NCBI GenBank assembly: GCA_904066235.2
Contig: CAJFCV020000002.1
Coordinates: forward strand, 10,416,001 to 10,480,000
DNA: 64,000 bases
Direction: 5' to 3'
Source: Bursaphelenchus xylophilus
Lineage: Eukaryota; Nematoda; Chromadorea; Rhabditida; Aphelenchoididae
The notes under the pieces are model-generated. The model saw only the letters and a list, made by a program, of their open reading frames with translations. It had not been told where the DNA came from and searched no databases. Of the stretch, positions 1 through 64,000 are shown one piece after another; positions within the stretch are counted from its first letter, which is position 1, and each line of letters starts with the position of its first letter. The translations under genes were made by a program, and so were the position numbers.

Positions 1-291
1 TCCTCATCTTGAGAAATTTCGATTTTCAGAGCTCTAGGAGGCCGATCAACCAGCCTTCCTTCAGAATGAAACTTTCGCCCCGATAGAGCGAAAATTCGGG
101 TTTCATGCAAATTTTGCACTAAATGAAGAAATTGAATGAAAACACCAACTTCCTCCGTGAGTTTTTCAATTTTTTCGGAACGACCGTGCTTTCCGTGCAC
201 GGTCGCGTCGCGAAAGTACATAACGTTGTGCACTTGGGTACAATTTCGTCAAATTGGTGATCATTCCATTTCTTGTCAGTCTTTGCGAACG
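1..291 (+). promoter_or_regulatory. Upstream region of gene A, duplicated upstream of gene B
   Basis: This stretch is the 5' flank of gene A. The same sequence recurs before gene B in two separated pieces, about 3437-3467 and 3966-4060, so the tandem duplication included the promoter. In the gene B copy two small transposons split it. Just before the ATG, cttgtcag followed by tctttgcgaacg resembles a trans-splice acceptor and a very short 5' UTR. I see no TATA box or clear operator. Confidence 0.5.
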
Positions 292-3200
292 ATGACTTTG
301 CGTGTGGTCGTTTTTCTTCTTCTCTGGCAGATTGTGGCCCCATTCAATGGAGATCCGACGACTTTTATGAAGGACCAGTGTGAGGAAGGGATGATTTGCC
401 ACGATCTGGATGTGGACAGTTTCCAGGACTACGCCGTCGAATTCGTATGGTGAGATTTTGGGTTAAAAAGTTCGCAGGCTATAGTTCAAATTTGGGAAAA
501 GTTCCTTATTCTGGGCGTTAAAACGTTCTCTGCGAGCTGCGCCCAAGCGTGGAAAATGAAGTTTGGAAAAAACGTTTTGACCCAGCTTTTTATGGTTTAC
601 TATAGTGTCTATATGCTTTTTAAGTTGCCTCCACAGACTTTTAAGGCTCATTTGGTTCCCACGCGGAAGCAATAAGTTCAGTCCGGAACAGATTTCATCG
701 TATAAAAAGAAACCGCTGTCTGCAGAAGTCTTTTAAGGGTTAGCCTCGAACTGAACTTATTGCTTCCGTATGGGAACCAAATGAGCCTCAAAAGTCTCCG
801 GAGGTAACTTGAAAGCATACGTATAGTTAGTATAATAAGTCAGAGCAAGCTAGATCCAACCATTTCTTCCTAGCATTAGGTTGGGCGCAGCTCGCAGAGT
901 AAATTTTTTATGGCCAGAATAAGGAACTTTTCCCTTGAAATTATTGGAAAAAGTTCCTTTTTTTGGCCACAACAAAGGTACTACGCGAACTGCGCCCAAG
1001 CTTGGGCACTAAAGTTAGGAAAAAACGCTTCGACCTAGCTGGCACTGAATTACTATAATAGCTCTATAGTTTTAAGGGTACCTGCGAAGGCTGCGATGAC
1101 TCATTTAGTTCCATACGGAGGCAATAAGTTTAGTTCCGGACATGTTTCATTGTATAAAGTGTAAAATCACAGGCTGCAGCTGTTTTTGAAGGGTAAGGTG
1201 GTACGTAAAAAAGAAGGTACCTCACTAACTAAATCCACTGTCCGGGCATTGACAACGATGAATTGAGCGTGCACGCTAAATTTGGGCTAATCCCGACCAG
1301 TTTCCGCAAAGTTATAAGTTGTGGCCAAAATAAGGAACTTTTCCCTTGAAATTATTTTTTATTGTGTTTATTACCTTTTTTTAGGAGGAGTAATAACCTT
1401 ACCAATTATGAATTTGCCCAATGTAAGTCCGAAAAGCAAATTTCCCCAACCTTTCAGGGAAGAATGGAAAGGCGTCGGAGTGGGTAACGATAGGAGACGA
1501 TTGGGACATCACAATGATAGGCCGTTTCGTATGCCGTCATCCCATCCCAGGAGCCAACAACGAAGTATTTGTGGAGTTCAGTTCCGAGCGCGTCGAAGTC
1601 GTCAAGTTTTACGAGGAGGGAAAGCATCTGGCTGAAGACAATGACAAACACAAATTGTTCCGGATCATGAGCGATTTCAAATTTGTAGGTGTAGTTTTTG
1701 CTAACGAGGAGAGTACTTCTATGGGGTACGGAGTGACAGGTCGAGTCATATATAAAAAAATCGCAAAATTTTTCTGATTCAAAATATGTAAAAGTTAGCT
1801 GCCTAAGTTTGGTTTGTCAGGGTGAAAAAAATCCTCAGAACTTTTCTCGCAACACCATACAAATTCTGATTTGGTAAAAACTTTGTCAAAAAGGCATCCA
1901 CGTCAATCCAAAATAGAAGAAAAAATTTCCCGCCCCTTTTTGGTGATTCGTTCAAAACGAAATGTCACTATCCGATAAAACGCATTTTCTTGTCTTTCTT
2001 CTTCCTTTTCGAAAAAAAATTATTATTTCGGGCGAGAAAAAGTGTCGATAATTTTGCGACATTTCGTCTCTCTTTTAAATCAATGAAAACGAGACGAAGT
2101 TTCGAAACGGTTCAGGAAATGCGCTGGATTGACGTGGCATCTTTTGATCGGTTGAAAAAAAATATTTTCAAGAATGAGCTCTTTTTTCCTCTCGCCCCCT
2201 TGCCATTTTGCGCAGAAAAGCCCATCTTCTACCAAAGTTGTAAAGTTTGTATTTCCAGCGCCAACACATCACCCAGGAAAACCTAAAACATTCGGTCATC
2301 TACAACAGTTGGCTCTTTGTCAACGCCACCCACGCCATAGATTTGGATAGATACATGCACTTTGACCCGGCGGAAAGTTACAAACTGCGTACATGGTCGA
2401 CCCGTTGGGGTCGGATTGATGAACCTTATTGGAGGTAGGAGTGAAAGAAGTTTTGACTTTTGTTAAAATTTTTTAGCTATGCAATGGAGCACGTTCACTC
2501 GATTCCGAATGAGGACATCCCCATCGAATTTGTGGACATGATCTCGAGGAATTGCTTCGTAAGTTTGGAAAAGCATGTAGAAATATTTTTGTCGAAATTT
2601 CTCGAAACTCGTATGGTAATTTCAGGGAGATCCGACCAGATACTGCGCAATTGATCCCAGAGATGGGACTATTCACTACACCCCGTATCCGGCCGTTTTG
2701 CGAATGGGAGATTTCATCATGGAACAGCGATGGCAGGAATCGTACAACGATCATATCCCGGTTTATCGATTCCATCACATTCACATGCCCGAAAAGTAAG
2801 GGATTTGCGATTTTTGAGGGATTTTGGGTATCAAATCGTCGGTTTTTTTTGAAATCGGAAATGGTCGAGATTGGCCAAAAAGCGACTTTTGTCTGACTGC
2901 CCGTTGCGGACTCCCTCGCCGAGTTTATGTTATTTTTCAGCGAAGTCTTTTACTTCTCCGATGCCGCTTTGGTGGTCGCCAAACTAATGGAGAAGAGCAG
3001 GCAAAAGAACCTGACGTAAGTCCAGTGCAACAAACGCTTATTTTTAGTGAGGGAAGCTTTGTACGCGGAGTGATGCCTCAGCCCAAACTGGGCGACAAAA
3101 TTTTTGAGCTGATGATGGAAAGAACAACCACTACGCCGCCTCCTACCGAGTTCAATACTCGGCCAACGCCCACCTTGAAGCCCCTTCCTCCAGCCGACTA

Positions 3201-3345
3201 TAAACGCATAAATTATTCGTCGATCACTGAAATGGAAGAAGAATCAATGCCAGCGATAGAAATTGGAACGGAAGTAGACGCAGCCTCGGACTTCGTAGGG
3301 AATGCTGTTGCAATTCTAGTCGCCATTTTTATGATTGCTCTGTAA
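292..3345 (+). CDS. Gene A: secreted, probably GPI-anchored nematode protein of unknown function (tandem paralogue 1)
   Basis: I read eight exons: 292-449, 1385-1422, 1458-1684, 2259-2434, 2477-2558, 2626-2795, 2941-3015 and 3048-3345. Phases agree at every junction and give 407 residues. Intron 2 is only 35 nt. The protein starts with a signal peptide (MTLRVVVFLLLWQIVAPFNG) and has paired cysteines soon after it. The C-terminal region is rich in Thr and Pro (RTTTTPPP) and ends in a hydrophobic tail right at the stop, the layout of a GPI-anchor signal. One N-glycosylation site (NAT) lies in exon 4. I recognise no enzyme motif or named domain. Gene B next door is almost the same protein. An AATAAA lies just after the stop, near 3360. 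The exon structure is well supported because both copies conserve every splice phase; the function is unknown. Confidence 0.8.
494..934. repeat. Inverted-repeat element in intron 1 of gene A
   Basis: Both ends carry the inverted pair GGGAAAAGTTCCTTATTCTGG and its complement, followed inwards by gcgagctgcgcccaag and its complement. It is related at its ends to the element at 946-1345. A shortened relative lies in intron 1 of gene B from about 4410. Confidence 0.6.
946..1345 (-). mobile_element. Non-autonomous DNA transposon (GGTAAAAGTTCC family), inverted copy
   Basis: About 400 bp bounded by GGAAAAAGTTCC and its inverted complement, with no coding capacity. The same element appears at 4553-4954, 43035-44255, 50896-51288 and 61475-61879. 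It is flanked on both sides by the same 11 bases (ttgaaattatt, 935-945 and 1346-1356). Relative to the copy in gene B's first intron it lies in the opposite orientation, which argues for separate insertions after the gene duplication. Confidence 0.7.
1735..1895 (+). repeat. Partial copy of the long foldback element seen in the HRI gene
   Basis: The sequence around caaaatatgtaaaagttagctgcc and the following aaaaaatcctcagaacttttctc matches one arm of the palindrome at 22628-23166. Another short fragment lies at about 29480-29565. Only one arm is present here, in intron 3 of gene A. Confidence 0.55.
1899..2136 (+). mobile_element. CACGTCAA-family MITE with 5-bp target duplication, in intron 3 of gene A
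   Basis: The element begins CACGTCAATCC and ends GGATTGACGTG. It is flanked by a perfect 5-bp direct repeat, gcatc, at 1894-1898 and 2137-2141. It is 238 bp and non-coding. An inverted relative is at 3714-3963 and a partial one at 13703-13797. The target duplication is direct evidence of transposition by a DDE-type transposase supplied elsewhere. Confidence 0.85.
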
Positions 3346-3467
3346 TTTGAAAGTTATTCGAATAAAAAGAGTCTAAAGTATTCACAGAGCGTTCCATTTC
3401 TCGTCAGATTTACCCACTGTGTGTCCAAAAATTTTGTCATCTTGGGAAATTTCGATTTTCAGAGCTC

Positions 3468-3698
3468 CACGTCAAAGAAAAAGTGAAAAAACAAGGAACC
3501 TCGGATCATTGATTTTTGACGAAATGTCGCTGAATTATCGAGTCACAAAAGAAAACTTTCCCAGAGAATTTCGAGAAAAATGTTTTTTCGAAGAGGAAAA
3601 TAATTTTTCAAGCTCGATAATTCCGTGGCACTTCGCAAAAAATCAATGATCCGAGATTCCTTGTTTTTTCAATTTTCTGAAAGAATTATTTTGACGTG
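3468..3698 (+). mobile_element. CACGTCAA-family MITE in the gene B promoter
   Basis: It starts CACGTCAAAG and ends TTTTGACGTG. The 5-bp repeat agctc flanks it at 3463-3467 and 3699-3703. The uninterrupted sequence at the start of the window (agagctctagg) shows the empty site, so both insertion and duplication can be read from the paralogue. The interior is a large foldback: tgatccgag and ctcggatca arms frame the middle. Confidence 0.85.
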
Positions 3699-3713
3699 AG
3701 CTCTGGGAGGCCG

Positions 3714-3963
3714 CACGTCAATCCAGCGCATTTCCTGAACCCTTTCGAAACTTCGTTTTTCGTTTTCATTGATTTTAGCCGTTTTTATGAAGAGAGACGA
3801 AATATCGCGAAATTATCGGCACTTTTTCTCGCCCGAAATATTGCTTTTTCTCGAAAAAGAAGGATAAAGACAAGAAAATGCGTTCTATCGGATAGTGACA
3901 TTTCGTTTTGAACGAATCACCAAAAAAGGGCGGGATTTTTTTTTTCTATTTTGGATTGACGTG
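3714..3963 (-). mobile_element. Second CACGTCAA-family MITE in the gene B promoter
   Basis: It is bounded by CACGTCAATCC and GGATTGACGTG and is an inverted relative of 1899-2136. Flanks are ggccg (3709-3713) and gaccg (3964-3968), a 5-bp duplication with one later change. The empty site in the gene A promoter reads ggccgatcaacc. Only 15 bp separate it from the previous element. Confidence 0.8.
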
Positions 3964-4153
3964 GACCGTTCAACCAGCCTTCCTTCAGAATGAAAACGGC
4001 CGCGTCGCAAAATTACATAACGTTGTGCACTTGGGTACAATTTCCGTCAAATTTGTGCTCATTCCATTTCTTGTCAGCCTTTTGCAAGTTGAAAGTTCCC
4101 ATGATTACAAAATTCGATCATGGAAATTTCGGAAAAAGCTCATAATGTTGAGA

Positions 4154-4179
4154 AAAGACTAGACAATTGTCTAGTCTTT
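4154..4179. repeat. Perfect 26-bp palindrome 27 bp before the gene B start codon
   Basis: AAAGACTAGACA, a two-base centre and the inverted complement form a gapless palindrome. It is absent from the gene A promoter. It could be an operator-like site or the scar of a small insertion; the sequence does not decide. Confidence 0.6.
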
Positions 4180-4206
4180 CCATTTCTTGTCACTCTTTTG
4201 CGAACG

Positions 4207-6849
4207 ATGACCTTGCGTGTGGTCGTTTTTCTTCTTCTCTGGCGGGTTGCGGTCCCATACAATGATGATCCCAGCACTTTTTTGAAGGACAAGTGCGACC
4301 CAGGCATGATTTGCCACGATCTGGATGTGGACGGTTTTCAGGACTACGCGGTGGAGTTCGCATGGTGAGATTTTGGGTTAAAAAGTTAGCAGGGTCTACT
4401 TTAAATTTGGAAAAAGTTCCTGATTCTGGTCAGAAAAAACGTACTCTGCGAGCTGCGCGCAAGCGTGGGAAATAAAGTTGGGAAAAAACGTTTTGATCCG
4501 GCTTTTTATGACTTACTATGCTGTCTATATGCTTTTTAAGCTGCCTCCAAAGGTACAAGTTCCTTATTCTGGCCACAACTTATAACTTTGCGGAAAATGG
4601 TCAGAATTAGCCCAAATTTAGCGTGCAGGCTCAATTCATCGTTGTCAATGCCTGGACAGTGGATTTAGTTCGTGAGGTACCTTCTTTTTTACGTACCCTC
4701 TTACCCCTCAAAAACGGCTGCAGGCTGCGATTTTACACTTTATACATACGATGAAACATGTCCGGAACTAAACTTATTGCCTGCTTATAGAACTAAATGA
4801 GCCGTCATCGCCTTCGTAGGTACCCTTAAAACTATAGAGCTGTTATAGTAATTCAGTGCCAGTTAGGCCGCAGCCTTTTTCCTAACTTTAGTTCCCAAGC
4901 ATGGGCGCAGTTCGCAGAATACCTTTCTTGTGGCCAAAATAAGGAACTTTTCCCGCATCCAAAGACGTTTTTTTTGCTCCCAGAGTAAGAAGCTTTTCTA
5001 GTAAAATTATTTTTCTTGTGTTTATAACATTTTTTAGGGTGGATGGTCCCTATATCAATTATGAATTCCTCCAGTGTAAGTCCGAAAAGCAAAATTGTCC
5101 CACTTTTCAGGGAAGAACCAATTAGCGACCGAGAGGTTAACGAAAGGAGACGATTGGGGCGTGAAAGGGAAAAGTCGTACCGTCTGTCGTCATCCGATCC
5201 CGGGCGCCGATAACAAAATTTTTGTGGAGTTTATTTCCGAGCGCGTCGAAGTCATCAAGTTTTACGAGGAGGGAAAGGAGCTGGCTGTAGACAACTATAA
5301 AAACAAGGTGTTCCGCATCATGAGCGATTTCATAGGGGTAGGTGTCGTTTTTACTCAAAACAGGCAATGTTTTCGATTTTTTGCGTAGAAAAGCCAATCT
5401 TCTTTGAATGTTGTAATGCACGTCAGAATGAAAATAGAAGAAAAAAGAAATTTCGTGAGGGGCCGCAGCGAAAAGCAACAACCGATTTTTTCCTTCTTTC
5501 TCTGACCGCTCTCTTCCTTTTTGTGCGTGCGCCCTCTTCCTCTCGCCACTCGGCGAAAATAGCACTAGAAAGGAAGAGAGCCCGATTTCTTTTCGAAATC
5601 TAAACAGAGAAAAGCGGGGAAGTCGTTATTTCGCGGATCGCCACGGCTTTGACGAAACTATATTACCTTTGTGTTGTGACACGTAATGTTTATTTCCAGC
5701 GCAGACACATCACCATGGACAACCTAAAACATTCGATCATCTACAACAGTTGGCTCTTTCTCAACTCCACCCATGCCATAGATTTGGACAAATACATGCA
5801 CTTCGACCCGGCGGAGAGCTTCAAACTGCGTTTAGACACGAACCGTTGGGGTCGGCTTAATGAACCCTATTGGAGGTAGGAGTGAAAGAAATTTTGACTT
5901 TTGTTGAAATGTTTTAGCTATGGAATGGAACACGTTCACGCGATTCCGAATGAGGACATCCCCATCGAATTTGTGGACATGATCACGAGGAATTGCTTCG
6001 TAAGTTTGGAAAAACATGTAAAAATCTTTTTGTCGAATTTTCTCTAAATTCGTATGGCAATTTCAGGGAAATCCTAAGAAATACTGCACAATTGATCCCA
6101 GAGATGGCACAATTCACTACACCCCGTATCCGGCTGTTTTGCGAATGGGAGATTTCATCATGGAACAGCGATGGCAGGAGGTGTACAACGATTCTGTCCC
6201 GGTTTATAGATTCCATCACATTCACATGCCCGAAAAGTAAGGGATTTGCGAATTTTGGGTATCAAATAATGGGGGGTTTTTGACACAAGAAATTCTTCTA
6301 TACCGGAAAATGCGAGGTTTATAAAAAGGTGATATCTTTGCGGAAAATTGGCCGAGATGTGGCCAAAAAGCGATTTCTTTCTGACTGCCCACCTCTCGCC
6401 GATAAGTTCGTTAATTTCATATTTTTCAGCGAAGTCTTTTACTTTTCCGATGCCGCTTCGATGGTCGAAAAACTAAAGGAGAAAAGCAAACCAAAAGACA
6501 ATATGTAAGTCGCTTTCTTAGTCTGCACACGTCAATGGAAAAATTTAGGACTGGATTTACGATCCGCGGAGTGATGCCTCAGCCCAAAGAGGGCGACAAA
6601 ATTTTTGAGTTGATGAAGCAAAGAACAACCACTACGCCGCCTCCTATCCAGTCCACTACTCCACCAACGTCCACCTTGAAACCTCTTCCTCCAGACGCAT
6701 ATAAGCCGATAAATTATTCGTCGATCAGTGAAATGGAAGAAGAAACAATGCCAGCGCTAGAAATTCGAAAAGAAGTAAAAGCAGCCTCGGATTTCGCAGG
6801 GAACGCTGTTGCAATTCTAGCCACCATTTTTATGTGCTCTGTAATTTGA
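4207..6849 (+). CDS. Gene B: secreted, probably GPI-anchored nematode protein of unknown function (tandem paralogue 2)
   Basis: The eight exons are 4207-4364, 5038-5075, 5111-5337, 5700-5875, 5918-5999, 6067-6236, 6430-6504 and 6549-6849, giving 408 residues. Every exon matches its gene A partner in length except the last, which is one codon longer. The signal peptide, conserved block HPIPGA, the cysteines, the Thr/Pro-rich segment (TTTTPPPIQSTTPPTS) and the hydrophobic C-terminal tail are all kept. Intron 2 is again 35 nt. Differences are mostly substitutions, so both copies appear to be under constraint. An AATAAA lies about 10 bp after the stop. A function cannot be named from motifs. Confidence 0.8.
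4553..4954 (+). mobile_element. GGTAAAAGTTCC-family MITE in intron 1 of gene B
   Basis: It runs from acaagttccttattctggcc to ggccaaaataaggaactttt, in the opposite orientation to the copy in gene A's intron 1. It appears to sit inside a truncated copy of the 494-934 type element that starts near 4410. Confidence 0.65.
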
Positions 6850-7398
6850 AAGTTACTCGAATAAAACGAGTTGAAAATATTCACAAAGCGGTTGTTTACT
6901 GAGAGAAGAAAAAAACTCACCAGCGCGCTGCACCGTTGCAAAAACATCAATTTTTACACAGAAAAACAATAAAAACATTGAGAAGAAGCAAAACTACCGT
7001 ATCCTGAATTTGTTTGTTTTCGCGGCGGGACGCCAAACGAAGCTTGGCGAGAAGCGACAAACGGTATTTAAAATAGCATCAGTTAACTTGGGGAATGTAG
7101 AATTGTTTGAAAATTAAAGGACATAAGATGAAAGTCAATGGCACTTTCAATATGGGACTTTTCGAAAAAAACTGGCGAAGATATGATCAACAAGTGTTTT
7201 TCTCTGTGACCGCTCTCCACTTCATCTCTTGGCGGCAAAGATCGTTTAATTTCTCGGCCGCGGTAGTGTCCGAATTTGAAAGAAAAGTAGCTTGTCAGAA
7301 ACGCTGTGATAAATTTTCAAATGCAAACTTAATTTTGAATTGAACTTTTAATCTTGGAAAATGTTGTTTGAAGCAAAGCTGTTGGTCTCATTTGAAAA
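6850..7398. other. Intergenic region between genes B and C
   Basis: Contains the gene B poly(A) signal near 6859 and the upstream region of gene C. Around 7190-7260, tgaccgctctccac and the tggcggcaaagatcg that follows are a fragment of the ACAGGGGAAGTACTCC transposon family (compare 60468-60984). No gene is seen. Confidence 0.5.
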
Positions 7399-7489
7399 AT
7401 GAAAGCGACTTCGTTCGGTTGGATTGTTGTTTTGCTATGGGCTACTGTTCAGAGTCAACCAGGCGCAATGTAAGCATTTTAATAGTCCA

Positions 7490-7640
7490 TTTGCAAAGTC
7501 GCTGAAGTGATTTTCGCGACATTCACTGTGCGAGAACAAAAGTTTACTTTGCACCGTGCAATCGGCTTTTTTAGGCTGTCGCTCGTTTCTGCACAGTGCA
7601 CGTTACCGAAGTCACTCCAGTGACTTTAGAAGGGACTAAT
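7490..7640. mobile_element. AAAGTCGCTGGAGTG-type inverted-repeat element
   Basis: Ends are gcaaagtcgctgaagtgatt and the approximate complement gaagtcactccagtgacttt. The interior carries three GCACNGTGC sites. Relatives lie at about 34448-34618, 34990-35122 and 42620-42806. It lies in intron 1 of gene C. Confidence 0.55.
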
Positions 7641-7655
7641 ATTTGAGGAAGTAAC

Positions 7656-7845
7656 GGACGGACCAAAAAGCCCAAGTCTTCGCACGGTGTGGTCAGTGTC
7701 GCGAAGTGGTGTTGCGCGACGACAAACAATCAGCACAGTGCGTGCTAAAAGCGCGTTGTGCAGATTCATTTGCGCGACAAACACTTTGATCGTCCTTTTC
7801 GAACAAATTATGTGCGTAGTCACCGGATTTTTTGGCCCGCCTAGT
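7656..7845. mobile_element. Degenerate relative of the TA-target element at 54292-54551
   Basis: The left part reads ggaccaaaaagcccaagtc and the right part ttttttggcccgcctag. These match the inverted ends of the cleaner copy in the acyltransferase gene. Confidence 0.5.
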
Positions 7846-7850
7846 TCAAT

Positions 7851-7999
7851 TATCAGTCTGTCGGGAAAATAGTGAGCGTCTGTCGCATCGAAAATGGCAT
7901 CGCCGCCGAGAAAATTAATTGTGTCGAAAAACAAATTGCTTTTCACTTCAGCGATTGGCGCAGCGACAGAGCACTCACCATTTTCCCGACAGATTGATA
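7851..7999. mobile_element. CTGTCGGGAAAAT-family MITE
   Basis: Bounded by TATCAGTCTGTCGGGAAAAT and its inverted complement ending in gattgata. The interior carries aagttaaatt-like and gcgatgcga palindromic blocks typical of the family. Other copies: 24755-24829, 33457-33614, 34617-34966, 36467-36607, 39929-40086, 42814-42970 and 51368-51512. Confidence 0.75.
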
Positions 8000-8281
8000 C
8001 CTAATTATTCACTTTACAGTTCCGATGAAAAAATCGACAAAGTTCGAGACGTTTTGATGAAGTTTAAAGGAGAATGTAAGTTGCATTTTCAACTCCATAA
8101 ATGTAAGCATCCTTATAACTGGACCCGTTTCCCGCCCTTCAATTCTACGGTACTTTGCTATTCTTTTATAGTTTTTTATGACCGTACATCCACCGCTTGA
8201 ATTTCAGACCTCAACCGTTGGAACTTCTTATCCCGCGCTTGGGACCACTGCAGAAGGGTCTCAAAATACGAAGAGGCGAGG

Positions 8282-8911
8282 CACGTCAAGAAATTGCGGG
8301 CATTGCAAAGGTTCTCACAGCGAAAAAAAATTCATAAAACCTGTCATCCAAATTGCACATAACAATAATTTTTAACCTAATTTTTTTATGGGAACTCTAG
8401 GGAGTACTACTAGTCGTATACAACTGTTTTTTATACCGCTGGTACATTCTAAATGGGTGTCATCGTGACGCATTTTCTGAACATGGTTCGAGCTAGGCTA
8501 AAAATAGTGCAAATTTCAAGGCCAACTATCAAAAAAACTGTCCCATCAAGCGGGACGGGACCGGTGTAGATACTCGAAGAACAGTTTAAGGATTTTTTTG
8601 ACGTGGAGCCTATACCTCCTTCCAGTGCTCTCTGACTCGGTATCGTCGATACAAACTTTTATTTAGACGTTGTATTCTTCGCCATGGAAAACTGTCAAAA
8701 TACTACGATTATGGGTATATTTTGGTTCTATTAGCTTAAGCAGCCCTCGAGCTTTCTATTGGTATCAATATCTTGTGATTTACTATTAATCTTTATGTCA
8801 AAATATTGCAAACCATTTGGACAAAAACGGATTTGCACAGGGCAGAATGCCAAAAAAAAATCTAGGCTTTTTCATTGGGCGCCCGTTTTTCTTTTATTTT
8901 TTCTTGACGTG
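8282..8911. mobile_element. 630-bp CACGTCAAG element inserted in exon 3 of gene C
   Basis: Starts CACGTCAAGAAA and ends TTTCTTGACGTG, a 12-bp inverted repeat. A perfect 5-bp duplication, cgagg, flanks it (8277-8281 and 8912-8916). Removing the element and one cgagg restores an open frame through to the GTAAGT donor at 8973. It has no substantial ORF. The same 5-bp duplication and terminal hexamer identify it with the three elements in genes A and B. Confidence 0.85.
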
Positions 8912-9488
8912 CGAGGACAAAGGTAGAAAATGAGATTGCCAAGATCAAGAAGTCTGGGGATGACTTTTGCCGGTAAGTATTCTTTCTCAGAAAATATGTA
9001 ACAAAGAATGGGTCAAAATTCTTCGATAATTTTTGAGCCAAGATAAACCTTTGTACAGCGAAACTCTTGTATAAACGAATAAATTGGTTGATCCCTTGAA
9101 ACTCGCTGTTCAAAGGCTTGACTGCATAAAATAGCTGTTAAAATTCCGTTTCAGCATAATGGACCTGCACCGAGACTTTGCCTGCGAACGTCTCCAAGTA
9201 TACACTTGCCGACGTTTCACCCGCTACTTTCTATACGAATACACTTCCAAATATTTGGACCAAATGCAACGGAGTGGCATCAATGAAGTCCAGCAATGTC
9301 AAACTTTTGAAAATGCGATAAACCAGGAGCTGTTTGAGCACAATCTGAGAGTGGGTGGAGTGTACGTGGGGATTTATACAGGCGAAGTAGTTTCACATGA
9401 GATCGAATTTTTGCAATTCCCGGAACGGTTCTGCAAGAATGGTCAAGATGTCACCAAGGCTGCTATTGATCGCTATGAGAGTGAATAA

Positions 9489-9983
9489 AAGTATTATATT
9501 ATATCATTGTATGTCTTCAGCCGTATACATGTATATGCTAGCATTGTGAAATAAAGAAGAGATTTAAAATACATATTTGGATGCAAATGTAGTATTATAC
9601 TTTGTGCATTTGCCTTGTTTAAATCAAGACAAGATAACGTTCCGGCATATTGTATAATAATATAGATGATTGGTCCTTGAGTTCTCTGTCACTTACACAC
9701 GAAGTCCATAATTTTCATGCCACCCGAGATGCACGATTTTCGGGATTGGCAGGTTCATGGACATACATAGTAATGGGATTATCATTAATTAATTGAATTA
9801 TTGGGAATGTGACATTTCCCCATCTTTTGGTAGGGAATGCTCGTTAAATTTATTCAGACACTTTAGAACATAGACGATTACTGTCCGCCTCAAGCAAGAT
9901 CAACAAACAAAAGGGTAAGGCGACATTGTTGACTCAAAGAGGCCTTACGATATATTCATTCAACGTTTCGCAGTGGATAAAAA
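9489..9983. other. Intergenic, 3' side of gene C
   Basis: AT-rich sequence after the gene C poly(A) signals. I see no ORF, array or inverted-repeat element in it. Confidence 0.4.
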
Positions 9984-10401
9984 ATGTTGGATGCTAGCCG
10001 GAGTAGGCTCGTCAAGCGTTCTTTTACGACTTATCACTCAATTTTGGCGAAATGTACCGGTCCTGGTGAAGACCTTGAACCGGTTCTAAGCGCCACTAGT
10101 TTTGCCTTCAACTCAGCTACAAATTCAGCTTCTCAAGTGCCACTAAACTTCTACTCATCTAATTAACCAATCAACAATCCGGCATGATGTCACAAATTTA
10201 TTTATTGCTCTTCGTTCGGAATACGCGAGATAAATCTATCTAGACTAACCTACAGAAGCGATTATATAATCATTTTCAGAAACAAGCGCCGCCCCTTACT
10301 TGCCGCATTATTATTTGGTCTATGGACGGGATCCGCAGTTCGTTGCGGATATGCTTCTCAAATCACAATCCGTCTCTTTCCCCGATACTACGACAATGTA
10401 G
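9984..10401 (+). pseudogene. Degenerate LTR-retrotransposon integrase fragment
   Basis: Two reading frames carry pieces of the C-terminal half of a Ty3/gypsy-type integrase. The first (9984-10165) contains ATSFAFNSATNSAS, like the conserved FAYN(T/S) block. The second, in another frame (10294-10401), contains HYYLVYGRDP, the conserved (P)xxLxYGRxP block. About 110 bp and a frame change separate them, and there is a stop at 10399. It is dead sequence. Confidence 0.65.
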
Positions 10402-12132
10402 GTCGCCTAAACGACGACAAATGTTGGTCGGGATTTGCCGGGTAGACAGAGTTACGAACCTCCCGGATTCATATTTCCGTACATTTAACCACAAAAAGCC
10501 CCAGAGAAACGGCCTTTAGGTCAGCTGAAGTCATTCCTCGGGACGGTCGAACCTCTTGAAACAGCACTGGCGGATCAGTCAGAAAAGTTGCCGGCGCCAT
10601 CATCAATTACGCACAACCCCACTTATTGATACAACTTCAGACGGCACCGCTAGAATTCAGAATCGCTAAAAAACATAGTTGAGGGCCAGCGCGGCCCCGA
10701 GGCAACGGGCAGGGTTCGCCCTGGGTAAAGCGGATAAAGAGACCGCTGATGCCCGAGGGCGCGCACTCAAACCTTTTTGGGTCGGCTTGGACATCCTTAG
10801 CTTCAGCTGCAAGCGATGTATGACCCTGAGGTCCTAGTTAATTTCGCTAGTCGTGCCCCCGAGATTTACGCAATTTATCTATGAAATATGAGGCTCCTTG
10901 TGACCCTGAGGTCCTTTTAAATTACGACGTATCCACTCCCGCTCTTCTGTGGACTTAGTGGGACAATGGCTGGCATTGATTCAGTAGTTTAAACACTGAT
11001 TTGGAAGACGCAACAATATTTGCGCCGGTCCGGATCACGAATGCCCGTTTTCTGGCCCTTTTGTATTGGCGTGTTTTTCCATTCTTTCGCCATCTCTCCG
11101 GCCTTCGATCCCGCCAGGTTTCTAGTTGTTTGGCCACTTTAAAACCAGCATGCATTCCAAAACATTTTTTATTTTTTCGCTTCTCTTGAAGTGAGATTAG
11201 TATGGGTCAGTACGATATTATTACGGACGAAATCGCCTCGCGCCAATCGTAAAGACTATACACCAGCACGGTAGGTGTATCTCCGGTGCAAGAATGACGC
11301 CGTAGACAATCGAAAACAAATGCTTTTATCATAATTAAGGGAAGTTCCGCGATCATGGTATCACTATTTCATAGCGGTCAAAAACAATTTTGCATAATGT
11401 AACTATTATATTTTACGTTCTTGTAGATAATTCTTGCCATTTTAAAATAAAATGGGATTAATTCCTACGCACGTGTCTCCCTCCTGCACCCGAAAATGTC
11501 GTGTTTTCCGAGGTTTCCGACCTGGAGTCAGCCTTCAAAGGCTTTTGTGGTTCTTGTATGTAGCGCTCTCTTCGTGTACGTGCCATATTTATCCTTGTAT
11601 AAAATAAATAATATACTTATATAAGGGACAATGATAAATATTACCTTACGAAGTATTGTTGTTTGTATACTAAAGCACAATACACAAAACACAGTAGTAC
11701 TACAAAATGACCTATAGGTGATCCTCTGGTTTAACGTTCTGAATGAGGCGTTGATGCTGACTTATATAGTGCTTGATCCAAGGCCGGGCGTCCAGCGATT
11801 TTAAGGCCGTTCCCGCGTACTGTGTGCGCATCCGTTGTAGTTTATTGCAGGATTACGCCAGTTCGTCGAAAATATTGGTGACCCAGCGGGCTTAGCACCT
11901 GCCATAACAAGATTACCAGGTTCAATGGAACGAGTTGGGATTAGTCAAAGATAATGGGCGCAAAAGTTGTCCCCTTCAAAACCAGTGAAATTATTCCTCA
12001 ACACATCCAATGTCTGACAAAATTACTAATTACTGATAAATTACTGAGCGGTTTCTCACGAGGAAAGCAACTGAGGCATAAAAGAAGGACCAATTGTATA
12101 GTGATCTATACTAGTGTCTTAACATTGTTATA
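10402..12132. other. Probable retrotransposon debris, no intact gene
   Basis: More GC-rich than its surroundings in 10440-11130. A 15-bp direct repeat (tgaccctgaggtcct) occurs at 10822 and 10900. Around 11460-11880 a promoter-like stretch with TATA motifs ends before ggtgacccagcggg, which could be an old LTR and primer-binding region. No LTR pair could be matched by eye, so this stays tentative. Confidence 0.35.
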
Positions 12133-12390
12133 TCATAAAACAAATATTCTAAAATACCATTTGGCTTGCCTCCAAGAACACCGATCTCGTAGTTCTCGTT
12201 GAACGTAGCGACGTCTAACGATAATACATGCAAAGTACATGGAGCTCCACATAAAATCCCAGCTAAAGCCCGTAAACCGCGTCATCATAAAATATTTATT
12301 ACGCCCAGGGCCCTCAAGCACTGGCATTTTGCGTATTGCGATAAAAGGCTGTATCACATCAACATGCATGTTGTCAAAATTCTTACCCAA
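12133..12390 (-). pseudogene. Degenerate integrase core fragment on the minus strand
   Basis: An 85-codon open frame contains FDNMHVDVIQP followed by GRNKYFMMTRFTGF. These resemble the catalytic HxD(x)xGP and the (Y)xxxxxDRFTRW blocks of retroelement integrases, with the second acidic residue lost (MTRFTGF). It runs opposite to the fragment at 9984-10401, so the two come from different insertions or an inversion. Confidence 0.55.
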
Positions 12391-13021
12391 GCAGGAATAC
12401 TTCTGTATTAAAAACGTTCATGTATTATATCGTAATATATCATCATCAAACAAACATGAATATTTTTTTAGAGAATCAACAAAAAATATATCTTATTATA
12501 TATGTACATAGTAAAACTTATGATTTCTGCACAAAGTTAAAACATCACAATATTAATAAGCATTTAATATTATATATATAGTTGATATAACATATAAATT
12601 TTGTTTTTAAATTCCCTCAAACGCAGCAATTCTCGGCGGATCTTGTCCAAAGTAAGCGCAAAATCCCACTCAAAAAATGCCAAATTTACAAGGTACCCCA
12701 AAAGCAACGCTCTCCCTCTATGGTAAAAATAGGAAAGAAACTTTTTGCGCTGAGATTCCGTAAAAAGTGTCAGATTTTCGCCGACTTTAGATCTAAAAAA
12801 CTCATTTGTTTCTGCAAAGCGCGAGCTAGGATTCTCGCATAAATTTTAGAAAAAATATTCTAAATTTGTGCCAATTTTCTTCGAAATATGAGCCGCACTT
12901 GGGGTACTTCAACTGTAAGTTTGGACTGAATTTGCCGCTTTTGACAGGACTAAAAAAATAAAATTTTCAAACCGCCTCCGATATGTGTTTTATACCGGCA
13001 AAAAAATGAATTTTACAAGTA
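12391..13021. other. Intergenic AT-rich region with a half transposon
   Basis: About 12730-12924 is one end of the ACAGGGGAAGTACTCC family: gatctaaaaaactc, then caaagcgcgagctaggattc and gccgcacttggggtacttc. The matching other half is not seen. The rest shows no features. Confidence 0.5.
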
Positions 13022-13256
13022 AAAAATCAGTGGCAAAAAACGCACCATTTCGCATCCGTGAAGTATCAAAAAGTCTGACAAAATGCCTCCCTCTCCAACT
13101 AAAAAGCCTCTGTTTTGAAGGGCCCTCACAAAAGTAGCAGGCGAGCTTCCGAAATCAGGTTTTTTTCACTTGAAGAGGGAGGTATTTGCTACATTTTTTA
13201 TGCTTCCCGGATGCAAAAAAAATACGTTTTTGATCACTGGATCAGGTCCCACTGTA
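13022..13256. mobile_element. GATCCAGTGGCAAAAA-family MITE
   Basis: Left part cagtggcaaaaaacgcacc, right part gatcactggatcaggtcccac, with cctccctctcc/aactaaaaa blocks mirrored inside. Further copies: 25040-25290, 25404-25652, 30431-30694 and 30727-30977. Confidence 0.65.
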
Positions 13257-15378
13257 TAACGAACTGATAAAATTTTTGAATAAGCCACGATACATCGAGA
13301 CGTCTGTACATTAATAAAGGCTATCCACATCATCTCAAACTATAATATTACGTAGATTCCTGATTGTGAGACAAAATCCCACTAACCCCTGTTTTTTCCA
13401 CAAGAAAAAGCGGGAAGCCCACCAATGGCCTAATCCTTTGGCCGTTTTACGTTTCGATTTCTTTTTATCTCCGAATCAAATCGATGCGTCCATAATATCA
13501 AAACAAACAGTTATCACTTCCCGGACTGTGGGAAGTGATAGCTGTGTCGGCGGAGGCTAGGCAAAGGCTCGGCGGAGACTTGGCGAAGACTTGCAATATG
13601 CGCATTTTTTCTTATTTTAGCTATTAATGACGTTAGCTTTCCTTACCCTGAGCTATTGTAACATATAAAAGACCAAAATTCGCGGCAAAAAACGAAGATC
13701 CGCACGTCAATCCATAATAGAAGAAAAAATTTCCCGCCCCTTTTTTGGTGATTCGTTCAAAACGAAATGTCACTATCCGATAAAAAGCATTTTGGCAATA
13801 TTTTGGCATTGTGTTTTTGGCCATATTTGACCCCTTAGGGCAAAAACTAACGTCATAACTTGGCTCGCAGTACTCGAATTAGTCCAAATACTTTTTAAAA
13901 ATCAAAAATCGGTCAACTTATGCCTGAGATATGGTTTCCAAAATGTGCCCAGTAGTTACTATAAGGATGAAAAACCGATTTTGAAGGTTCAAAAAAGGAG
14001 TTTTTGGAAAATATAATCTTCAATAACTCTGGTAGCGGTCCATGGATTTGGATGAAACTTGGCGAAATTATAACTCACGGCATGAAAATTCTCTGTGCAA
14101 ATTTTTAAATTTTTCCGTCCATCATACTATGAGTTACCGTAGTAGATGGATTACTGTAGAAAAATCAAAATTTTAATTTTTAGTGGAAAATGTCCAGCAG
14201 TCCTTGGGGAATGAGAATATGTGAAACTTAGAACTATTTCTGAAGCTTGATATTGATTTTTGGACGATTTTCTGAGTTTTCCCCGATATTATCCATGATG
14301 ATTTCGTCCGAACTAGGACGAATTGAGCGGCGTAAAAAGTGTTGACATGTTGGAAATGTAATAAGAATATAAGAACCACAAGAAGATTGATGATTTAAAA
14401 ATAATATTCATGTTTTCTACACGTTTTTGAGATTTTTGATGATTTTTTGATTTTTTGGAAGATGGAAAATTGAATCACAGGTAAGAAGGTCGTGAAAGTA
14501 AATTGAAAACATCAGACAGGCCATTTGATTGTCAAATCCATCGCCAGACTCCAGGAAAAACCAATGCATAGCATTTGAGAAGGTAAATTATATTATCCAT
14601 GACATCTGGATAAAAATTCTCCAATTATTCATCATTATTGGTCATAAATTGAGCCGGTTGCCCATTTATAACAAAGAACATACCAATATCCTTATGAATA
14701 TACAGGTTTAAGCCAATGGAAGGTCGGGGATTTGTAATGAAAAAATATTTTGGACAAAATTAGTTGAAAAAGAGTGAAACACTGTTCAAATTTGACTAAA
14801 AGTTAACTTTTAAAAACTTTTTCGATGTATTTTGTCATTGCCAGTAAGGTTCTAAGTAGTAAATGAGGTTTTCCTGTCTTACAAACCGCTTTTACTTCCA
14901 AAAACAAAAAATTTTTTGCTCAAAACAGAATGCCAAAAAAAATTGGCACCCCAATTTTTCGTTTCAAGACAAAAATTAAAAAATTTTTTTTTGAAGGGGC
15001 CGGGCCCAAATTTTTTCAGGCCCCACGGCCCGGCCCGAAAAACCAACCCTAGGCCCCACGGCCCGGCCCCCGGAACGTTGGGCCCGGCCCGGCCCTTTTC
15101 AAAATTTCCAAAGCCCGGCCCGGCCCCCCTGCCATGTCTGAAATAATCCATTTCTTACTTTTACCCGATAGAAATATTTCATCGTATAAAATGTCCCTAT
15201 TTTCCGAAAAGACTTTTTCCGTTTCTTGTTTGCCTAATTTTTGTGACGATTTCGGGCCAGAATTTGCGTCTCCCATCAAAGTTTTTACGGTTAGAGCAAT
15301 AGAATCTCCGATTTTATCTCCTTTCTCAGTTTGATCAGATCGCCGAATCGAATAGGCCTAAAACAAGGTCCGGAAAAG
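13257..15378. other. Gene-free stretch before the uridine kinase
   Basis: Contains an imperfect 15-bp hairpin (13508-13544; one mismatch, 7-nt loop), a single end of a CACGTCAATCC element (13703-13797), and a GGCCCGGCCC-rich block (14996-15137) ending in gccatgtctg, a decayed end of the hAT-like element at 43416-44227. The final 240 bp are the kinase's own upstream region. No gene is supported. Confidence 0.45.
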
Positions 15379-16816
15379 ATGTCGATTGCCCGGACACCGT
15401 TTCTAATTGGAGTAGCTGGTGGAACAGCTAGTGGTAAGGTAAGTATTTTTTATTTTATTGTTTCTTTCTGGCTTTAGGAGGTTTGAATTGGAAGAAATCT
15501 GAACGTCAAGTGTAATATCGGGAGATCTCTGGATTTTATGCACGTTCGCTATTTCGAAGGTTCGCGAAGGGGGTTTGAACCTTTTCCAAAGTCTTTTCGA
15601 TATTTGTATAGCAGGAAAACAGCGCATATTATACTGAATTTTGTTTTTGATTGATTAGTTCTGTTGTACTAGGTGTTGTTATAAAGTGCGCAAAAAATAT
15701 CTCGAATTGATCTTATATCTTGGCGGAAATAGCTTGCCTATGTTCTCACTGCTCTGCAGAAGGAGCTGCGATGAATTTATTATAGTATTCTTCGATTTAG
15801 AAGGGATTTTTACATTACACTTGACTTTTTCGGACTTTCTTCTTTAAACTCTTGTTTTGAGCGTCATTTTAAGCTGAATGATGGTAAACATTGTGACAGC
15901 AGCATGTTGTAGCTTCTCTAGAAGTTTTACCTTGATATTCGCAGTTAACTTTCAGTTCTGACCAATTTTCGATATTACACTGGATATTAGACTCAATTTT
16001 TTCGAATTTTGCCTCCCTTATCATTCGTTTTTTTCAGACATCAGTATGTCGTCTAATCATGAGCCGGCTCAGCAATACCGAAGCCCGCAAGAGGGTTGTG
16101 GCCATCTGTCAGGACTCCTTCTACAAAGATTTGACGACCGAAAGTGACCGAAAGAAGGCTGAGAAAGGAGAGTACAATTTCGACCATCCGAACGCTTTCG
16201 ACAACCAATTGATGCTTCAAATTCTGAAGGATCTTAAGGCCGGACTCCCTGTGAAAGTCCCGAAATACGACTTCTGCACCAACTCAAGGTGAGTTTCTTT
16301 TACTTTTTTGTTTTTCGATTTTTAGGAGATCAATTTTTGTTGGAGTTTTGCATAAACAACGTCTAAAATGTTGTTTACAGAGTGAAAGACGATTTTTCCT
16401 CTATCGAATCGGCGGATGTTGTGATTGTTGAGGGAATTTTGATCTTCTACGACCCGGAACTGCGGAACATGTTCAACGTAAAGCTGTTTGTTGACGCGGA
16501 CCCGGATATTCGTCTGGCTAGACGCGTGGAGAGGGACACAATGGAACGTCAGAGGAACCTCAACCAAGTTATCCATCAGTATTTGGGGTTGGTGAAGCCC
16601 GCGTTCGAAGAGTTTTGTCTGCCCACCAAGAAGTATGCCGACGTCATCATTCCAAGAGGCGCTGACAACGAAGTGGCCATCGATCTGATTGTGAAACATA
16701 TTGAGGACATTCTACGAACACCCAGACATTCTCCAGAGCCCAAAGAAGTGGAGCTACCACCGGTTTATGTGGCATCAAACGACGGCGGAATCCAGCAGGT
16801 TTCTCGACCTCATTAA
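15379..16816 (+). CDS. UCK2: Uridine-cytidine kinase
   Basis: Phosphorylates uridine and cytidine to UMP and CMP, the first step of pyrimidine salvage, in the cytosol. Exons 15379-15438, 16038-16288 and 16381-16816 give 248 residues, close to the usual 260 for animal UCK1/UCK2. The P-loop GGTASGKTS spans the first junction. Next come CQDSFY and FDHPNAFD, the substrate-binding region, then [24 protein letters not shown] and the highly conserved [20 protein letters not shown]. The last residues, SRPH, also match the vertebrate enzyme's end. The start is the only ATG before the P-loop with the expected short leader. AATAAA lies near 17095. A possible alternative last exon is listed at 17419-17502. 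Confidence 0.93.
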
Positions 16817-18249
16817 GGGCAATTTTGCTCGATTTTGAGCAATTTTCTCGTGGTTTTTTGATGTATCTTGCTCATTCTAGGTCTCTCATAGCTCTACGTG
16901 TCTTATTTCACCAAAGTTTTCAGGTATTCTTAAAGAAATTTGCATATTTTTTGAGATTTTTTAAAATTTTACCTGATTTTTCCTTCCTCTCAAAAGATCT
17001 TTCCATTTCCCCTAATTTTTGTAACTTTTACAGTAATATTATATACCATAGTGACTAACTAGCATTCCTCTGTCTTATTATTGTTGATTTTATAGAATAA
17101 AACTTATTGTTTTGTCGATTTTCGGGTCGATTTTGCTTCCCCATTTGAGTTCATGGTTAATGTAACCGAAATACTGGAATTTCTCGCTGATTTTGATTGC
17201 TTATTGCCAACCTTTCGCTTATCACTCTGCTTGGGACCTTAATGAGTATTGGTGAACGGAGATTTTTCACCAATTTTTTGGCGTTTTAAAAGAATTTTGA
17301 ATTTTCGGCCGATTTTTGATGATTTTTGGGATTTTTTTTGGTTTTTGTTGCAAGTCTCGGTGGAAAAAGACTGAATTCTTTTGATACACGTGTAATAAAC
17401 AGCTATATCGAATTTCAGGTTACCCATTCCAGGACCCCCTTCCATCTAGGGGTGTTTGATGCTAAAATTCCCTGGATTCCTCAAACAATTCCCGGGATTT
17501 CGGTAATTTCTCTAATTTCTTGGTGTGTTGTGCCGTTTTTTGTAGCAAAAATTGTTTGCTTATGTTTTTAACAGTCTGTGAGGGAAATATCGACGGTTTT
17601 TTCACCTATTTTTTGTTGGAAAATTTGACTTTTTCGGAGATTTTTCAAAATTTTTTGGTCAAGTGTAATATAATGGTGATTTATGGAGAAAAAAGTTTTA
17701 AACATGGGAAAAAATTGATGATCATTGTAGATTAGGGAATTTAGAGTGGGTTGAAACAAAAATTTACCGAATTTTCCTGCGAATTTCTAGAAATTTCGCC
17801 CATTTTCTCTGGATCCTCACGAAAAATCCGGTCCCTTCTTTGTCTCGACCTTTTTCGTTCGCTTTTCTTCTGTTCGCACCCTCAATTTCATCGCATTTCA
17901 TTGCTCACTCTGCATAATTTATCTTGCGAAAGCTTTTTGTAAGTTGTGGAAATTTTGGCTAGCCTAAAAAGACATTGTTTTAGAGGGGTCATCGGATTTT
18001 TGATGAAAAAGTTGGAGAAAATGGAAAATTTCGGAAAAATCATGAATTTGAGTTGAAAAATCATTACTTAAAAATAATTTACAAGGCATCTAAATTATTT
18101 TTGAACTATATTTTACCCTTTGGCTGGTCAAAATCATCAAAAAATTTCCATTTTTCCGCAAAAATTTCCATTTTTTGGCGAAAAATTGCCTAAATCATGA
18201 ATAACTCGATATTTTCAGAGCATTCCAAGTCCTCTACGGTGCCGATCGG
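16817..18249. other. Region between uridine kinase and HRI
   Basis: Holds the kinase 3' UTR, a possible alternative exon (17419-17502), and a pyrimidine-rich stretch about 17800-17939 that ends in a GTAAGT donor and may be a 5' UTR exon of HRI. An acceptor TTTTCAG at 18218 precedes the HRI start codon by 31 bases, so trans-splicing or this upstream exon could supply the leader. Confidence 0.45.
17419..17502 (+). other. Candidate alternative 3' exon of uridine kinase
   Basis: A TTTCAG acceptor, 28 open codons of non-repetitive sequence (containing HSRTPFHLGVFDAKIPWIP) and a GTAATT donor. The kinase's last exon contains CAG|GTTTCT seven codons before the stop, in the same phase. Splicing from there would replace the normal tail. 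No downstream terminal exon was identified. Confidence 0.3.
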
Positions 18250-21200
18250 ATGAAAAATGACAACCAACAGCAACGCGAACAGTTCCGCGAAGCCAATCAG
18301 CAGCTTTCGGTTGTAAAATACAACATCCCGCAGGCCTTCCAAGATGTCTTTCAAATAGAAAAAAATCCCCAAAAGGTGGTCCGCAAATTGGTGTGCGCGT
18401 CTTTGGTGGACTCCCTAGTACAGTTAGCACCGAATGAAAAGAAAGAAGTTGTAAAGAAAGGTTGGTTTTGGCAGCATTTTTTTTGATTTTGTTACCTAAA
18501 ATAAGGAAAAAGTGTTGAAATTACAAAATTTGGGATTTTTGGAGCGAATCTGTAGTGAAATTTGCGGGCCAATCGAAATTTCAGCGTATTTTAGATTTCT
18601 AAAATGACTTTTTGGGTCAAAAATTGACTTTTTTGGGTCAAAAATTGACTTTGTTACCTAAAATAATATCGATTTTTTCGAAATTTTTTGAAAAAATAGG
18701 GTTATTAAGCTCTTGATGACTTGAAAACCATTATTTTATGTTGAAAGACGACGTATTTTACCTTTTTTTGAGCAAAAAATCAACTTTGGTACCTAAAATA
18801 ATATAAAAATTTTTGTTGATTTTTGTTAAAAATTTAGTCAAAATTGATTGGAAAAGTGACCGAAATTGCTAAACCCATCGTATTTTACCTTTTTAGACCA
18901 TTTTTTCCCCAAAAACCGTCTTTTCATGTTGTCGTTGTAGAACCCAAAAATTGATATCAAAATGAGTTTAATTTTTGAGATACTTGTGGTCGAAATGGCC
19001 TAATAAGAGTCTAATTTCAGCCATAGTCGCCGTTCTCTCCCGTGCCGACGTCTTCTCCCCGGTTTATATGTCCGATGATCTGCAGAAGTTTCGAGACCCA
19101 TTAACCCAAGTGATCAACTCATTTGTTACCAGCACCACCTCATTTTTCCCGCTCAGTGTTCTGTCGCCAAGGATTGACGCCTCGTAAGTTCGATTTTGAG
19201 GGATTTGGAGGTGTTTTTGAGATTTTCAAGTTTTCGTGGTGGGACCGAAAATTTTTGAAATTTTGTTTTTTCAAAGGGAAATGAGATTTTTGAGGAGGGT
19301 TTTGAATTGGAAAAGACTTTTATGATGTGATTAGATGATATTTCAGCATAATTTCGCATTTAAAAAAGATTTTTAGGTCCCACCACGAAAACTTGATTTT
19401 CTGAAAAATCCCCCGGAAATTACGGAATTTCATGGGAAATGGGACAAAATGTCCATAGAAAATTTTATTTGATTTTTTTTCAGATTGTCCTACAGTATCG
19501 GCGACTTTTCGATAGTCTCCAGCAGATATCGCCAGGATTTCGAGGAAATCGCGGACATTGGATCTGGCGGTTTCGGACGTGTTTATAAAGTTAAATCCCG
19601 ACTGGATGGCAATTTTTACGCGGTGAAGAAAATTCCGCTGAGAAGCGCTCAAACGGATGTGCTCAGCAAAGTACGGGAATTTTTGAATTTTTTTGATTTT
19701 TTGGATTTTTTTGAATTTTTTTTATGGATTTGGTGGGCTAAAATAATATCAGAAGAGCTGTTTTAGACGGTAAAGGAGTGCAAATACCACGCCAGCCTTC
19801 AGGACCCGCACATTGTCCGGTATCATAATGCGTGGGTGGAACTGCACAGTATGGAAAATTTTGAAAGTCCAAGGTAAGAAAGGGATTGGAAATGTTGGAC
19901 AGGGCTTTTTTAAGAAATTTGGGGACGAATGGGATGGAATGGAGTGAAATTTGAGTGGATCCGGGGCGATTTTCGAGAAGAATTTACCTTGTTTTATACA
20001 AAAATGGGTGGTTTTTGGAGAAAAATGATGATTTTTGGTTGGAAAATGAAAAAAATGAGCTTGAAAATGGGTGAATTTGGATGTCTATGGACTGTTGTTT
20101 AATTTAGAATAAGGAAAACTTGATAAAATTTTGAATTTTTAAGAGAAAATGCTATTTTTAAAATTTTTCTTGTAATTTCTTTGACAATTTTTAACCTTTT
20201 TTCAGAGTCTCAACTGCTCACCAGTCCACAGCCTCACTTTCCGAGCCCTTTTTCGAACCGAATTCGGAAGCTTCGGACAGTTTGATCAGGTTTTCGAATG
20301 ACTCCCATGCCCGCTCAACCCCAATCAAAGAAGCAACCTCCGACGAATCGACCTCAGAATCCTCGGAAGCCTCATCCGAAGAGAAAGAAGGAGGATCCAG
20401 CGGAAATTCGAGCGATTTCTCGTCCTCAAATGAGGTGAAGGAAGTGGCGGTGAGAAGAAAACGATACTCCAGATCATCACATTCCAAATGGGAAACTGTT
20501 CAGGTAAGGTTTGGTAGGATTTTTGGGCTATTTGGACAGTGGAAAACAAGATTTAAAATTTTTTTTGTTTTTTTTTTTTTTTTATTTTTTTTTTATTTTG
20601 GACTGTGCAGACCTATGTTATTTTTTTGAACTGTGAAGTCAATTTCAGAAATTTTCGCACAGTGCAGATTTTTGCGTCAACTTTTTTGGCCTTGCACTGT
20701 GCGAAAATTTGCAATTTTTTTGGTCTTGCACTGTGCAAAAATTTTTGTTCAAGGTAGTTGCACCGTGCAGATTTTTTGGTCTGTTTTTTCGCACTGTGCA
20801 GGCGGTTTTTGAATTTGGCACGGTGCAGATTTTGAGCCAATTCTTTTTGGTCTTGCACTGTGCGAAATTTTTTTGTCCGATGTCGTTGCACTGTACAACC
20901 AATTTCATAAATTTTCGCACAGTGCGAAGCAAAAAATCAATTTTTTGGTCGGCACCGTGCAGATTTTTGGTCTGTTTTTTTGCACCGTGCAGACATTTTT
21001 CGAAATTTTGCACGGTGCAGATTTTGAGCCAATTTTTTTTGGTTTTGCACTGTGCGAAAATTTTTTGTCCGAGGTCGTTGCACTGTGCAGATGTTTTGTT
21101 CTAATTTTTCGCACTGTGCAGAAAATTTTTGAAATTTTGCACGGTGCGGATTTTGAAGCGCTTTTTTTGATTTTGCATTGTGCGAAAATTTTTTTTCCGA

Positions 21201-23648
21201 GGTCGTTGCACTGTGCAGATGTTTTTCTAATTTTTCGCACTGTGCAATTTTTGAAATTTTGCATCGTTGCACTGTGCAACCAATTTCATAAATTTTCGCA
21301 CAGTGCGGTGCAAAAAATCATTTTTTTGGGCCTTGAACTGTGCGAAAATTTGCACAGTGCAAGGCCAAACTGTGCAGATTTTTCTATTTTTTCGCACTGT
21401 GCAGGCGGTTTTTGAATTTGACACGGTGCAGATTTTGAGCCAATTTTTTTTGGTCTTGTACTGTGCGAAAAATTTTTGTTCAAGGTCGTTGCACTGTACA
21501 GATTTTTTGGTCTGTTTTTTTTGCACTGTGCGGACGATTTTTGAATTTGGCACGGTGCAGATTTTGAGCCAATTTTTTTTGGCCTTGCACTGTGCGAAAA
21601 TTTTTTGTCCAAGACCATTGCACTGTGCAGATTTTTTGGTCTGTTTTTTGCACCGTGCAGACAATTTTTGAAATTTGGCACGGTGCGGATTTCGAAGCAT
21701 TTTTTTTTGATTTTGCACTGTGCGAAAAATTTTTGTCCGAGGTCGTTGCACCGTGCAGATTTTTTGGTCTGTTTTTTTGCACCGTGCAGAAAATTTTTGA
21801 AATTTGCACGGTGCAGATTTTGAGCCAATTTTTTTTGGTTTTGCACTGTGCGAAAATTTTTTGTCCGAGGTCGTTGCACTGTGCAACCAATTTCATAAAT
21901 TTTCGCACAGTGCGGTGCAAAAAATCAATTTTTTGGTCGGCACTGTGCAACCAATTTTTCGAATTTTTGCACGGTGCAAAAATAAAAAAAAGTGTAAAAA
22001 AGATTATTTTTCCGCATTTTAGGGAACATATCCGATGCTTTTCATTCAAATGGAGCTGTGCCATGCCAGTTTGGAGACCTATTTGCTCAAGCGAAGCCAA
22101 CAAAAATTGGCGGAAGTGGATCATACCTTCAATTCAAAGATTGTCGAAGACGTTTTAAGTGCCATTGACTTCCTCCATGACCGAAATGTGATCCACAGAG
22201 ACGTGAAACCCAGCAATGTTTTCTTGAAAAAGTATCCAAATGGCCGAATTAGGGCACTAATTGGGGATTTTGGCCTCGCGATTGGTGATGATGAGCTAAA
22301 AGATGATGGAGATGTATTGGTTAACCCTTTTCCAGTAATGTCGAGGAGGACTAAAGGCGTGGGAACGGCGTTATATGCGGCGCCAGAGCAGTTGAACTCG
22401 AGCAAGTACGATATTTCGGTGAGTTTTGGGATTTTTCGGAATTTTTGGGGAAAAAAGTGTTGTAAAATACGTTTTAAAATGGTGATTGCTGTCTATTATT
22501 ACTGTAAGAGGTCATTTGATATATGATTTTACAGAAAAAAATATATTTTTTAAACTTTTTTTTTCAAAATTTTTTTGGGATTTTTTTGAAATTTGTTGTA
22601 AAAAATGATGTTTTTTGACAAGGAAAGTAGTTCTATGCGGATGAAGTTACAGGTCGAGACATATATCAAAAAAATCGCAAGGTTTTACTGATTCAGAATA
22701 TGTAAAAATTAGCTGCCCAATTTTGGTTTGTAAGGTCGAAAAAATCCTCAGAACTTTTCTCCCAACACCACGCAAATGCCTTTTTGACCAAGTTTTTGCC
22801 AACTCAAAAGTTTTGTTTTGAGCTAAAGTAAACCCTGGCATCTTGACAAGCCTTGAAATATCAAATTTGATTAACACTACAATGCCCATTTTTTACATTG
22901 GAGCTAGTAATTAAGGTGTAGTATTGATCAGATTTGATATTTTAAGGCTTGTCATGATACCAGGGTTTACTTTAGCTCAAAACAAAACTTTTGAATTGGT
23001 AAAAACTTGGTCAAAAAGACATTTGCGTGGTGTTGCGAGAAAAGTTCTGAGGGATTTTTCGCCCTTATAAACCAAAACTGGGCAGCTAATTTTTACATAT
23101 TCTGAATCAGTAAAATCTTGCGATTTTTTTGATGTATGTCTCGACCTGTAACTCCATGCCCCATGTAAGTACTTTTCTTGTCAAAAAATTTTTGAAATTT
23201 TGTCGAAAAAGTGACGTTTTTGATCAAAATAATCGAACTTTGTGACGTTTTATGACGGTTTGCCCAATTTCAGGCCGACATTTACAGCGTGGGAATGGTG
23301 ATTTACGAGTTGTACCAGATTTTCCGCACGAATATGGAACGAGTTATGGCCCTGAAAGACCTCCGCGAATCAAATCAATGCTCTGATTCGTTCGCCGACC
23401 TCTGGCCGGAATGGACCCTACTCGTCGAGGCCATGGTCCACAAACTCCCAGTGGAACGCCCGACCGCCAAAAAAGTGCTCGCGAAAATCCGCAGAATGGG
23501 CGAAATGTCCGAGACGGGCAGGCTCCGAAAACAGCTCAGGTCCCTCGAAAAACGCAACCAACAGCTGATTGAGACCCTCAGGGCGTATCAACAGAGGTTT
23601 GGGAGCATCGAAGAGGTCAATGGAGACAATGTACAGCTAATTACATAG
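18250..23648 (+). CDS. EIF2AK1: eIF2-alpha kinase of the heme-regulated inhibitor (HRI) type
   Basis: Stress kinase expected to phosphorylate Ser51 of eIF2-alpha and so damp translation. Exons: 18250-18460, 19021-19183, 19484-19670, 19767-19873, 20206-20503, 22023-22418, 23274-23648; 578 residues (human HRI 630). The N-terminal helical region precedes SSRYRQDFEEIADIGSGGFG, very like the HRI entry into its kinase domain. Catalytic features: glycine loop GSGGFGRV, lysine in YAVKKI, HRDVKPSNVF, DFG in IGDFGLAIG, and GTALYAAPEQL. A Ser/Glu-rich insert of about 100 residues splits the small lobe, the hallmark of eIF2-alpha kinases. The C-terminal LRKQLRSLEKRNQQLIETL is a coiled coil, as in HRI and unlike PERK or GCN2. 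No transmembrane segment or RWD domain is present. Heme-ligand residues could not be judged. Introns 5 and 6 are packed with repeats. Confidence 0.88.
20640..21990. repeat. GCACNGTGC array, about 128-bp period, in intron 5 of HRI
   Basis: Roughly ten repeats of a unit with three or four GCACNGTGC palindromes separated by T-rich spacers (ttttttggtctgtttttt, attttgagccaattttttt). Measured spacings between equivalent sites in the regular part are 127-130 bp. The array fills almost the whole 1.5-kb intron. Open frames of 100-220 codons on both strands are by-products of the stop-poor repeats. Confidence 0.85.
22628..23166. repeat. Long foldback element in intron 6 of HRI
   Basis: Two arms of about 230 bp in inverted orientation. 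The left arm begins tacaggtcgagacatatatc and the right arm ends with its complement; the inner arm ends are agctcaaaacaaaacttttg and complement. The transcribed intron would fold into a long near-perfect RNA hairpin. Single-arm fragments occur at 1735-1895 and about 29480-29565. Confidence 0.8.
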
Positions 23649-24239
23649 GAAAAATTCGAAAAAATTGAGATTTTTGGGGCAAAAACGGGGTTTTTGGAGG
23701 AAAATCGGGGTTTTTCGAAGGAATTAGATAATTTTTAGGTGCCATAATTTATTTTATGAACGTGACAGTGTTGTGGGTTGTGATTTTATACTGATTTTGA
23801 ATAAATTTTGAAATTAAAAAAAAAATTTTTTTTCGAAAATTGATGAAAAACTACGTTTTCGTATATTTTTAGCTTCTTTTTTGCCAATTGTTGGATAATT
23901 TATCAGAAAAAGATTTATTTTTTGATTGAAATCTTGGAAAAAAGAGAAAAATTCAAAGGTCAGCGGACTTTTGGAACTTGATTGATGAGAAAAACGACGG
24001 CCAAAGTCCCGTTTTTTAACTATAAAATGTCCGTGAAAGACGAGAATTTATCGCTTTTGGTAGACTTGGATGGATCAGCGATCGAATTTGAGATTTTTTG
24101 AAAAAAAAAATTTTTTGAAAATGAAAATTTTTGGATGAAAAAAGAAAAAAGATTGTAAAATAAGCTATGAAAAGTCCAACGGGAGCCGTTTTTCAATTCG
24201 AAATTTTAAAAAATGGACAAAAAACAGTTTTTTATTTTT

Positions 24240-24480
24240 TCGCACTGTGCAATTAAAAAATTTTTTTGAAAATTTTGCACGGTGCGATGAGATTTTTTTT
24301 TCGGTTTTTTGCACTGTGCAATCTATTTTTTTGTCTAAATTTTGCACTGTGCGATGAAAAATTGTTTTTAATTTTTTGCACCGTGCAATTACAAATTTTT
24401 CGGAAAATTTCGCACTGTGCGATGAAAAATTATTTTCGATTTTTTGCACTGTGCGAAATGTTTTGTCTAAGTTTTGCATT
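24240..24480. repeat. Short GCACNGTGC cluster
   Basis: About eight sites at intervals of 25-35 bp, alternating tcgcactgtgc and tgcacggtgcg forms, with A/T-rich spacers. Confidence 0.8.
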
Positions 24481-24547
24481 ACGCATAAAAAAATAAAAAA
24501 AAAATATAAAAAAAAAGGAAATTTGGTATTTGCTGATTAATTTTCAT

Positions 24548-25036
24548 AGCTAAAGGATGACGCAAAAAGTGTAGAAGAAAAGATTCTTGAATAACAGATA
24601 TTTTTCAAAAAAAATTGTAATTTGTAAATTATTCATCGATCTTCACTTTCACCCTCTTTTGTGTCGGTTTCTATTGAAGTTTTCTGTTGAAAAACTATTG
24701 TATTTACTATTGAGATTCTTGGCTGATATACATAAATTACTTTGAACAACCTTCTATCAGTCTGTCCGGAGAAATAATCGGCGATCTTCGATGCGACAGA
24801 ATGCTCATTATTTTCCCGACAGTCTGATAGAAGGTGTTCCCAAATGTAATTGATGTATATCAGCCAAGAATTTCAATAGTAAATACAATATTTTTCAATA
24901 GAAAAATTTCAATAGAACGCGACACAAAAGAGTGTGAAAGTGAAGATCGATGAATAACTTACAAATTATACATTTTTTTCGAAAATATCTGTTATTCAAT
25001 AATCTTTACTTCTACACTTTTTTATGTCATCCTGTA
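24548..25036. mobile_element. Foldback element carrying an inserted CTGTCGGG MITE at its centre
   Basis: Arms of about 190 bp: left begins aaggatgacgcaaaaagtgt, right ends acactttttt-atgtcatcct. The arms are close inverted copies, including the atcgatcttcactttcac block. A 75-bp CTGTCGGG element (24755-24829) sits in the middle. Confidence 0.7.
24755..24829. mobile_element. Short CTGTCGGGAAAAT-family MITE nested in a foldback element
   Basis: TATCAGTCTGTCCGGAGAAAT at the left and attttcccgacagtctgata at the right. At 75 bp it is about half the length of the other family members. Confidence 0.65.
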
Positions 25037-25039
25037 GGT

Positions 25040-25290
25040 ACAGTGGGGGACCTGATCCAGTGGCAAGAAACGTATCATTTTTCATCCAGGAAGTGTCAAA
25101 AATGTAGCAAAATGCCTCCCTCTCCAACTAAAAAAAACTCCGTTAGCCTTTTTTCTCACAAAAAGAGCGGGCGCGCCTTTGAAATACGAGTTTTTTCACT
25201 TGGAGAGGGAAGCATTTTGCTACATTTTTTGATACTTCCTGGATGCAAAATGATACGTTTTTTGCCACTGGATCAGGTCCGCCGCTGTAG
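25040..25290. mobile_element. GATCCAGTGGC-family MITE
   Basis: Starts acagtgggggacctgatcca and ends gatcaggtccgccgctgt. Internal blocks gaagtgtcaaaaatgtagc and the mirrored gctacattttttgatacttc show the inverted repeat. Confidence 0.7.
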
Positions 25291-25403
25291 AGTCATCCGA
25301 AACGCCCGGGTCTTTGTAAGGCCGGGTTTCGAAAATTTTGAAAACGGCCGGCCCTACGTTTCATCGGGCCAGACCTGTTAGCATATATATTTTATTTTCT
25401 CAT

Positions 25404-25652
25404 ACAGTGGGAGACCTGGTCCAGTGGCCAAAAACGTACCATTTTGCATCCGGGAAGTATCAAAAAATGTAGCAAACTGTCTCCCTCTCCAACTAAAAAA
25501 ACTCCGTTTGCCCTTTCCCTCACAAAAAAGCGGGAGCGCTTTTGAAATACGAGTTTTTTCAGTTGGAGAGGGAAGCATTTTGCTACATTTTTTGATACTT
25601 CCCGGATGCAAAATGATACGCTTTTTGCCACTGGATCAGCTCCCTCACTGTA
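25404..25652. mobile_element. GATCCAGTGGC-family MITE, second copy
   Basis: Same structure as 25040-25290 and only about 115 bp from it. Starts acagtgggagacctgg and ends gatcagctccctcactgt. Confidence 0.7.
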
Positions 25653-26079
25653 TGAAAAGAAAATGATTTTTATCTTATCATCCATCAATTTTGGCATCTG
25701 ACCTTTCGCATATAACCCTTGTGACCTCTTCGCTTCACAAAAAATAAAATAAAAACCTTTGTAAACAAGAATCCGAATGCCAAATCATCATTTTTCGGAG
25801 AGCTGTCCTTGAGAAGGCCGCTACTTTTTACCAACTTTTTCTCCACTTTTCGAAAGTTTCGAACATAAATTTCTCTTATTTCTCCGCCCAAAATTTTTCG
25901 CTTTTTTAAACAGTCGGAAAATCGATATAAATTGGCCAAATCAGATCGATCTTGGACCCCAAAAAATTTTTGTTTGTGTATTTTATGGCCTTTGATTTTT
26001 GGACTTGTCGCGACTGCAAAAATTTTGGGAGAAAGTTTTCTTTCTGTTTATTTCATTCGATCTGATCATTTTGGAAGAC

Positions 26080-27296
26080 GCACAGTGCAAAAAAGATATT
26101 CCTTCCGCACAGTGCAATCAAATTTTTTGATCATTAGAAGCGCACAGTGCAATGATCTTTTCGATTATTTTTTTGCACTGTGCACTCTGAAATTTCTTTT
26201 TTTCACTCAAAAATTCCTTTTTCCTTTGCACAGTGCAAGTTATTTTCATATTTTTGTCGCTGCCGCACAGTGCGAAATTTTTTTCTTTCGCTGGAAAATG
26301 CACTGTGCAATCAAATTTGGTTTGATTTCTGCACTGTGCATCTGGAAAAGCTAATTTTTGTCGCTTTTTGTCGCTGCCGCACAGTGCGAAATTTTTTCTT
26401 TCGCTGGAAAATGCACTGTGCAGTGAAAATTGAGTTGCTTTTTGCACTGTGCATTCAGAACAACCAATTTTTGATCTGTTTTGTCGCTGCTGCACAGTGC
26501 AAAATGTTTTCCTTTCGCTGGAAAACGCACTGTGCAATCAAATTTGGTTTGATTTCTGCACTGTGCATCTGGAAAAACTAATTTTTGTCGCTTTTTGTCG
26601 CTGCTGCACAGTGCGAAACTTTTTCCTTTCGTTGGAAAAGCACTGTGCAGTGAAAATTGAGTTGCTTTTTGCACTGTGCATCCGGAAAAACTAATTTTTG
26701 ATCTTTTTTTGTCGCTGCCGCACAGTGCGAAACTTTTTTCTTTCGATGGGAAACGCACTGTGCAATCGAATTTGGTTAGATTTTTGCACTGTGCGTTTTG
26801 AAAAAATAATTTTTGTCCTTTTTTGTCGCTGCCGCACAGTGCGAAGCTTTTTTCTTTCGTTGGAAAAAGCACTGTGCAATCAAATCTGGTTAGATTTTTG
26901 CACTGTGCATTCAGAAAAGCTGATTTTTTGTCTTTTTTGTCGCTGCTGCACAGTGCGAAAATTTTTTTTTCGCTGGAAAATGCACTGTGCAGTGAAAATT
27001 GAGTTACTTTTTGCACTGTGCATCCGGAAAAAAACTAATTTTTGTCGCTTTTTGTCGCTGCCGCACAGTGCGAAACTTTTTTCTTTCGTTGGAAAACGCA
27101 CTGTGCAAGTTGGTTTGATTTTTGCACTGTGCATTTTGAAAACTTCTTCAATTTTTCAATTTTTTTCCGTCGCGACACCCTCTTTCAAGTTCACTGTGCG
27201 GAAATTTTTATTTTTTGTCGCTTCTGCATTGTGCGAAATTTCCTTTTTTCTTGAACTGCACAGTGCAGCATACTTTTTTCAATGCACCGTGCATTG
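26080..27296. repeat. GCACNGTGC array, 114-bp period
   Basis: About eight units, each with three palindromes: ttgtcgctgccgcacagtgcg, a tggaaaa-gcactgtgca, and tttttgcactgtgcat. Spacings between equivalent sites from 26379 to 27063 are 113, 114, 114, 114, 114 and 115 bp. The array runs to within 45 bp of the carboxypeptidase start codon, ending in a run of about 22 A and 10 T. Confidence 0.88.
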
Positions 27297-27338
27297 CAAA
27301 AAAAAAAAAAAAAAAAAAATTTTTTTTTGATTCCAGAG

Positions 27339-30300
27339 ATGCGGACTCTCGGACTTCTCCTGGCCATTGTGGCCCTATCGATCGCCGATCAACGCGCCGA
27401 CGACGAGATCAAGGACTTGCCCGGAGTCAACTTTGACATCAACTTCAAGCATTTCAGCGGTTTCCTTCAAGGCTCCGAAACTCATTTCCTTCATTATTGG
27501 TTCGTCGAATCGCAGGGCAACCCCGCCAAGGACCCGCTGATTTTCTGGTTCAATGGTGGTCCGGGCTGCTCGTCGTTGGACGGCCTTCTCAACGAGATGG
27601 GCCCATATGAGGCTCATGAAAATGGTGTCGATTTGAAGAGCAACCCCTACGCTTGGAATAAAGTAGGTTTTAAATGGCATAAGATGGCCATTGGGAGTAT
27701 TGAAAATAAGTTTTTGACACTTTCTGAGATGACCACAGTGTTTCAGGAAATTTTATTTTTTTGCACAGTGCAAAAAATTTTTTGATTTTTTGCACAGTGC
27801 AGAGGCGACGTGAAGTTTCCAAAATCGCCATACGTATTTTTTATGGTCCACAGAAGCTTATTAAAATTGAATTTTAAAATTTGCTCTCTTATTTTTTGCA
27901 CTGTGCAGCAATATTTACACTGCACCGTGCACAAAAGTTTTTGATTTATTGCACTGTGCAGAGGCGATGTAAAGTTTTCAAAATTGCATGAATTATTTCT
28001 CATGGTCCATGGTAAAATATAAAAATAAAATTTCGAAATTTGCTTACTTACATTTTGCACGGTGCCTCAATATTTACATTGCACGGTGCAAGTAAGAAAA
28101 TCCAAAGTCCTTTGAAGAAAATGTAAAATATAACTTTCGTTGTAGTCTACGCTATTTTACAGTCCATAAAATTATAGCCGTTCCGTATTTTACCCTGAAA
28201 TTTCAAGGATTCATAACTTTTTTCAGTTCGCTTCCGTGGTTTACATTGAATCCCCCGCTGGCGTTGGATTCTCCTACTCGACGGATGGAAACACCACTAC
28301 CAACGATGATCAGACCTCTTTGGAGAGCTACAACGCCATCAAGAAGTGGTTCGAGGTTCACTCCGAGTTCCGTCATCATCAAACTTTCATCATGGGCGAG
28401 AGCTACGGCGGTGTTTATGTTCCAACGCTGACTGCTCGGATTGTCGAAGGCCAGAGCGACTTCCCGATCAATTTGAAGGTAAAATACGGGAATACACGCT
28501 GTCGAAATTTAATATTGACGAAACGGAGGTTTTCGTGGTGAGACCAAAAATTTAGAGAAATTTGGAGATTTTTTTGGTCCTGTAGCGAAAACAAGAAGAA
28601 ATTTTTTCTAAAAAAATTATGAATTATTTTTTTTATACGTATTTTACAAGAAAATCCCAAAATTAATAACAAAATAAAAAAAAATTTGTCCCGCCACGAA
28701 AACCTGAAGATCACAGAAGGCTTTAAAAAATAGTAAATTAAGACATTGATAATGACAGAGCATCTTTATAATTTTATTCGTCGAGAATTCCGCTGAAAAT
28801 GACGTCTTTTGATAATAATGGGTCCCGCAACGAAAACCTGAAATTCTCAGAAAACATGAAAATTTCTAAAATACAAGCATTTTATATGGTTTTATTGCAT
28901 TTGTGACTAAATCTCACTTTGAAAATTTAACTTTTTCATAAAAATGGGTCTCACCACGAAAACTTGAATTCCTTCAAAATGAATGAATTTTAAAGTTTTA
29001 GTAATTAGGGTCATATTTTACAATTTAAACTTTATTTTTTCGCCCATTTATCCAACATTTTTTCAGGGCATGGCCATCGGAAACGGCTACGTGAACGAGA
29101 AACTGAACGTCGACACCTCGATCCGCTTCGCTTATGGTCACGGAATCATCGACGAGAAGGTCTGGAACACCCTCGAACTGCAATGCTGTCGTGGCTGCAT
29201 TGACGGTTGTGATCTGACCAAACTGGATGGGCATTGCGCCACTCAAGTCGAGGAGATCTTCGAATTCCTTTGGTTCGGAGGCCTGAATCCATATGATTTG
29301 TATCGCAAATGCGACCCCAACCCCGGAATCAACAGCATTAAGATGGACTCGTTGCGACTGGGAATGGCGCCAAGCTTCATTCAGAAGAAGAGAAAGAGCA
29401 ACGCTTTCAAGCTGCGCAAGGCCATGAACAAGGTAAAATACGGGAAGTTCGAGAGTAGTTTTTTCACAGGAAAAGTTCTTTTATGCGGCATGTATCAAAA
29501 AAATCGCAAAATCTATTTGATTCGGAATATGTAAAAATTAGCTGCCCAGTTATGGTTTATAAGGGTGACATTAGACTACAGTAAAAATTCGAGACAAAGA
29601 AAAAGCTCTAATTTTCATAGCTGACAATGGAATTACCCCTAGTGCGACTCTCAGATTTTCTTTAAATTTTGCACATGGGCCGGACATAGGCCACACATCA
29701 ATTCCTGAAAGTTTCAGCCCGCACCTTTCAGGGGCGACCAAGATATTCAACGATTCTTTGCGGTCAGGAGGGCACATGAGTGGTCACACAGAAAAACTTT
29801 TTGGCCATATCTTCGCTAGTTTTGTGCGGAGATAGCTGATTTTTTGTGGAAACGGTATTCTCCATGGCATGAACAGGGATGAAACTTTTAACGACAAAAT
29901 TCGTAAAAAAAGTCATTTTTTCTGGCGGTTTTCACACACGCCGAAAAAGCAGAGAAAACGACCGAAAGGCCAATAACTATGAACTAGGTCCTTGTATATA
30001 TAACATATTTGGTATTAAACAAAATGGGGTTGTCTGAGGATTCAGGGAAAAAAAGAATTTTAACATTCGGATAAAAACTAAAAAAGTTATAGCCAATTCA
30101 AGTCCGGCCGAAAAATTGCCGCACCCTGTATTTAATTTCAGATCCTCCCTCCCCACCGTTTCGGAGCTTCCGTCCCCTGCCTCAATGACACCGATGTCAC
30201 TACTTACATGAACAACCCAGCGGTCAGAAAGGCCCTCCACATCCCTGACCATCTTCCTCGTTGGGATATCTGCAGGTGAGCAAGGAAACAAAGGTGTGAG

Positions 30301-31454
30301 CCTTATTTCTACCGGGCAATATTGGCTCTTCTATACACCCAATCTATACGTTTCACGTAGTACTTCAACCGACAATATCTTTGAACTTCTCGGTTGTCTC
30401 TGCAAAGAGCGACCGGGTATTTTTTGAACTTCAGTGTCGGAATTGATCCAGTGGCAAAAAACGTACCATTTTGCATCCGGGAAGTATCAAAAAGGTGGCA
30501 AAATACCTCCCTCTCCAAGTGAAAAAAACTCCGATTTCAAAAGCGCGCCCGCTCTTTTTGTGAGGGAAAGGGCGCGCCTTTAAAAAAGGAGTTTTTTAGT
30601 TGGAAAGGGAGGCATTTTGCCACATTTTTTTGATACTTCTTCTCGGATGCGAAATGGTACGTTTTTTTGCCACTGGATCAGGTCGGTCACAGTATTACTT
30701 TTGAAATTTTTGTTGACGATATAATACAGTGTCGGAATTGATCCAGTGGCAAAAAACGTACCATTTTGCATCCGGGAAGTATCAAAAATGTAGCAAAATA
30801 CCTTCCTCTCCAAGTGAAAAAAACTCCGGTTTCAAAAGCGCGCCCGCTCTTTTTGTGAGGAAAACCTTCAACACGGGGTTTTTTTTAATTGTAGAGGGAG
30901 GCATTTTGCTACATTTTTGAAACTTCCCGGATGCAGAATGATACGTTTTTTGCCACTGGATCAGGTCTGTCGCTGTGTAGGTAGCCTAGACAAAATTTGG
31001 GCCGAATATTTGTAAAAAAATCGAGCGTCGTACTTTTGACACGTCCCTTGTCGAGAAAAAATCAAAGAAAACGGGCCTTGTATGATACGTGTTCTGATTC
31101 ACTATTTTCTGCAGTGACGACATCACCACCAAGTACCAAAAACAGTACGGAGATGTGGCTCCATTCATCCGCAAGATCCTCGACGCTCATGTCCGAGTCC
31201 TGCTCTACTACGGCGACACCGACATGGCCTGCAATTTCATGATGGGACAGCAGTTCAGCGCGCAGTTGGGAATCAAGCGATCCGTGGGAAAACAGCCCTG
31301 GAAGTTCGACGGGCAGATCGCCGGATTCAAGACGTTGTATCAGAACCAGCTCACTTTCCTCACGGTTCGCGGCGCTGGCCATATGGCGCCACAATGGAGA
31401 GCGCCGGAGATGGACTACGCCATCAAACAGTTCATCTTGAACCATCCTATTTAA
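27339..31454 (+). CDS. CTSA: Serine carboxypeptidase, cathepsin A-like
   Basis: A secreted or lysosomal peptidase (S10 family) that removes C-terminal residues. Exons 27339-27662, 28227-28478, 29067-29432, 30142-30275 and 31115-31454 give 471 residues, the usual size. The signal peptide is [17 protein letters not shown]. Substrate-binding [15 protein letters not shown] is followed by [15 protein letters not shown]. The triad is visible: Ser in GESYGG, Asp in [11 protein letters not shown], His in GAGHMAPQ. Cysteines in [12 protein letters not shown] fit the family's disulphides. A TTCCAG acceptor ends two bases before the ATG, so a leader is probably trans-spliced. Introns 2 and 3 both begin GTAAAATACG. 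AATAAA lies near 31624. Several nematode paralogues exist, so orthology to one named gene is not claimed. Confidence 0.94.
27758..28090. repeat. GCACNGTGC sites in intron 1 of the carboxypeptidase
   Basis: Eight or so sites in about two repeats of a unit carrying gcagaggcga(c/t)gt-aaagtttccaaaa and tttgctctcttattttttgc. The unit resembles that of the 31738-32902 array in reverse orientation, so the two share an origin. Confidence 0.75.
29570..30130. repeat. Transposon fragments in intron 3 of the carboxypeptidase
   Basis: About 29625-29900 is a diverged part of the ACAGGGGAAGTACTCC family (gtgcgactctcagattttct, aattcctgaaagttt). About 29995-30130 belongs to another repeat with atttggtattaaacaaaatg and gcaccctg, also found at 34713-34857 (reverse) and 39760-39900. 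Confidence 0.55.
30431..30694. mobile_element. GATCCAGTGGC-family MITE in intron 4 of the carboxypeptidase
   Basis: Starts cagtgtcggaattgatccag and ends ctggatcaggtcggtcacag, with the mirrored gaagtatcaaaaa/ tttttgatacttc blocks. A sister copy follows after 32 bp. Confidence 0.7.
30727..30977. mobile_element. GATCCAGTGGC-family MITE, tandem sister copy
   Basis: Starts cagtgtcggaattgatccag like its neighbour at 30431 and ends ctggatcaggtctgtcgctg. The near-identity of the left halves suggests a local duplication. Confidence 0.7.
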
Positions 31455-31737
31455 GGAATTTACTGTTATTTATATGGAGGAAAAGCTGTGAGATTACTGT
31501 TGGTTCATCGTAATTTTGAAGGCTTTATAATATTTAGAAATTGAATTACTGTAACTTTTTGAAAATGAGATCAAAGAGTTGCGTTTTTTTGTGCTTTAAT
31601 CGTTGCCAAATTTGGAGTTTTGGAATAAACTTTGATAAACAATCGTTTTTATGGCCTGGAAGATAAACAAAAATGAGTCAGATCACGATCGGACATCGTG
31701 TAATGATGATATAAATGATTAACAAAGCAATTTTTGA

Positions 31738-32902
31738 TCTTTGCACTGTGCAAAAAGTCAAAAACTTTTTTTGCACGGTGCAATGAAGATATTGCTGTAT
31801 AGTGCAAAATTTTTGCAAGAAAATCTCGAAATTCTATTATGGTATGTTTGTAGGGACTATAAGAAATAAGCCGTGCGACTTTCGAAGCTTGGCGTCGCCT
31901 CTGCACTGTGCAAAAAATCAAAAACTTTTGTGCACGGTGCAACAAATATATTGCCGCACAGTGTAAAATGTGAGTTATGAAATCTTAAAATTCTATTCGA
32001 ATATCTTGCTATTGCCCATAAGAAATAAGCCTTGCGATTTTCAAAGCTTAACGTTGCCTCTGCACAGTGCAAAAATTCAAAAACTTTCTGCACGGTGCAA
32101 TTAAAATATTGCTGCATAGTGCAAAATGTTGGCAAGAAAGTTTCAAATTTCTATTATGGTATGCTTCTAGGAAGCATAAGAAATAAGCTTTGCTATTTTT
32201 AATACACCAAATCATTTATGCACAGTGCAAAAAATCAAAAACCTTCTTGCACTGTGCAATGAAAATATTGCAGCACTGTGCAAAATGAAGGCAAGAAAAT
32301 TTCAAACTGCTCTTATGGTATGTTTCTAAGCACTATTAGAAACACGTTTTGCTATGTTTCAAAACTTGATGTCGCCTCTGTACAGTGCAGCAAATCAAAA
32401 ACTTTTCTGCACGGTGCAAAGAAAATATTGCTGCACAGTGCAAAATTTAGCAAGAAAATTTTAAAATTTCTATTGTGGTATGTTTCTAGGGACTAAAATA
32501 AATATGTTTTGCAATTTTTAATACACAGCATCGCCTCTGCACTGTGCAAAAAATCAAAAACTTTCTTGCACGGTGCAATTAAAATATTCCTGCACTGTTC
32601 AAAACATAAGCAAGCAAATTTCAAATTTTTGCCATGGTACGTTTCTAAGGACTATAAGAAATAAGCCATGCGATTTTCAAAGCTTGCTGTCGCCTGTGCA
32701 CCGTGCAAAAAATCAAAAAATTTCTTGCACGGTGCAATTAAAATTTTGCCGCACAGTGCAAAATGTAGACAAGAAAATTTCAAATTTCTATTATGGTATG
32801 TTTATAGAGACTATGAGAAATACTTTTTGCAATTTTGAGTACACAATATCGCCTCTGCACAGTGAAAAAAATCAAAAACTTTTTTTGCACGGTGCAAGAA
32901 AT
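31738..32902. repeat. GCACNGTGC satellite, 159-bp period
   Basis: Eight units. Equivalent palindromes fall at 31743, 31903, 32062, 32220, 32380, 32539, 32698 and 32857, so the steps are 158-160 bp. Each unit has three sites around caaaaaatcaaaaacttt and then about 85 bp of unique spacer (ctattatggtatgtttctag, gcgattttcaaagctt). Confidence 0.92.
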
Positions 32903-34447
32903 TCTTTCGAGTAAACACCAAAAATAGCCTCGCAATTAGCACAAACACGAACGACAGATTGTGTTGTTTGCGGCGGAGATTGATCACGCAATCACAAATC
33001 TGCGGCTGACGGCAAGATAAACTTGATTTTTGTAGAGAACATCCTTTGCTCGAGGAAGTGATTAGAAAAAACCAAACAAGTTTCGTCGACGCAATCTTCG
33101 CTCATTTTCCGAGCACTCTGCAGTTTTGTAGCATTCTCTCCCCATTTTACAGTAATCAATCGGCATCAACGAGGTGTGCGAGTTGTTTTGCCGGGCCTTT
33201 CTCTCATTCTACATGCATTTCAGAGGCTGGTGAAACGTTTTTTCGGCCCCATTTTATTTTTTACACTGCTCTTTTTACAACGCAAAAGTTTTATTTTTAC
33301 TATGAAGAGACTTTGTCCGTTTTACAAAGCGCCAAAGTTTGCTGTAAATATAGTTGTTTTTTTGTCATGCCATTATTTATTGACAGATGAGCAAAGTCGA
33401 ACGTGTTAATTGGTGGAAGCAAAACAATCAAGGTGAAAAGATCTCTTGCCGTAACTTTCAGTCTGTCGGGAAAATAATGAGCACAATTTCGCATTCAGAA
33501 TCGCATCGATGAAGTGAAAAAAAATTTGATTTTGTCGCGACACAGTTCATTTTCTCGGCGGCCATGCGATTTTCGATGCGACAGAGTGCTCATTATTTTC
33601 CCGACAGACTGATATGCACAAAGATTTCAGCGAAAGAAGACTGCGTATTTTACAAACTTTCTTTGTTTGGATTTCCTAAACAATCTTTCGTGACTTGTAA
33701 AATACGAGGCTTCCAGCATTCCGAACTTTTTTCGCCGGTGTCCACAAAAAATGAAAAAATAGAAAGTGGCTATCACGTTTTTGTACGTGTACGGCTAACG
33801 AAAAGATATACCGGCAAAAAGAAAAAATCCGTATGTAGAGTATCTAATTTCCTTTCAGAATATATAAACTTTGTCATCAGAATGCTCGCTACCGTTGAGA
33901 AAATCGGCGCTGAAAAAAGCGCAATTTCGACTTTTAATGCCAAAAAAATGTACTTTCTTGGGGCCAACAAAAAAAGATAGTGGAGTCTGTCGTGAAGAGA
34001 ATTTCAAGGGCTACAACATATCAAAATTTCAAGATTTTTGTTGGGGTCTGAGCAAAGTTAGAGCCAGAAAATGTTTGATCTTGGCCATTTTTTGCACTTT
34101 TTTTTACTTATTTTCACTTTTAGTGCAAAAATAAAAAATAGTCCGTGGTCGAAGGATTATCTATGTCATAGTCAAAACACATGCCAAATTCCATGTTTCT
34201 ATTACGCCTCTGAGGCCCTGAGTATCGATTACAGCGCGCTGCTACAACTTCTTGTTACGTCTTTCAAGCACGTATACCCCAAAAAAAGATTCCCCTAATT
34301 TCCTTTAACTGCACTGTGCAAAATATTAAAAACTCATCTCTGCACTGTGCAAAAATTCAAAATTTAAAAAATGGGCTGCAAATAAATTGCAGGGCACTTT
34401 CTGTATCTGTAAGCATCAATCCACCAAGGTTGTTGCTCTATACGGGC
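32903..34447. other. Gene-free stretch with one MITE
   Basis: About 32930-33200 is non-repetitive and moderately GC-rich, promoter-like but without a following gene. A CTGTCGGG MITE lies at 33457-33614. The remainder is AT-rich unique sequence with two GTAAAATACG sites (33644 and 33703) and a few GCACNGTGC sites from 34312 on. Confidence 0.45.
33457..33614. mobile_element. CTGTCGGGAAAAT-family MITE
   Basis: Left end tcagtctgtcgggaaaataa, right end ttattttcccgacagactga. Interior includes gcgatgcgacagagtgctc. Confidence 0.75.
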
Positions 34448-34618
34448 GCAAAAATTTGTTTTAAGTCGACGCACAGTGCGAAAACAAAGGTTAACTTTGC
34501 ACTGTGCAATTGATTGCTCTTTGCACCTTGCAAGGTTTTTTGGACTGTCGCTCGTACCCTGACGTTTTCTGCGCAGTACGAAAGCCAAAAATCACTCCAG
34601 CGACTTTACTAACGGATT
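34448..34618. mobile_element. AAAGTCGCTGGAGTG-type element
   Basis: Right end atcactccagcgactttac matches the family. The interior gcacagtgcgaaaacaaagg and ttgcactgtgcaattg carry palindromic 9-mers. The left end is diverged. Confidence 0.45.
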
Positions 34619-34966
34619 ATAAGTCTGTCGGGAAAATAACGAGCACAATCTCACAGCGCCAACCGCGTCGCCAAAGTGAAAAGCAATTTGATTTTTGCAG
34701 CGACACAATCTACAGGGTGGGGCATATTTGTGGCCCGATTTGAATTGGCTATAACTTCTTTAGTTTTTGGCCAAATCTTAAAATTCTTTTTTTCCCTGAA
34801 TCCTCTGACAACCCCATTTTGTTTGTTACCAAATATGTTATACATAGGTAAATGCCATCTACAGTTATTGGATTTATTCTTGGAGTTCATTTTCACTGCG
34901 TATTTTACAAACCACCTTGCTTAGATTTCCAAAAAGAATAGTCATTATTTTCTCGACAGGCTGATA
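34617..34966. mobile_element. CTGTCGGGAAAAT-family MITE with an internal insertion
   Basis: Ends are taagtctgtcgggaaaataa and ttattttctcgacaggctga. At 350 bp it is over twice the normal length; the extra DNA (about 34713-34857) is the CAGGGTG/atttggtaacaaacaaaat repeat. Confidence 0.65.
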
Positions 34967-34989
34967 GTAACTCAAGCAAAATCATGGAG

Positions 34990-35430
34990 ATAAGCTTGAG
35001 AGTAGCTCAAAAAAGCTCTTTCCACGGTGTAAAAAACACCCAAGTTTTACAGTGCAAAGTGAACTTTTGTTTTCTCACAATGCACGTCGCCAAAATCACT
35101 CCAGCGACATTACAAACCGACTAGTACATCCGTCGTATTCCTTCTTTCATGTACAAAACATTGATCATCATACGACTCCTTCCCACCCTCACGTAAACAC
35201 GCGTCAGACCTGTTAAGCCTGAGTACAACGACAAATCAGCCATTAGCGACTTCATCCATCACCAGCAAAGGGCTTTTGTAATATGCCCCGGGGCAGTTTT
35301 TTCGATTGTCGTCACGTAAAATGTGGTATTTTGAGATTAAGAAATTTTACTTTGAGTATAAATAGAAGCTCAAAATGGCTATAAATTTAAGTTGTAAAGG
35401 TTATTTTAGGCGATTTCCTTGAAAAGCGCT
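34990..35430. other. Decayed repeat then unique sequence
   Basis: 34990-35122 is a diverged AAAGTCGCTGGAGTG-type element (right end atcactccagcgacatta). The rest is unique AT-rich DNA without a visible gene. Confidence 0.4.
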
Positions 35431-35439
35431 GAGCAATCG

Positions 35440-36385
35440 GCTGCACTGTGCAATGAATAGAAAAGGGCGATAAAGCCGGTGACGTGGTGATTTGGCGATC
35501 GGGAAATGGTTTTATAAAAAGGGTTTGAGCTCTATTTTCTTGGTTTAAAGCAATTTTAAATCGTTTTGATCGGTAAGAGAAAAATGAGATTTTTTGTATT
35601 TTTGCACAGTGCAAAGAAAAACAGGTGGAAGTTTGGTATTGTAATGTTAAAATCTGGTTAGTATATTGGCTAGGATATATAAACGGAGCGTTAATGGCCG
35701 TATTTTACAACAAAACGGTCATCTTCTGCGGCTGCACAGTGCAATAAAAACTTTTTGTTTTTTGCACAGTGCAAAGGAAAAAAGTAAAATTTTTGATGTT
35801 GTAATGTTAAAATCTAGTTTTTACACTAGCCGTGATTTGCAAACCGGGCGATAATGGTCGTATTTTAAAACGAAAATGTCGTCTTCTGCGACTGCACAGT
35901 GCAATAGAAATTTTTTGCCGTTTTGCACAGTGCAAAGGAGAAAATGGAAGTTTGGTGTTGTAATGTTAGAATCTCGTTCCTAAGTTAGGTAGGATATATT
36001 TACAGGGCTCTAGCGGCCGTATTTTACAACAAAATGTCATCTTCTGCAACTGCACAGTGCAATAGAAACCTTTTGTTGTTTTGTGCAAAGGAAAAAAGTA
36101 AAACCTTTGACATTTTAATGCACATTAGCTAGGATATACAGGTTTTGGTTCCCGTATTTTACAAAAAAAACCTTCTTCTGCGATTGCACGGTGCAATAAA
36201 AACGTTTTGTTTTTTTTGCACAGTGCAAAGGAAAAAAGTGAATAGTTTGATATGGTAACCACTAAATCTTGTTTCTACATTAGCTAGGATATGAATACCG
36301 GGAGTTAGTCCAGATATTCTACAACAAAATGTCATCTTCTGCGATGGCACGGTGCAATAAAAACATTTTGTATTTTTGCACAGTG
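35440..36385. repeat. GCACNGTGC satellite, about 160-bp period, with an embedded GTATTTTAC motif
   Basis: Sites of the form tctgc-(a/g)-ctgcacagtgcaata fall at 35734, 35894, 36052, 36186 and 36347; steps are 160, 158, 134 (a deletion) and 161. Each unit also has ccgtattttacaacaaaa and gttgtaatgttaaaatct. The spacer is unlike the 31738 array. Confidence 0.88.
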
Positions 36386-36466
36386 CAAAGGAAAAAAGTG
36401 GGAAGTTTGGTATTGTGATGTTAGTTGAAGCAAAACAATCGAGGTGAATAGCTCTTTTTCAGTAAT

Positions 36467-36607
36467 TATCGGTATGTTGGGAAAATAATGAGCATTCTGT
36501 CGCTTCGAAACTCGTATCGGCGCCGAGAAAGTGAATGGTGTCGCGGGGAAATCAAATTGCGATTGGCGCAGCGACATAGTCCTCATTATTTTCCCGACAG
36601 ACTGATA
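36467..36607. mobile_element. CTGTCGGGAAAAT-family MITE
   Basis: Left end tatcggtatgttgggaaaat (diverged), right end attttcccgacagactgata, with gcgattggcgcagcgacat inside. Confidence 0.7.
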
Positions 36608-37080
36608 TAGCCATCACCCTTTGCAAAAAAAAAAAATACTTTTGCTTCGCCTCATCTAAAGCTACTCCCAAGGGTTCAAAAGTTTGCTTAGAAATCGCTT
36701 AGCGCTATAAACAGCACCGCCTCCCCCGTATTTACACCGTCTTCCGAATTCTCTCCGCACGTTACAGCAAACAACTTTGTCCTCGCTTCACATGTGACGG
36801 AGCTGCAACGATGTAACAAAAATCCCATCGTAGCGGTCGTTCCGGGGTTCGGAGCTCACGTTTTGTAGTCTTCGCTGCCACGTTTGTAAAGGGTAAAGTC
36901 CGGCGGGAAATTGGGTGACTATAAAAAAGTGGCGCCACATGGGGTTTAGTGTACTATAAGCGAACATTGGTTATATGGTTTACAATGCCCATGTGATCCG
37001 GGCGAGACTGACCCTCCCAGCTGATCTTGGGCTAGTATAAAAATCGAAATTTTAACGCATGCTGCGGCAAAAAAAAAATT
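36608..37080. other. Non-repetitive, GC-richer block
   Basis: About 36700-37040 is unlike its surroundings in composition and carries ctataaaaaagtggcgcc and a short cccagctgatcttggg hairpin. I found no ORF, tRNA, snRNA or 5S match by eye, so only a weak suspicion of a promoter or non-coding RNA remains. Confidence 0.25.
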
Positions 37081-37087
37081 TTGTTTT

Positions 37088-38880
37088 TGCACGGTGCGAT
37101 GGAAAAAGATTAGTTTTTTTGGTGTTGCAAGGAAAAGGGTTGGTAAAATACGAGGTCTGCATATTTCACAGATAATTTGCGATGTTGATGATTCAAAATA
37201 CAGAACTTTTTTATTGCACCGTGCACTAAAAAACTGACTTCAAAGTTTTGCACAGTGCTGTTAAAAAAAGGGTTATTTTTTGTACGATGATGAGTTTAAT
37301 GGCGAAAATAATGCAGTGGAGGCATTTATGTTTGTTTGGCTTCATATACGAGATTTTTGAAAAACACGCTTTGGGAGAAAAACGAGATTTTTTGATTTTT
37401 TTGTGCTCTGCGGATGGTCGAAATACTCAAGTTTTAGATGTAAATATATGTATAGATGAATAAAAAATGCCTTCTAGGGCCGATTCAACTTTTATTTCCA
37501 TAATGAAGCTGGGGTTTGTTTCAACTCCTCCATGCACTGTGCAAAAAAGTAAACAGATTTTTTTCGCACAATGCGATGAGTTTTCTTTATAAAAAGGTTG
37601 GGATAGAAGCCTGAGGGCATTTTTTTATGTTTTTTGAAACATTGACTAACTTTGCGCCATGCAACCACCAAATATGTAATCTTATTTTTAATGCACCGTG
37701 CGGAAAAAAACTTCGATTTTTTGGACGTTGCGATAAACTTTTAGCCTTGAAAATTGTCGCAATTGAACCGTCAAGGCTTGATTTTATATCTCTGAAACAA
37801 ACGGTTATTTTTTTTGCTTTATCAAGGGTAAAAACATTGCAACGTTGTTTTATTTTTTTTTGCACTGTGCGGTAAAAACAAACTTAGCTTTTCGCACTGA
37901 ACTTATATTTTTCTATATTTTTCTAATTAAAAGCTAGTTGCGATAGAAGCCACAGGTTATGCTTTCATAACTCTGTAGTGTCCAAATATTTCTGCACAGC
38001 ACAGTCATCAGAAATCGGTTTCTATATTTTTCGCACCGTGCGGTAAAAAAAGTCAACTTTTTACGCTGAACTTGGATTTTTTCCAATCAAAAATAGTTGC
38101 GATAGAAGCCGCAGTAAATTCTTTCATAACTATATAGTGACCAAATATTTTCCGCAAAGCGCAATCATCAGAAGTCTGTGTTTAAGTTTCCGCACTGTGC
38201 TTTGAAAACAGACTCAAGTTTTCACGTTGCGCTACGATTTTTCCAATTAAGGAATAGTTGGAATAACAGCCTCAGGGGATGCTTTCGCAACTCTAAAACG
38301 ACCAAACATTTCTGCGCAGCACAGTCATCAAAAATCGGCTTCTATTTTTTCGCACTGTGCGGTAAAATAAAGTCGATTTTTCTCGCCGCACTAGAATTTT
38401 CCCAATCAAAAAGTGATTTAAATAGAAGCCTTAGGGGGTGCTTTCATAACTCTAAGACGAACAAATATTTCTGCACAGCACAAGCATCAAAAATCGGCTT
38501 CTATTTTTTCGCACTGTGCGGCAAAGGCAACTCAGCTGTTCCCGCTAAACTTGGACTTTTCTAATTCAAAAATAATTGCAATAGAAGCCTCAAGGGCTGC
38601 TTTCATAACTCTATAATGACAAAATATTTTCCTGCGCAGTACAAGCATCAAAAATTGGATTCTATTTTTTCGCACTGTGCGGTAAAAGCAACTCAGCTGT
38701 TCCCGCTAAACTTGGAATTTTCAAATCAAAAAATGATTTAAATAGAAGCCTTAAGGGCTGCTTTCATAACTCTATAACGACCCAATATTTCTGCACAGCA
38801 CAATCATCATAAATCCCTGTTTAACTTTCCGCACCGTGCGCAAACCACAAACTCTCTCTCCGTTGGCACGCACAGTGCAA
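37088..38880. repeat. GCACNGTGC satellite, 159-160-bp period
   Basis: From 38033 the palindromes recur at 38192, 38352, 38511, 38672 and 38831 (steps 159-161). Units contain gatagaagcc, ctttcataactct, tttctgcacagcacaatcatc and tctattttttcgcactgtgc. The stretch 37088-37900 holds older, less regular units. Besides the strict palindrome each unit carries a near-copy, ctgcacagcac. Confidence 0.88.
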
Positions 38881-39928
38881 TTAATTAAATTTTTAAATAG
38901 AAAAATAGGAAAACAATTTTTTTCTCTCTTTCATTAAAGTCAACGGAAACTCTCAAGCCACCCTATTTTTCATCGACGAAATCGGTTTCGGTCTTTTCGC
39001 GGTGTAAAAAATACCCGAAATGGACTGTCTACGGTTTACGATCCGGTTGTGTGGGGGGAGATTTTAATAATTTTTCTTTCGTTTTCAGATTCGCCCAACC
39101 GATAAGTCTCTTCAGCGAGGCCCGACCTTGGCATCCACTTTCTCTCCAGGTATTTTTATTCGTCATTATTCTTGCGCTCTTTAGCCGCGTTCCACTCGCC
39201 AAACCGGAGGGTGTTTGGGGGTTAGCGGTCCGATTTTCGGGGAATTCTAGCCGGAATTTTGATAGTGTTTTGATTTTTTATGGGGAAATGATTGGAATTT
39301 TGTTTATAGCGAGAGAAAATGAGACGTTGAGAAGTTAAAATTTATCAAAAAGATGGTCAAGTATAAATTTCCTTAAATTTTGCATAGGCTCTATACATAT
39401 CAATTTCTGAAAATTTTAGCCCGCGCTTTGCAGCGGCAGCCAAAGTATTCATTGATTTTTACAGCGGAGATAGTACGCGAAAGGCGGAGTATTGCCGGAG
39501 ATATAAAAACGTCTTTTTGGCCGTACATTTGCCAGTTTTTTCTCTCATCCGAAAATACATTTGAAGGCTTCGGCTACCCTTATAAGTCGCTAAATTTTTT
39601 TTGAATTGATGACTTGAAATTTTCTGAAGAAACTATGATTTTTAGATCAAAAAAGTGGTAACAGTTATCTTACAGCAGTACTCAGAAATACCCTATGTTT
39701 TCGGGCTCCAAATATCAAAAAATTGCAAAAAGGAAAGACGTGATATCTGGCAGCGTAATTATAATATGTATGCCATATTTGGTATTAAACAAAATGAGAG
39801 ACCCTGACGATTCAGGGATAAAAAGAATCTTGAAATATGGCCGAAAATAAAAGGGGTTATATCCAATCCAAACCGGGCCACAAAGATGGAACACCCTGGA
39901 TTAGAAAGATCATTTTTAGTTTTCTTTA
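38881..39928. other. Gene-free stretch with transposon fragments and an exon-like segment
   Basis: 39091-39149 lies between a TTTTCAG acceptor and a GTATTT donor and is non-repetitive, so it could be a lone exon, but no partners were found. About 39350-39560 is a diverged ACAGGGGAAGTACTCC fragment, and 39760-39900 is the atttggtattaaacaaaatg/caccctg repeat. Confidence 0.35.
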
Positions 39929-40086
39929 TATCGGTCTGTCGGGAAAATAACGGTGGTTCGTCGCGCTTTGAAATCGCCCATCATCGGTTCGCAAGGGCAA
40001 GCCGCTGCTGGGGAGCCGGTTTGCGACTGGACCATCTTTTCGGCAAGGCGAAACATTTTGCTGTCGTTATTTTCCCGACAGACTGA
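39929..40086. mobile_element. CTGTCGGGAAAAT-family MITE
   Basis: Ends tatcggtctgtcgggaaaat and attttcccgacagactga. The interior differs from other copies (cgcccatcatcggttcgcaa), so it is a separate subfamily. Confidence 0.7.
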
Positions 40087-42131
40087 AATCTCAGCAGCGC
40101 TTCTAAAGTGGAAGCTAAGATTTTTAGGCATTGATATGCGTCTAATATAGGTCATTTGGTCAAAAGTTCGAAGGTTTTTACAAATATTTTACTTTTTTCG
40201 AAAACAAGATTTTTCTATTTTTTCAATTTTTTCTTTTTACAATCTTTTCATATTTTTTTCAATTTTGCGCTAACCAAAGTTTCTCATTTTCACAATCGCC
40301 GGATCCGCAATCCCGTCCGTCGTCGAAGCATGACTGGATGAGCTTTGTGTGTGAGTGCGGGGGGAAGAGACCCCTTCGGCGCATCGCAAAAGTTGTTCTG
40401 GTGAAACGTTTCTCCCGACTGACCTAAATGAATTCGCCACCAATTTCGGAAAAAAGGTGCGCGATCGGTCAGAAGGAGAGGGAGAGATTTTTATTCAATG
40501 AAACGGAGGGGGGAGTGGAAGGGATCGGCACTTTAAAACACAAATATTATATACTGCAGCCGCGCGATTTGGGGAGATTTTGCAGACGGCGGTTTTGTGT
40601 ACATACAAAATGGAAAATTCGGGAGGATTTTTTATGAATTTCAGCGATTTTTAATTTTTTTTGAATTTGAGATTTTTTTGGTAAAATACGCATATTACTG
40701 TCTAGATATTGAGTTTGGCTAGAGATTTCCTGAAATTTCCTTTTCGACATTTTTTTAAGTCTAACACCTTGAATTTGGTTGAATTTTTAAGGCGCTACGA
40801 CTTTTCGGGTTAGCGACAGTTTGGGTTAACGATACTATGCATTGCTTCTTCGAGCTCTACAAATTACCCGCTTACATCTTCAGCGTATCTTTAAAATTAC
40901 GGCCGTCAGAACGCCAGGAAATTTCGGTCGATTTTTGGTGCACCGTGCGAAAACAATCGCCCTCAGGGCAATTAGCGGGGTTGGAAAAATTGATTATACG
41001 GGTGCTATTTGGAACAAAATAAGCTACCATGGTGCCAAGTTTCAGCTTTCTACCTACAATATTCTGTGCGCACCGTGCGGTCGAAAAAAAATTTTGGTTC
41101 GTCATTTTATGCATGGGGACGCTAGTGGAAGGCTTATTTAGTAAAAATGATAAGATTAATCGGGTCCTAGGATAGCCTATGCCTCATAGACACTTCCTAC
41201 AATCTTTTTCGAGCATCCACCTGCCCTACCTCTCGTATCGATCGAGCTTGTGTTGACCCGAAATGTCATCGTCCCAAAAAGCGGGACGCAATTTTTGACA
41301 GGATACCCCAAGTGCATCTTACTGATTTTTCCCAAATTTTTAATATTGGGGTGTCCCATAAGTCTTGCAAATTTTTGGATTTAAGAATGAACGTCTCATT
41401 TCGGGGGCCTAGGGAACTGTACTCCTTAATGTTTGGTACTGTTAGAGCCACCATCCTTTACACTTGTTAACAGCATAAAAATTTTAGCTGCCTTTAAATA
41501 GACCACAAAAAAATGTCAGAAAACTTTAGCAAGTCTTGCAACCAATGACGATTTATTCAAGGACCTTTGTGAGAGAGTGCGCAAAAAGAGGAGAGTTGTT
41601 AAGACAAAAAATTTTTCTATAATATTCTTGGCTACAACTTCTTGAGCTCAGCTTAAAACTAAATGTCTTTAGATAATGTCGCTCCAAAACATTTTTCAAA
41701 AATTTTTTCTAGACTAAAACGCAAGTTTTTTCGACAACTTTTTTTTGGTAAAATACGGGTGGAGATCTTATATACCATGAACGCAATTTTGCCCAAGTTT
41801 TTATGCACAACATCAAACTTTTAAGTTTAAACAGTCTGAATGTCATAAAGTATATTTTTATAATCTTGCTTTGCTCAAGAATCGTTTAGGTTTTGTGTTA
41901 TCCATCTATCTCATTCTTCATTAAACTTGGGTTTGAGCGGAAGCGCGGGAGTCGTAGTGTTTATTGGGGTTAGTTGGAGATCAAGAACGTCATTGGGAAT
42001 GGACGGAACTGCAATTTGCTAACCTCCATTTGTAAATCTACCTGGGGAAATCAATGGAAAATCTGTTTTCTTATTGACAAGCGATGCTCTAGGAAATGGA
42101 AAAATATTGAAAAATATTTCGTATTATACTA
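40087..42131. other. Gene-free stretch
   Basis: Contains a GC-rich patch near 40300-40420, isolated GCACNGTGC sites (40939 and 41070), and around 41350-41545 a possible Tc1/mariner-like end (tattggggtgtcccataagtc). Two GTAAAATACG sites occur (40681, 41749). No gene is supported. Confidence 0.35.
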
Positions 42132-42576
42132 ACAGGGGAAGTACTCCAAGTGCGACGCTCAGATTTTCTTTAAATTTTGCACACACGTCGGGTATGGACT
42201 AAATATCAATTCCTGAAAGTTTTAGCTTCGCGGGCGCCGCCGAGATATCGAACGATTTTTGCCGCCGAGAGAGTACGCTAAACGTGGAGAGCGGTCAGAG
42301 AGAAAAGCGCTTTTTGGCCATAACTTTGGCAGTTTCGTGCGGAAAAATTTGATTTTTTGTAGAAACATTACCCTTTACGGTTGAAATAGGCATGAAACTT
42401 TTCGTGCCAAAACTCGGCAAAAAGTCCTAAATTTTGGCCGACTTTTGATCTAAAAATCTCGGTTGTTTCTGCAAAGCGCGAGCTAGGATTCCCGCATACA
42501 TCTTAGAAAAAAAGATTCTAAATTTGTGCCAAGTTTCATCAAAATCTGAGCGCCGCAGTTGGAATACTTCCCCTGT
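42132..42576. mobile_element. ACAGGGGAAGTACTCC-family MITE
   Basis: Left end ACAGGGGAAGTACTCCAAGT, right end near-complement ttggaatacttcccctgt, then gcgacgctcagatttt and its complement. About 445 bp with gccgccgagagagtacgc and gcaaagcgcgagctagg inside. Intact or nearly intact copies: 54056-54752 (interrupted) and 60468-60984. Confidence 0.8.
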
Positions 42577-42619
42577 AAGTTACAGTGATTAAAATCATCT
42601 TAGACTACTGCTTCGTTCG

Positions 42620-42806
42620 CAAAGTCGCTGGAATGTTTTCGGCGACATGCACTCCGCGAAACCGAAAGTTCTCTTTGCACTGTGCGATTTCGACTTTTTG
42701 CACCGTGCAGTAGGCTTTTTGGGTTGTCGCTCGCACCCTGACTTTTTTCGCATAGTGCAAACGCTAAAAATCACTACAGCGACTTTACGAACGGACTAGT
42801 ACTATG
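42620..42806. mobile_element. AAAGTCGCTGGAGTG-type element
   Basis: Ends tcgcaaagtcgctggaatg and cactacagcgactttacga. Two strict GCACNGTGC sites in the interior (ctttgcactgtgcg and ttgcaccgtgcag). Confidence 0.65.
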
Positions 42807-42813
42807 AAAGCTT

Positions 42814-42970
42814 TCGGTCGGTGTGTCGGGAAAATAATGAGCACAATATCGCCGATCGCTTCGATGAAGTGAAAAGCAATTTGATTTTGTCTCAACACAA
42901 TTCATTTTCTCGACGGCGATGCGATTTTCGCTGCAACAGAATGCTCATTATTTTCCCGACAGACTGATAT
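42814..42970. mobile_element. CTGTCGGGAAAAT-family MITE
   Basis: Left end cggtgtgtcgggaaaataat, right end attattttcccgacagactg. Lies 8 bp after the AAAGTCGCTGG element. Confidence 0.75.
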
Positions 42971-43034
42971 TTAACTTAAAAAATTTGCCAAACAATCAAA
43001 AACGCGCCATTTTTGACGAGGCAAAACATTTACG

Positions 43035-44255
43035 CGGTAAAAGTTCCTTATTTTGGCCACAACTTGTAACTTTGCGGAAACTGGTCGGAATTAGCCCAAA
43101 TTTAGCGTGCACGCTCAATTCATCGTTGTCAATGCCCGGACAGTGGATTTAGTTAGTGAGGTACCTTCTTTTTTACGTACCACCTTACCCTTCAAAAACG
43201 GCTGCAGCCTGTGATTTTACACTTTATACGATGAAACATGTCCGGAACTAAACTTATTGCCTCCGTATGGAATTAAATGAGTCGTCACAGCCTTCGTAGG
43301 TACCCTTAAAACTATAGAGCTATTATAGTAATTCAGCGCCAGCTAGGTCGAAGCGTTTTTTCCTAACTTTAATGCCCAAGCTTGGGCGCAGTTCGCGGAG
43401 TACCTTTGTTGTGGCTAGACATGGCTGGGGGGCCGGGCCGGGCCGAAAATCGCGGCCCGGCCCGGGGGCCGGAAGAGGTCGGCCCGGCCCCGGCCCCCTT
43501 CAAATTTTCTCGGCCCGGCCCGGCCCGGCCCCCTGGGGGCCGGGCCGGGCCGGGGGCCGACCGGGGGCCGAACTGTAAATATAAATACTGCATTCATTAC
43601 GAGATATAACACATTTTTTTGGGGCTTTGGTAGTTCAAACCCCCACTGTTTTGTCCATTTCACACACCCCATAAGTAAAAAATTAGAATAATACAAAAAA
43701 TGGAAATTAGAGTAAAATGACACCCGGCGTTTTAGCTGAGACCCCCAGTCACCGTCCAAATTCGTTCTTGTGGTTCAGGCAACGATGATCGTAGCCGAGA
43801 GAACCCCATCCCGAGCAAGCGCTTCAGATTGGATGAGGGGGCTTATACTGGGCCAAGGGGGGCTGAACTGGACTGGGGGTTGTACTATCTTAGCCCCCAT
43901 TTTTTTGTTATAAAAATCGAAAAAAAAAGTTTTTGAAACAAAAAATTACCAACCATTGCGATGTATATACTTCAAAAGACCCAATCGGTTCTTGGCTCTG
44001 CGTTTTATTTTTATTGGCAACCCTAATTTTCGCTTTGAGACTGGGAATTTTAGTCATTGGGGGCCGATTGGGGGCCTGGCGGGGGCCCCCGGCCGGCCCG
44101 GCCCGGGGGCCGGAAGAGGTCGGCCCGGCCCCGGGGCCTTTAAAACTCGTTCGGCCCGGCCCAGCCCGGCCCCCCGGGGGGCTGGGCCGGGCCGGGCCGG
44201 CCCGGCCCGGCCCACTAGCCATGTCTAGTTGTGGCCAAAATAAGGAACTTTTTCC
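43035..44255 (+). mobile_element. GGTAAAAGTTCC-family MITE interrupted by a hAT-like element
   Basis: The outer element runs from cggtaaaagttccttatttt to aaaataaggaactttttcc. It is flanked by an 8-bp direct repeat, catttacg, at 43027-43034 and 44256-44263. Without the insert it is about 400 bp, like its relatives. The insertion lies close to its right end. Confidence 0.85.
43416..44227. mobile_element. hAT-like non-autonomous element with GGCCCGGCCC-rich ends
   Basis: Starts TAGACATGGC and ends GCCATGTCTA. A perfect 8-bp duplication, gttgtggc, flanks it (43408-43415 and 44228-44235); the uninterrupted relatives show the empty site. An 8-bp duplication and a TA(G)..(C)TA end fit the hAT superfamily. 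Each end carries about 150 bp of GC-only repeats (gggccgggccggg) around an AT-rich 400-bp core with no transposase. A decayed end lies at 14996-15137. Confidence 0.85.
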
Positions 44256-44889
44256 CATTTACGGCGTTATTTTCCCGACAAAACATAAGCATTTGACTTT
44301 TTGATGCATTCCAAAAAAAGTTCATTTTCATAATCAAATTTCCGTTTTTTTACCACCAGAAGTCCCTCAACTTTATATCACTTTTTCTGTAGGGTCAAAA
44401 AATTTTTCTAGCTTTTTTGGCATTGGTTTTTCAGAATCAGTTTTTGTACCGAAATATAGCAAAAAAAATGAAAGTCCAGAACTTCTGTGACCACCTTCAA
44501 ATCCCTATTTTCCAGCTCAAAAAACTTTGTTTTCGAGTTCGAATCTTTTGATCTTTAGCTGCCAATTACTCACCCCACAGACCCGATCAAACCCATTTTT
44601 CGAAAACAACTTTTTCCTCGTTTTTCTGATTAGCAACTCGTTCATTGTTCGCCAGCGTGACCTATTACGCAATGGGGGCCATTTCTTCGTTGATCGAGTT
44701 TTTTTTCTTATTTATTTCGCCTTTGTTGTAAAAATCATATCAATGCCCGGCGGTGTGTAACAATATCTCCGTTGTAACTGTACTAAATGGCGAGAAAACA
44801 GTCGAGTTCTTTTCGTAATCATTATTTTAAAATTGTTTTTAGGGTGAGATCAGAAGAATGTTAAAATTCAATTTTTTAGAAGCTCACGG
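44256..44889. other. Gene-free unique sequence
   Basis: AT-rich DNA between the nested transposons and the next satellite. No ORF, repeat or RNA gene is recognisable. Confidence 0.4.
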
Positions 44890-45790
44890 TCGCACTGTGC
44901 GATCAGTTTTTATTGCACAGTGCAGTTTTTGTTTTTGGTGAGATTGCACAGTGCGGTTAAAGTTATGGTCAAAAAACGTATTTTAGGATTGAAAACGGGG
45001 AATTTTGAGGTCAGAGATATATTTTCCGAAGCTCATAGACATATTCTCACAGAACTGAGCAAGCGATTTTTAATTGCACAGTGCAGTTTTTGTTTTTGGG
45101 GTAATTGCACAGTGCGGTTGTAAGTATGGTCAAAAACGTATTTTAGGATTGAAAACAGGGCATTTTGACGCCAGAGATATATTTTCCAAAGCTGATAGAC
45201 ATACTTTCACAGAACTGAGCAAGCGATTTTTCATTGCACAGTGCAGTTTTTGTTCTTGGGGTGACTGCACAGTGCGGTTAAAGTTATCGTCAAAAAACGT
45301 ATTTTAAGATTGGGAACAGTGAATTTTGAGGCCAGAGATATGTTTTCCGAGGCTCATAAACATGTTCTAACAGCACTGAGCAAGCAACTTTTCATCGCAC
45401 AGTGCATAATTTCAAAGTTGAAAAGCTCGCACAGTGCAGTTTTTATTTTTGAGGAGATTGCACAGTGCGGTTAAAGTAATGTTCAAAAATCGTATTTTAG
45501 GATAGAAAACAGAGCATTTCGAAATCGGAAATATATTTTCCGAGACTCATAATCATGTTCTAACTGCACTGAGCAAGCAATTTTTCATCGCACAGTGCAA
45601 AATTTCCAACTTGGAAAACTCGCACAGTGCGGCGGAAAAATGTTTGCAAACCGCATTTTACGGTAAAATAACGCTTGAAAATTATGTATATCATACTGGC
45701 TAGGGACTTTTTTGTTGTGGGTAGCTTAAAATTAGGTTTAATTTTCAACGCACAGTGCAAATTTTGGCTTCAGAAATTTTGCACTGTGCG
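44890..45790. repeat. GCACNGTGC satellite, about 160-bp period
   Basis: Sites of the form gattgcacagtgcggttaaag fall at 44946, 45107, 45267, 45460 and 45622: steps 161, 160, 193 (one extra about 30-bp piece) and 162. Spacers contain aaaaacgtattttaggatt and agatatattttccgaagctc. Unrelated in spacer to the other arrays. Confidence 0.88.
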
Positions 45791-46340
45791 AAATCAAACA
45801 TTGCTCTGTCGCTCCCTCAAGATTTGTAGTATGTAGTGGCTATCAGAAAATGTATTTTTTTGCTTTTAGCATTCCATTCTTCAGCTCAGCGCAATGAAAT
45901 TCCCTTTACCGTTTCTTATTTTATTTTTTTTTTCATTCTGCACGGAGCGCCGTAAAATCAAATTGAATGTAGCAAAAAAAGGGCTTCAAGAGAGATGTTG
46001 ATGTACCCGTTGTGCTGATCCGTTACGAAAACCCTTTCTCGTTAACCCAAAAATCCGCGCTCCACATGCCTTGAGGGCATCCAATTTCTCATTCATTTTT
46101 CTTCTCGTCATTTTCGTTTTCAAGCCGGCGTAAGTTGCGGGATTCGGTTTTCCGGTTCGAGAATTTTCGGTTGACACAAAAACCGTTCGACACTTTTTTC
46201 GAAGTAATTTTCGCGTTTTCCGCCACCAAAATTTGCAATCCACTGAAAGGATTAGTAATCAAATCCGCCGCAAAATGGCGGTGGAATGTTGCAGGTGAAA
46301 TTTTTGAGCATTTAACGATGAGAACGGGATAAAAATTTTG
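45791..46340. other. Non-repetitive block with a short open frame
   Basis: After a TTTTAG acceptor-like site, an ATG at 45894 opens 35 codons to 46001. It begins with a hydrophobic run (MKFPLPFLILFFFSFC), like a secreted peptide. A minus-strand frame (46243-45986) overlaps. Neither has a recognisable relative, and the block may simply be unique intergenic DNA. Confidence 0.25.
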
Positions 46341-47310
46341 TTGCACCGTGCAATGAGGGAAAGTGAAAAAACTGCACAGTGCAAGAAAAATTTTGGTAAA
46401 ATACGGATAGAAATGAAGTCACAGAAGTTTTAGTAGACTTTATTAATTAGTGATTTAGACGTTTTGAAACTTTTGCAGGACAAAATAGACTATTTTTCAC
46501 TATAGTTCAAAGCGTTTTATGAATAAAAAAGTTTTGCACGGTGCAGTAAAGTCATTGGTTAAATTTGCACTGTGCAGAGGAATCTTTGGTAAAATACGTG
46601 ATCGTATTGATCTATTTCTAATGTTTGCTTCCATAAATGACATTATCCAGTCATTGCACAGTGCGTATTTTTGGCGAAAATTCCGCACAGTGCAGAGCAA
46701 TGTTTGGCAAAATACGGAATTGTATAAAAGCATACATATCCTAAAATCAAATCAGTTCAGCATAGTAGACGTATTTCTAAAATTTCAATCCATATTTGAC
46801 ATTATCCTGTCATTGCACGGTGCATTTTTGTTGGTCGAAAATTCTGCACAGTGCAGAAGAAGTTTGGTAAAATACGAGATTGTAGAGGTTGTCACATATC
46901 CTAAATTAACTCTGTTCAGTGTAACAGATCTATTTCTAAAATTTTTATCCATATTTAACATTATCCTGTCATTGCACAGTGCAATTTTATTTGTCGAAAA
47001 TTTCGCACAGTGCAGACAAATGTTTCGTAAAATACGGGGTAAGCTTGTCGCTTTTCAGTGTAGCATACCTATTTATAAAATTTCAATCCATATTTGACAT
47101 TATCATGTCATTGCACAGTGCATTTTTTGGTCGAAAATTTTGCACTGTGCAGAAGAAGTTTGGTAAAATACGAGATTGTAGAGGTTGTCACATATCCTAA
47201 ATTAAGTCTATTCAGTGTAACAGATCTTTTTCTAAAATTTCAGTCCATATTTGACATTATCCTGTCGTTGCACAGTGCATTTTTGTCGGTCGAAAATTCT
47301 GCACAGTGCA
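46340..47310. repeat. GCACNGTGC satellite, about 160-bp period, each unit with GTAAAATACG
   Basis: Equivalent sites at 46567, 46685, 46846, 47005, 47142 and 47301; full-length steps are 159-161 and two are shortened (118, 137). Units read tctgcacagtgcagaagaag, tttggtaaaatacgag, atttctaaaatttcaatcc and gacattatcctgtcattgc. The GTAAAATACG 10-mer is built into the unit. Confidence 0.9.
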
Positions 47311-50300
47311 GTAAAACATTTTTTTCAAAGCTTTGAACTCTCACGGAAAAGCTTTAGAATCCCGCCGAAAAGTCCTTGAACACCATTTTTCCCCCATTCT
47401 TCCTCGTTTTTTCATTGTTTTGACTCAAATTTCGAGAGCGGCGTCTCACTTTTTGGTCAGAGATCTTCTCTTCCCGGAGACGGGAAGAGGCTACTGGCAA
47501 AGAGGAAAGCTTTCTAAATTTGGTTAAAATTGAGAAAAAAGGCGAATAAAAGACTAAAAAAAAAGATTTGGCTCTTGCACAGTGCAGTGGGCTAAATTTA
47601 AAAAACTGCACAGTGCGGTTGATTTTCAATAAAAAAATCTTGTTTTCGGCTGCTGAAATAGATTTTTTTAGGTTGATTTTGATATACACTGGGCTATTAT
47701 AGCAATGTTTGTGTGTACTATTGACTTTTTGGACTTTAAATCCCGAAAAATCCACTTTTTCCCACATTTTTTCCATATGTTTTACGTACATTTCGAACCC
47801 ATAACTTCAAGTTTTGGTGGGAAAAAGGTCAATAGCCGCTAATCAGCGCCCAGTTTAAGATGTCTATCCGAATGTTTTGAACAAAATTTAATATGTTTTC
47901 GGTCTGTTTTTGTCTTATTATTAGAGGAGTCTTAAAAGGTGAAGCAGGTTCAAAGACGCCCAAAACGACGGCTTTCGGCTGGCGAATTTCGGGTCATCGG
48001 TTTTGATTTTGACTAATTTGGAGGCGAAATAAATTTTGCGGGTTGTGGCGCGGTGATTTTTAGTCGGAAAATTGGAGGTTTTGAGGTGGGAGTTGGGGGG
48101 TTTTAGAGGAAATAAAATCTTTAAAAAGTGATTTTTTAGTGGAATGACGTCATTTTTTGGAGTTTTTAAGTAATTTAAAATATAGTCTGGCCCGTTTTTT
48201 ACGATTTTTTGGACAGTGTGGTAGTCGAATATTACAATTTTTTTATATTTTTTTGCACAGTGCAGGTGAATTTTTAATTGTAAAATGTCTATTTTGGACC
48301 GAAAATGACTTTTATATATATTATAATATAAATTTTTAATACAATACGTTCCATAAGAGACTAGAAAAAGACATAGCCGTATTTTACATTTTTTAAAAAA
48401 AAAGTTTTTTTTTGCACAATTTTTGAAATATTTTTTGTCTTTTTTCAAAATGATACAGAAAAAATCTAATCCGTATTTTACAAATTTTTTTTGCTATCCT
48501 AAAAAAAATTAATTATTTTTATTTTCAGCAAAAATTTCAAATTAATTAAAAAATCTATTCCGCACAGTGCAAAAAATGAAAAATCCATTTGACCTTTGCT
48601 AAAAAAGTTTTACTCATATTACCCTTTCCATTGCAGAGCAATGTTCCGTCCAACTTCCCACTCCAAAATAATGCAATTCTAATATGTTGGAGAGGGCTTT
48701 TCTAGGTCAGTCTTTTCGAAAAACAGCCGAACAAAAATTTCGAAAAAATCCCCAATTCCAAATTTTCCGGATGCGAAAAAAACGCAACTGGTGGGCTTTT
48801 TAATTCCCTCCAGGCAGAGTTTTGATCAACAATATGAGAAGAGAGAAGTGGGAGGCTCATTTTTTGGGAAAAGAATGGAAAAAGTTTTGAAATTTTAAAC
48901 GTTTCGGGACTTTTTGGGGGTTTGCACTCTGCAAATGAAATTTTGGCTTTTTTAAAGAATAGAAGGGATTTATGGAATGCCAAGAAGGTTTGTTATGTTT
49001 TCTAGGGCATTTTAGGAAGTTTCTAATTGCTGTTTTTTGTTTTTAAGTCTGCACTGTGCGAGCTTTTTTAATTCTTAGTTTTGCACTGTGCAAGTAAACT
49101 TTTGGCGTTTTGTTTGAAAAAAGAAGGATTTTTGGAATGCCAAAGAGGTTTTTTATGGTTGTTAGGGCATTTTACGATCATTCAAATCTTTGTTTTTTGT
49201 TTTTAAGTCTGCACTGTGCGAGTTTCTTGAATTTTTATTTTTGCACTGTGCACGAATTTTTTTCAAATTTTTTTGAAAATTTTCAAATATGTTTGGGGTT
49301 TTAAAAAGTGTCATGTGTATTCAGATGGCATATTAAACAATTTTAAAATTTTATGGTAGTGGTTTCTTGCACTGTGCAATTTTTTAAGATTTTTTATTTT
49401 CCGCACAGTGCAGTCAAATTTGATATTTAAAAACAACAAAAAATGAGTTCTAATCCTAGCTTGCGGCATCGGAAAGCAATTTTAAGTCGGATTAGAGCTT
49501 ATTTAACGTAATTTTACTCAATATTTCTATTGCACAGTGCAATTTTTTAAGCTTTTTATTTTTTCGCACAGTGCAATCGATTTTTTTCTTTTTACACTGT
49601 GCGTTTCTCGAAAATTCAAAAATTCTGTGCAGTGTAAAAATGAAAAATAAATTAATTTTTTTTTTTCAAATTGAACACTCAAAATCACCAACAAAACTCA
49701 AAAAAATAAGAAAAAAATAAAAATATTTTTTCGCTCCAAACGATTTCCCAATAATTTTGCGAGGCCCGTTTGACCTTACATCGGAAATCAAGAAGCTCTT
49801 TTCCATGCCTCCCACTTCTCGAAAAATGTTCCGTCTTTTTTGGGTTTCGTGTTTTCGAATCACGCGCACCTCTTTCTTTGTTTTCCTTGACTGTTTTGAC
49901 GACCAGTTTATCCGACTTTCCTTTGGATTACATGCCGCTCATCTCCTAATTACCTTACTCTCATTTTTCCGGGTTCTTCCTTGACGAATTTTCGAACTTT
50001 TTGGTCTGCAAATTTCGCACAGTGCGGAAGTTTTTGTTTTCGATTTTTCGCACGGTGCAGCAAATTTTGTTGATTTTTGCGATGCACTAAAGGATAATTG
50101 GACTCTGCACAGTGCAACAGCGACAATTTTTTTTGAATCATCCTTCGCACTGTGCAAAATTTTGACTTTTTTTATTTTTTGCACAGTGCAATTTTTTCGA
50201 TCTCGAAATTTTGCACTGTGCGATCGATTTCATGGATTCTTGCAAAATGCGATGAAAAAAATACATAATGCACTGTGCAACGGTGACAATTTTTTTGAAA

Positions 50301-50659
50301 TTTTTCATGCACTGTGCGAAATTTTGAGTCTTTTATTTTTCGCACAGTGCAGTCAAGTTTATGGATTTTTTTGATGATTTTAGTTATTTTGAATATTGAA
50401 AGCTTTATTTTAGGAACGCAGACCCTAGAATAGCCGTATTTTACCCCTGAATTTTAATATTTTTGAGATTTTTTACCTTATTTTTGCATTTTTTTGTCAA
50501 AAAATCAAGACTTTTTCTATTTTTTTGTCTTGAGAATTCAAATTACCGTATTTTACCTTGTTTGCCATTTTGATTTTCCGCGATATATTTTCCAAATTTC
50601 CCCAAAAAAATCTCATTTTTCTTAATTCCTCAAATTTCAGCGGGTGTTTTTTCGGAATC
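47311..50659. other. Intergenic region upstream of the acyltransferase
   Basis: Holds scattered GCACNGTGC sites (47577, 47606, 48256, 48562) and two irregular clusters: about 48930-49640 (units with ttttgtttttaagtctgcac and ggaatgccaa-aggtttttta) and 50010-50355. About 49740-49985 is non-repetitive and may be the distal promoter. A TTTCAG acceptor at 50640 precedes the start codon. No other gene is seen. Confidence 0.5.
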
Positions 50660-53600
50660 ATGCGGAGATCAACTTGGGCGCGAATAAGCCCATTGATATT
50701 GTTACTTGTTTTCCTTCACAATTCCCATGCCGCCACGGTCATCTCGTACCCAGAGCATCAGGTGTGGTCCTATCTCAGGGAGGTGCCCAGGTCGAATGTG
50801 TCGGCCAAATGCGCCAGTTCGTTGGATAAGGTGAGATATTTGTGCTTGAAATTAAAGTTTTTTTAAAAAAAAATGCGGTTTATGACATTATTTTTGGTAA
50901 AAGTTCCTTATTTTGGCCACAACTTATAGCTTTGCGGAAACTGGTCGGAATTAGCCCAAATTTAGCGTGCACGCTCAATTCATCGTTGTCAATGCCCGGA
51001 CAGTGGATTTAGTTAGTGAGGTACCTTCTTTTTTACGTACCACCTTACCCTTCAAAAACGGCTGCAGCCTGTGATTTTACACTTTATACGATGAAACATG
51101 TCCGGAACTAAACTTATTGCCTCCGTATGGAACTAAATGAGTCGTCACAGCCTTCGTAGGTACCCTCAAAACTATAGAGCTATTATAGTAATTCAGTGAA
51201 AGCAAGGTCGAAGCGTTTTTTCCTAACTTTAGTGCCCAAGCTTGGGCGCAGTTCGCGGAGTAGCTTTGTTGTGGCCAAAATAATTGCCTTATTTTTATAT
51301 TTTTTGCAAAAATTTTGAAAAATCAAAATTTTGAAAATTTAATTATTTGACAATTTAAAAAAATATCATCAGTCTGTCGGGAAAATAATGAGCACTATGT
51401 CGCAGCAAAAGTCGCATCGCCGCCGAGAAAATGAATCGTATCCCGGAAAATTTGCTTTTAACTCGCGATTAGCACAGAAACATTGTGTTCATTATTTTCC
51501 CGACAGATTTATGATTAAATTAGGCTAAAAAGGTAAAATACGATTTCTTGAATTTATTCTGATTTTTAGTCTCTTTTTCAGCTCAATTTTTGCCATCAAC
51601 GGCTAAAAATTATAAAAACGATTTTTTTTATTTTTATTTTTTTCGATTTTTGACAAATTTGGTATTCCTAAATGAGGTTCAGAGTAAAATACCAGGCAAA
51701 ATTAGTTTGATATTGAAATATAGGTCGTTTTTTGGCGTCCGAATTTTTTTTATATTTTTTTTTTGACCTTTCATTTTTTTGCTAGTTTGACTAAAACAGT
51801 TATTAAAAAAAGAAGTGTAAAATACGTTGCAGTTTGGACACTCTTCAAAATTATTAAAAAGAGATCTAAACACAGACTTTTTCAATTTTCCTATTATTTG
51901 TCTTTTTTTATGAAATTTTTAAAAGTTTTTTTCCGTCTAGCCATTTTTTCACCTCCGAAATACCGATCCTAGACTACACAACTCTCCCAATTTTGCTTCA
52001 TCTCTGTCGTATTCGCGGTTCAGACAATAATTTTGTTTTTCGAATTCCGTCTGACCGTTAAGCCGCGCTGTCAATCATTAATTATTTGTTTTGTCAACGG
52101 CTGATCGGAATTTCGATAACTACTTGGCTAGAGAACATGTATTTTATCAACACTTTTTTATTGCATTTCAAAATAACGAAGTGACGTTATGAAATTATAA
52201 CGAAAAATTGCACAGTGCAGTAAAAAAATTAAAATAAAAAAAAGATAAATTTCAATGTGAATTAAAAAAAATTTTTTTTTGCATATATAAAGTTTTTAAG
52301 CTGTAAAAAAATTGTTAAATTTCATTTTTAAAATTTTCCGCACAGTGCGGCGAAATTAGAGATTTTAATTTTTTGCACTGTGCAATGCAAAAATAAGACC
52401 AAAAATGGGGTTGCACTGTGCGGACTTGAGAAAAATTATTTTCCACGATGATCTTTGAGCATTCAGAAGGAAATTTACTACCTTTCATTTTTGCAAACTC
52501 CGCACAGTGCGACAAATCAGTGATATGAAATTTCTGCACGGTGCAATGGAAAAAAAGACCAAAAATGTTGATTGCACTGTGCTAAATTGAAATTTATTGT
52601 TTTTAAAATACGGCGATGCATCACATTTATAATATAAACTTTGATTTTTATAAAATTTTTTCGCAGGGTTTGGGAAAGACATTGGAATGCTTGCTGCACT
52701 GTGCAGTGCAAAAATAAGCCTAAAATTTGGGTTGCACAGTGCAAAAGTAGATTTTTTTTGTCATTGATTTTGCACTGTGCAAAAATACAAATTGCAGTAA
52801 AAAAATAAAAAAAAATAAAAAAAAATTTAAAAAATTAAAAAAAAAAAAAAATAGAAAAAAAAATTTTTTTTAAATTTTTTCAAAATTAATTTCGAAATCC
52901 TTTCAGGAAAAAGGCAAAATAAAAAATAGAAATAAAAAAAAATAAAAAATATACAAAAAATAGAAAAAATTTTTTTAAATTTTTTCAAAACTAATTTCCA
53001 AATCTCTTCAGGTCGAGACCTACCTTAGCGACAAATCCACATTAGAAGCTCAACGCTCCTTCTATTCGCAGTCCTTCGGTACCGGCGATGCCACCCAATT
53101 CACATCCCGAGACCAGGACCGATGGATTTATCGGGCCTTCGAATGTCTTCAGGCTGCTGGGGAGACCGCGTACAGTGCCTCGCAATACCCCCTGCACTAT
53201 TGTTATGGGTTCAACAATGAGAAACGGGAGACTGCGTATGGGATTTGCATTCCAAGCACTTGCGCCAATGATCGGCAATTGGTGAGTTGAAGACTTTTTT
53301 AATTTTTTTTTTTTATTTTGAACGTTTTACGTGGTTTTCAAAAATTTTTTTGAATTTTTTTTATTTTTTTTTGATTTCTTGGGAGTTTGAAAAAGATTTT
53401 AGGGATCGTAAAAAAATAATTTTTTTTCAAAAGTTTTTATGAAAATTGTAACAATTTTTTCAAAGTTTTTTGAATATGACTAAAAAAGTCATTTTTACAC
53501 GGCATCTCGTATTTTACAAATTTCAAAAAAAAATTTTTTTTTGAAAGGTTACATAAAAAAAATCATCTTTTCGCGTATTTTACAAAATAAACTAATTTGC

Positions 53601-56600
53601 CACATTATTTTTTTTTTATTTTTACTTTTTAACAACATTATCCATATTTTACCATCCTTTTTTTATATTTCTCTCTTTTTCAACTTCGTTTTTTCAGCTT
53701 CTAAAAGAATGGCAAAAGTCCGCCTCCAAAGGAGAGGACGATTTGTCCTTGGACTATGAGGATTGCACAAAATCCCGGCATGCCACTCAATGGTACCAAC
53801 AGATCGTCCCATTGGTCCAATTTTCTTCCGACATTTTCCTTTTCACATTGGCTGGTCTGGCAACGCTGTACCATATCAAAAAGGGAGACAAGGCAAAGTG
53901 AGTTAAAAAAAAAAAAAATAAAAAATCCTGTAAATTTTCAGCCAAAATTATATCAAAATCAAAAAAAAGAATTTTAATTTCTGATTAAAAACTCTGTATT
54001 ATTCATGAAATTACAAGGTAAAACTGCCATTCATACCCTAGAAAATTCCAATCTAACAGGGGAAGAACTCCAAGTGCGACGCTCAGATTTTCTTTAAATT
54101 TTGCACACATGTCGGGTATGGACCAAATATCAATTCCTGAAAGTTTTAGCTCGCGCTTTCCGGGCGCCGCCGAGATATCGAACGATTTTTGCCGCCGAGA
54201 GAGCACGCTAAACGTGGAGAGCGGTCAGAGAGAAAAGCGCTTTTTGGCCATAACTTTGGCAGTTTCGTGCGGAAAAATTTAATTTTTTGTACTAGGCGGG
54301 CCAAAAAGTCTTGACATGTTTTCGCACCGTGCGGGCGCATGAATTCGGTGTCGCGACGAGGTGTCGCGCGATAAAACCTTTGGCGGGGTGCGAATGAAGA
54401 ACGCACTGTGCGTTGTTTCCCCCTTTCAAAACAATCTTTTTTGCACTGTGCGGTGTCGCATTGCACCGTAAATTTTTCTTGTCGCCGCGCGACAAATTGC
54501 ATGCACGACGGCGCACTGTGCAGACATGTCAAGACTTTTTGGCCCGCCTAGTACAGTAGAAGTAGGCATGAAAATTTTCGTGCCGAAATTCGGCAAAAAG
54601 TCCTAAATTTTGGCCGACTTTCGATCTAAAAATCTGGGTTGTTTCTGCAAAGCGCGACCTAGCATTCTCGCATATATCTTACAAAAAATTATTCTAAATT
54701 TGTGCCAAGTTTCATCAAAATCTGAGCGTCGCACTTGAAGTACTTCCCCTGTAAATAAAAAAGAATAATGATTTTTGTAACCATCTCCTTCCAGATCAAT
54801 CGAAACCCAATTCCTCTTGGCCTTTTCGCTCAAGAAGAACCTCAAAAAGCTGGTCCAAATGCCCAAGGACGCCCAGTCCACGATCACCTGCATGTTCGGC
54901 CTCCGCTTTCTCTCCATGGTCTGGACGTTGGTCGGGCATTCCTTCATTTTTGTCCAAGCTTTCATCGAAAATGTGGACGAATTCAAAGACGATTTGGTGG
55001 ATAATTTCTGGAATCAAATCATCACCAACTTCACGCTGTCTGTTGATGTGTTTTTGGTTCTTTCTGGAACGCTGACGGCGTATTCGTGGTTCAAGAAATG
55101 GCAGAAAAATACGAGCGGTAAGGCATTACTCTTCTTCACAAGCTGGATTGAAAGTTTTCGGTATTTTTTATCTTGCGCAGTGCAGTGGAAAAAAAATTTC
55201 GATTTGCACAGTGCATTAGCAAAAATCTTGGCTTGCACAGTGCAGTAGACAGAATTTTTGAAATTGCACAGTGCGGAGAAAAATTTTAAAAAAATACTTT
55301 GATTTGCACAGTGCATTGGCAAAAATCTTGGCTTGCACAGTGCGGAAAAAAGAATTTTGATTTGCACAGTGCAGTGGAGAAAATTTTTTGGTTTGCACAG
55401 TGCGAAAAAAAATTTAAAAAAATACTTTGATTTGCACAGTGCATCGGTAAAAATCTTGGTTTGCACAGTGCGGAAAAAAGAACTTTGACTTGCACAGTGC
55501 AGTGGAGAAAAATTTTGTTTCGCACAGTGCATTCTCAAAAATTTTGGCTTGCACAGTGCGGAAAAAAGAATTTTGATTTGCACAGTGCAGTGGAGAAAAA
55601 TTTTTTTTTGCACAGTGCAGTAGACAGAATTTTTGAAATTGCACAGTGCGGAGAATGAGCTTTTATATTTGCACAGTGCAGTGGAGAAAATTTTTGTTTT
55701 GCACAGTGCATTGGCAAAAATCTTGGCTTGCACAGTGCGGAAAAAAGAATTTTGATTTGCACGGTGCAGTAGACAGAGTTTTTGAAATTGCACAGTGCGG
55801 AAAAAAGAATTTTGATTTGCACAGTGCAGTGGAGAACATTTTTTGGTTTGTACAGTGCGGATAATAAGCTTTTTTATTTGCACAGTGCAGTGGAGAACAT
55901 TTTTTGGTTTGCACAGTGCGGAGGATAAGCTTTTTTATTTGCACAGTGCGGAAAAAAGAATTTTGATTTGCACAGTGCAATACACAAAATTTTTGAAATT
56001 GCACAGTTTGGAGAAAAATTTTTAAAAAATACTTTGATTTGCACAGTGCATTGGTAAAAATCTTGGCTTGCACAGTGCGGAAAAAAGAATTTTGATTTGC
56101 ACGGTGCAGTAGACAGAGTTTTTGAAATTGCACAGTGCGGAGAATAAGCTTTTTAATTTGCACAGTGCAGTGGAGAAAATTTTTGGTTTGCACAGTGCAG
56201 TGGAGAAAAATCTTGGCTTGCACAGTGCGGAAAATAAGCTTTTTTATCTGCACAGTGCGGGAAAATGAATTTTGATTTGCACAGTGCAGTAGACAAAATT
56301 TTTGAAATTGCACAGTTCGGAGAAAAATTTTTAAAAAATACTTTGATTTGCACAGTAAAATGGAAAAAAAATTGTGAAATTGCACAGTGGACTGATTTTT
56401 TTTTTGATTTGCACAAAACAGAGGGTATTTCGTACGATCCTTCGCACAGTGCAATGGACTAATTTTTGAATTTACAGAATTTACAGAATGCACAGTGCAA
56501 AAGAAAAAAAAATTATTTTTTGCACAGTGAATTTGAAAAAAAAAATAAATTTTTTTCGCACTCTGCAATGGCATTTTTTTCTTTGTAAAATACGAGAAGG

Positions 56601-58590
56601 TCGCTTTTTTCTTGAATAAACGTATTATTGCTTAAAATATTATAAAATACGGTTGCAACGTGCAAAAAATTCAAATATAAAAAAAAAATCAAATTTTGCA
56701 CTGTGCAATCAAGAAAAAACCATTTTTGTAAAGTACGTCGTATTTCATGAAGTCTATCTATTTTTAATTTCTTCCATCTATTTTTTATATCCTAATCCCT
56801 CCAATTTTTCAGAAATTGAGCCCTCCTGGACGTCCTACGGCTTCTGGCTTCGCTTCTATCGTCATCGTATTGTCCGCCTCTACCCTGCCTACGTCTACAC
56901 CCTCATAGCCGTTACAATGCGAGTCTCGGTGACACATTACCATCCAATGTGGCCTCCGACCGACCCAGCCGTCCAATGTCCCAAGCATTGGATCGAAAAT
57001 ATCTTGTTCATCAACTCGTTGACCGACAATCGTTGCATGCCGTGGACATGGTACATCGGCACCGAATTTATCTTCTATCTTTTGGCTCCGATCTTCCTGC
57101 TGACGCTGCGACGCAACCCATCACTCGGTCTGGGCATTTCGGTGGCCACTATTGTCGTTTCGGCGGTTTTGAATGTCATTTGCATGTTGATCTACAACTT
57201 CCCACCAACACAATTGCTGTGGAAACAACCAGCCAACTTCAATCCGGACTTTATTCTTCATCATTTGGTGATCTACATCAAGCCCTGGTATCGAATTGGC
57301 CCATACATTGTGGGCATCTTGTTGGGCTACCATCTGGCCGGCTACCAGGCGCAGACGCAGAAAAAATCAAGAAGCCTGCGATTCGTCCTCACTGGATGGG
57401 CAATTGCTGGAGCTATGTTGTTCTGGGGATTGTTTGGAGTCTACCCGGCGCTTCAAGGTAGGTCAAATTTACTCTTACGTTGAGCTATGGGGTGGAATAT
57501 AAAACCTTTGAGATTTGCACAGTGCAAAAGTAAAATTTGAGATGTTTGCACTGTGCAATGAGGGTTAATGAACTTTTTTGGCATATTTTCGTTTTTTAGA
57601 TACTCTGCATAGTAAAAAACCCAAAAAAAATTTTTTTTTGCGTCTGCACTGTGCGGTAGGAAAATCGGAAATTTTGCACAGTGCGGTCAAAAAACTCTTA
57701 AATTTTTGCACAGTGCAGAAGGAAAAATTGATTTTTTGGATCTTTAGCAATATAATAGACGTTAGTTCTCTAATTTTATGTCGAATTTTTCTTTTATCAT
57801 AATGCAAACACAAAAAAATTTGGAACTTTCTCACTGCACAGTGCAAAGAAAAAATTTTCTTTTTTTGCACCGTGCGACAGAAAATTTTGGTTTTTTTGTG
57901 CTATGATTCACAGTATGGCCAAAATTTGTCTGGTCTTAATTCTTTAGGCTTTTCTGCACCGTGCAAACCTCAAAACTTTTAGTTTTATTTTTTGCACGGT
58001 GCAAAAAAATAATTTTTTTGGACAGCCCGCAAAAGCGTTGAGGACTAAAAAAATCAAACAAAAAGTGTTGTAAAATACGATATATTAAGCAAATATTTGA
58101 TTTTTCAGGCTGGGACTGGCCCATCTACCACATTGTCTACGGCGCAACACATCGCACCGTGTTCGCCCTGGGACTCTCCTGGCTGATCTACGCTTGCCAT
58201 ACCGGGCTTGGTGGACCCCTGAACAGCTTCCTCTCATCTCGTTTCTTCCTTCCACTCTCCTCCCTCTCCTACTCCGTGTACTTGATCCACATGATCCCCG
58301 TGGTGTTCACCTACCTCATCGTCCCATTCCCCCTGCATTTCACCGCCAAATGGAGGTACTTCATCCATTGCTTCATACAGCTCTGCATTTCGTACGTGTT
58401 CGGCACGCAATGCACGTTGATGGCGGAGCTGCCCGTTCTGAATATCGAGAGGATCTTGCTGACTCGCGATCGCAAAGCGACGCTCAAGCCGGTCCCTCAG
58501 AATGATTGCGAGCTGCAGCTGAAGCCGACGGAAGAGGGAAAGGGCTCGGCTCCGACCTCGCCGAGGGCCATGTCGCCGAATAAGACGTAG
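50660..58590 (+). CDS. NRF-6-type multi-pass membrane acyltransferase
   Basis: Belongs to the nematode/insect nose-resistant-to-fluoxetine family: a secreted-side N-terminal domain joined to an acyltransferase-3 membrane domain; C. elegans members affect lipid and drug transport. Exons 50660-50830, 53012-53281, 53698-53897, 54795-55117, 56813-57457 and 58109-58590 give 696 residues. Features in order: signal peptide (RISPLILLLVFLHNSHA), cysteine block HYCYGFNN...GICIPSTC, first membrane span, GLRFLSMVWTLVGHSF (the conserved GxRxxxxxxVxxxH region), SVDVFLVLSG, YRHRIVRLYPAYVYTL, several more spans, and a basic cytosolic tail. The TTTCAG just before the ATG suggests trans-splicing. Almost 6 kb of the gene is repeat-filled intron. 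Confidence 0.9.
50896..51288 (+). mobile_element. GGTAAAAGTTCC-family MITE in intron 1 of the acyltransferase
   Basis: A perfect 8-bp duplication, ttattttt, flanks it (50888-50895 and 51289-51296). The right end has lost about 10 bp of the terminal repeat (aaaataattgcc in place of aaaataaggaactttttcc). 393 bp, non-coding. Confidence 0.85.
51368..51512. mobile_element. CTGTCGGGAAAAT-family MITE in intron 1 of the acyltransferase
   Basis: Left end atcagtctgtcgggaaaata, right end attattttcccgacagattt. The interior matches the 7851-7999 copy (gcatcgccgccgagaaaat). Confidence 0.75.
52205..52790. repeat. GCACNGTGC cluster in intron 1 of the acyltransferase
   Basis: About ten sites with irregular spacing; a loose unit contains aatgcaaaaataag(a/c)c and aaaaatggggttgcactgtg. 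Followed by low-complexity A-rich DNA (52790-52990). Confidence 0.75.
54056..54752. mobile_element. ACAGGGGAAGTACTCC-family MITE interrupted by a TA-target element
   Basis: Outer ends acaggggaagaactccaagt and cttgaagtacttcccctgt. The interior matches 42132-42576 but is split at 54290 by the element listed next. In intron 3 of the acyltransferase. Confidence 0.8.
54292..54551. mobile_element. TA-target MITE with GCACNGTGC sites in its arms
   Basis: Starts CTAGGCGGGCCAAAAAGTCT and ends with the exact complement; TA flanks each side (54290-54291, 54552-54553) and the host element gives the empty site. TA duplication fits the Tc1/mariner superfamily. The inner arms contain cgcaccgtgcg, gcactgtgcg and gcgcactgtgc. 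A decayed relative is at 7656-7845. Confidence 0.8.
55175..56570. repeat. Dense GCACNGTGC array in intron 4 of the acyltransferase
   Basis: About fifty sites spaced mostly 25-35 bp, joined by short spacers such as ggaaaaaagaattttgattt, agtggagaaaattttt and ttggcaaaaatcttggctt. Nearly all are CACAGTG in the same orientation of flanks (tttgcacagtgc). Spacers are shuffled, giving a higher-order mosaic. The 300-codon minus-strand open frame here is a repeat artefact. Confidence 0.88.
57515..58010. repeat. GCACNGTGC sites in intron 5 of the acyltransferase
   Basis: About nine sites with irregular spacing and no clear unit; mixture of CACAGTG, CACTGTG and CACCGTG/CACGGTG centres. A GTAAAATACG lies at 58069 near the intron's 3' end. 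Confidence 0.75.
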
Positions 58591-60013
58591 GAAACGAATT
58601 GGAAGGGGATTTCGAGTAGCGATTTTTTCGGAAATTTGTTTTTCCATCTTTGGGATTTTCGAGGTTTTTTGATACTTTTTGATACTTTTTTGAAGAATAG
58701 TTCGAAAATATTTTTTGGCTAAAATACGATTTTTAAAATTTTAAAATTTTTGCTTTTTTCATCAAAAAAAATTGAAAGTAAAATACGCATCTCCATTTTA
58801 AGCCATTTTTTGGAACCATTACACCAAAAAGTCCCAAAAAACGTCAAAAAATCCCATTTTTCCACAATCTTTTTTTCCATTTTTTCTCATTTTACATCAC
58901 CTTCAACTTTTTTGACTTACCTTCCAATATCACTGTAATTTCATTTCCCCTCATTCTATCCATATCCGAGCACCCGAGTCTTACTGTAACAATCTCCACA
59001 CAAAATTTTCTTGTTACAGTATCCCGTAGACGAACTTCTCTAAATTTTTATGTCTGCAGAATTCATTCGGTGATCTCTGTCTTCCTTTTCTCTTCCCCCG
59101 ACCAGTACATCTTACGCACAGTGTTTCTACAGCAGTATTACGGTAGCTTGAGCGTTGTATTCGGTTTTATTTTTCTTCTTCAGTCTTAAATATTTTGTCG
59201 TATGGGTGCAAACAAAAGTCAGTTCATAATCAGTGTCGTTGTGTTGGGGTTCTATTTTGTCTCGATGGAGGGAAATTTCGAGATTTTTGAGGATTTCGGG
59301 GGAATTTTGGGTTACTGTAACTTTCTACAGTAATCCAGAAGGCCACTAATTTCGTTTCTTTTGGCTTTTTAGCCCTTTTATAGGCCATTAAAATCATTTT
59401 TTTAAAATTTTCTAACAAATCTACTGCAATATGGCATACTGTAGGGAAGTTTTGAAAATCACGCTACAGTAACCAAACAATCATTTTTTCGGAATTTTTA
59501 AGTGCTTCGTATGCAGTAGCATATTTCTAGTTGTTCTTCTGAAAAATTATTTTTTTCTGGGTTACGGTAACTCGGCTACAGTAATTTTTAAACATTTTGT
59601 TACAGTAGACTGTAAGCAGCTGTAAAATGTCCTAAGATCATTTCTGAAGTACACCTAGGTCTCCCGCATATATTAGAAGCCAATAAAAGCCTCCATGGTT
59701 ACTGTAATTTCCAAAAATCCCACAAATTCCCTCAATTTCCATCAAAAAATCACAAATTCCCCAAAGTTCAGATATAAAAACAACCGTCAACACAGCCGTC
59801 TTACTATATCACTTCATTTTACCTGTAACATATTGTATTTATGAGTGACGGGCCATAAGTTTTTAATTAAATTCCTTTTTGTAATCAATTTTTCTATTTA
59901 CCTTGAGAATTTTCCATTTTTTGAATAAAAATTTAAAATGAATTTGAAATTTGGATTTACTTTGACTTGGAATGAGAAAAAGACCGACCGGTCGGTCCAC
60001 TGACTGAAAACCC
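58591..60013. other. Intergenic region, acyltransferase to acetyltransferase
   Basis: Contains the acyltransferase 3' UTR, two taaaatacg sites (58725, 58780), and at 58980-59720 about a dozen (T)TACTGTA/TACAGTAA motifs, a dispersed type familiar from Caenorhabditis DNA. AATAAA lies near 59683. Just before the next ATG is a palindrome, gaccgaccggtcggtc (about 59982). No other gene is seen. Confidence 0.5.
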
Positions 60014-62532
60014 ATGGGCTCGGCCGATTTCCCAATGATAATTCGACCGTTGGAAATCAAGGATGTTGAGCAGATCAAGAGGTAAGTACTATACATATAT
60101 ACGTGTATGTATATCTGTAGATGTACATAAATTGGTGGTAATTTTTAAAATTCGAACTTTTAGGAGCAAAAATAGGGAGTGGCTTTTCAGTGATCCGTAG
60201 GAAAATACTTTTAAAAGAATTTCCAACAAAGGCTAGGGCGCAGCTCGGAAATTTTGATTTTTTCGGATTGCCCCAAAAATGGAAATTTCGATGCTTTTGT
60301 CTGATTATTTATTTCTTCATTCAACTTATGGTATATAAACTTCGAAAAAAAGAATTTTGAGAAAAAACCAGGGCGCAGCTCGAAAAAAATCAAAATTTTT
60401 ATTAGTGCTTTCTCGGTGTAAGGGGCAATTTTTGGACTTATTCCTGAAAGGGAAAAAATAAAACTAACAGGGAAAGTACTTCAAGTGCGACGCTCAGATT
60501 TTGATGAAACTTGGCACAGATTTAGAATAATTTTTTCTAAGATATATGCGAGAATCCTAGTTCGCGCTTTGCAGAAACAACCGAGATTTTTAGATCGAAA
60601 GTGGGCGAAAATTTGACACTTTTTGCTGAATTTCGGCACGAAAAGTTTCGTGCCTATTTCTACCATGGAGGGTAATGTTTCCACAAAAAATTAATTTTTT
60701 CCGGCACGAAAAGTTTCGTGCCTATTTCAACTGTAACGGATAATGTTTCTACAAAAAAATCAATTTTTTCCGCACGAAACTGGCAAAGTTATGGCCAAAA
60801 AGTGTTTTTCTCTCTGACCGCTCTCCACGTTTATCGTACTCTCTCGGCGGCAAAAATCGTTCGATATCTCGGCGACGCCCGCAAAGTGCGAACTAAAACT
60901 TTCAGGAATTGTTTAGTTCATGCCCGACGTGTGCTCAAAATTTAAAGAAAATCGGAGCGTCGCACTTGGAGTACTTCCCCTGTAGATTAAAATAAATTCT
61001 GATTAAAAAAAAAAAATTCTGATTAAAAAAAACACGGCTTGGGCGCAGCTCGAAAAAAACAAGAGTTTTTGAGGTTGAATAATAAAGAATAGGCATTCAT
61101 TTTTCTCCAACTTTACTTTTAAAATATGTACGTTTTGTAACCTCATCCGACCAACTGTTTCAGCCTGAGCGACACAGTCTTCCCCATCCGATACCCCGCT
61201 GATTACTTTGCCGATTGCATCAAGAGTGAAGAATATTTATCGCTGGCGATTTTCGATCAACTCAACTTGCTCGGATTTATTTTTGTGATCAAGAAATATC
61301 GTTCTCCATTGACTCCGAATTCATCAGATTTCGAGGAGCTGGCTCAGGCCAAAGAGTACAGGGTAAGCGAATTTTTCAATGCACAGTGTTTTTTTTTTGT
61401 TTTTTTTTTGCACATTGCAATGAAATTTGAAGTTTAATTTTTGCTAAAATTTGTTACAGTAAGTTTTGAAATTTGTTAAAACTTCATTATTTTGGCCTCG
61501 ACTTGTAACTTTGCGGAAACTGGTCGGAATTTGCCCAAATTTAGCGTGCACGCTCAATTCATCGTTGTCAATGCCCGGACAGTGGATTTATTTAGTTAGT
61601 GAGGTACCTTCTTTTTCACGTACCACCTTACCCTTCAAAAACGGCTGCAGCCCGTGATTTTACACTTTATACGATGAAACATGTCCGGAACTAAATTTAT
61701 TGCCTCCGTATGGAACTAAATGAGTCGTCACAGCCTTCGTAGGTACCCTTAAAACTATAAAGCTATTATAGTAATTCAGTGCCAGCTAGGTCGACGCGTT
61801 TTTTCCTAACTTTAGTGCCCAAGCTTGGGCGCAGTTCGCGGAGTACCTTTGTTGTGGCCAAAATAAGGAACTTTTTCCCGAAATTTCGTGACACAAAGCA
61901 AGTTAAAACTACTCTGATTTCGGGAGCTGAAAAAAGAAGAAGGTTTTGTCCCGCACTGTGCGGCCAAAATTTATTTTAAATCTGGCCGCACTGTGCGAAA
62001 TTTGAGATGTTTTTATATTGATATAATTCTTCCGGGAGGCTTTGAAATTTGATGTCAGAATAAAAATTAATTGTTTTTACGCAATGCGGAAAAACATTGG
62101 AGAAAAACAAAACTTTTTGCACAGTGCGGGACAAAAATTTTTTACGCTGACTGCACCGTGCAAAAATATTTTTTTTTATTTTGTTTTGTCTCTATACCTC
62201 ATTTTTTAAAATTTTAGCCACCCTACATCTCAACGATTGGAATCCGCCCATCGCATCAGGGCCGCGGCCTGGGCGCATTCCTGATCTCTCAAGCCAAACA
62301 CATCTTGTTTTTGAACGACGACCCCAAGTTCATTTATCTGCATGTGATGACCGCCAACGAGAATGCGATCCGATTCTACGAACGAATCGGATTTCAGAAG
62401 TACAGGAAGGTCAAGAATTACTATCAAGGCTGCAGCATCTATCCGGATGCTTACATCATGATCAAACCTTTCAAGAAGAGAGAGAACATTGACATCAATG
62501 AGTTGAAAAGCAATAAAGAAAACTGGATTTGA
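60014..62532 (+). CDS. GNAT-family N-terminal acetyltransferase (NAA60/NAA50-like)
   Basis: Expected to acetylate protein N-termini starting Met-hydrophobic, using acetyl-CoA. Exons 60014-60081, 61164-61362 and 62218-62532 give 193 residues. The N-terminal part IRPLEIKDVEQIK and VFPIRYPADYF matches the substrate-site region shared by NAA50 and NAA60. The acetyl-CoA loop is RPSHQGRGLGAFL (Q/RxxGxG/A). IYLHVMTANENAIRFYERIGF is the signature C-terminal GNAT motif of both enzymes. The loop before the CoA motif (about 18 residues, SPLTPNSSDFEELAQAK) is longer than in NAA50 and like NAA60, but the membrane-binding tail of NAA60 is missing. Assignment between the two is open. Confidence 0.85.
60468..60984. 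mobile_element. ACAGGGGAAGTACTCC-family MITE in intron 1 of the acetyltransferase
   Basis: Ends acagggaaagtacttcaagt and cttggagtacttcccctgt. A near-duplicated segment in the middle (cggcacgaaaagtttcgtgc occurs twice, about 60633 and 60701) makes it slightly longer than 42132-42576. Confidence 0.75.
61475..61879 (+). mobile_element. GGTAAAAGTTCC-family MITE in intron 2 of the acetyltransferase
   Basis: Starts gttaaaacttcattattttg and ends aaataaggaactttttccc. Flanked by gaaattt on both sides (61468-61474 and 61880-61886), at least 7 bp of target duplication. Interior nearly identical to 43035 and 50896. Confidence 0.8.
61950..62165. repeat. GCACNGTGC sites in intron 2 of the acetyltransferase
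   Basis: Four strict sites (about 61953, 61988, 62119, 62152) with irregular spacing, plus near-matches at 61381 and 62080. Confidence 0.65.
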
Positions 62533-62922
62533 ACTCGATTGTTGGATTATTTTTTATTTCTTGGGGGAATAATAAGAATTTCGATGAAAGTGGGGGCAAA
62601 AGTTAATGGCGACATTTTATACGATAGAAAACTAAAAGGAAAAAGTTTTTGACGCAAGGAAAACAGAATTTGATGAAAACTAGCTCAAAATTGGACAACT
62701 CAATCCTCATTACAGTAAACTCAGTACGACGAAAGCAAGAACAATTTCAGAAGTTGTAGGAGCCAAAACACGGATGAAAACTCAAAGATACTCCAAGCAA
62801 AATAAAACCCGTCAAACCCTTCAACAAATCGCAAGGGTCCAAAAATGCGTGTTATAGAATAGTGACGCTATATAGGGCTCGTGCTTTATAAGTTTCGTCG
62901 GCTTTGCGAAAAAATGTTGTAA
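62533..62922. other. 3' flank of the acetyltransferase
   Basis: Unique AT-rich DNA with an AATAAA at about 62800. No ORF or array seen. Confidence 0.4.
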
Positions 62923-63210
62923 AAAGGCGTTCACCGAGCCCGGTGAACGCCTTTTTTGCAAAATCAGTTCAAGGGGTTTTTTTTTCGAAATTTCGTGGAC
63001 TAATATGGCAAAATCAGGTTCATTTTGTGAATTTTCGCGTTTTCGTGAACAATTCACGAAAACGTGTGAACTCGTTCGCAATGTCATGTACTCGTACATG
63101 ACATAATCTGCGAAGTTCACAACACCCCGGTGAATTCGTTCACAGACCTCCGTGAACCAAATTTTTAAAATTCGTTTCACGGAGGTTGGCTGAACTGGTT
63201 CAGCCAACCT
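62923..63210. repeat. Cluster of adjacent perfect hairpins
   Basis: At least five inverted repeats follow one another: a 16-bp arm pair around agcc (aaaaaggcgttcaccg, 62923 on); cgttttcgtgaa around caa; atgtcatgtac around tc (within a wider gtgaac..gttcac pair); cctccgtgaa with its complement 20 bp away; and aggttggctgaac around tg. GTGAAC/GTTCAC recurs in most of them. No ORF. Confidence 0.8.
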
Positions 63211-63247
63211 AAAATCGTTTTTTTTTTGTGCAATTGCACGTTTTTTT

Positions 63248-63397
63248 GGCTTCGTGGAAATTGGACAGAGGGAAACTCGACAGAGTGAAACTCGACAGAT
63301 TTTTTTACTGTAATCTTACGTCACTATTGAATCATCAAATAATTATTTTTGCAGTGAAAAAACCTGTCGAGTTTCACTGTGTCCAATTTCCACGAAG
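63248..63397. repeat. Large hairpin with about 35-bp arms
   Basis: The left arm ggcttcgtggaaattggaca..gtgaaactcgacag pairs with ctgtcgagtttcactgtgtc..tccacgaagcc on the right. The left arm has an extra near-repeat of the gaaactcgacag block. It continues the hairpin cluster just before it. Confidence 0.75.
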
Positions 63398-63731
63398 CCG
63401 TTTTTTCAGTTATAAATGGGAAAATAGCACATTTTCAGGTAGAGATGATGATAAACGTCTGTTTAATGCTTCAAAGTTATGGAACGAAATGTTTATTGAA
63501 TAAGCGGAGATAATAAGAACAACAAACAAAGTAATTATAATATAATTAGATGAACAAAACAATTATTAATGCATTATAATTGATTATTCTTTGGAGAGAA
63601 CGGCGTGAGAAAGTTGAGATGTGGTCTTACTCTACAATTTGCAACGAAGTCTGTGAGTATTCCAACGCTTCACTTCGGAGAGTGGAGGGGGTGTGGGCTG
63701 AGTTTGAGGTGAGGTCACTCATGATTTCTCA
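63398..63731. other. 3' side of the minus-strand gene
   Basis: AT-rich. On the minus strand an AATAAA (plus-strand tttatt near 63491) lies about 235 bp past the stop of the terminal exon at 63732, a plausible poly(A) signal. Nothing else is recognisable. Confidence 0.4.
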
Positions 63732-63956
63732 TCATTGTAAATGTAACACGTATCCTTCTCTTTGAACGGAGCCGACGTCAACGTCGAAATGGGGTGCTAA
63801 CCAAGTCTTTTCCAGTGTATAGTTCTCCTTCTTCAAGGGGCTTGCCAATGCTTTCCATGAACCCCATTCAGGTGGTATACAGGAAAGACGGAGGTGGTGC
63901 AGGTTGCTTTCCATCTTTCTAATCTCCCGGTATACTATTTCACTGCAATCCTCGAA
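63732..63956 (-). CDS. Terminal exon of an unrecognised gene, continuing beyond the window
   Basis: On the minus strand, ggtgtttag is followed directly by an open frame of 74 codons and a stop: it starts FEDCSEIVYREIRKMESNL and includes CIPPEWGSWKALAS and KTWLAPHFDVDVG. The frame is open right from the acceptor, codon use is unlike the surrounding DNA, and a poly(A) signal follows. The upstream exons would lie to the right of 64000. I do not recognise the family. Confidence 0.5.
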   Translation of the reverse strand, partial: FEDCSEIVYREIRKMESNLHHLRLSCIPPEWGSWKALASPLKKENYTLEKTWLAPHFDVDVGSVQREGYVLHLQ

Positions 63957-64000
63957 CTAAACACCAATAAAAATTCATTCTTAAACAACATACCTCAATG

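What the first reader, a model, noticed from the sequence alone, without database searches (positions are those of the whole stretch)
20640..62165. One palindromic 9-mer, GCACNGTGC, shared by many otherwise unrelated satellite arrays and introns
Seen: roughly 200 copies by eye, where about one is expected by chance in 64 kb. The arrays at 20640, 26080, 31738, 35440, 37088, 44890, 46340 and 55175 have different spacers and different periods, yet all are built around the same palindrome, with all four central bases used and flanks usually extending the symmetry (TGCACNGTGCA or CGCACNGTGCG). It is absent from the exons I assigned. Inference: the motif, not the repeat unit, is what is retained, as expected for the binding site of a dimeric DNA-binding protein or a target of a targeting mechanism. 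Nematodes are known to use zinc-finger proteins (HIM-8/ZIM) on clustered short motifs at pairing centres, and holocentric chromosomes need dispersed sites; either role would be possible but is not shown.
Basis: partly seen in the sequence, partly recalled or inferred. Interest (0 to 1): 0.87.

Follow-up and report, generated by a model that had tools for sequence, protein, structure and literature searches.

The report
Palindromic motif dotting pinewood-nematode chromosome arms
In the pinewood nematode, one nine-letter palindrome is repeated tens of thousands of times in clusters and stays intact while the DNA around it changes, which points to an unknown protein that binds there.

Summary
The window is Bursaphelenchus xylophilus. 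It carries 246 exact GCACNGTGC copies where 0.36 are expected; the genome carries 41,616, against 178 for the reversed control. Between neighbouring units of 12 window arrays the eight fixed bases differ at 3.2%, the free centre at 27% and the spacer at 20%: base identities are constrained, not the repeat. Of 496 cluster pairs, 295 match with the motif visible and 6 with it masked. Motif pairs closer than 20 bp are almost absent: 110 at distances 9-19 against 5,155 at 20-26. Seven window arrays have a period of 159-160 bp. Sampled copies lie in both chromosome arms and rarely in the middle; none lies in 6,152 bp of assigned exon. Best reading: clustered sites of a dimeric DNA-binding protein with a footprint of about 20 bp, acting in arm chromatin. 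Protein and role are unknown. A HIM-8/ZIM-like pairing centre is not supported; a centromeric role, like the Meloidogyne 19-bp box, remains open. In nine literature searches I saw no description of this motif.

The parts
20657..21977 (.). array of 36 copies, spacing mostly 27-37 with a 128-bp super-period, by my reading inside an intron of a protein kinase gene
   Evidence: open frames on both sides match Pkinase profile positions 2-42 (27.4 bits, below the 31.7 cut-off) and 73-178 (65.9 bits)
24242..24454 (.). 7 copies, spacing 33-35
26080..27292 (.). 31 copies, 114-bp unit with spacing about 48/35/31, 5' of a serine carboxypeptidase gene
27763..28089 (-). 7 copies, 159-bp unit, by my reading in an intron of the serine carboxypeptidase gene; inverted relative of the array at 31743
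   Evidence: Peptidase_S10 profile positions 1-85 before it and 171-260 after it
31743..32895 (+). 17 copies, 159-bp unit (30+130, some 24+136), 3' of the serine carboxypeptidase gene
34311..34507 (.). 4 copies, gaps 31, 129, 28
35443..36386 (.). 11 copies, 160-bp unit
37089..38878 (.). 13 copies, mostly one per 159-bp unit
44892..45789 (.). 14 copies, 160-bp unit (31+130)
46343..47616 (.). 16 copies, 159-bp unit
49051..49574 (.). 8 copies, units of 158-163 bp (32+128)
50017..50350 (.). 9 copies
52210..52780 (.). 10 copies
54324..54521 (.). 4 copies
55206..56706 (.). 37 copies, spacing mostly 29-31, centre A in 34 of 37, by my reading mostly in an intron of an acyltransferase-3 gene
   Evidence: upstream exon at about 54781-55072 assigned by eye from its open frame
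57517..58002 (.). 9 copies, between the 56620-57480 frame (acyltransferase by Pfam) and the 58042-58587 frame (no Pfam hit; assigned to the same gene by eye)
61953..62161 (.). 4 copies just 5' of a GNAT acetyltransferase exon at 62218-62529

Best explanation
Each GCACNGTGC is the core of a site for a two-fold symmetric DNA-binding protein. Each half of the dimer reads GTGCRR and tolerates any base at the dyad; a directional A-tract outside each half may help by narrowing the minor groove. The bound dimer occupies about 20 bp, so sites closer than that are not kept, and neighbours sit about 30 bp apart. Clusters of such sites, often phased at about 160 bp (about one nucleosome repeat), mark introns and intergenic DNA, mainly in the chromosome arms. 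I infer that the protein packages or anchors arm chromatin (heterochromatin or nuclear-periphery type, possibly including kinetochore sites). Shown: copy number, base-specific constraint, minimum spacing, arm bias in a sample, absence from assigned exons. Inferred: that a protein binds, that it is a dimer, and what it does. Local duplication enlarges arrays, and selection on single sites keeps the motif.
For: 41,616 genome copies against 178 for the reversed pattern. GCAC-N(2 to 5)-GTGC gives 1,332 over four spacings, control 1,040. Twelve window arrays, neighbouring units: fixed bases 28 of 883 differ, centre 30 of 110, flanking pairs 78 of 432, spacer 794 of 3,892; motif kept in 92 of 109 aligned copies, whereas spacer windows of the same size are identical in 484 of 2,468. 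Eleven array rows outside the window agree: fixed 15 of 618, centre 12 of 77, flanking pairs 34 of 310, spacer 246 of 1,670, kept 64 of 76, control 277 of 861. Minimum spacing: 110 pairs at 9-19 bp against 5,155 at 20-26 bp genome-wide; 0 of 494 gaps below 20 in held loci. Purine after GTGC in 98.5% and pyrimidine before GCAC in 97.4% of 534 copies, the sides independent. Outward A4 run on sides without a neighbour within 80 bp: 39% against 15% background. Of 529 clustered sites, 171 exact and 22 one-mismatch ones have no detectable related spacer in their own cluster (128 and 12 if relatives are called at the 80% level of the null instead of 95%), so copying alone does not explain exactness.
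Against: No binding protein is identified and there are no chromatin or expression data. The constraint is weaker in the array at 20952-21990 (fixed 18 of 217, spacer 70 of 459), and in 5 of 13 arrays the centre did not vary either (0 of 21, 4, 4, 2 and 4), so the free centre rests on the other eight. The flanking pairs, though biased, change about as fast as spacer. Some arrays are recent (L034 units 89-100% alike, L045 96-98%). The sibling test uses short spacers and can miss relatives (L048). Arm bias is usual for nematode repeats and is not specific; C4 shows none. Keeping about 330,000 bases (41,616 x 8) under selection is a large load unless selection acts on clusters.
Confidence: 0.55

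Rival explanations
1. Holocentromere box: the motif is the docking site of a centromere protein (CENP-B-like or a CenH3 loader), as proposed for the 19-bp box in Meloidogyne centromeric repeats; units of about 160 bp hold one centromeric nucleosome each.
For: Meloidogyne CenH3-associated repeats are five divergent families that share a conserved 19-bp box (PMC9673304, passages). Period near 160 bp in arrays whose spacers mostly show no detectable relation. Seven CENP-B/Tc5-type DNA-binding domain loci in this genome.
Against: Copies are rare in the middle of chromosomes (6 of 81 sampled places in the middle 40%), while holocentromere activity should run along the whole length. Many clusters have 30-bp and not nucleosome-length periods. 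Box and motif differ in length and symmetry.
Confidence: 0.15
2. Motif-dependent amplification: the motif binds a recombinase or transposase-derived protein that makes arrays grow, so units with an intact motif are the ones copied; no host function.
For: Arrays look like local births: a 319-bp unit finds its own array, one inverted neighbour array, and otherwise only matches of 41-78 bases (that search scores only its best candidates and skips very common words). A similar role was proposed for conserved boxes in Meloidogyne satellites (PMC3694981, passages).
Against: After copying, the motif would decay like the spacer; it does not. Copies without any detectable relative in their cluster are still mostly exact, 171 against 22.
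Confidence: 0.17
3. Meiotic pairing centres of the HIM-8/ZIM type.
For: Clustered short motif with variable spacers, as in C. elegans pairing centres.
Against: Both arms of chromosomes and one motif for all six; none in the first 10 kb of the six large contigs, other ends not looked at. In C. elegans the 12-base motifs are enriched at one end per chromosome and several proteins share the chromosomes (PMC9071541, passages).
Confidence: 0.05
4. RNA-level function: neighbouring copies pair in introns or transcripts.
For: Every copy is complementary to every other apart from the centre; several arrays lie in introns by my reading. One of ten flank positions is clearly more often complementary than in random pairs (0.346 against 0.285).
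Against: Centres of neighbouring copies (376 pairs) are complementary less often than in random pairs (0.261 against 0.326), and 8 of 10 flank positions are below random; clusters also lie between genes.
Confidence: 0.03
5. Passive relic: one very old satellite with a unit near 160 bp whose motif is simply its slowest part, without function.
For: Median z of large spacers between 160-bp arrays is 0.95 and 3 of 66 pairs exceed 3, so faint common ancestry of some is possible.
Against: Arrays with other units (30, 68, 84 and 114 bp) share the motif but not the unit. Something must still hold eight bases and not the ninth.
Confidence: 0.05

Closest known systems
Meloidogyne satellites with a conserved CENP-B-box-like 17-bp motif and the CenH3-associated 19-bp box
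   Same: Short box conserved between otherwise divergent tandem repeats in a plant-parasitic nematode; protein binding inferred (PMC9673304 and PMC3694981, passages)
   Different: There 11 satellites share the CENP-B-like box and 5 families the 19-bp box. Here the box is a 9-bp two-fold palindrome with a free centre, at 41,616 places, with a minimum spacing near 20 bp, and most cluster pairs examined share nothing else detectable
C. elegans HIM-8/ZIM pairing-centre motifs
   Same: Clustered short motif that recruits a DNA-binding protein
   Different: 12-base motifs at one end per chromosome and four proteins (PMC9071541, passages); here both arms and one motif
Helitron-related Caenorhabditis satellites built on the palindromic decamer AGAANNTTCT
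   Same: One short palindrome shared by related repeats of different lengths (PMC4595182, passages)
   Different: Another palindrome, and the repeats there are multiples of the decamer itself, not unrelated spacers around it
Frequent short motifs of nematode genomes (Subirana and Messeguer), e.g. Mo17 TGGCANNNTGCCA in C. elegans
   Same: Species-specific short motifs, some palindromic, alone or within satellites
   Different: Mo17 has 1,056 isolated copies; none of the listed motifs is GCACNGTGC and B. xylophilus is not in the table shown (PMC3634726, passages)
MspI satellite of B. xylophilus, about 160 bp (recalled, no paper read)
   Same: Same species and about the same period
   Different: Not compared base by base here; a 159-bp tandem pair at the start of contig C8 that I take for it (recalled) holds no GCACNGTGC
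Repeat families 'without TE feature' in the first B. xylophilus genome paper
   Same: 411 families, 93,885 copies, about 21% of the genome; these clusters may be part of that unexplained share (PMC3164644, passages)
   Different: The passages that I saw name no common motif

Membership tests
HIM-8/ZIM pairing centres | motif concentrated at one end of each chromosome | tested here: not met
   sampled places lie in both arms of five of six chromosomes, C4 2/2/2; 0 copies in the first 10 kb of C1-C6, other ends not looked at
HIM-8/ZIM pairing centres | motifs differ between chromosome sets | tested here: not met
   the same 9-mer on all six
HIM-8/ZIM pairing centres | bound by a C2H2 zinc-finger protein of the him-8 operon kind in early meiosis | not testable with these tools
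   no binding data; relatives of the proteins were not searched
CENP-B-box or 19-bp-box satellites | one box conserved between divergent tandem repeats | tested here: met
CENP-B-box or 19-bp-box satellites | 17-19-bp box | tested here: not met
   palindromic core of 9 bp, 13 with flanks
CENP-B-box or 19-bp-box satellites | association with CenH3 chromatin | not testable with these tools
   no chromatin data
CENP-B-box or 19-bp-box satellites | a CENP-B/Tc5-type DNA-binding protein exists in the genome | tested here: met
   7 HTH_Tnp_Tc5 loci over the cut-off; the 14 control genomes were silent; no link to the motif shown
single satellite DNA family | repeat units align between arrays | tested here: not met
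   6 of 496 cluster pairs with the motif masked; one 319-bp unit finds only matches of 41-78 bases outside two neighbouring arrays; faint similarity of some 160-bp units remains possible
homotypic binding-site clusters | fixed recognition bases, free linkers, minimum spacing, no copies in coding sequence | tested here: met
   coding sequence tested on 6,152 bp only
homotypic binding-site clusters | a factor that binds | not testable with these tools
   none identified

The most novel reading that the evidence does not exclude
A sequence-specified chromatin system covers the arms of a nematode genome: some 41,600 two-fold sites for one unknown dimeric protein, kept one by one against mutation while arrays around them turn over, and set at nucleosome-scale intervals, so that DNA sequence and not only epigenetic state defines arm chromatin or kinetochore zones.
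Probability: 0.35. Interest if true: 0.88.

Novelty: new variant of a known kind. Interest (0 to 1): 0.76.

Why it matters
In nematodes it is unclear how kinetochore sites and arm heterochromatin are placed, and sequence is usually thought to matter little (my own knowledge). Here a nine-letter word at tens of thousands of places shows the marks of a binding site under selection, with a built-in control, the free centre base. That makes the question testable: one synthetic DNA bait should fish out the protein, and one antibody or tag should show where and when it binds. It may also explain part of the 21% of this genome that earlier work listed as repeats without transposon features (PMC3164644, passages).

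Tried and rejected
RNA hairpins between neighbours: tested, 8 of 10 flank positions and the centre below random complementarity, two positions above (0.370 against 0.364 and 0.346 against 0.285). Generic palindrome-driven amplification: rejected, since among all 4-N-4 palindromes in the window GCAC has 246 copies and the next that is not made of A and T alone, GGCC, has 22; a one-base loop is also too short for a hairpin (established knowledge). Recent amplification as the general cause of exactness: not supported, though some arrays are recent (L034, L045). One ancestral unit: not supported beyond faint similarity of some 160-bp units. Helical phasing of spacings: the histogram shows humps near 21-24, 28-35, 38-42 and 48-51 with a trough at 43-47, but the Rayleigh scan did not single out a 10-bp period, so I make no claim. 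The first self-alignment was faulty (several arrays were aligned to themselves without shift) and is not used; replace it. A dicodon exon finder over-fitted and is not used. The first sibling test (138 exact and 25 one-mismatch sites without a relative) left out relatives closer than 95 bp; one search mends that and is the one used. The nearest-sibling scan (21 of 233 copies with 95% or more, median 72%) is gapless and leaves out copies closer than 60 bp. THAP-domain search: no hit, but its controls were silent too, so it shows nothing. An acyltransferase exon search named several nematodes but not the species. Search for the motif letters in papers: 114 papers, 40 listed, none opened; titles and abstract starts show no nematode repeat paper. 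Nine paper searches in all. Passages of PMC13370393, PMC8022731 and PMC3823978 were also seen and name no such motif.

Rows dropped or selected before counts: 101 sampled motif places were collapsed to 81 (within 5 kb); the control listing held 100 of 116 places, of which the 3 on C6 were left out because that chromosome was cut off, and 97 were collapsed to 75. On C1-C5 alone the motif has 5 of 64 places in the middle 40%. One search leaves out the array at 49051 that is; rows at 55228 and 55461, and rows within L037 and L046, overlap. Unit pairs below 60% identity would have been left out by the script; none of the printed pairs fell below. One search considered only units of 150-170 bp with one inner motif, from 12 arrays; the units found were 157-166 bp. 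Loci fetched were chosen because copies were known there, so their copy density is not a random sample.


Full report
What was checked. The window is stretch 10,416,001-10,480,000 of contig C2 in a genome of 78,253,340 bases in 8 contigs. A uridine kinase exon at 16367-16813 is identical, over the 97% of it that aligns, to a Bursaphelenchus xylophilus protein whose contig has 12,140,115 bases, exactly the length of C2, and the sizes fit the v5 Ka4C1 assembly (78.3 Mb, largest scaffold 15,101 kb, N90 12,140 kb; PMC7561696, whole text). So this is the pinewood nematode.

Count. GCACNGTGC occurs 246 times in the window; a first-order Markov model predicts 0.36. Genome-wide there are 41,616 copies; the same pattern read backwards gives 178. 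With up to one mismatch the total is 60,270, control 8,238, so one-mismatch forms number 18,654 against 8,060 in the control. In 16 array spans of the window (13,766 bp) there are 233 exact, 26 one-mismatch and 28 two-mismatch copies; outside them 13 one-mismatch and 109 two-mismatch copies. Centre lengths 2 to 5 together give 1,332 genome-wide, control 1,040. The word and its one-base centre are therefore specific.

Motif against spacer. I aligned each unit of an array to the next. In 13 window arrays the eight fixed bases differ in 32 of 924 aligned positions, the centre in 31 of 116, the two flanking pairs in 84 of 449, the spacer in 868 of 4,134. A rerun on 12 window arrays, counting a motif present in either unit, gave 28 of 883, 30 of 110, 78 of 432 and 794 of 3,892; 92 of 109 motif copies were kept, while spacer windows of the same size were identical in 484 of 2,468 (these windows overlap, so I give no p-value). 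Eleven array rows from C1, C3, C4, C5 and C6 gave 15 of 618, 12 of 77, 34 of 310 and 246 of 1,670; 64 of 76 copies kept against 277 of 861 windows. The centre base sits between fixed bases and still varies, so neither gene conversion nor youth of the arrays explains the constancy. Against this: the array at 20952-21990 shows a weaker contrast (18 of 217 against 70 of 459), in 5 of 13 arrays the centre did not vary either, and the flanking pairs change about as fast as spacer. The contrast is a property of the set, not of every array.

Not only recent copying. In the window, 21 of 233 array copies have another copy, at least 60 bp away, whose 60 gapless flank bases agree at 95% or more; the median best agreement is 72%. 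In the window and 16 other loci, 529 clustered sites (470 exact, 59 one-mismatch) were compared by their spacers with the other spacers of the same record within 2.5 kb: 171 exact and 22 one-mismatch sites have no relative above the 95% level of a between-locus null; with the 80% level the numbers are 128 and 12. The spacers are short and the test can miss relatives: L048 scores as without relatives although the repeat finder sees 2.5 copies of a 30-bp unit there. L042 is a clean case: 8 exact copies, no one-mismatch copy, no tandem repeat found, and visibly different spacers. Two loci are recent instead: units of L034 are 89-100% alike and those of L045 96-98%.

Arrays do not share units. Of 496 pairs among 32 clusters, 295 match at E up to 1e-3 with the motif visible and 6 with motif and two flanking bases masked. 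A 319-bp unit of the array at 31742 finds its own array, the inverted array at 27762, and elsewhere only matches of 41-78 bases (that search scores its best candidates only and skips very common words). Among 66 pairs from 12 arrays with units near 160 bp the large spacers show z above 3 in 3 pairs, median 0.95, so a faint common ancestry of some of these arrays is not excluded.

Spacing. In held loci 0 of 494 gaps are shorter than 20, and the commonest are 29-31. Genome-wide, pairs at distance 9-19 number 110 and at 20-26 number 5,155. Seven window arrays have a period of 159 or 160 bp by the repeat finder, and units picked between 150 and 170 bp measure 157-166. The two gaps vary (24+136, 30+130, 36+124) but the sum stays near 160. 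The likeness to a nucleosome repeat is suggestive only.

Flanks. Of 534 copies in 18 held records 98.5% have a purine after GTGC and 97.4% a pyrimidine before GCAC; over this set the two sides are independent, while in the window alone C..G is somewhat more frequent than expected (25 against 17). On sides with no neighbour within 80 bp an A4 run lies within +11 to +22 in 39% of cases and a T4 run in 17%; the background is 15% and 17%. This looks like two half-sites, GTGCRR plus an A-tract, around a free dyad base.

Place. Two samples of copies picked by unrelated flank letters (46 and 55 places), collapsed to 81, put 6 in the middle 40% of chromosomes; a control word put 29 of 75 there on C1-C5, where the motif has 5 of 64. 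Left/middle/right: C1 11/1/13, C2 6/1/3, C3 6/0/7, C4 2/2/2, C5 4/1/5, C6 7/1/9. The first 10 kb of the six large contigs and of C7 hold none, six 4-kb stretches from chromosome interiors hold 2, and unplaced contig C8 holds 60 in its first 10 kb. The window, at 3.8 copies per kb, is about seven times richer than the genome mean of 0.53. Repeat-rich arms are usual in nematodes, so the arm bias alone says little.

Genes. Pfam finds uridine kinase, protein kinase, serine carboxypeptidase, acyltransferase-3 and GNAT exons on the plus strand; two of the three kinase stretches score below Pfam's cut-off, and one tested frame (58042-58587) has no hit. The arrays at 20657 and 27763 lie between exons of one gene by profile position; the array at 55206 does so by my reading of the upstream open frame; the cluster at 57517 lies between the acyltransferase frame and the frame without a hit. 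No copy lies in 6,152 bp of 16 assigned exon stretches. Exon ends are not proven by RNA.

Interpretation. The marks (fixed bases, free dyad, half-site flanks, a minimum distance of about two helical turns, clusters, none in assigned exons) are those of a clustered binding site of a dimeric protein; that step is inference from sequence. What it does is open. I favour arm-chromatin packaging or anchoring because the sites are many, uniform and mostly in arms; a kinetochore role, by analogy with the CenH3-associated 19-bp box of Meloidogyne repeats (PMC9673304, passages), is the main alternative with a function. Pairing centres are disfavoured. Seven CENP-B/Tc5-type loci exist in the genome; nothing links them to the motif.

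Literature. In nine searches I saw no description of this motif. The library holds open-licence papers only, and the search by motif letters listed 40 of 114 papers, none opened.

Noticed in passing
G000:C1:1812-27322: A 13-base word recurs, mostly every 2,250 bp or so, beside the TTAGGC telomere: probably a subtelomeric tandem repeat with a unit of about 2.25 kb.
   Followed up: no
window 2818-3342 and 6415-6846: Two neighbouring open frames with the same Pro/Thr-rich tail, likely tandem gene duplicates.
   Followed up: no
window 42430-42579 (-), 54606-55013 (-), 60422-60613 (+): The same protein-like stretch recurs in three places on both strands, probably a dispersed repeat.
   Followed up: no
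window 14880-15150, 43370-43600, 44050-44260: GC-rich stretches that translate to Gly/Pro/Arg-rich repeats, alike in three places.
   Followed up: no
L020 1-340 (C8 start): A 159-bp tandem pair without GCACNGTGC, which I take (recalled) for the MspI satellite; further on, from 1954, the contig holds 60 motif copies.
   Followed up: partly
window 27763-28089 and 31743-32895: Two arrays 4 kb apart are inverted relatives at 75-77% identity, one within and one after the same carboxypeptidase gene.
   Followed up: partly
G000, 7 places, e.g. C4:1000264-1000449: CENP-B/Tc5-type DNA-binding domain loci.
   Followed up: no
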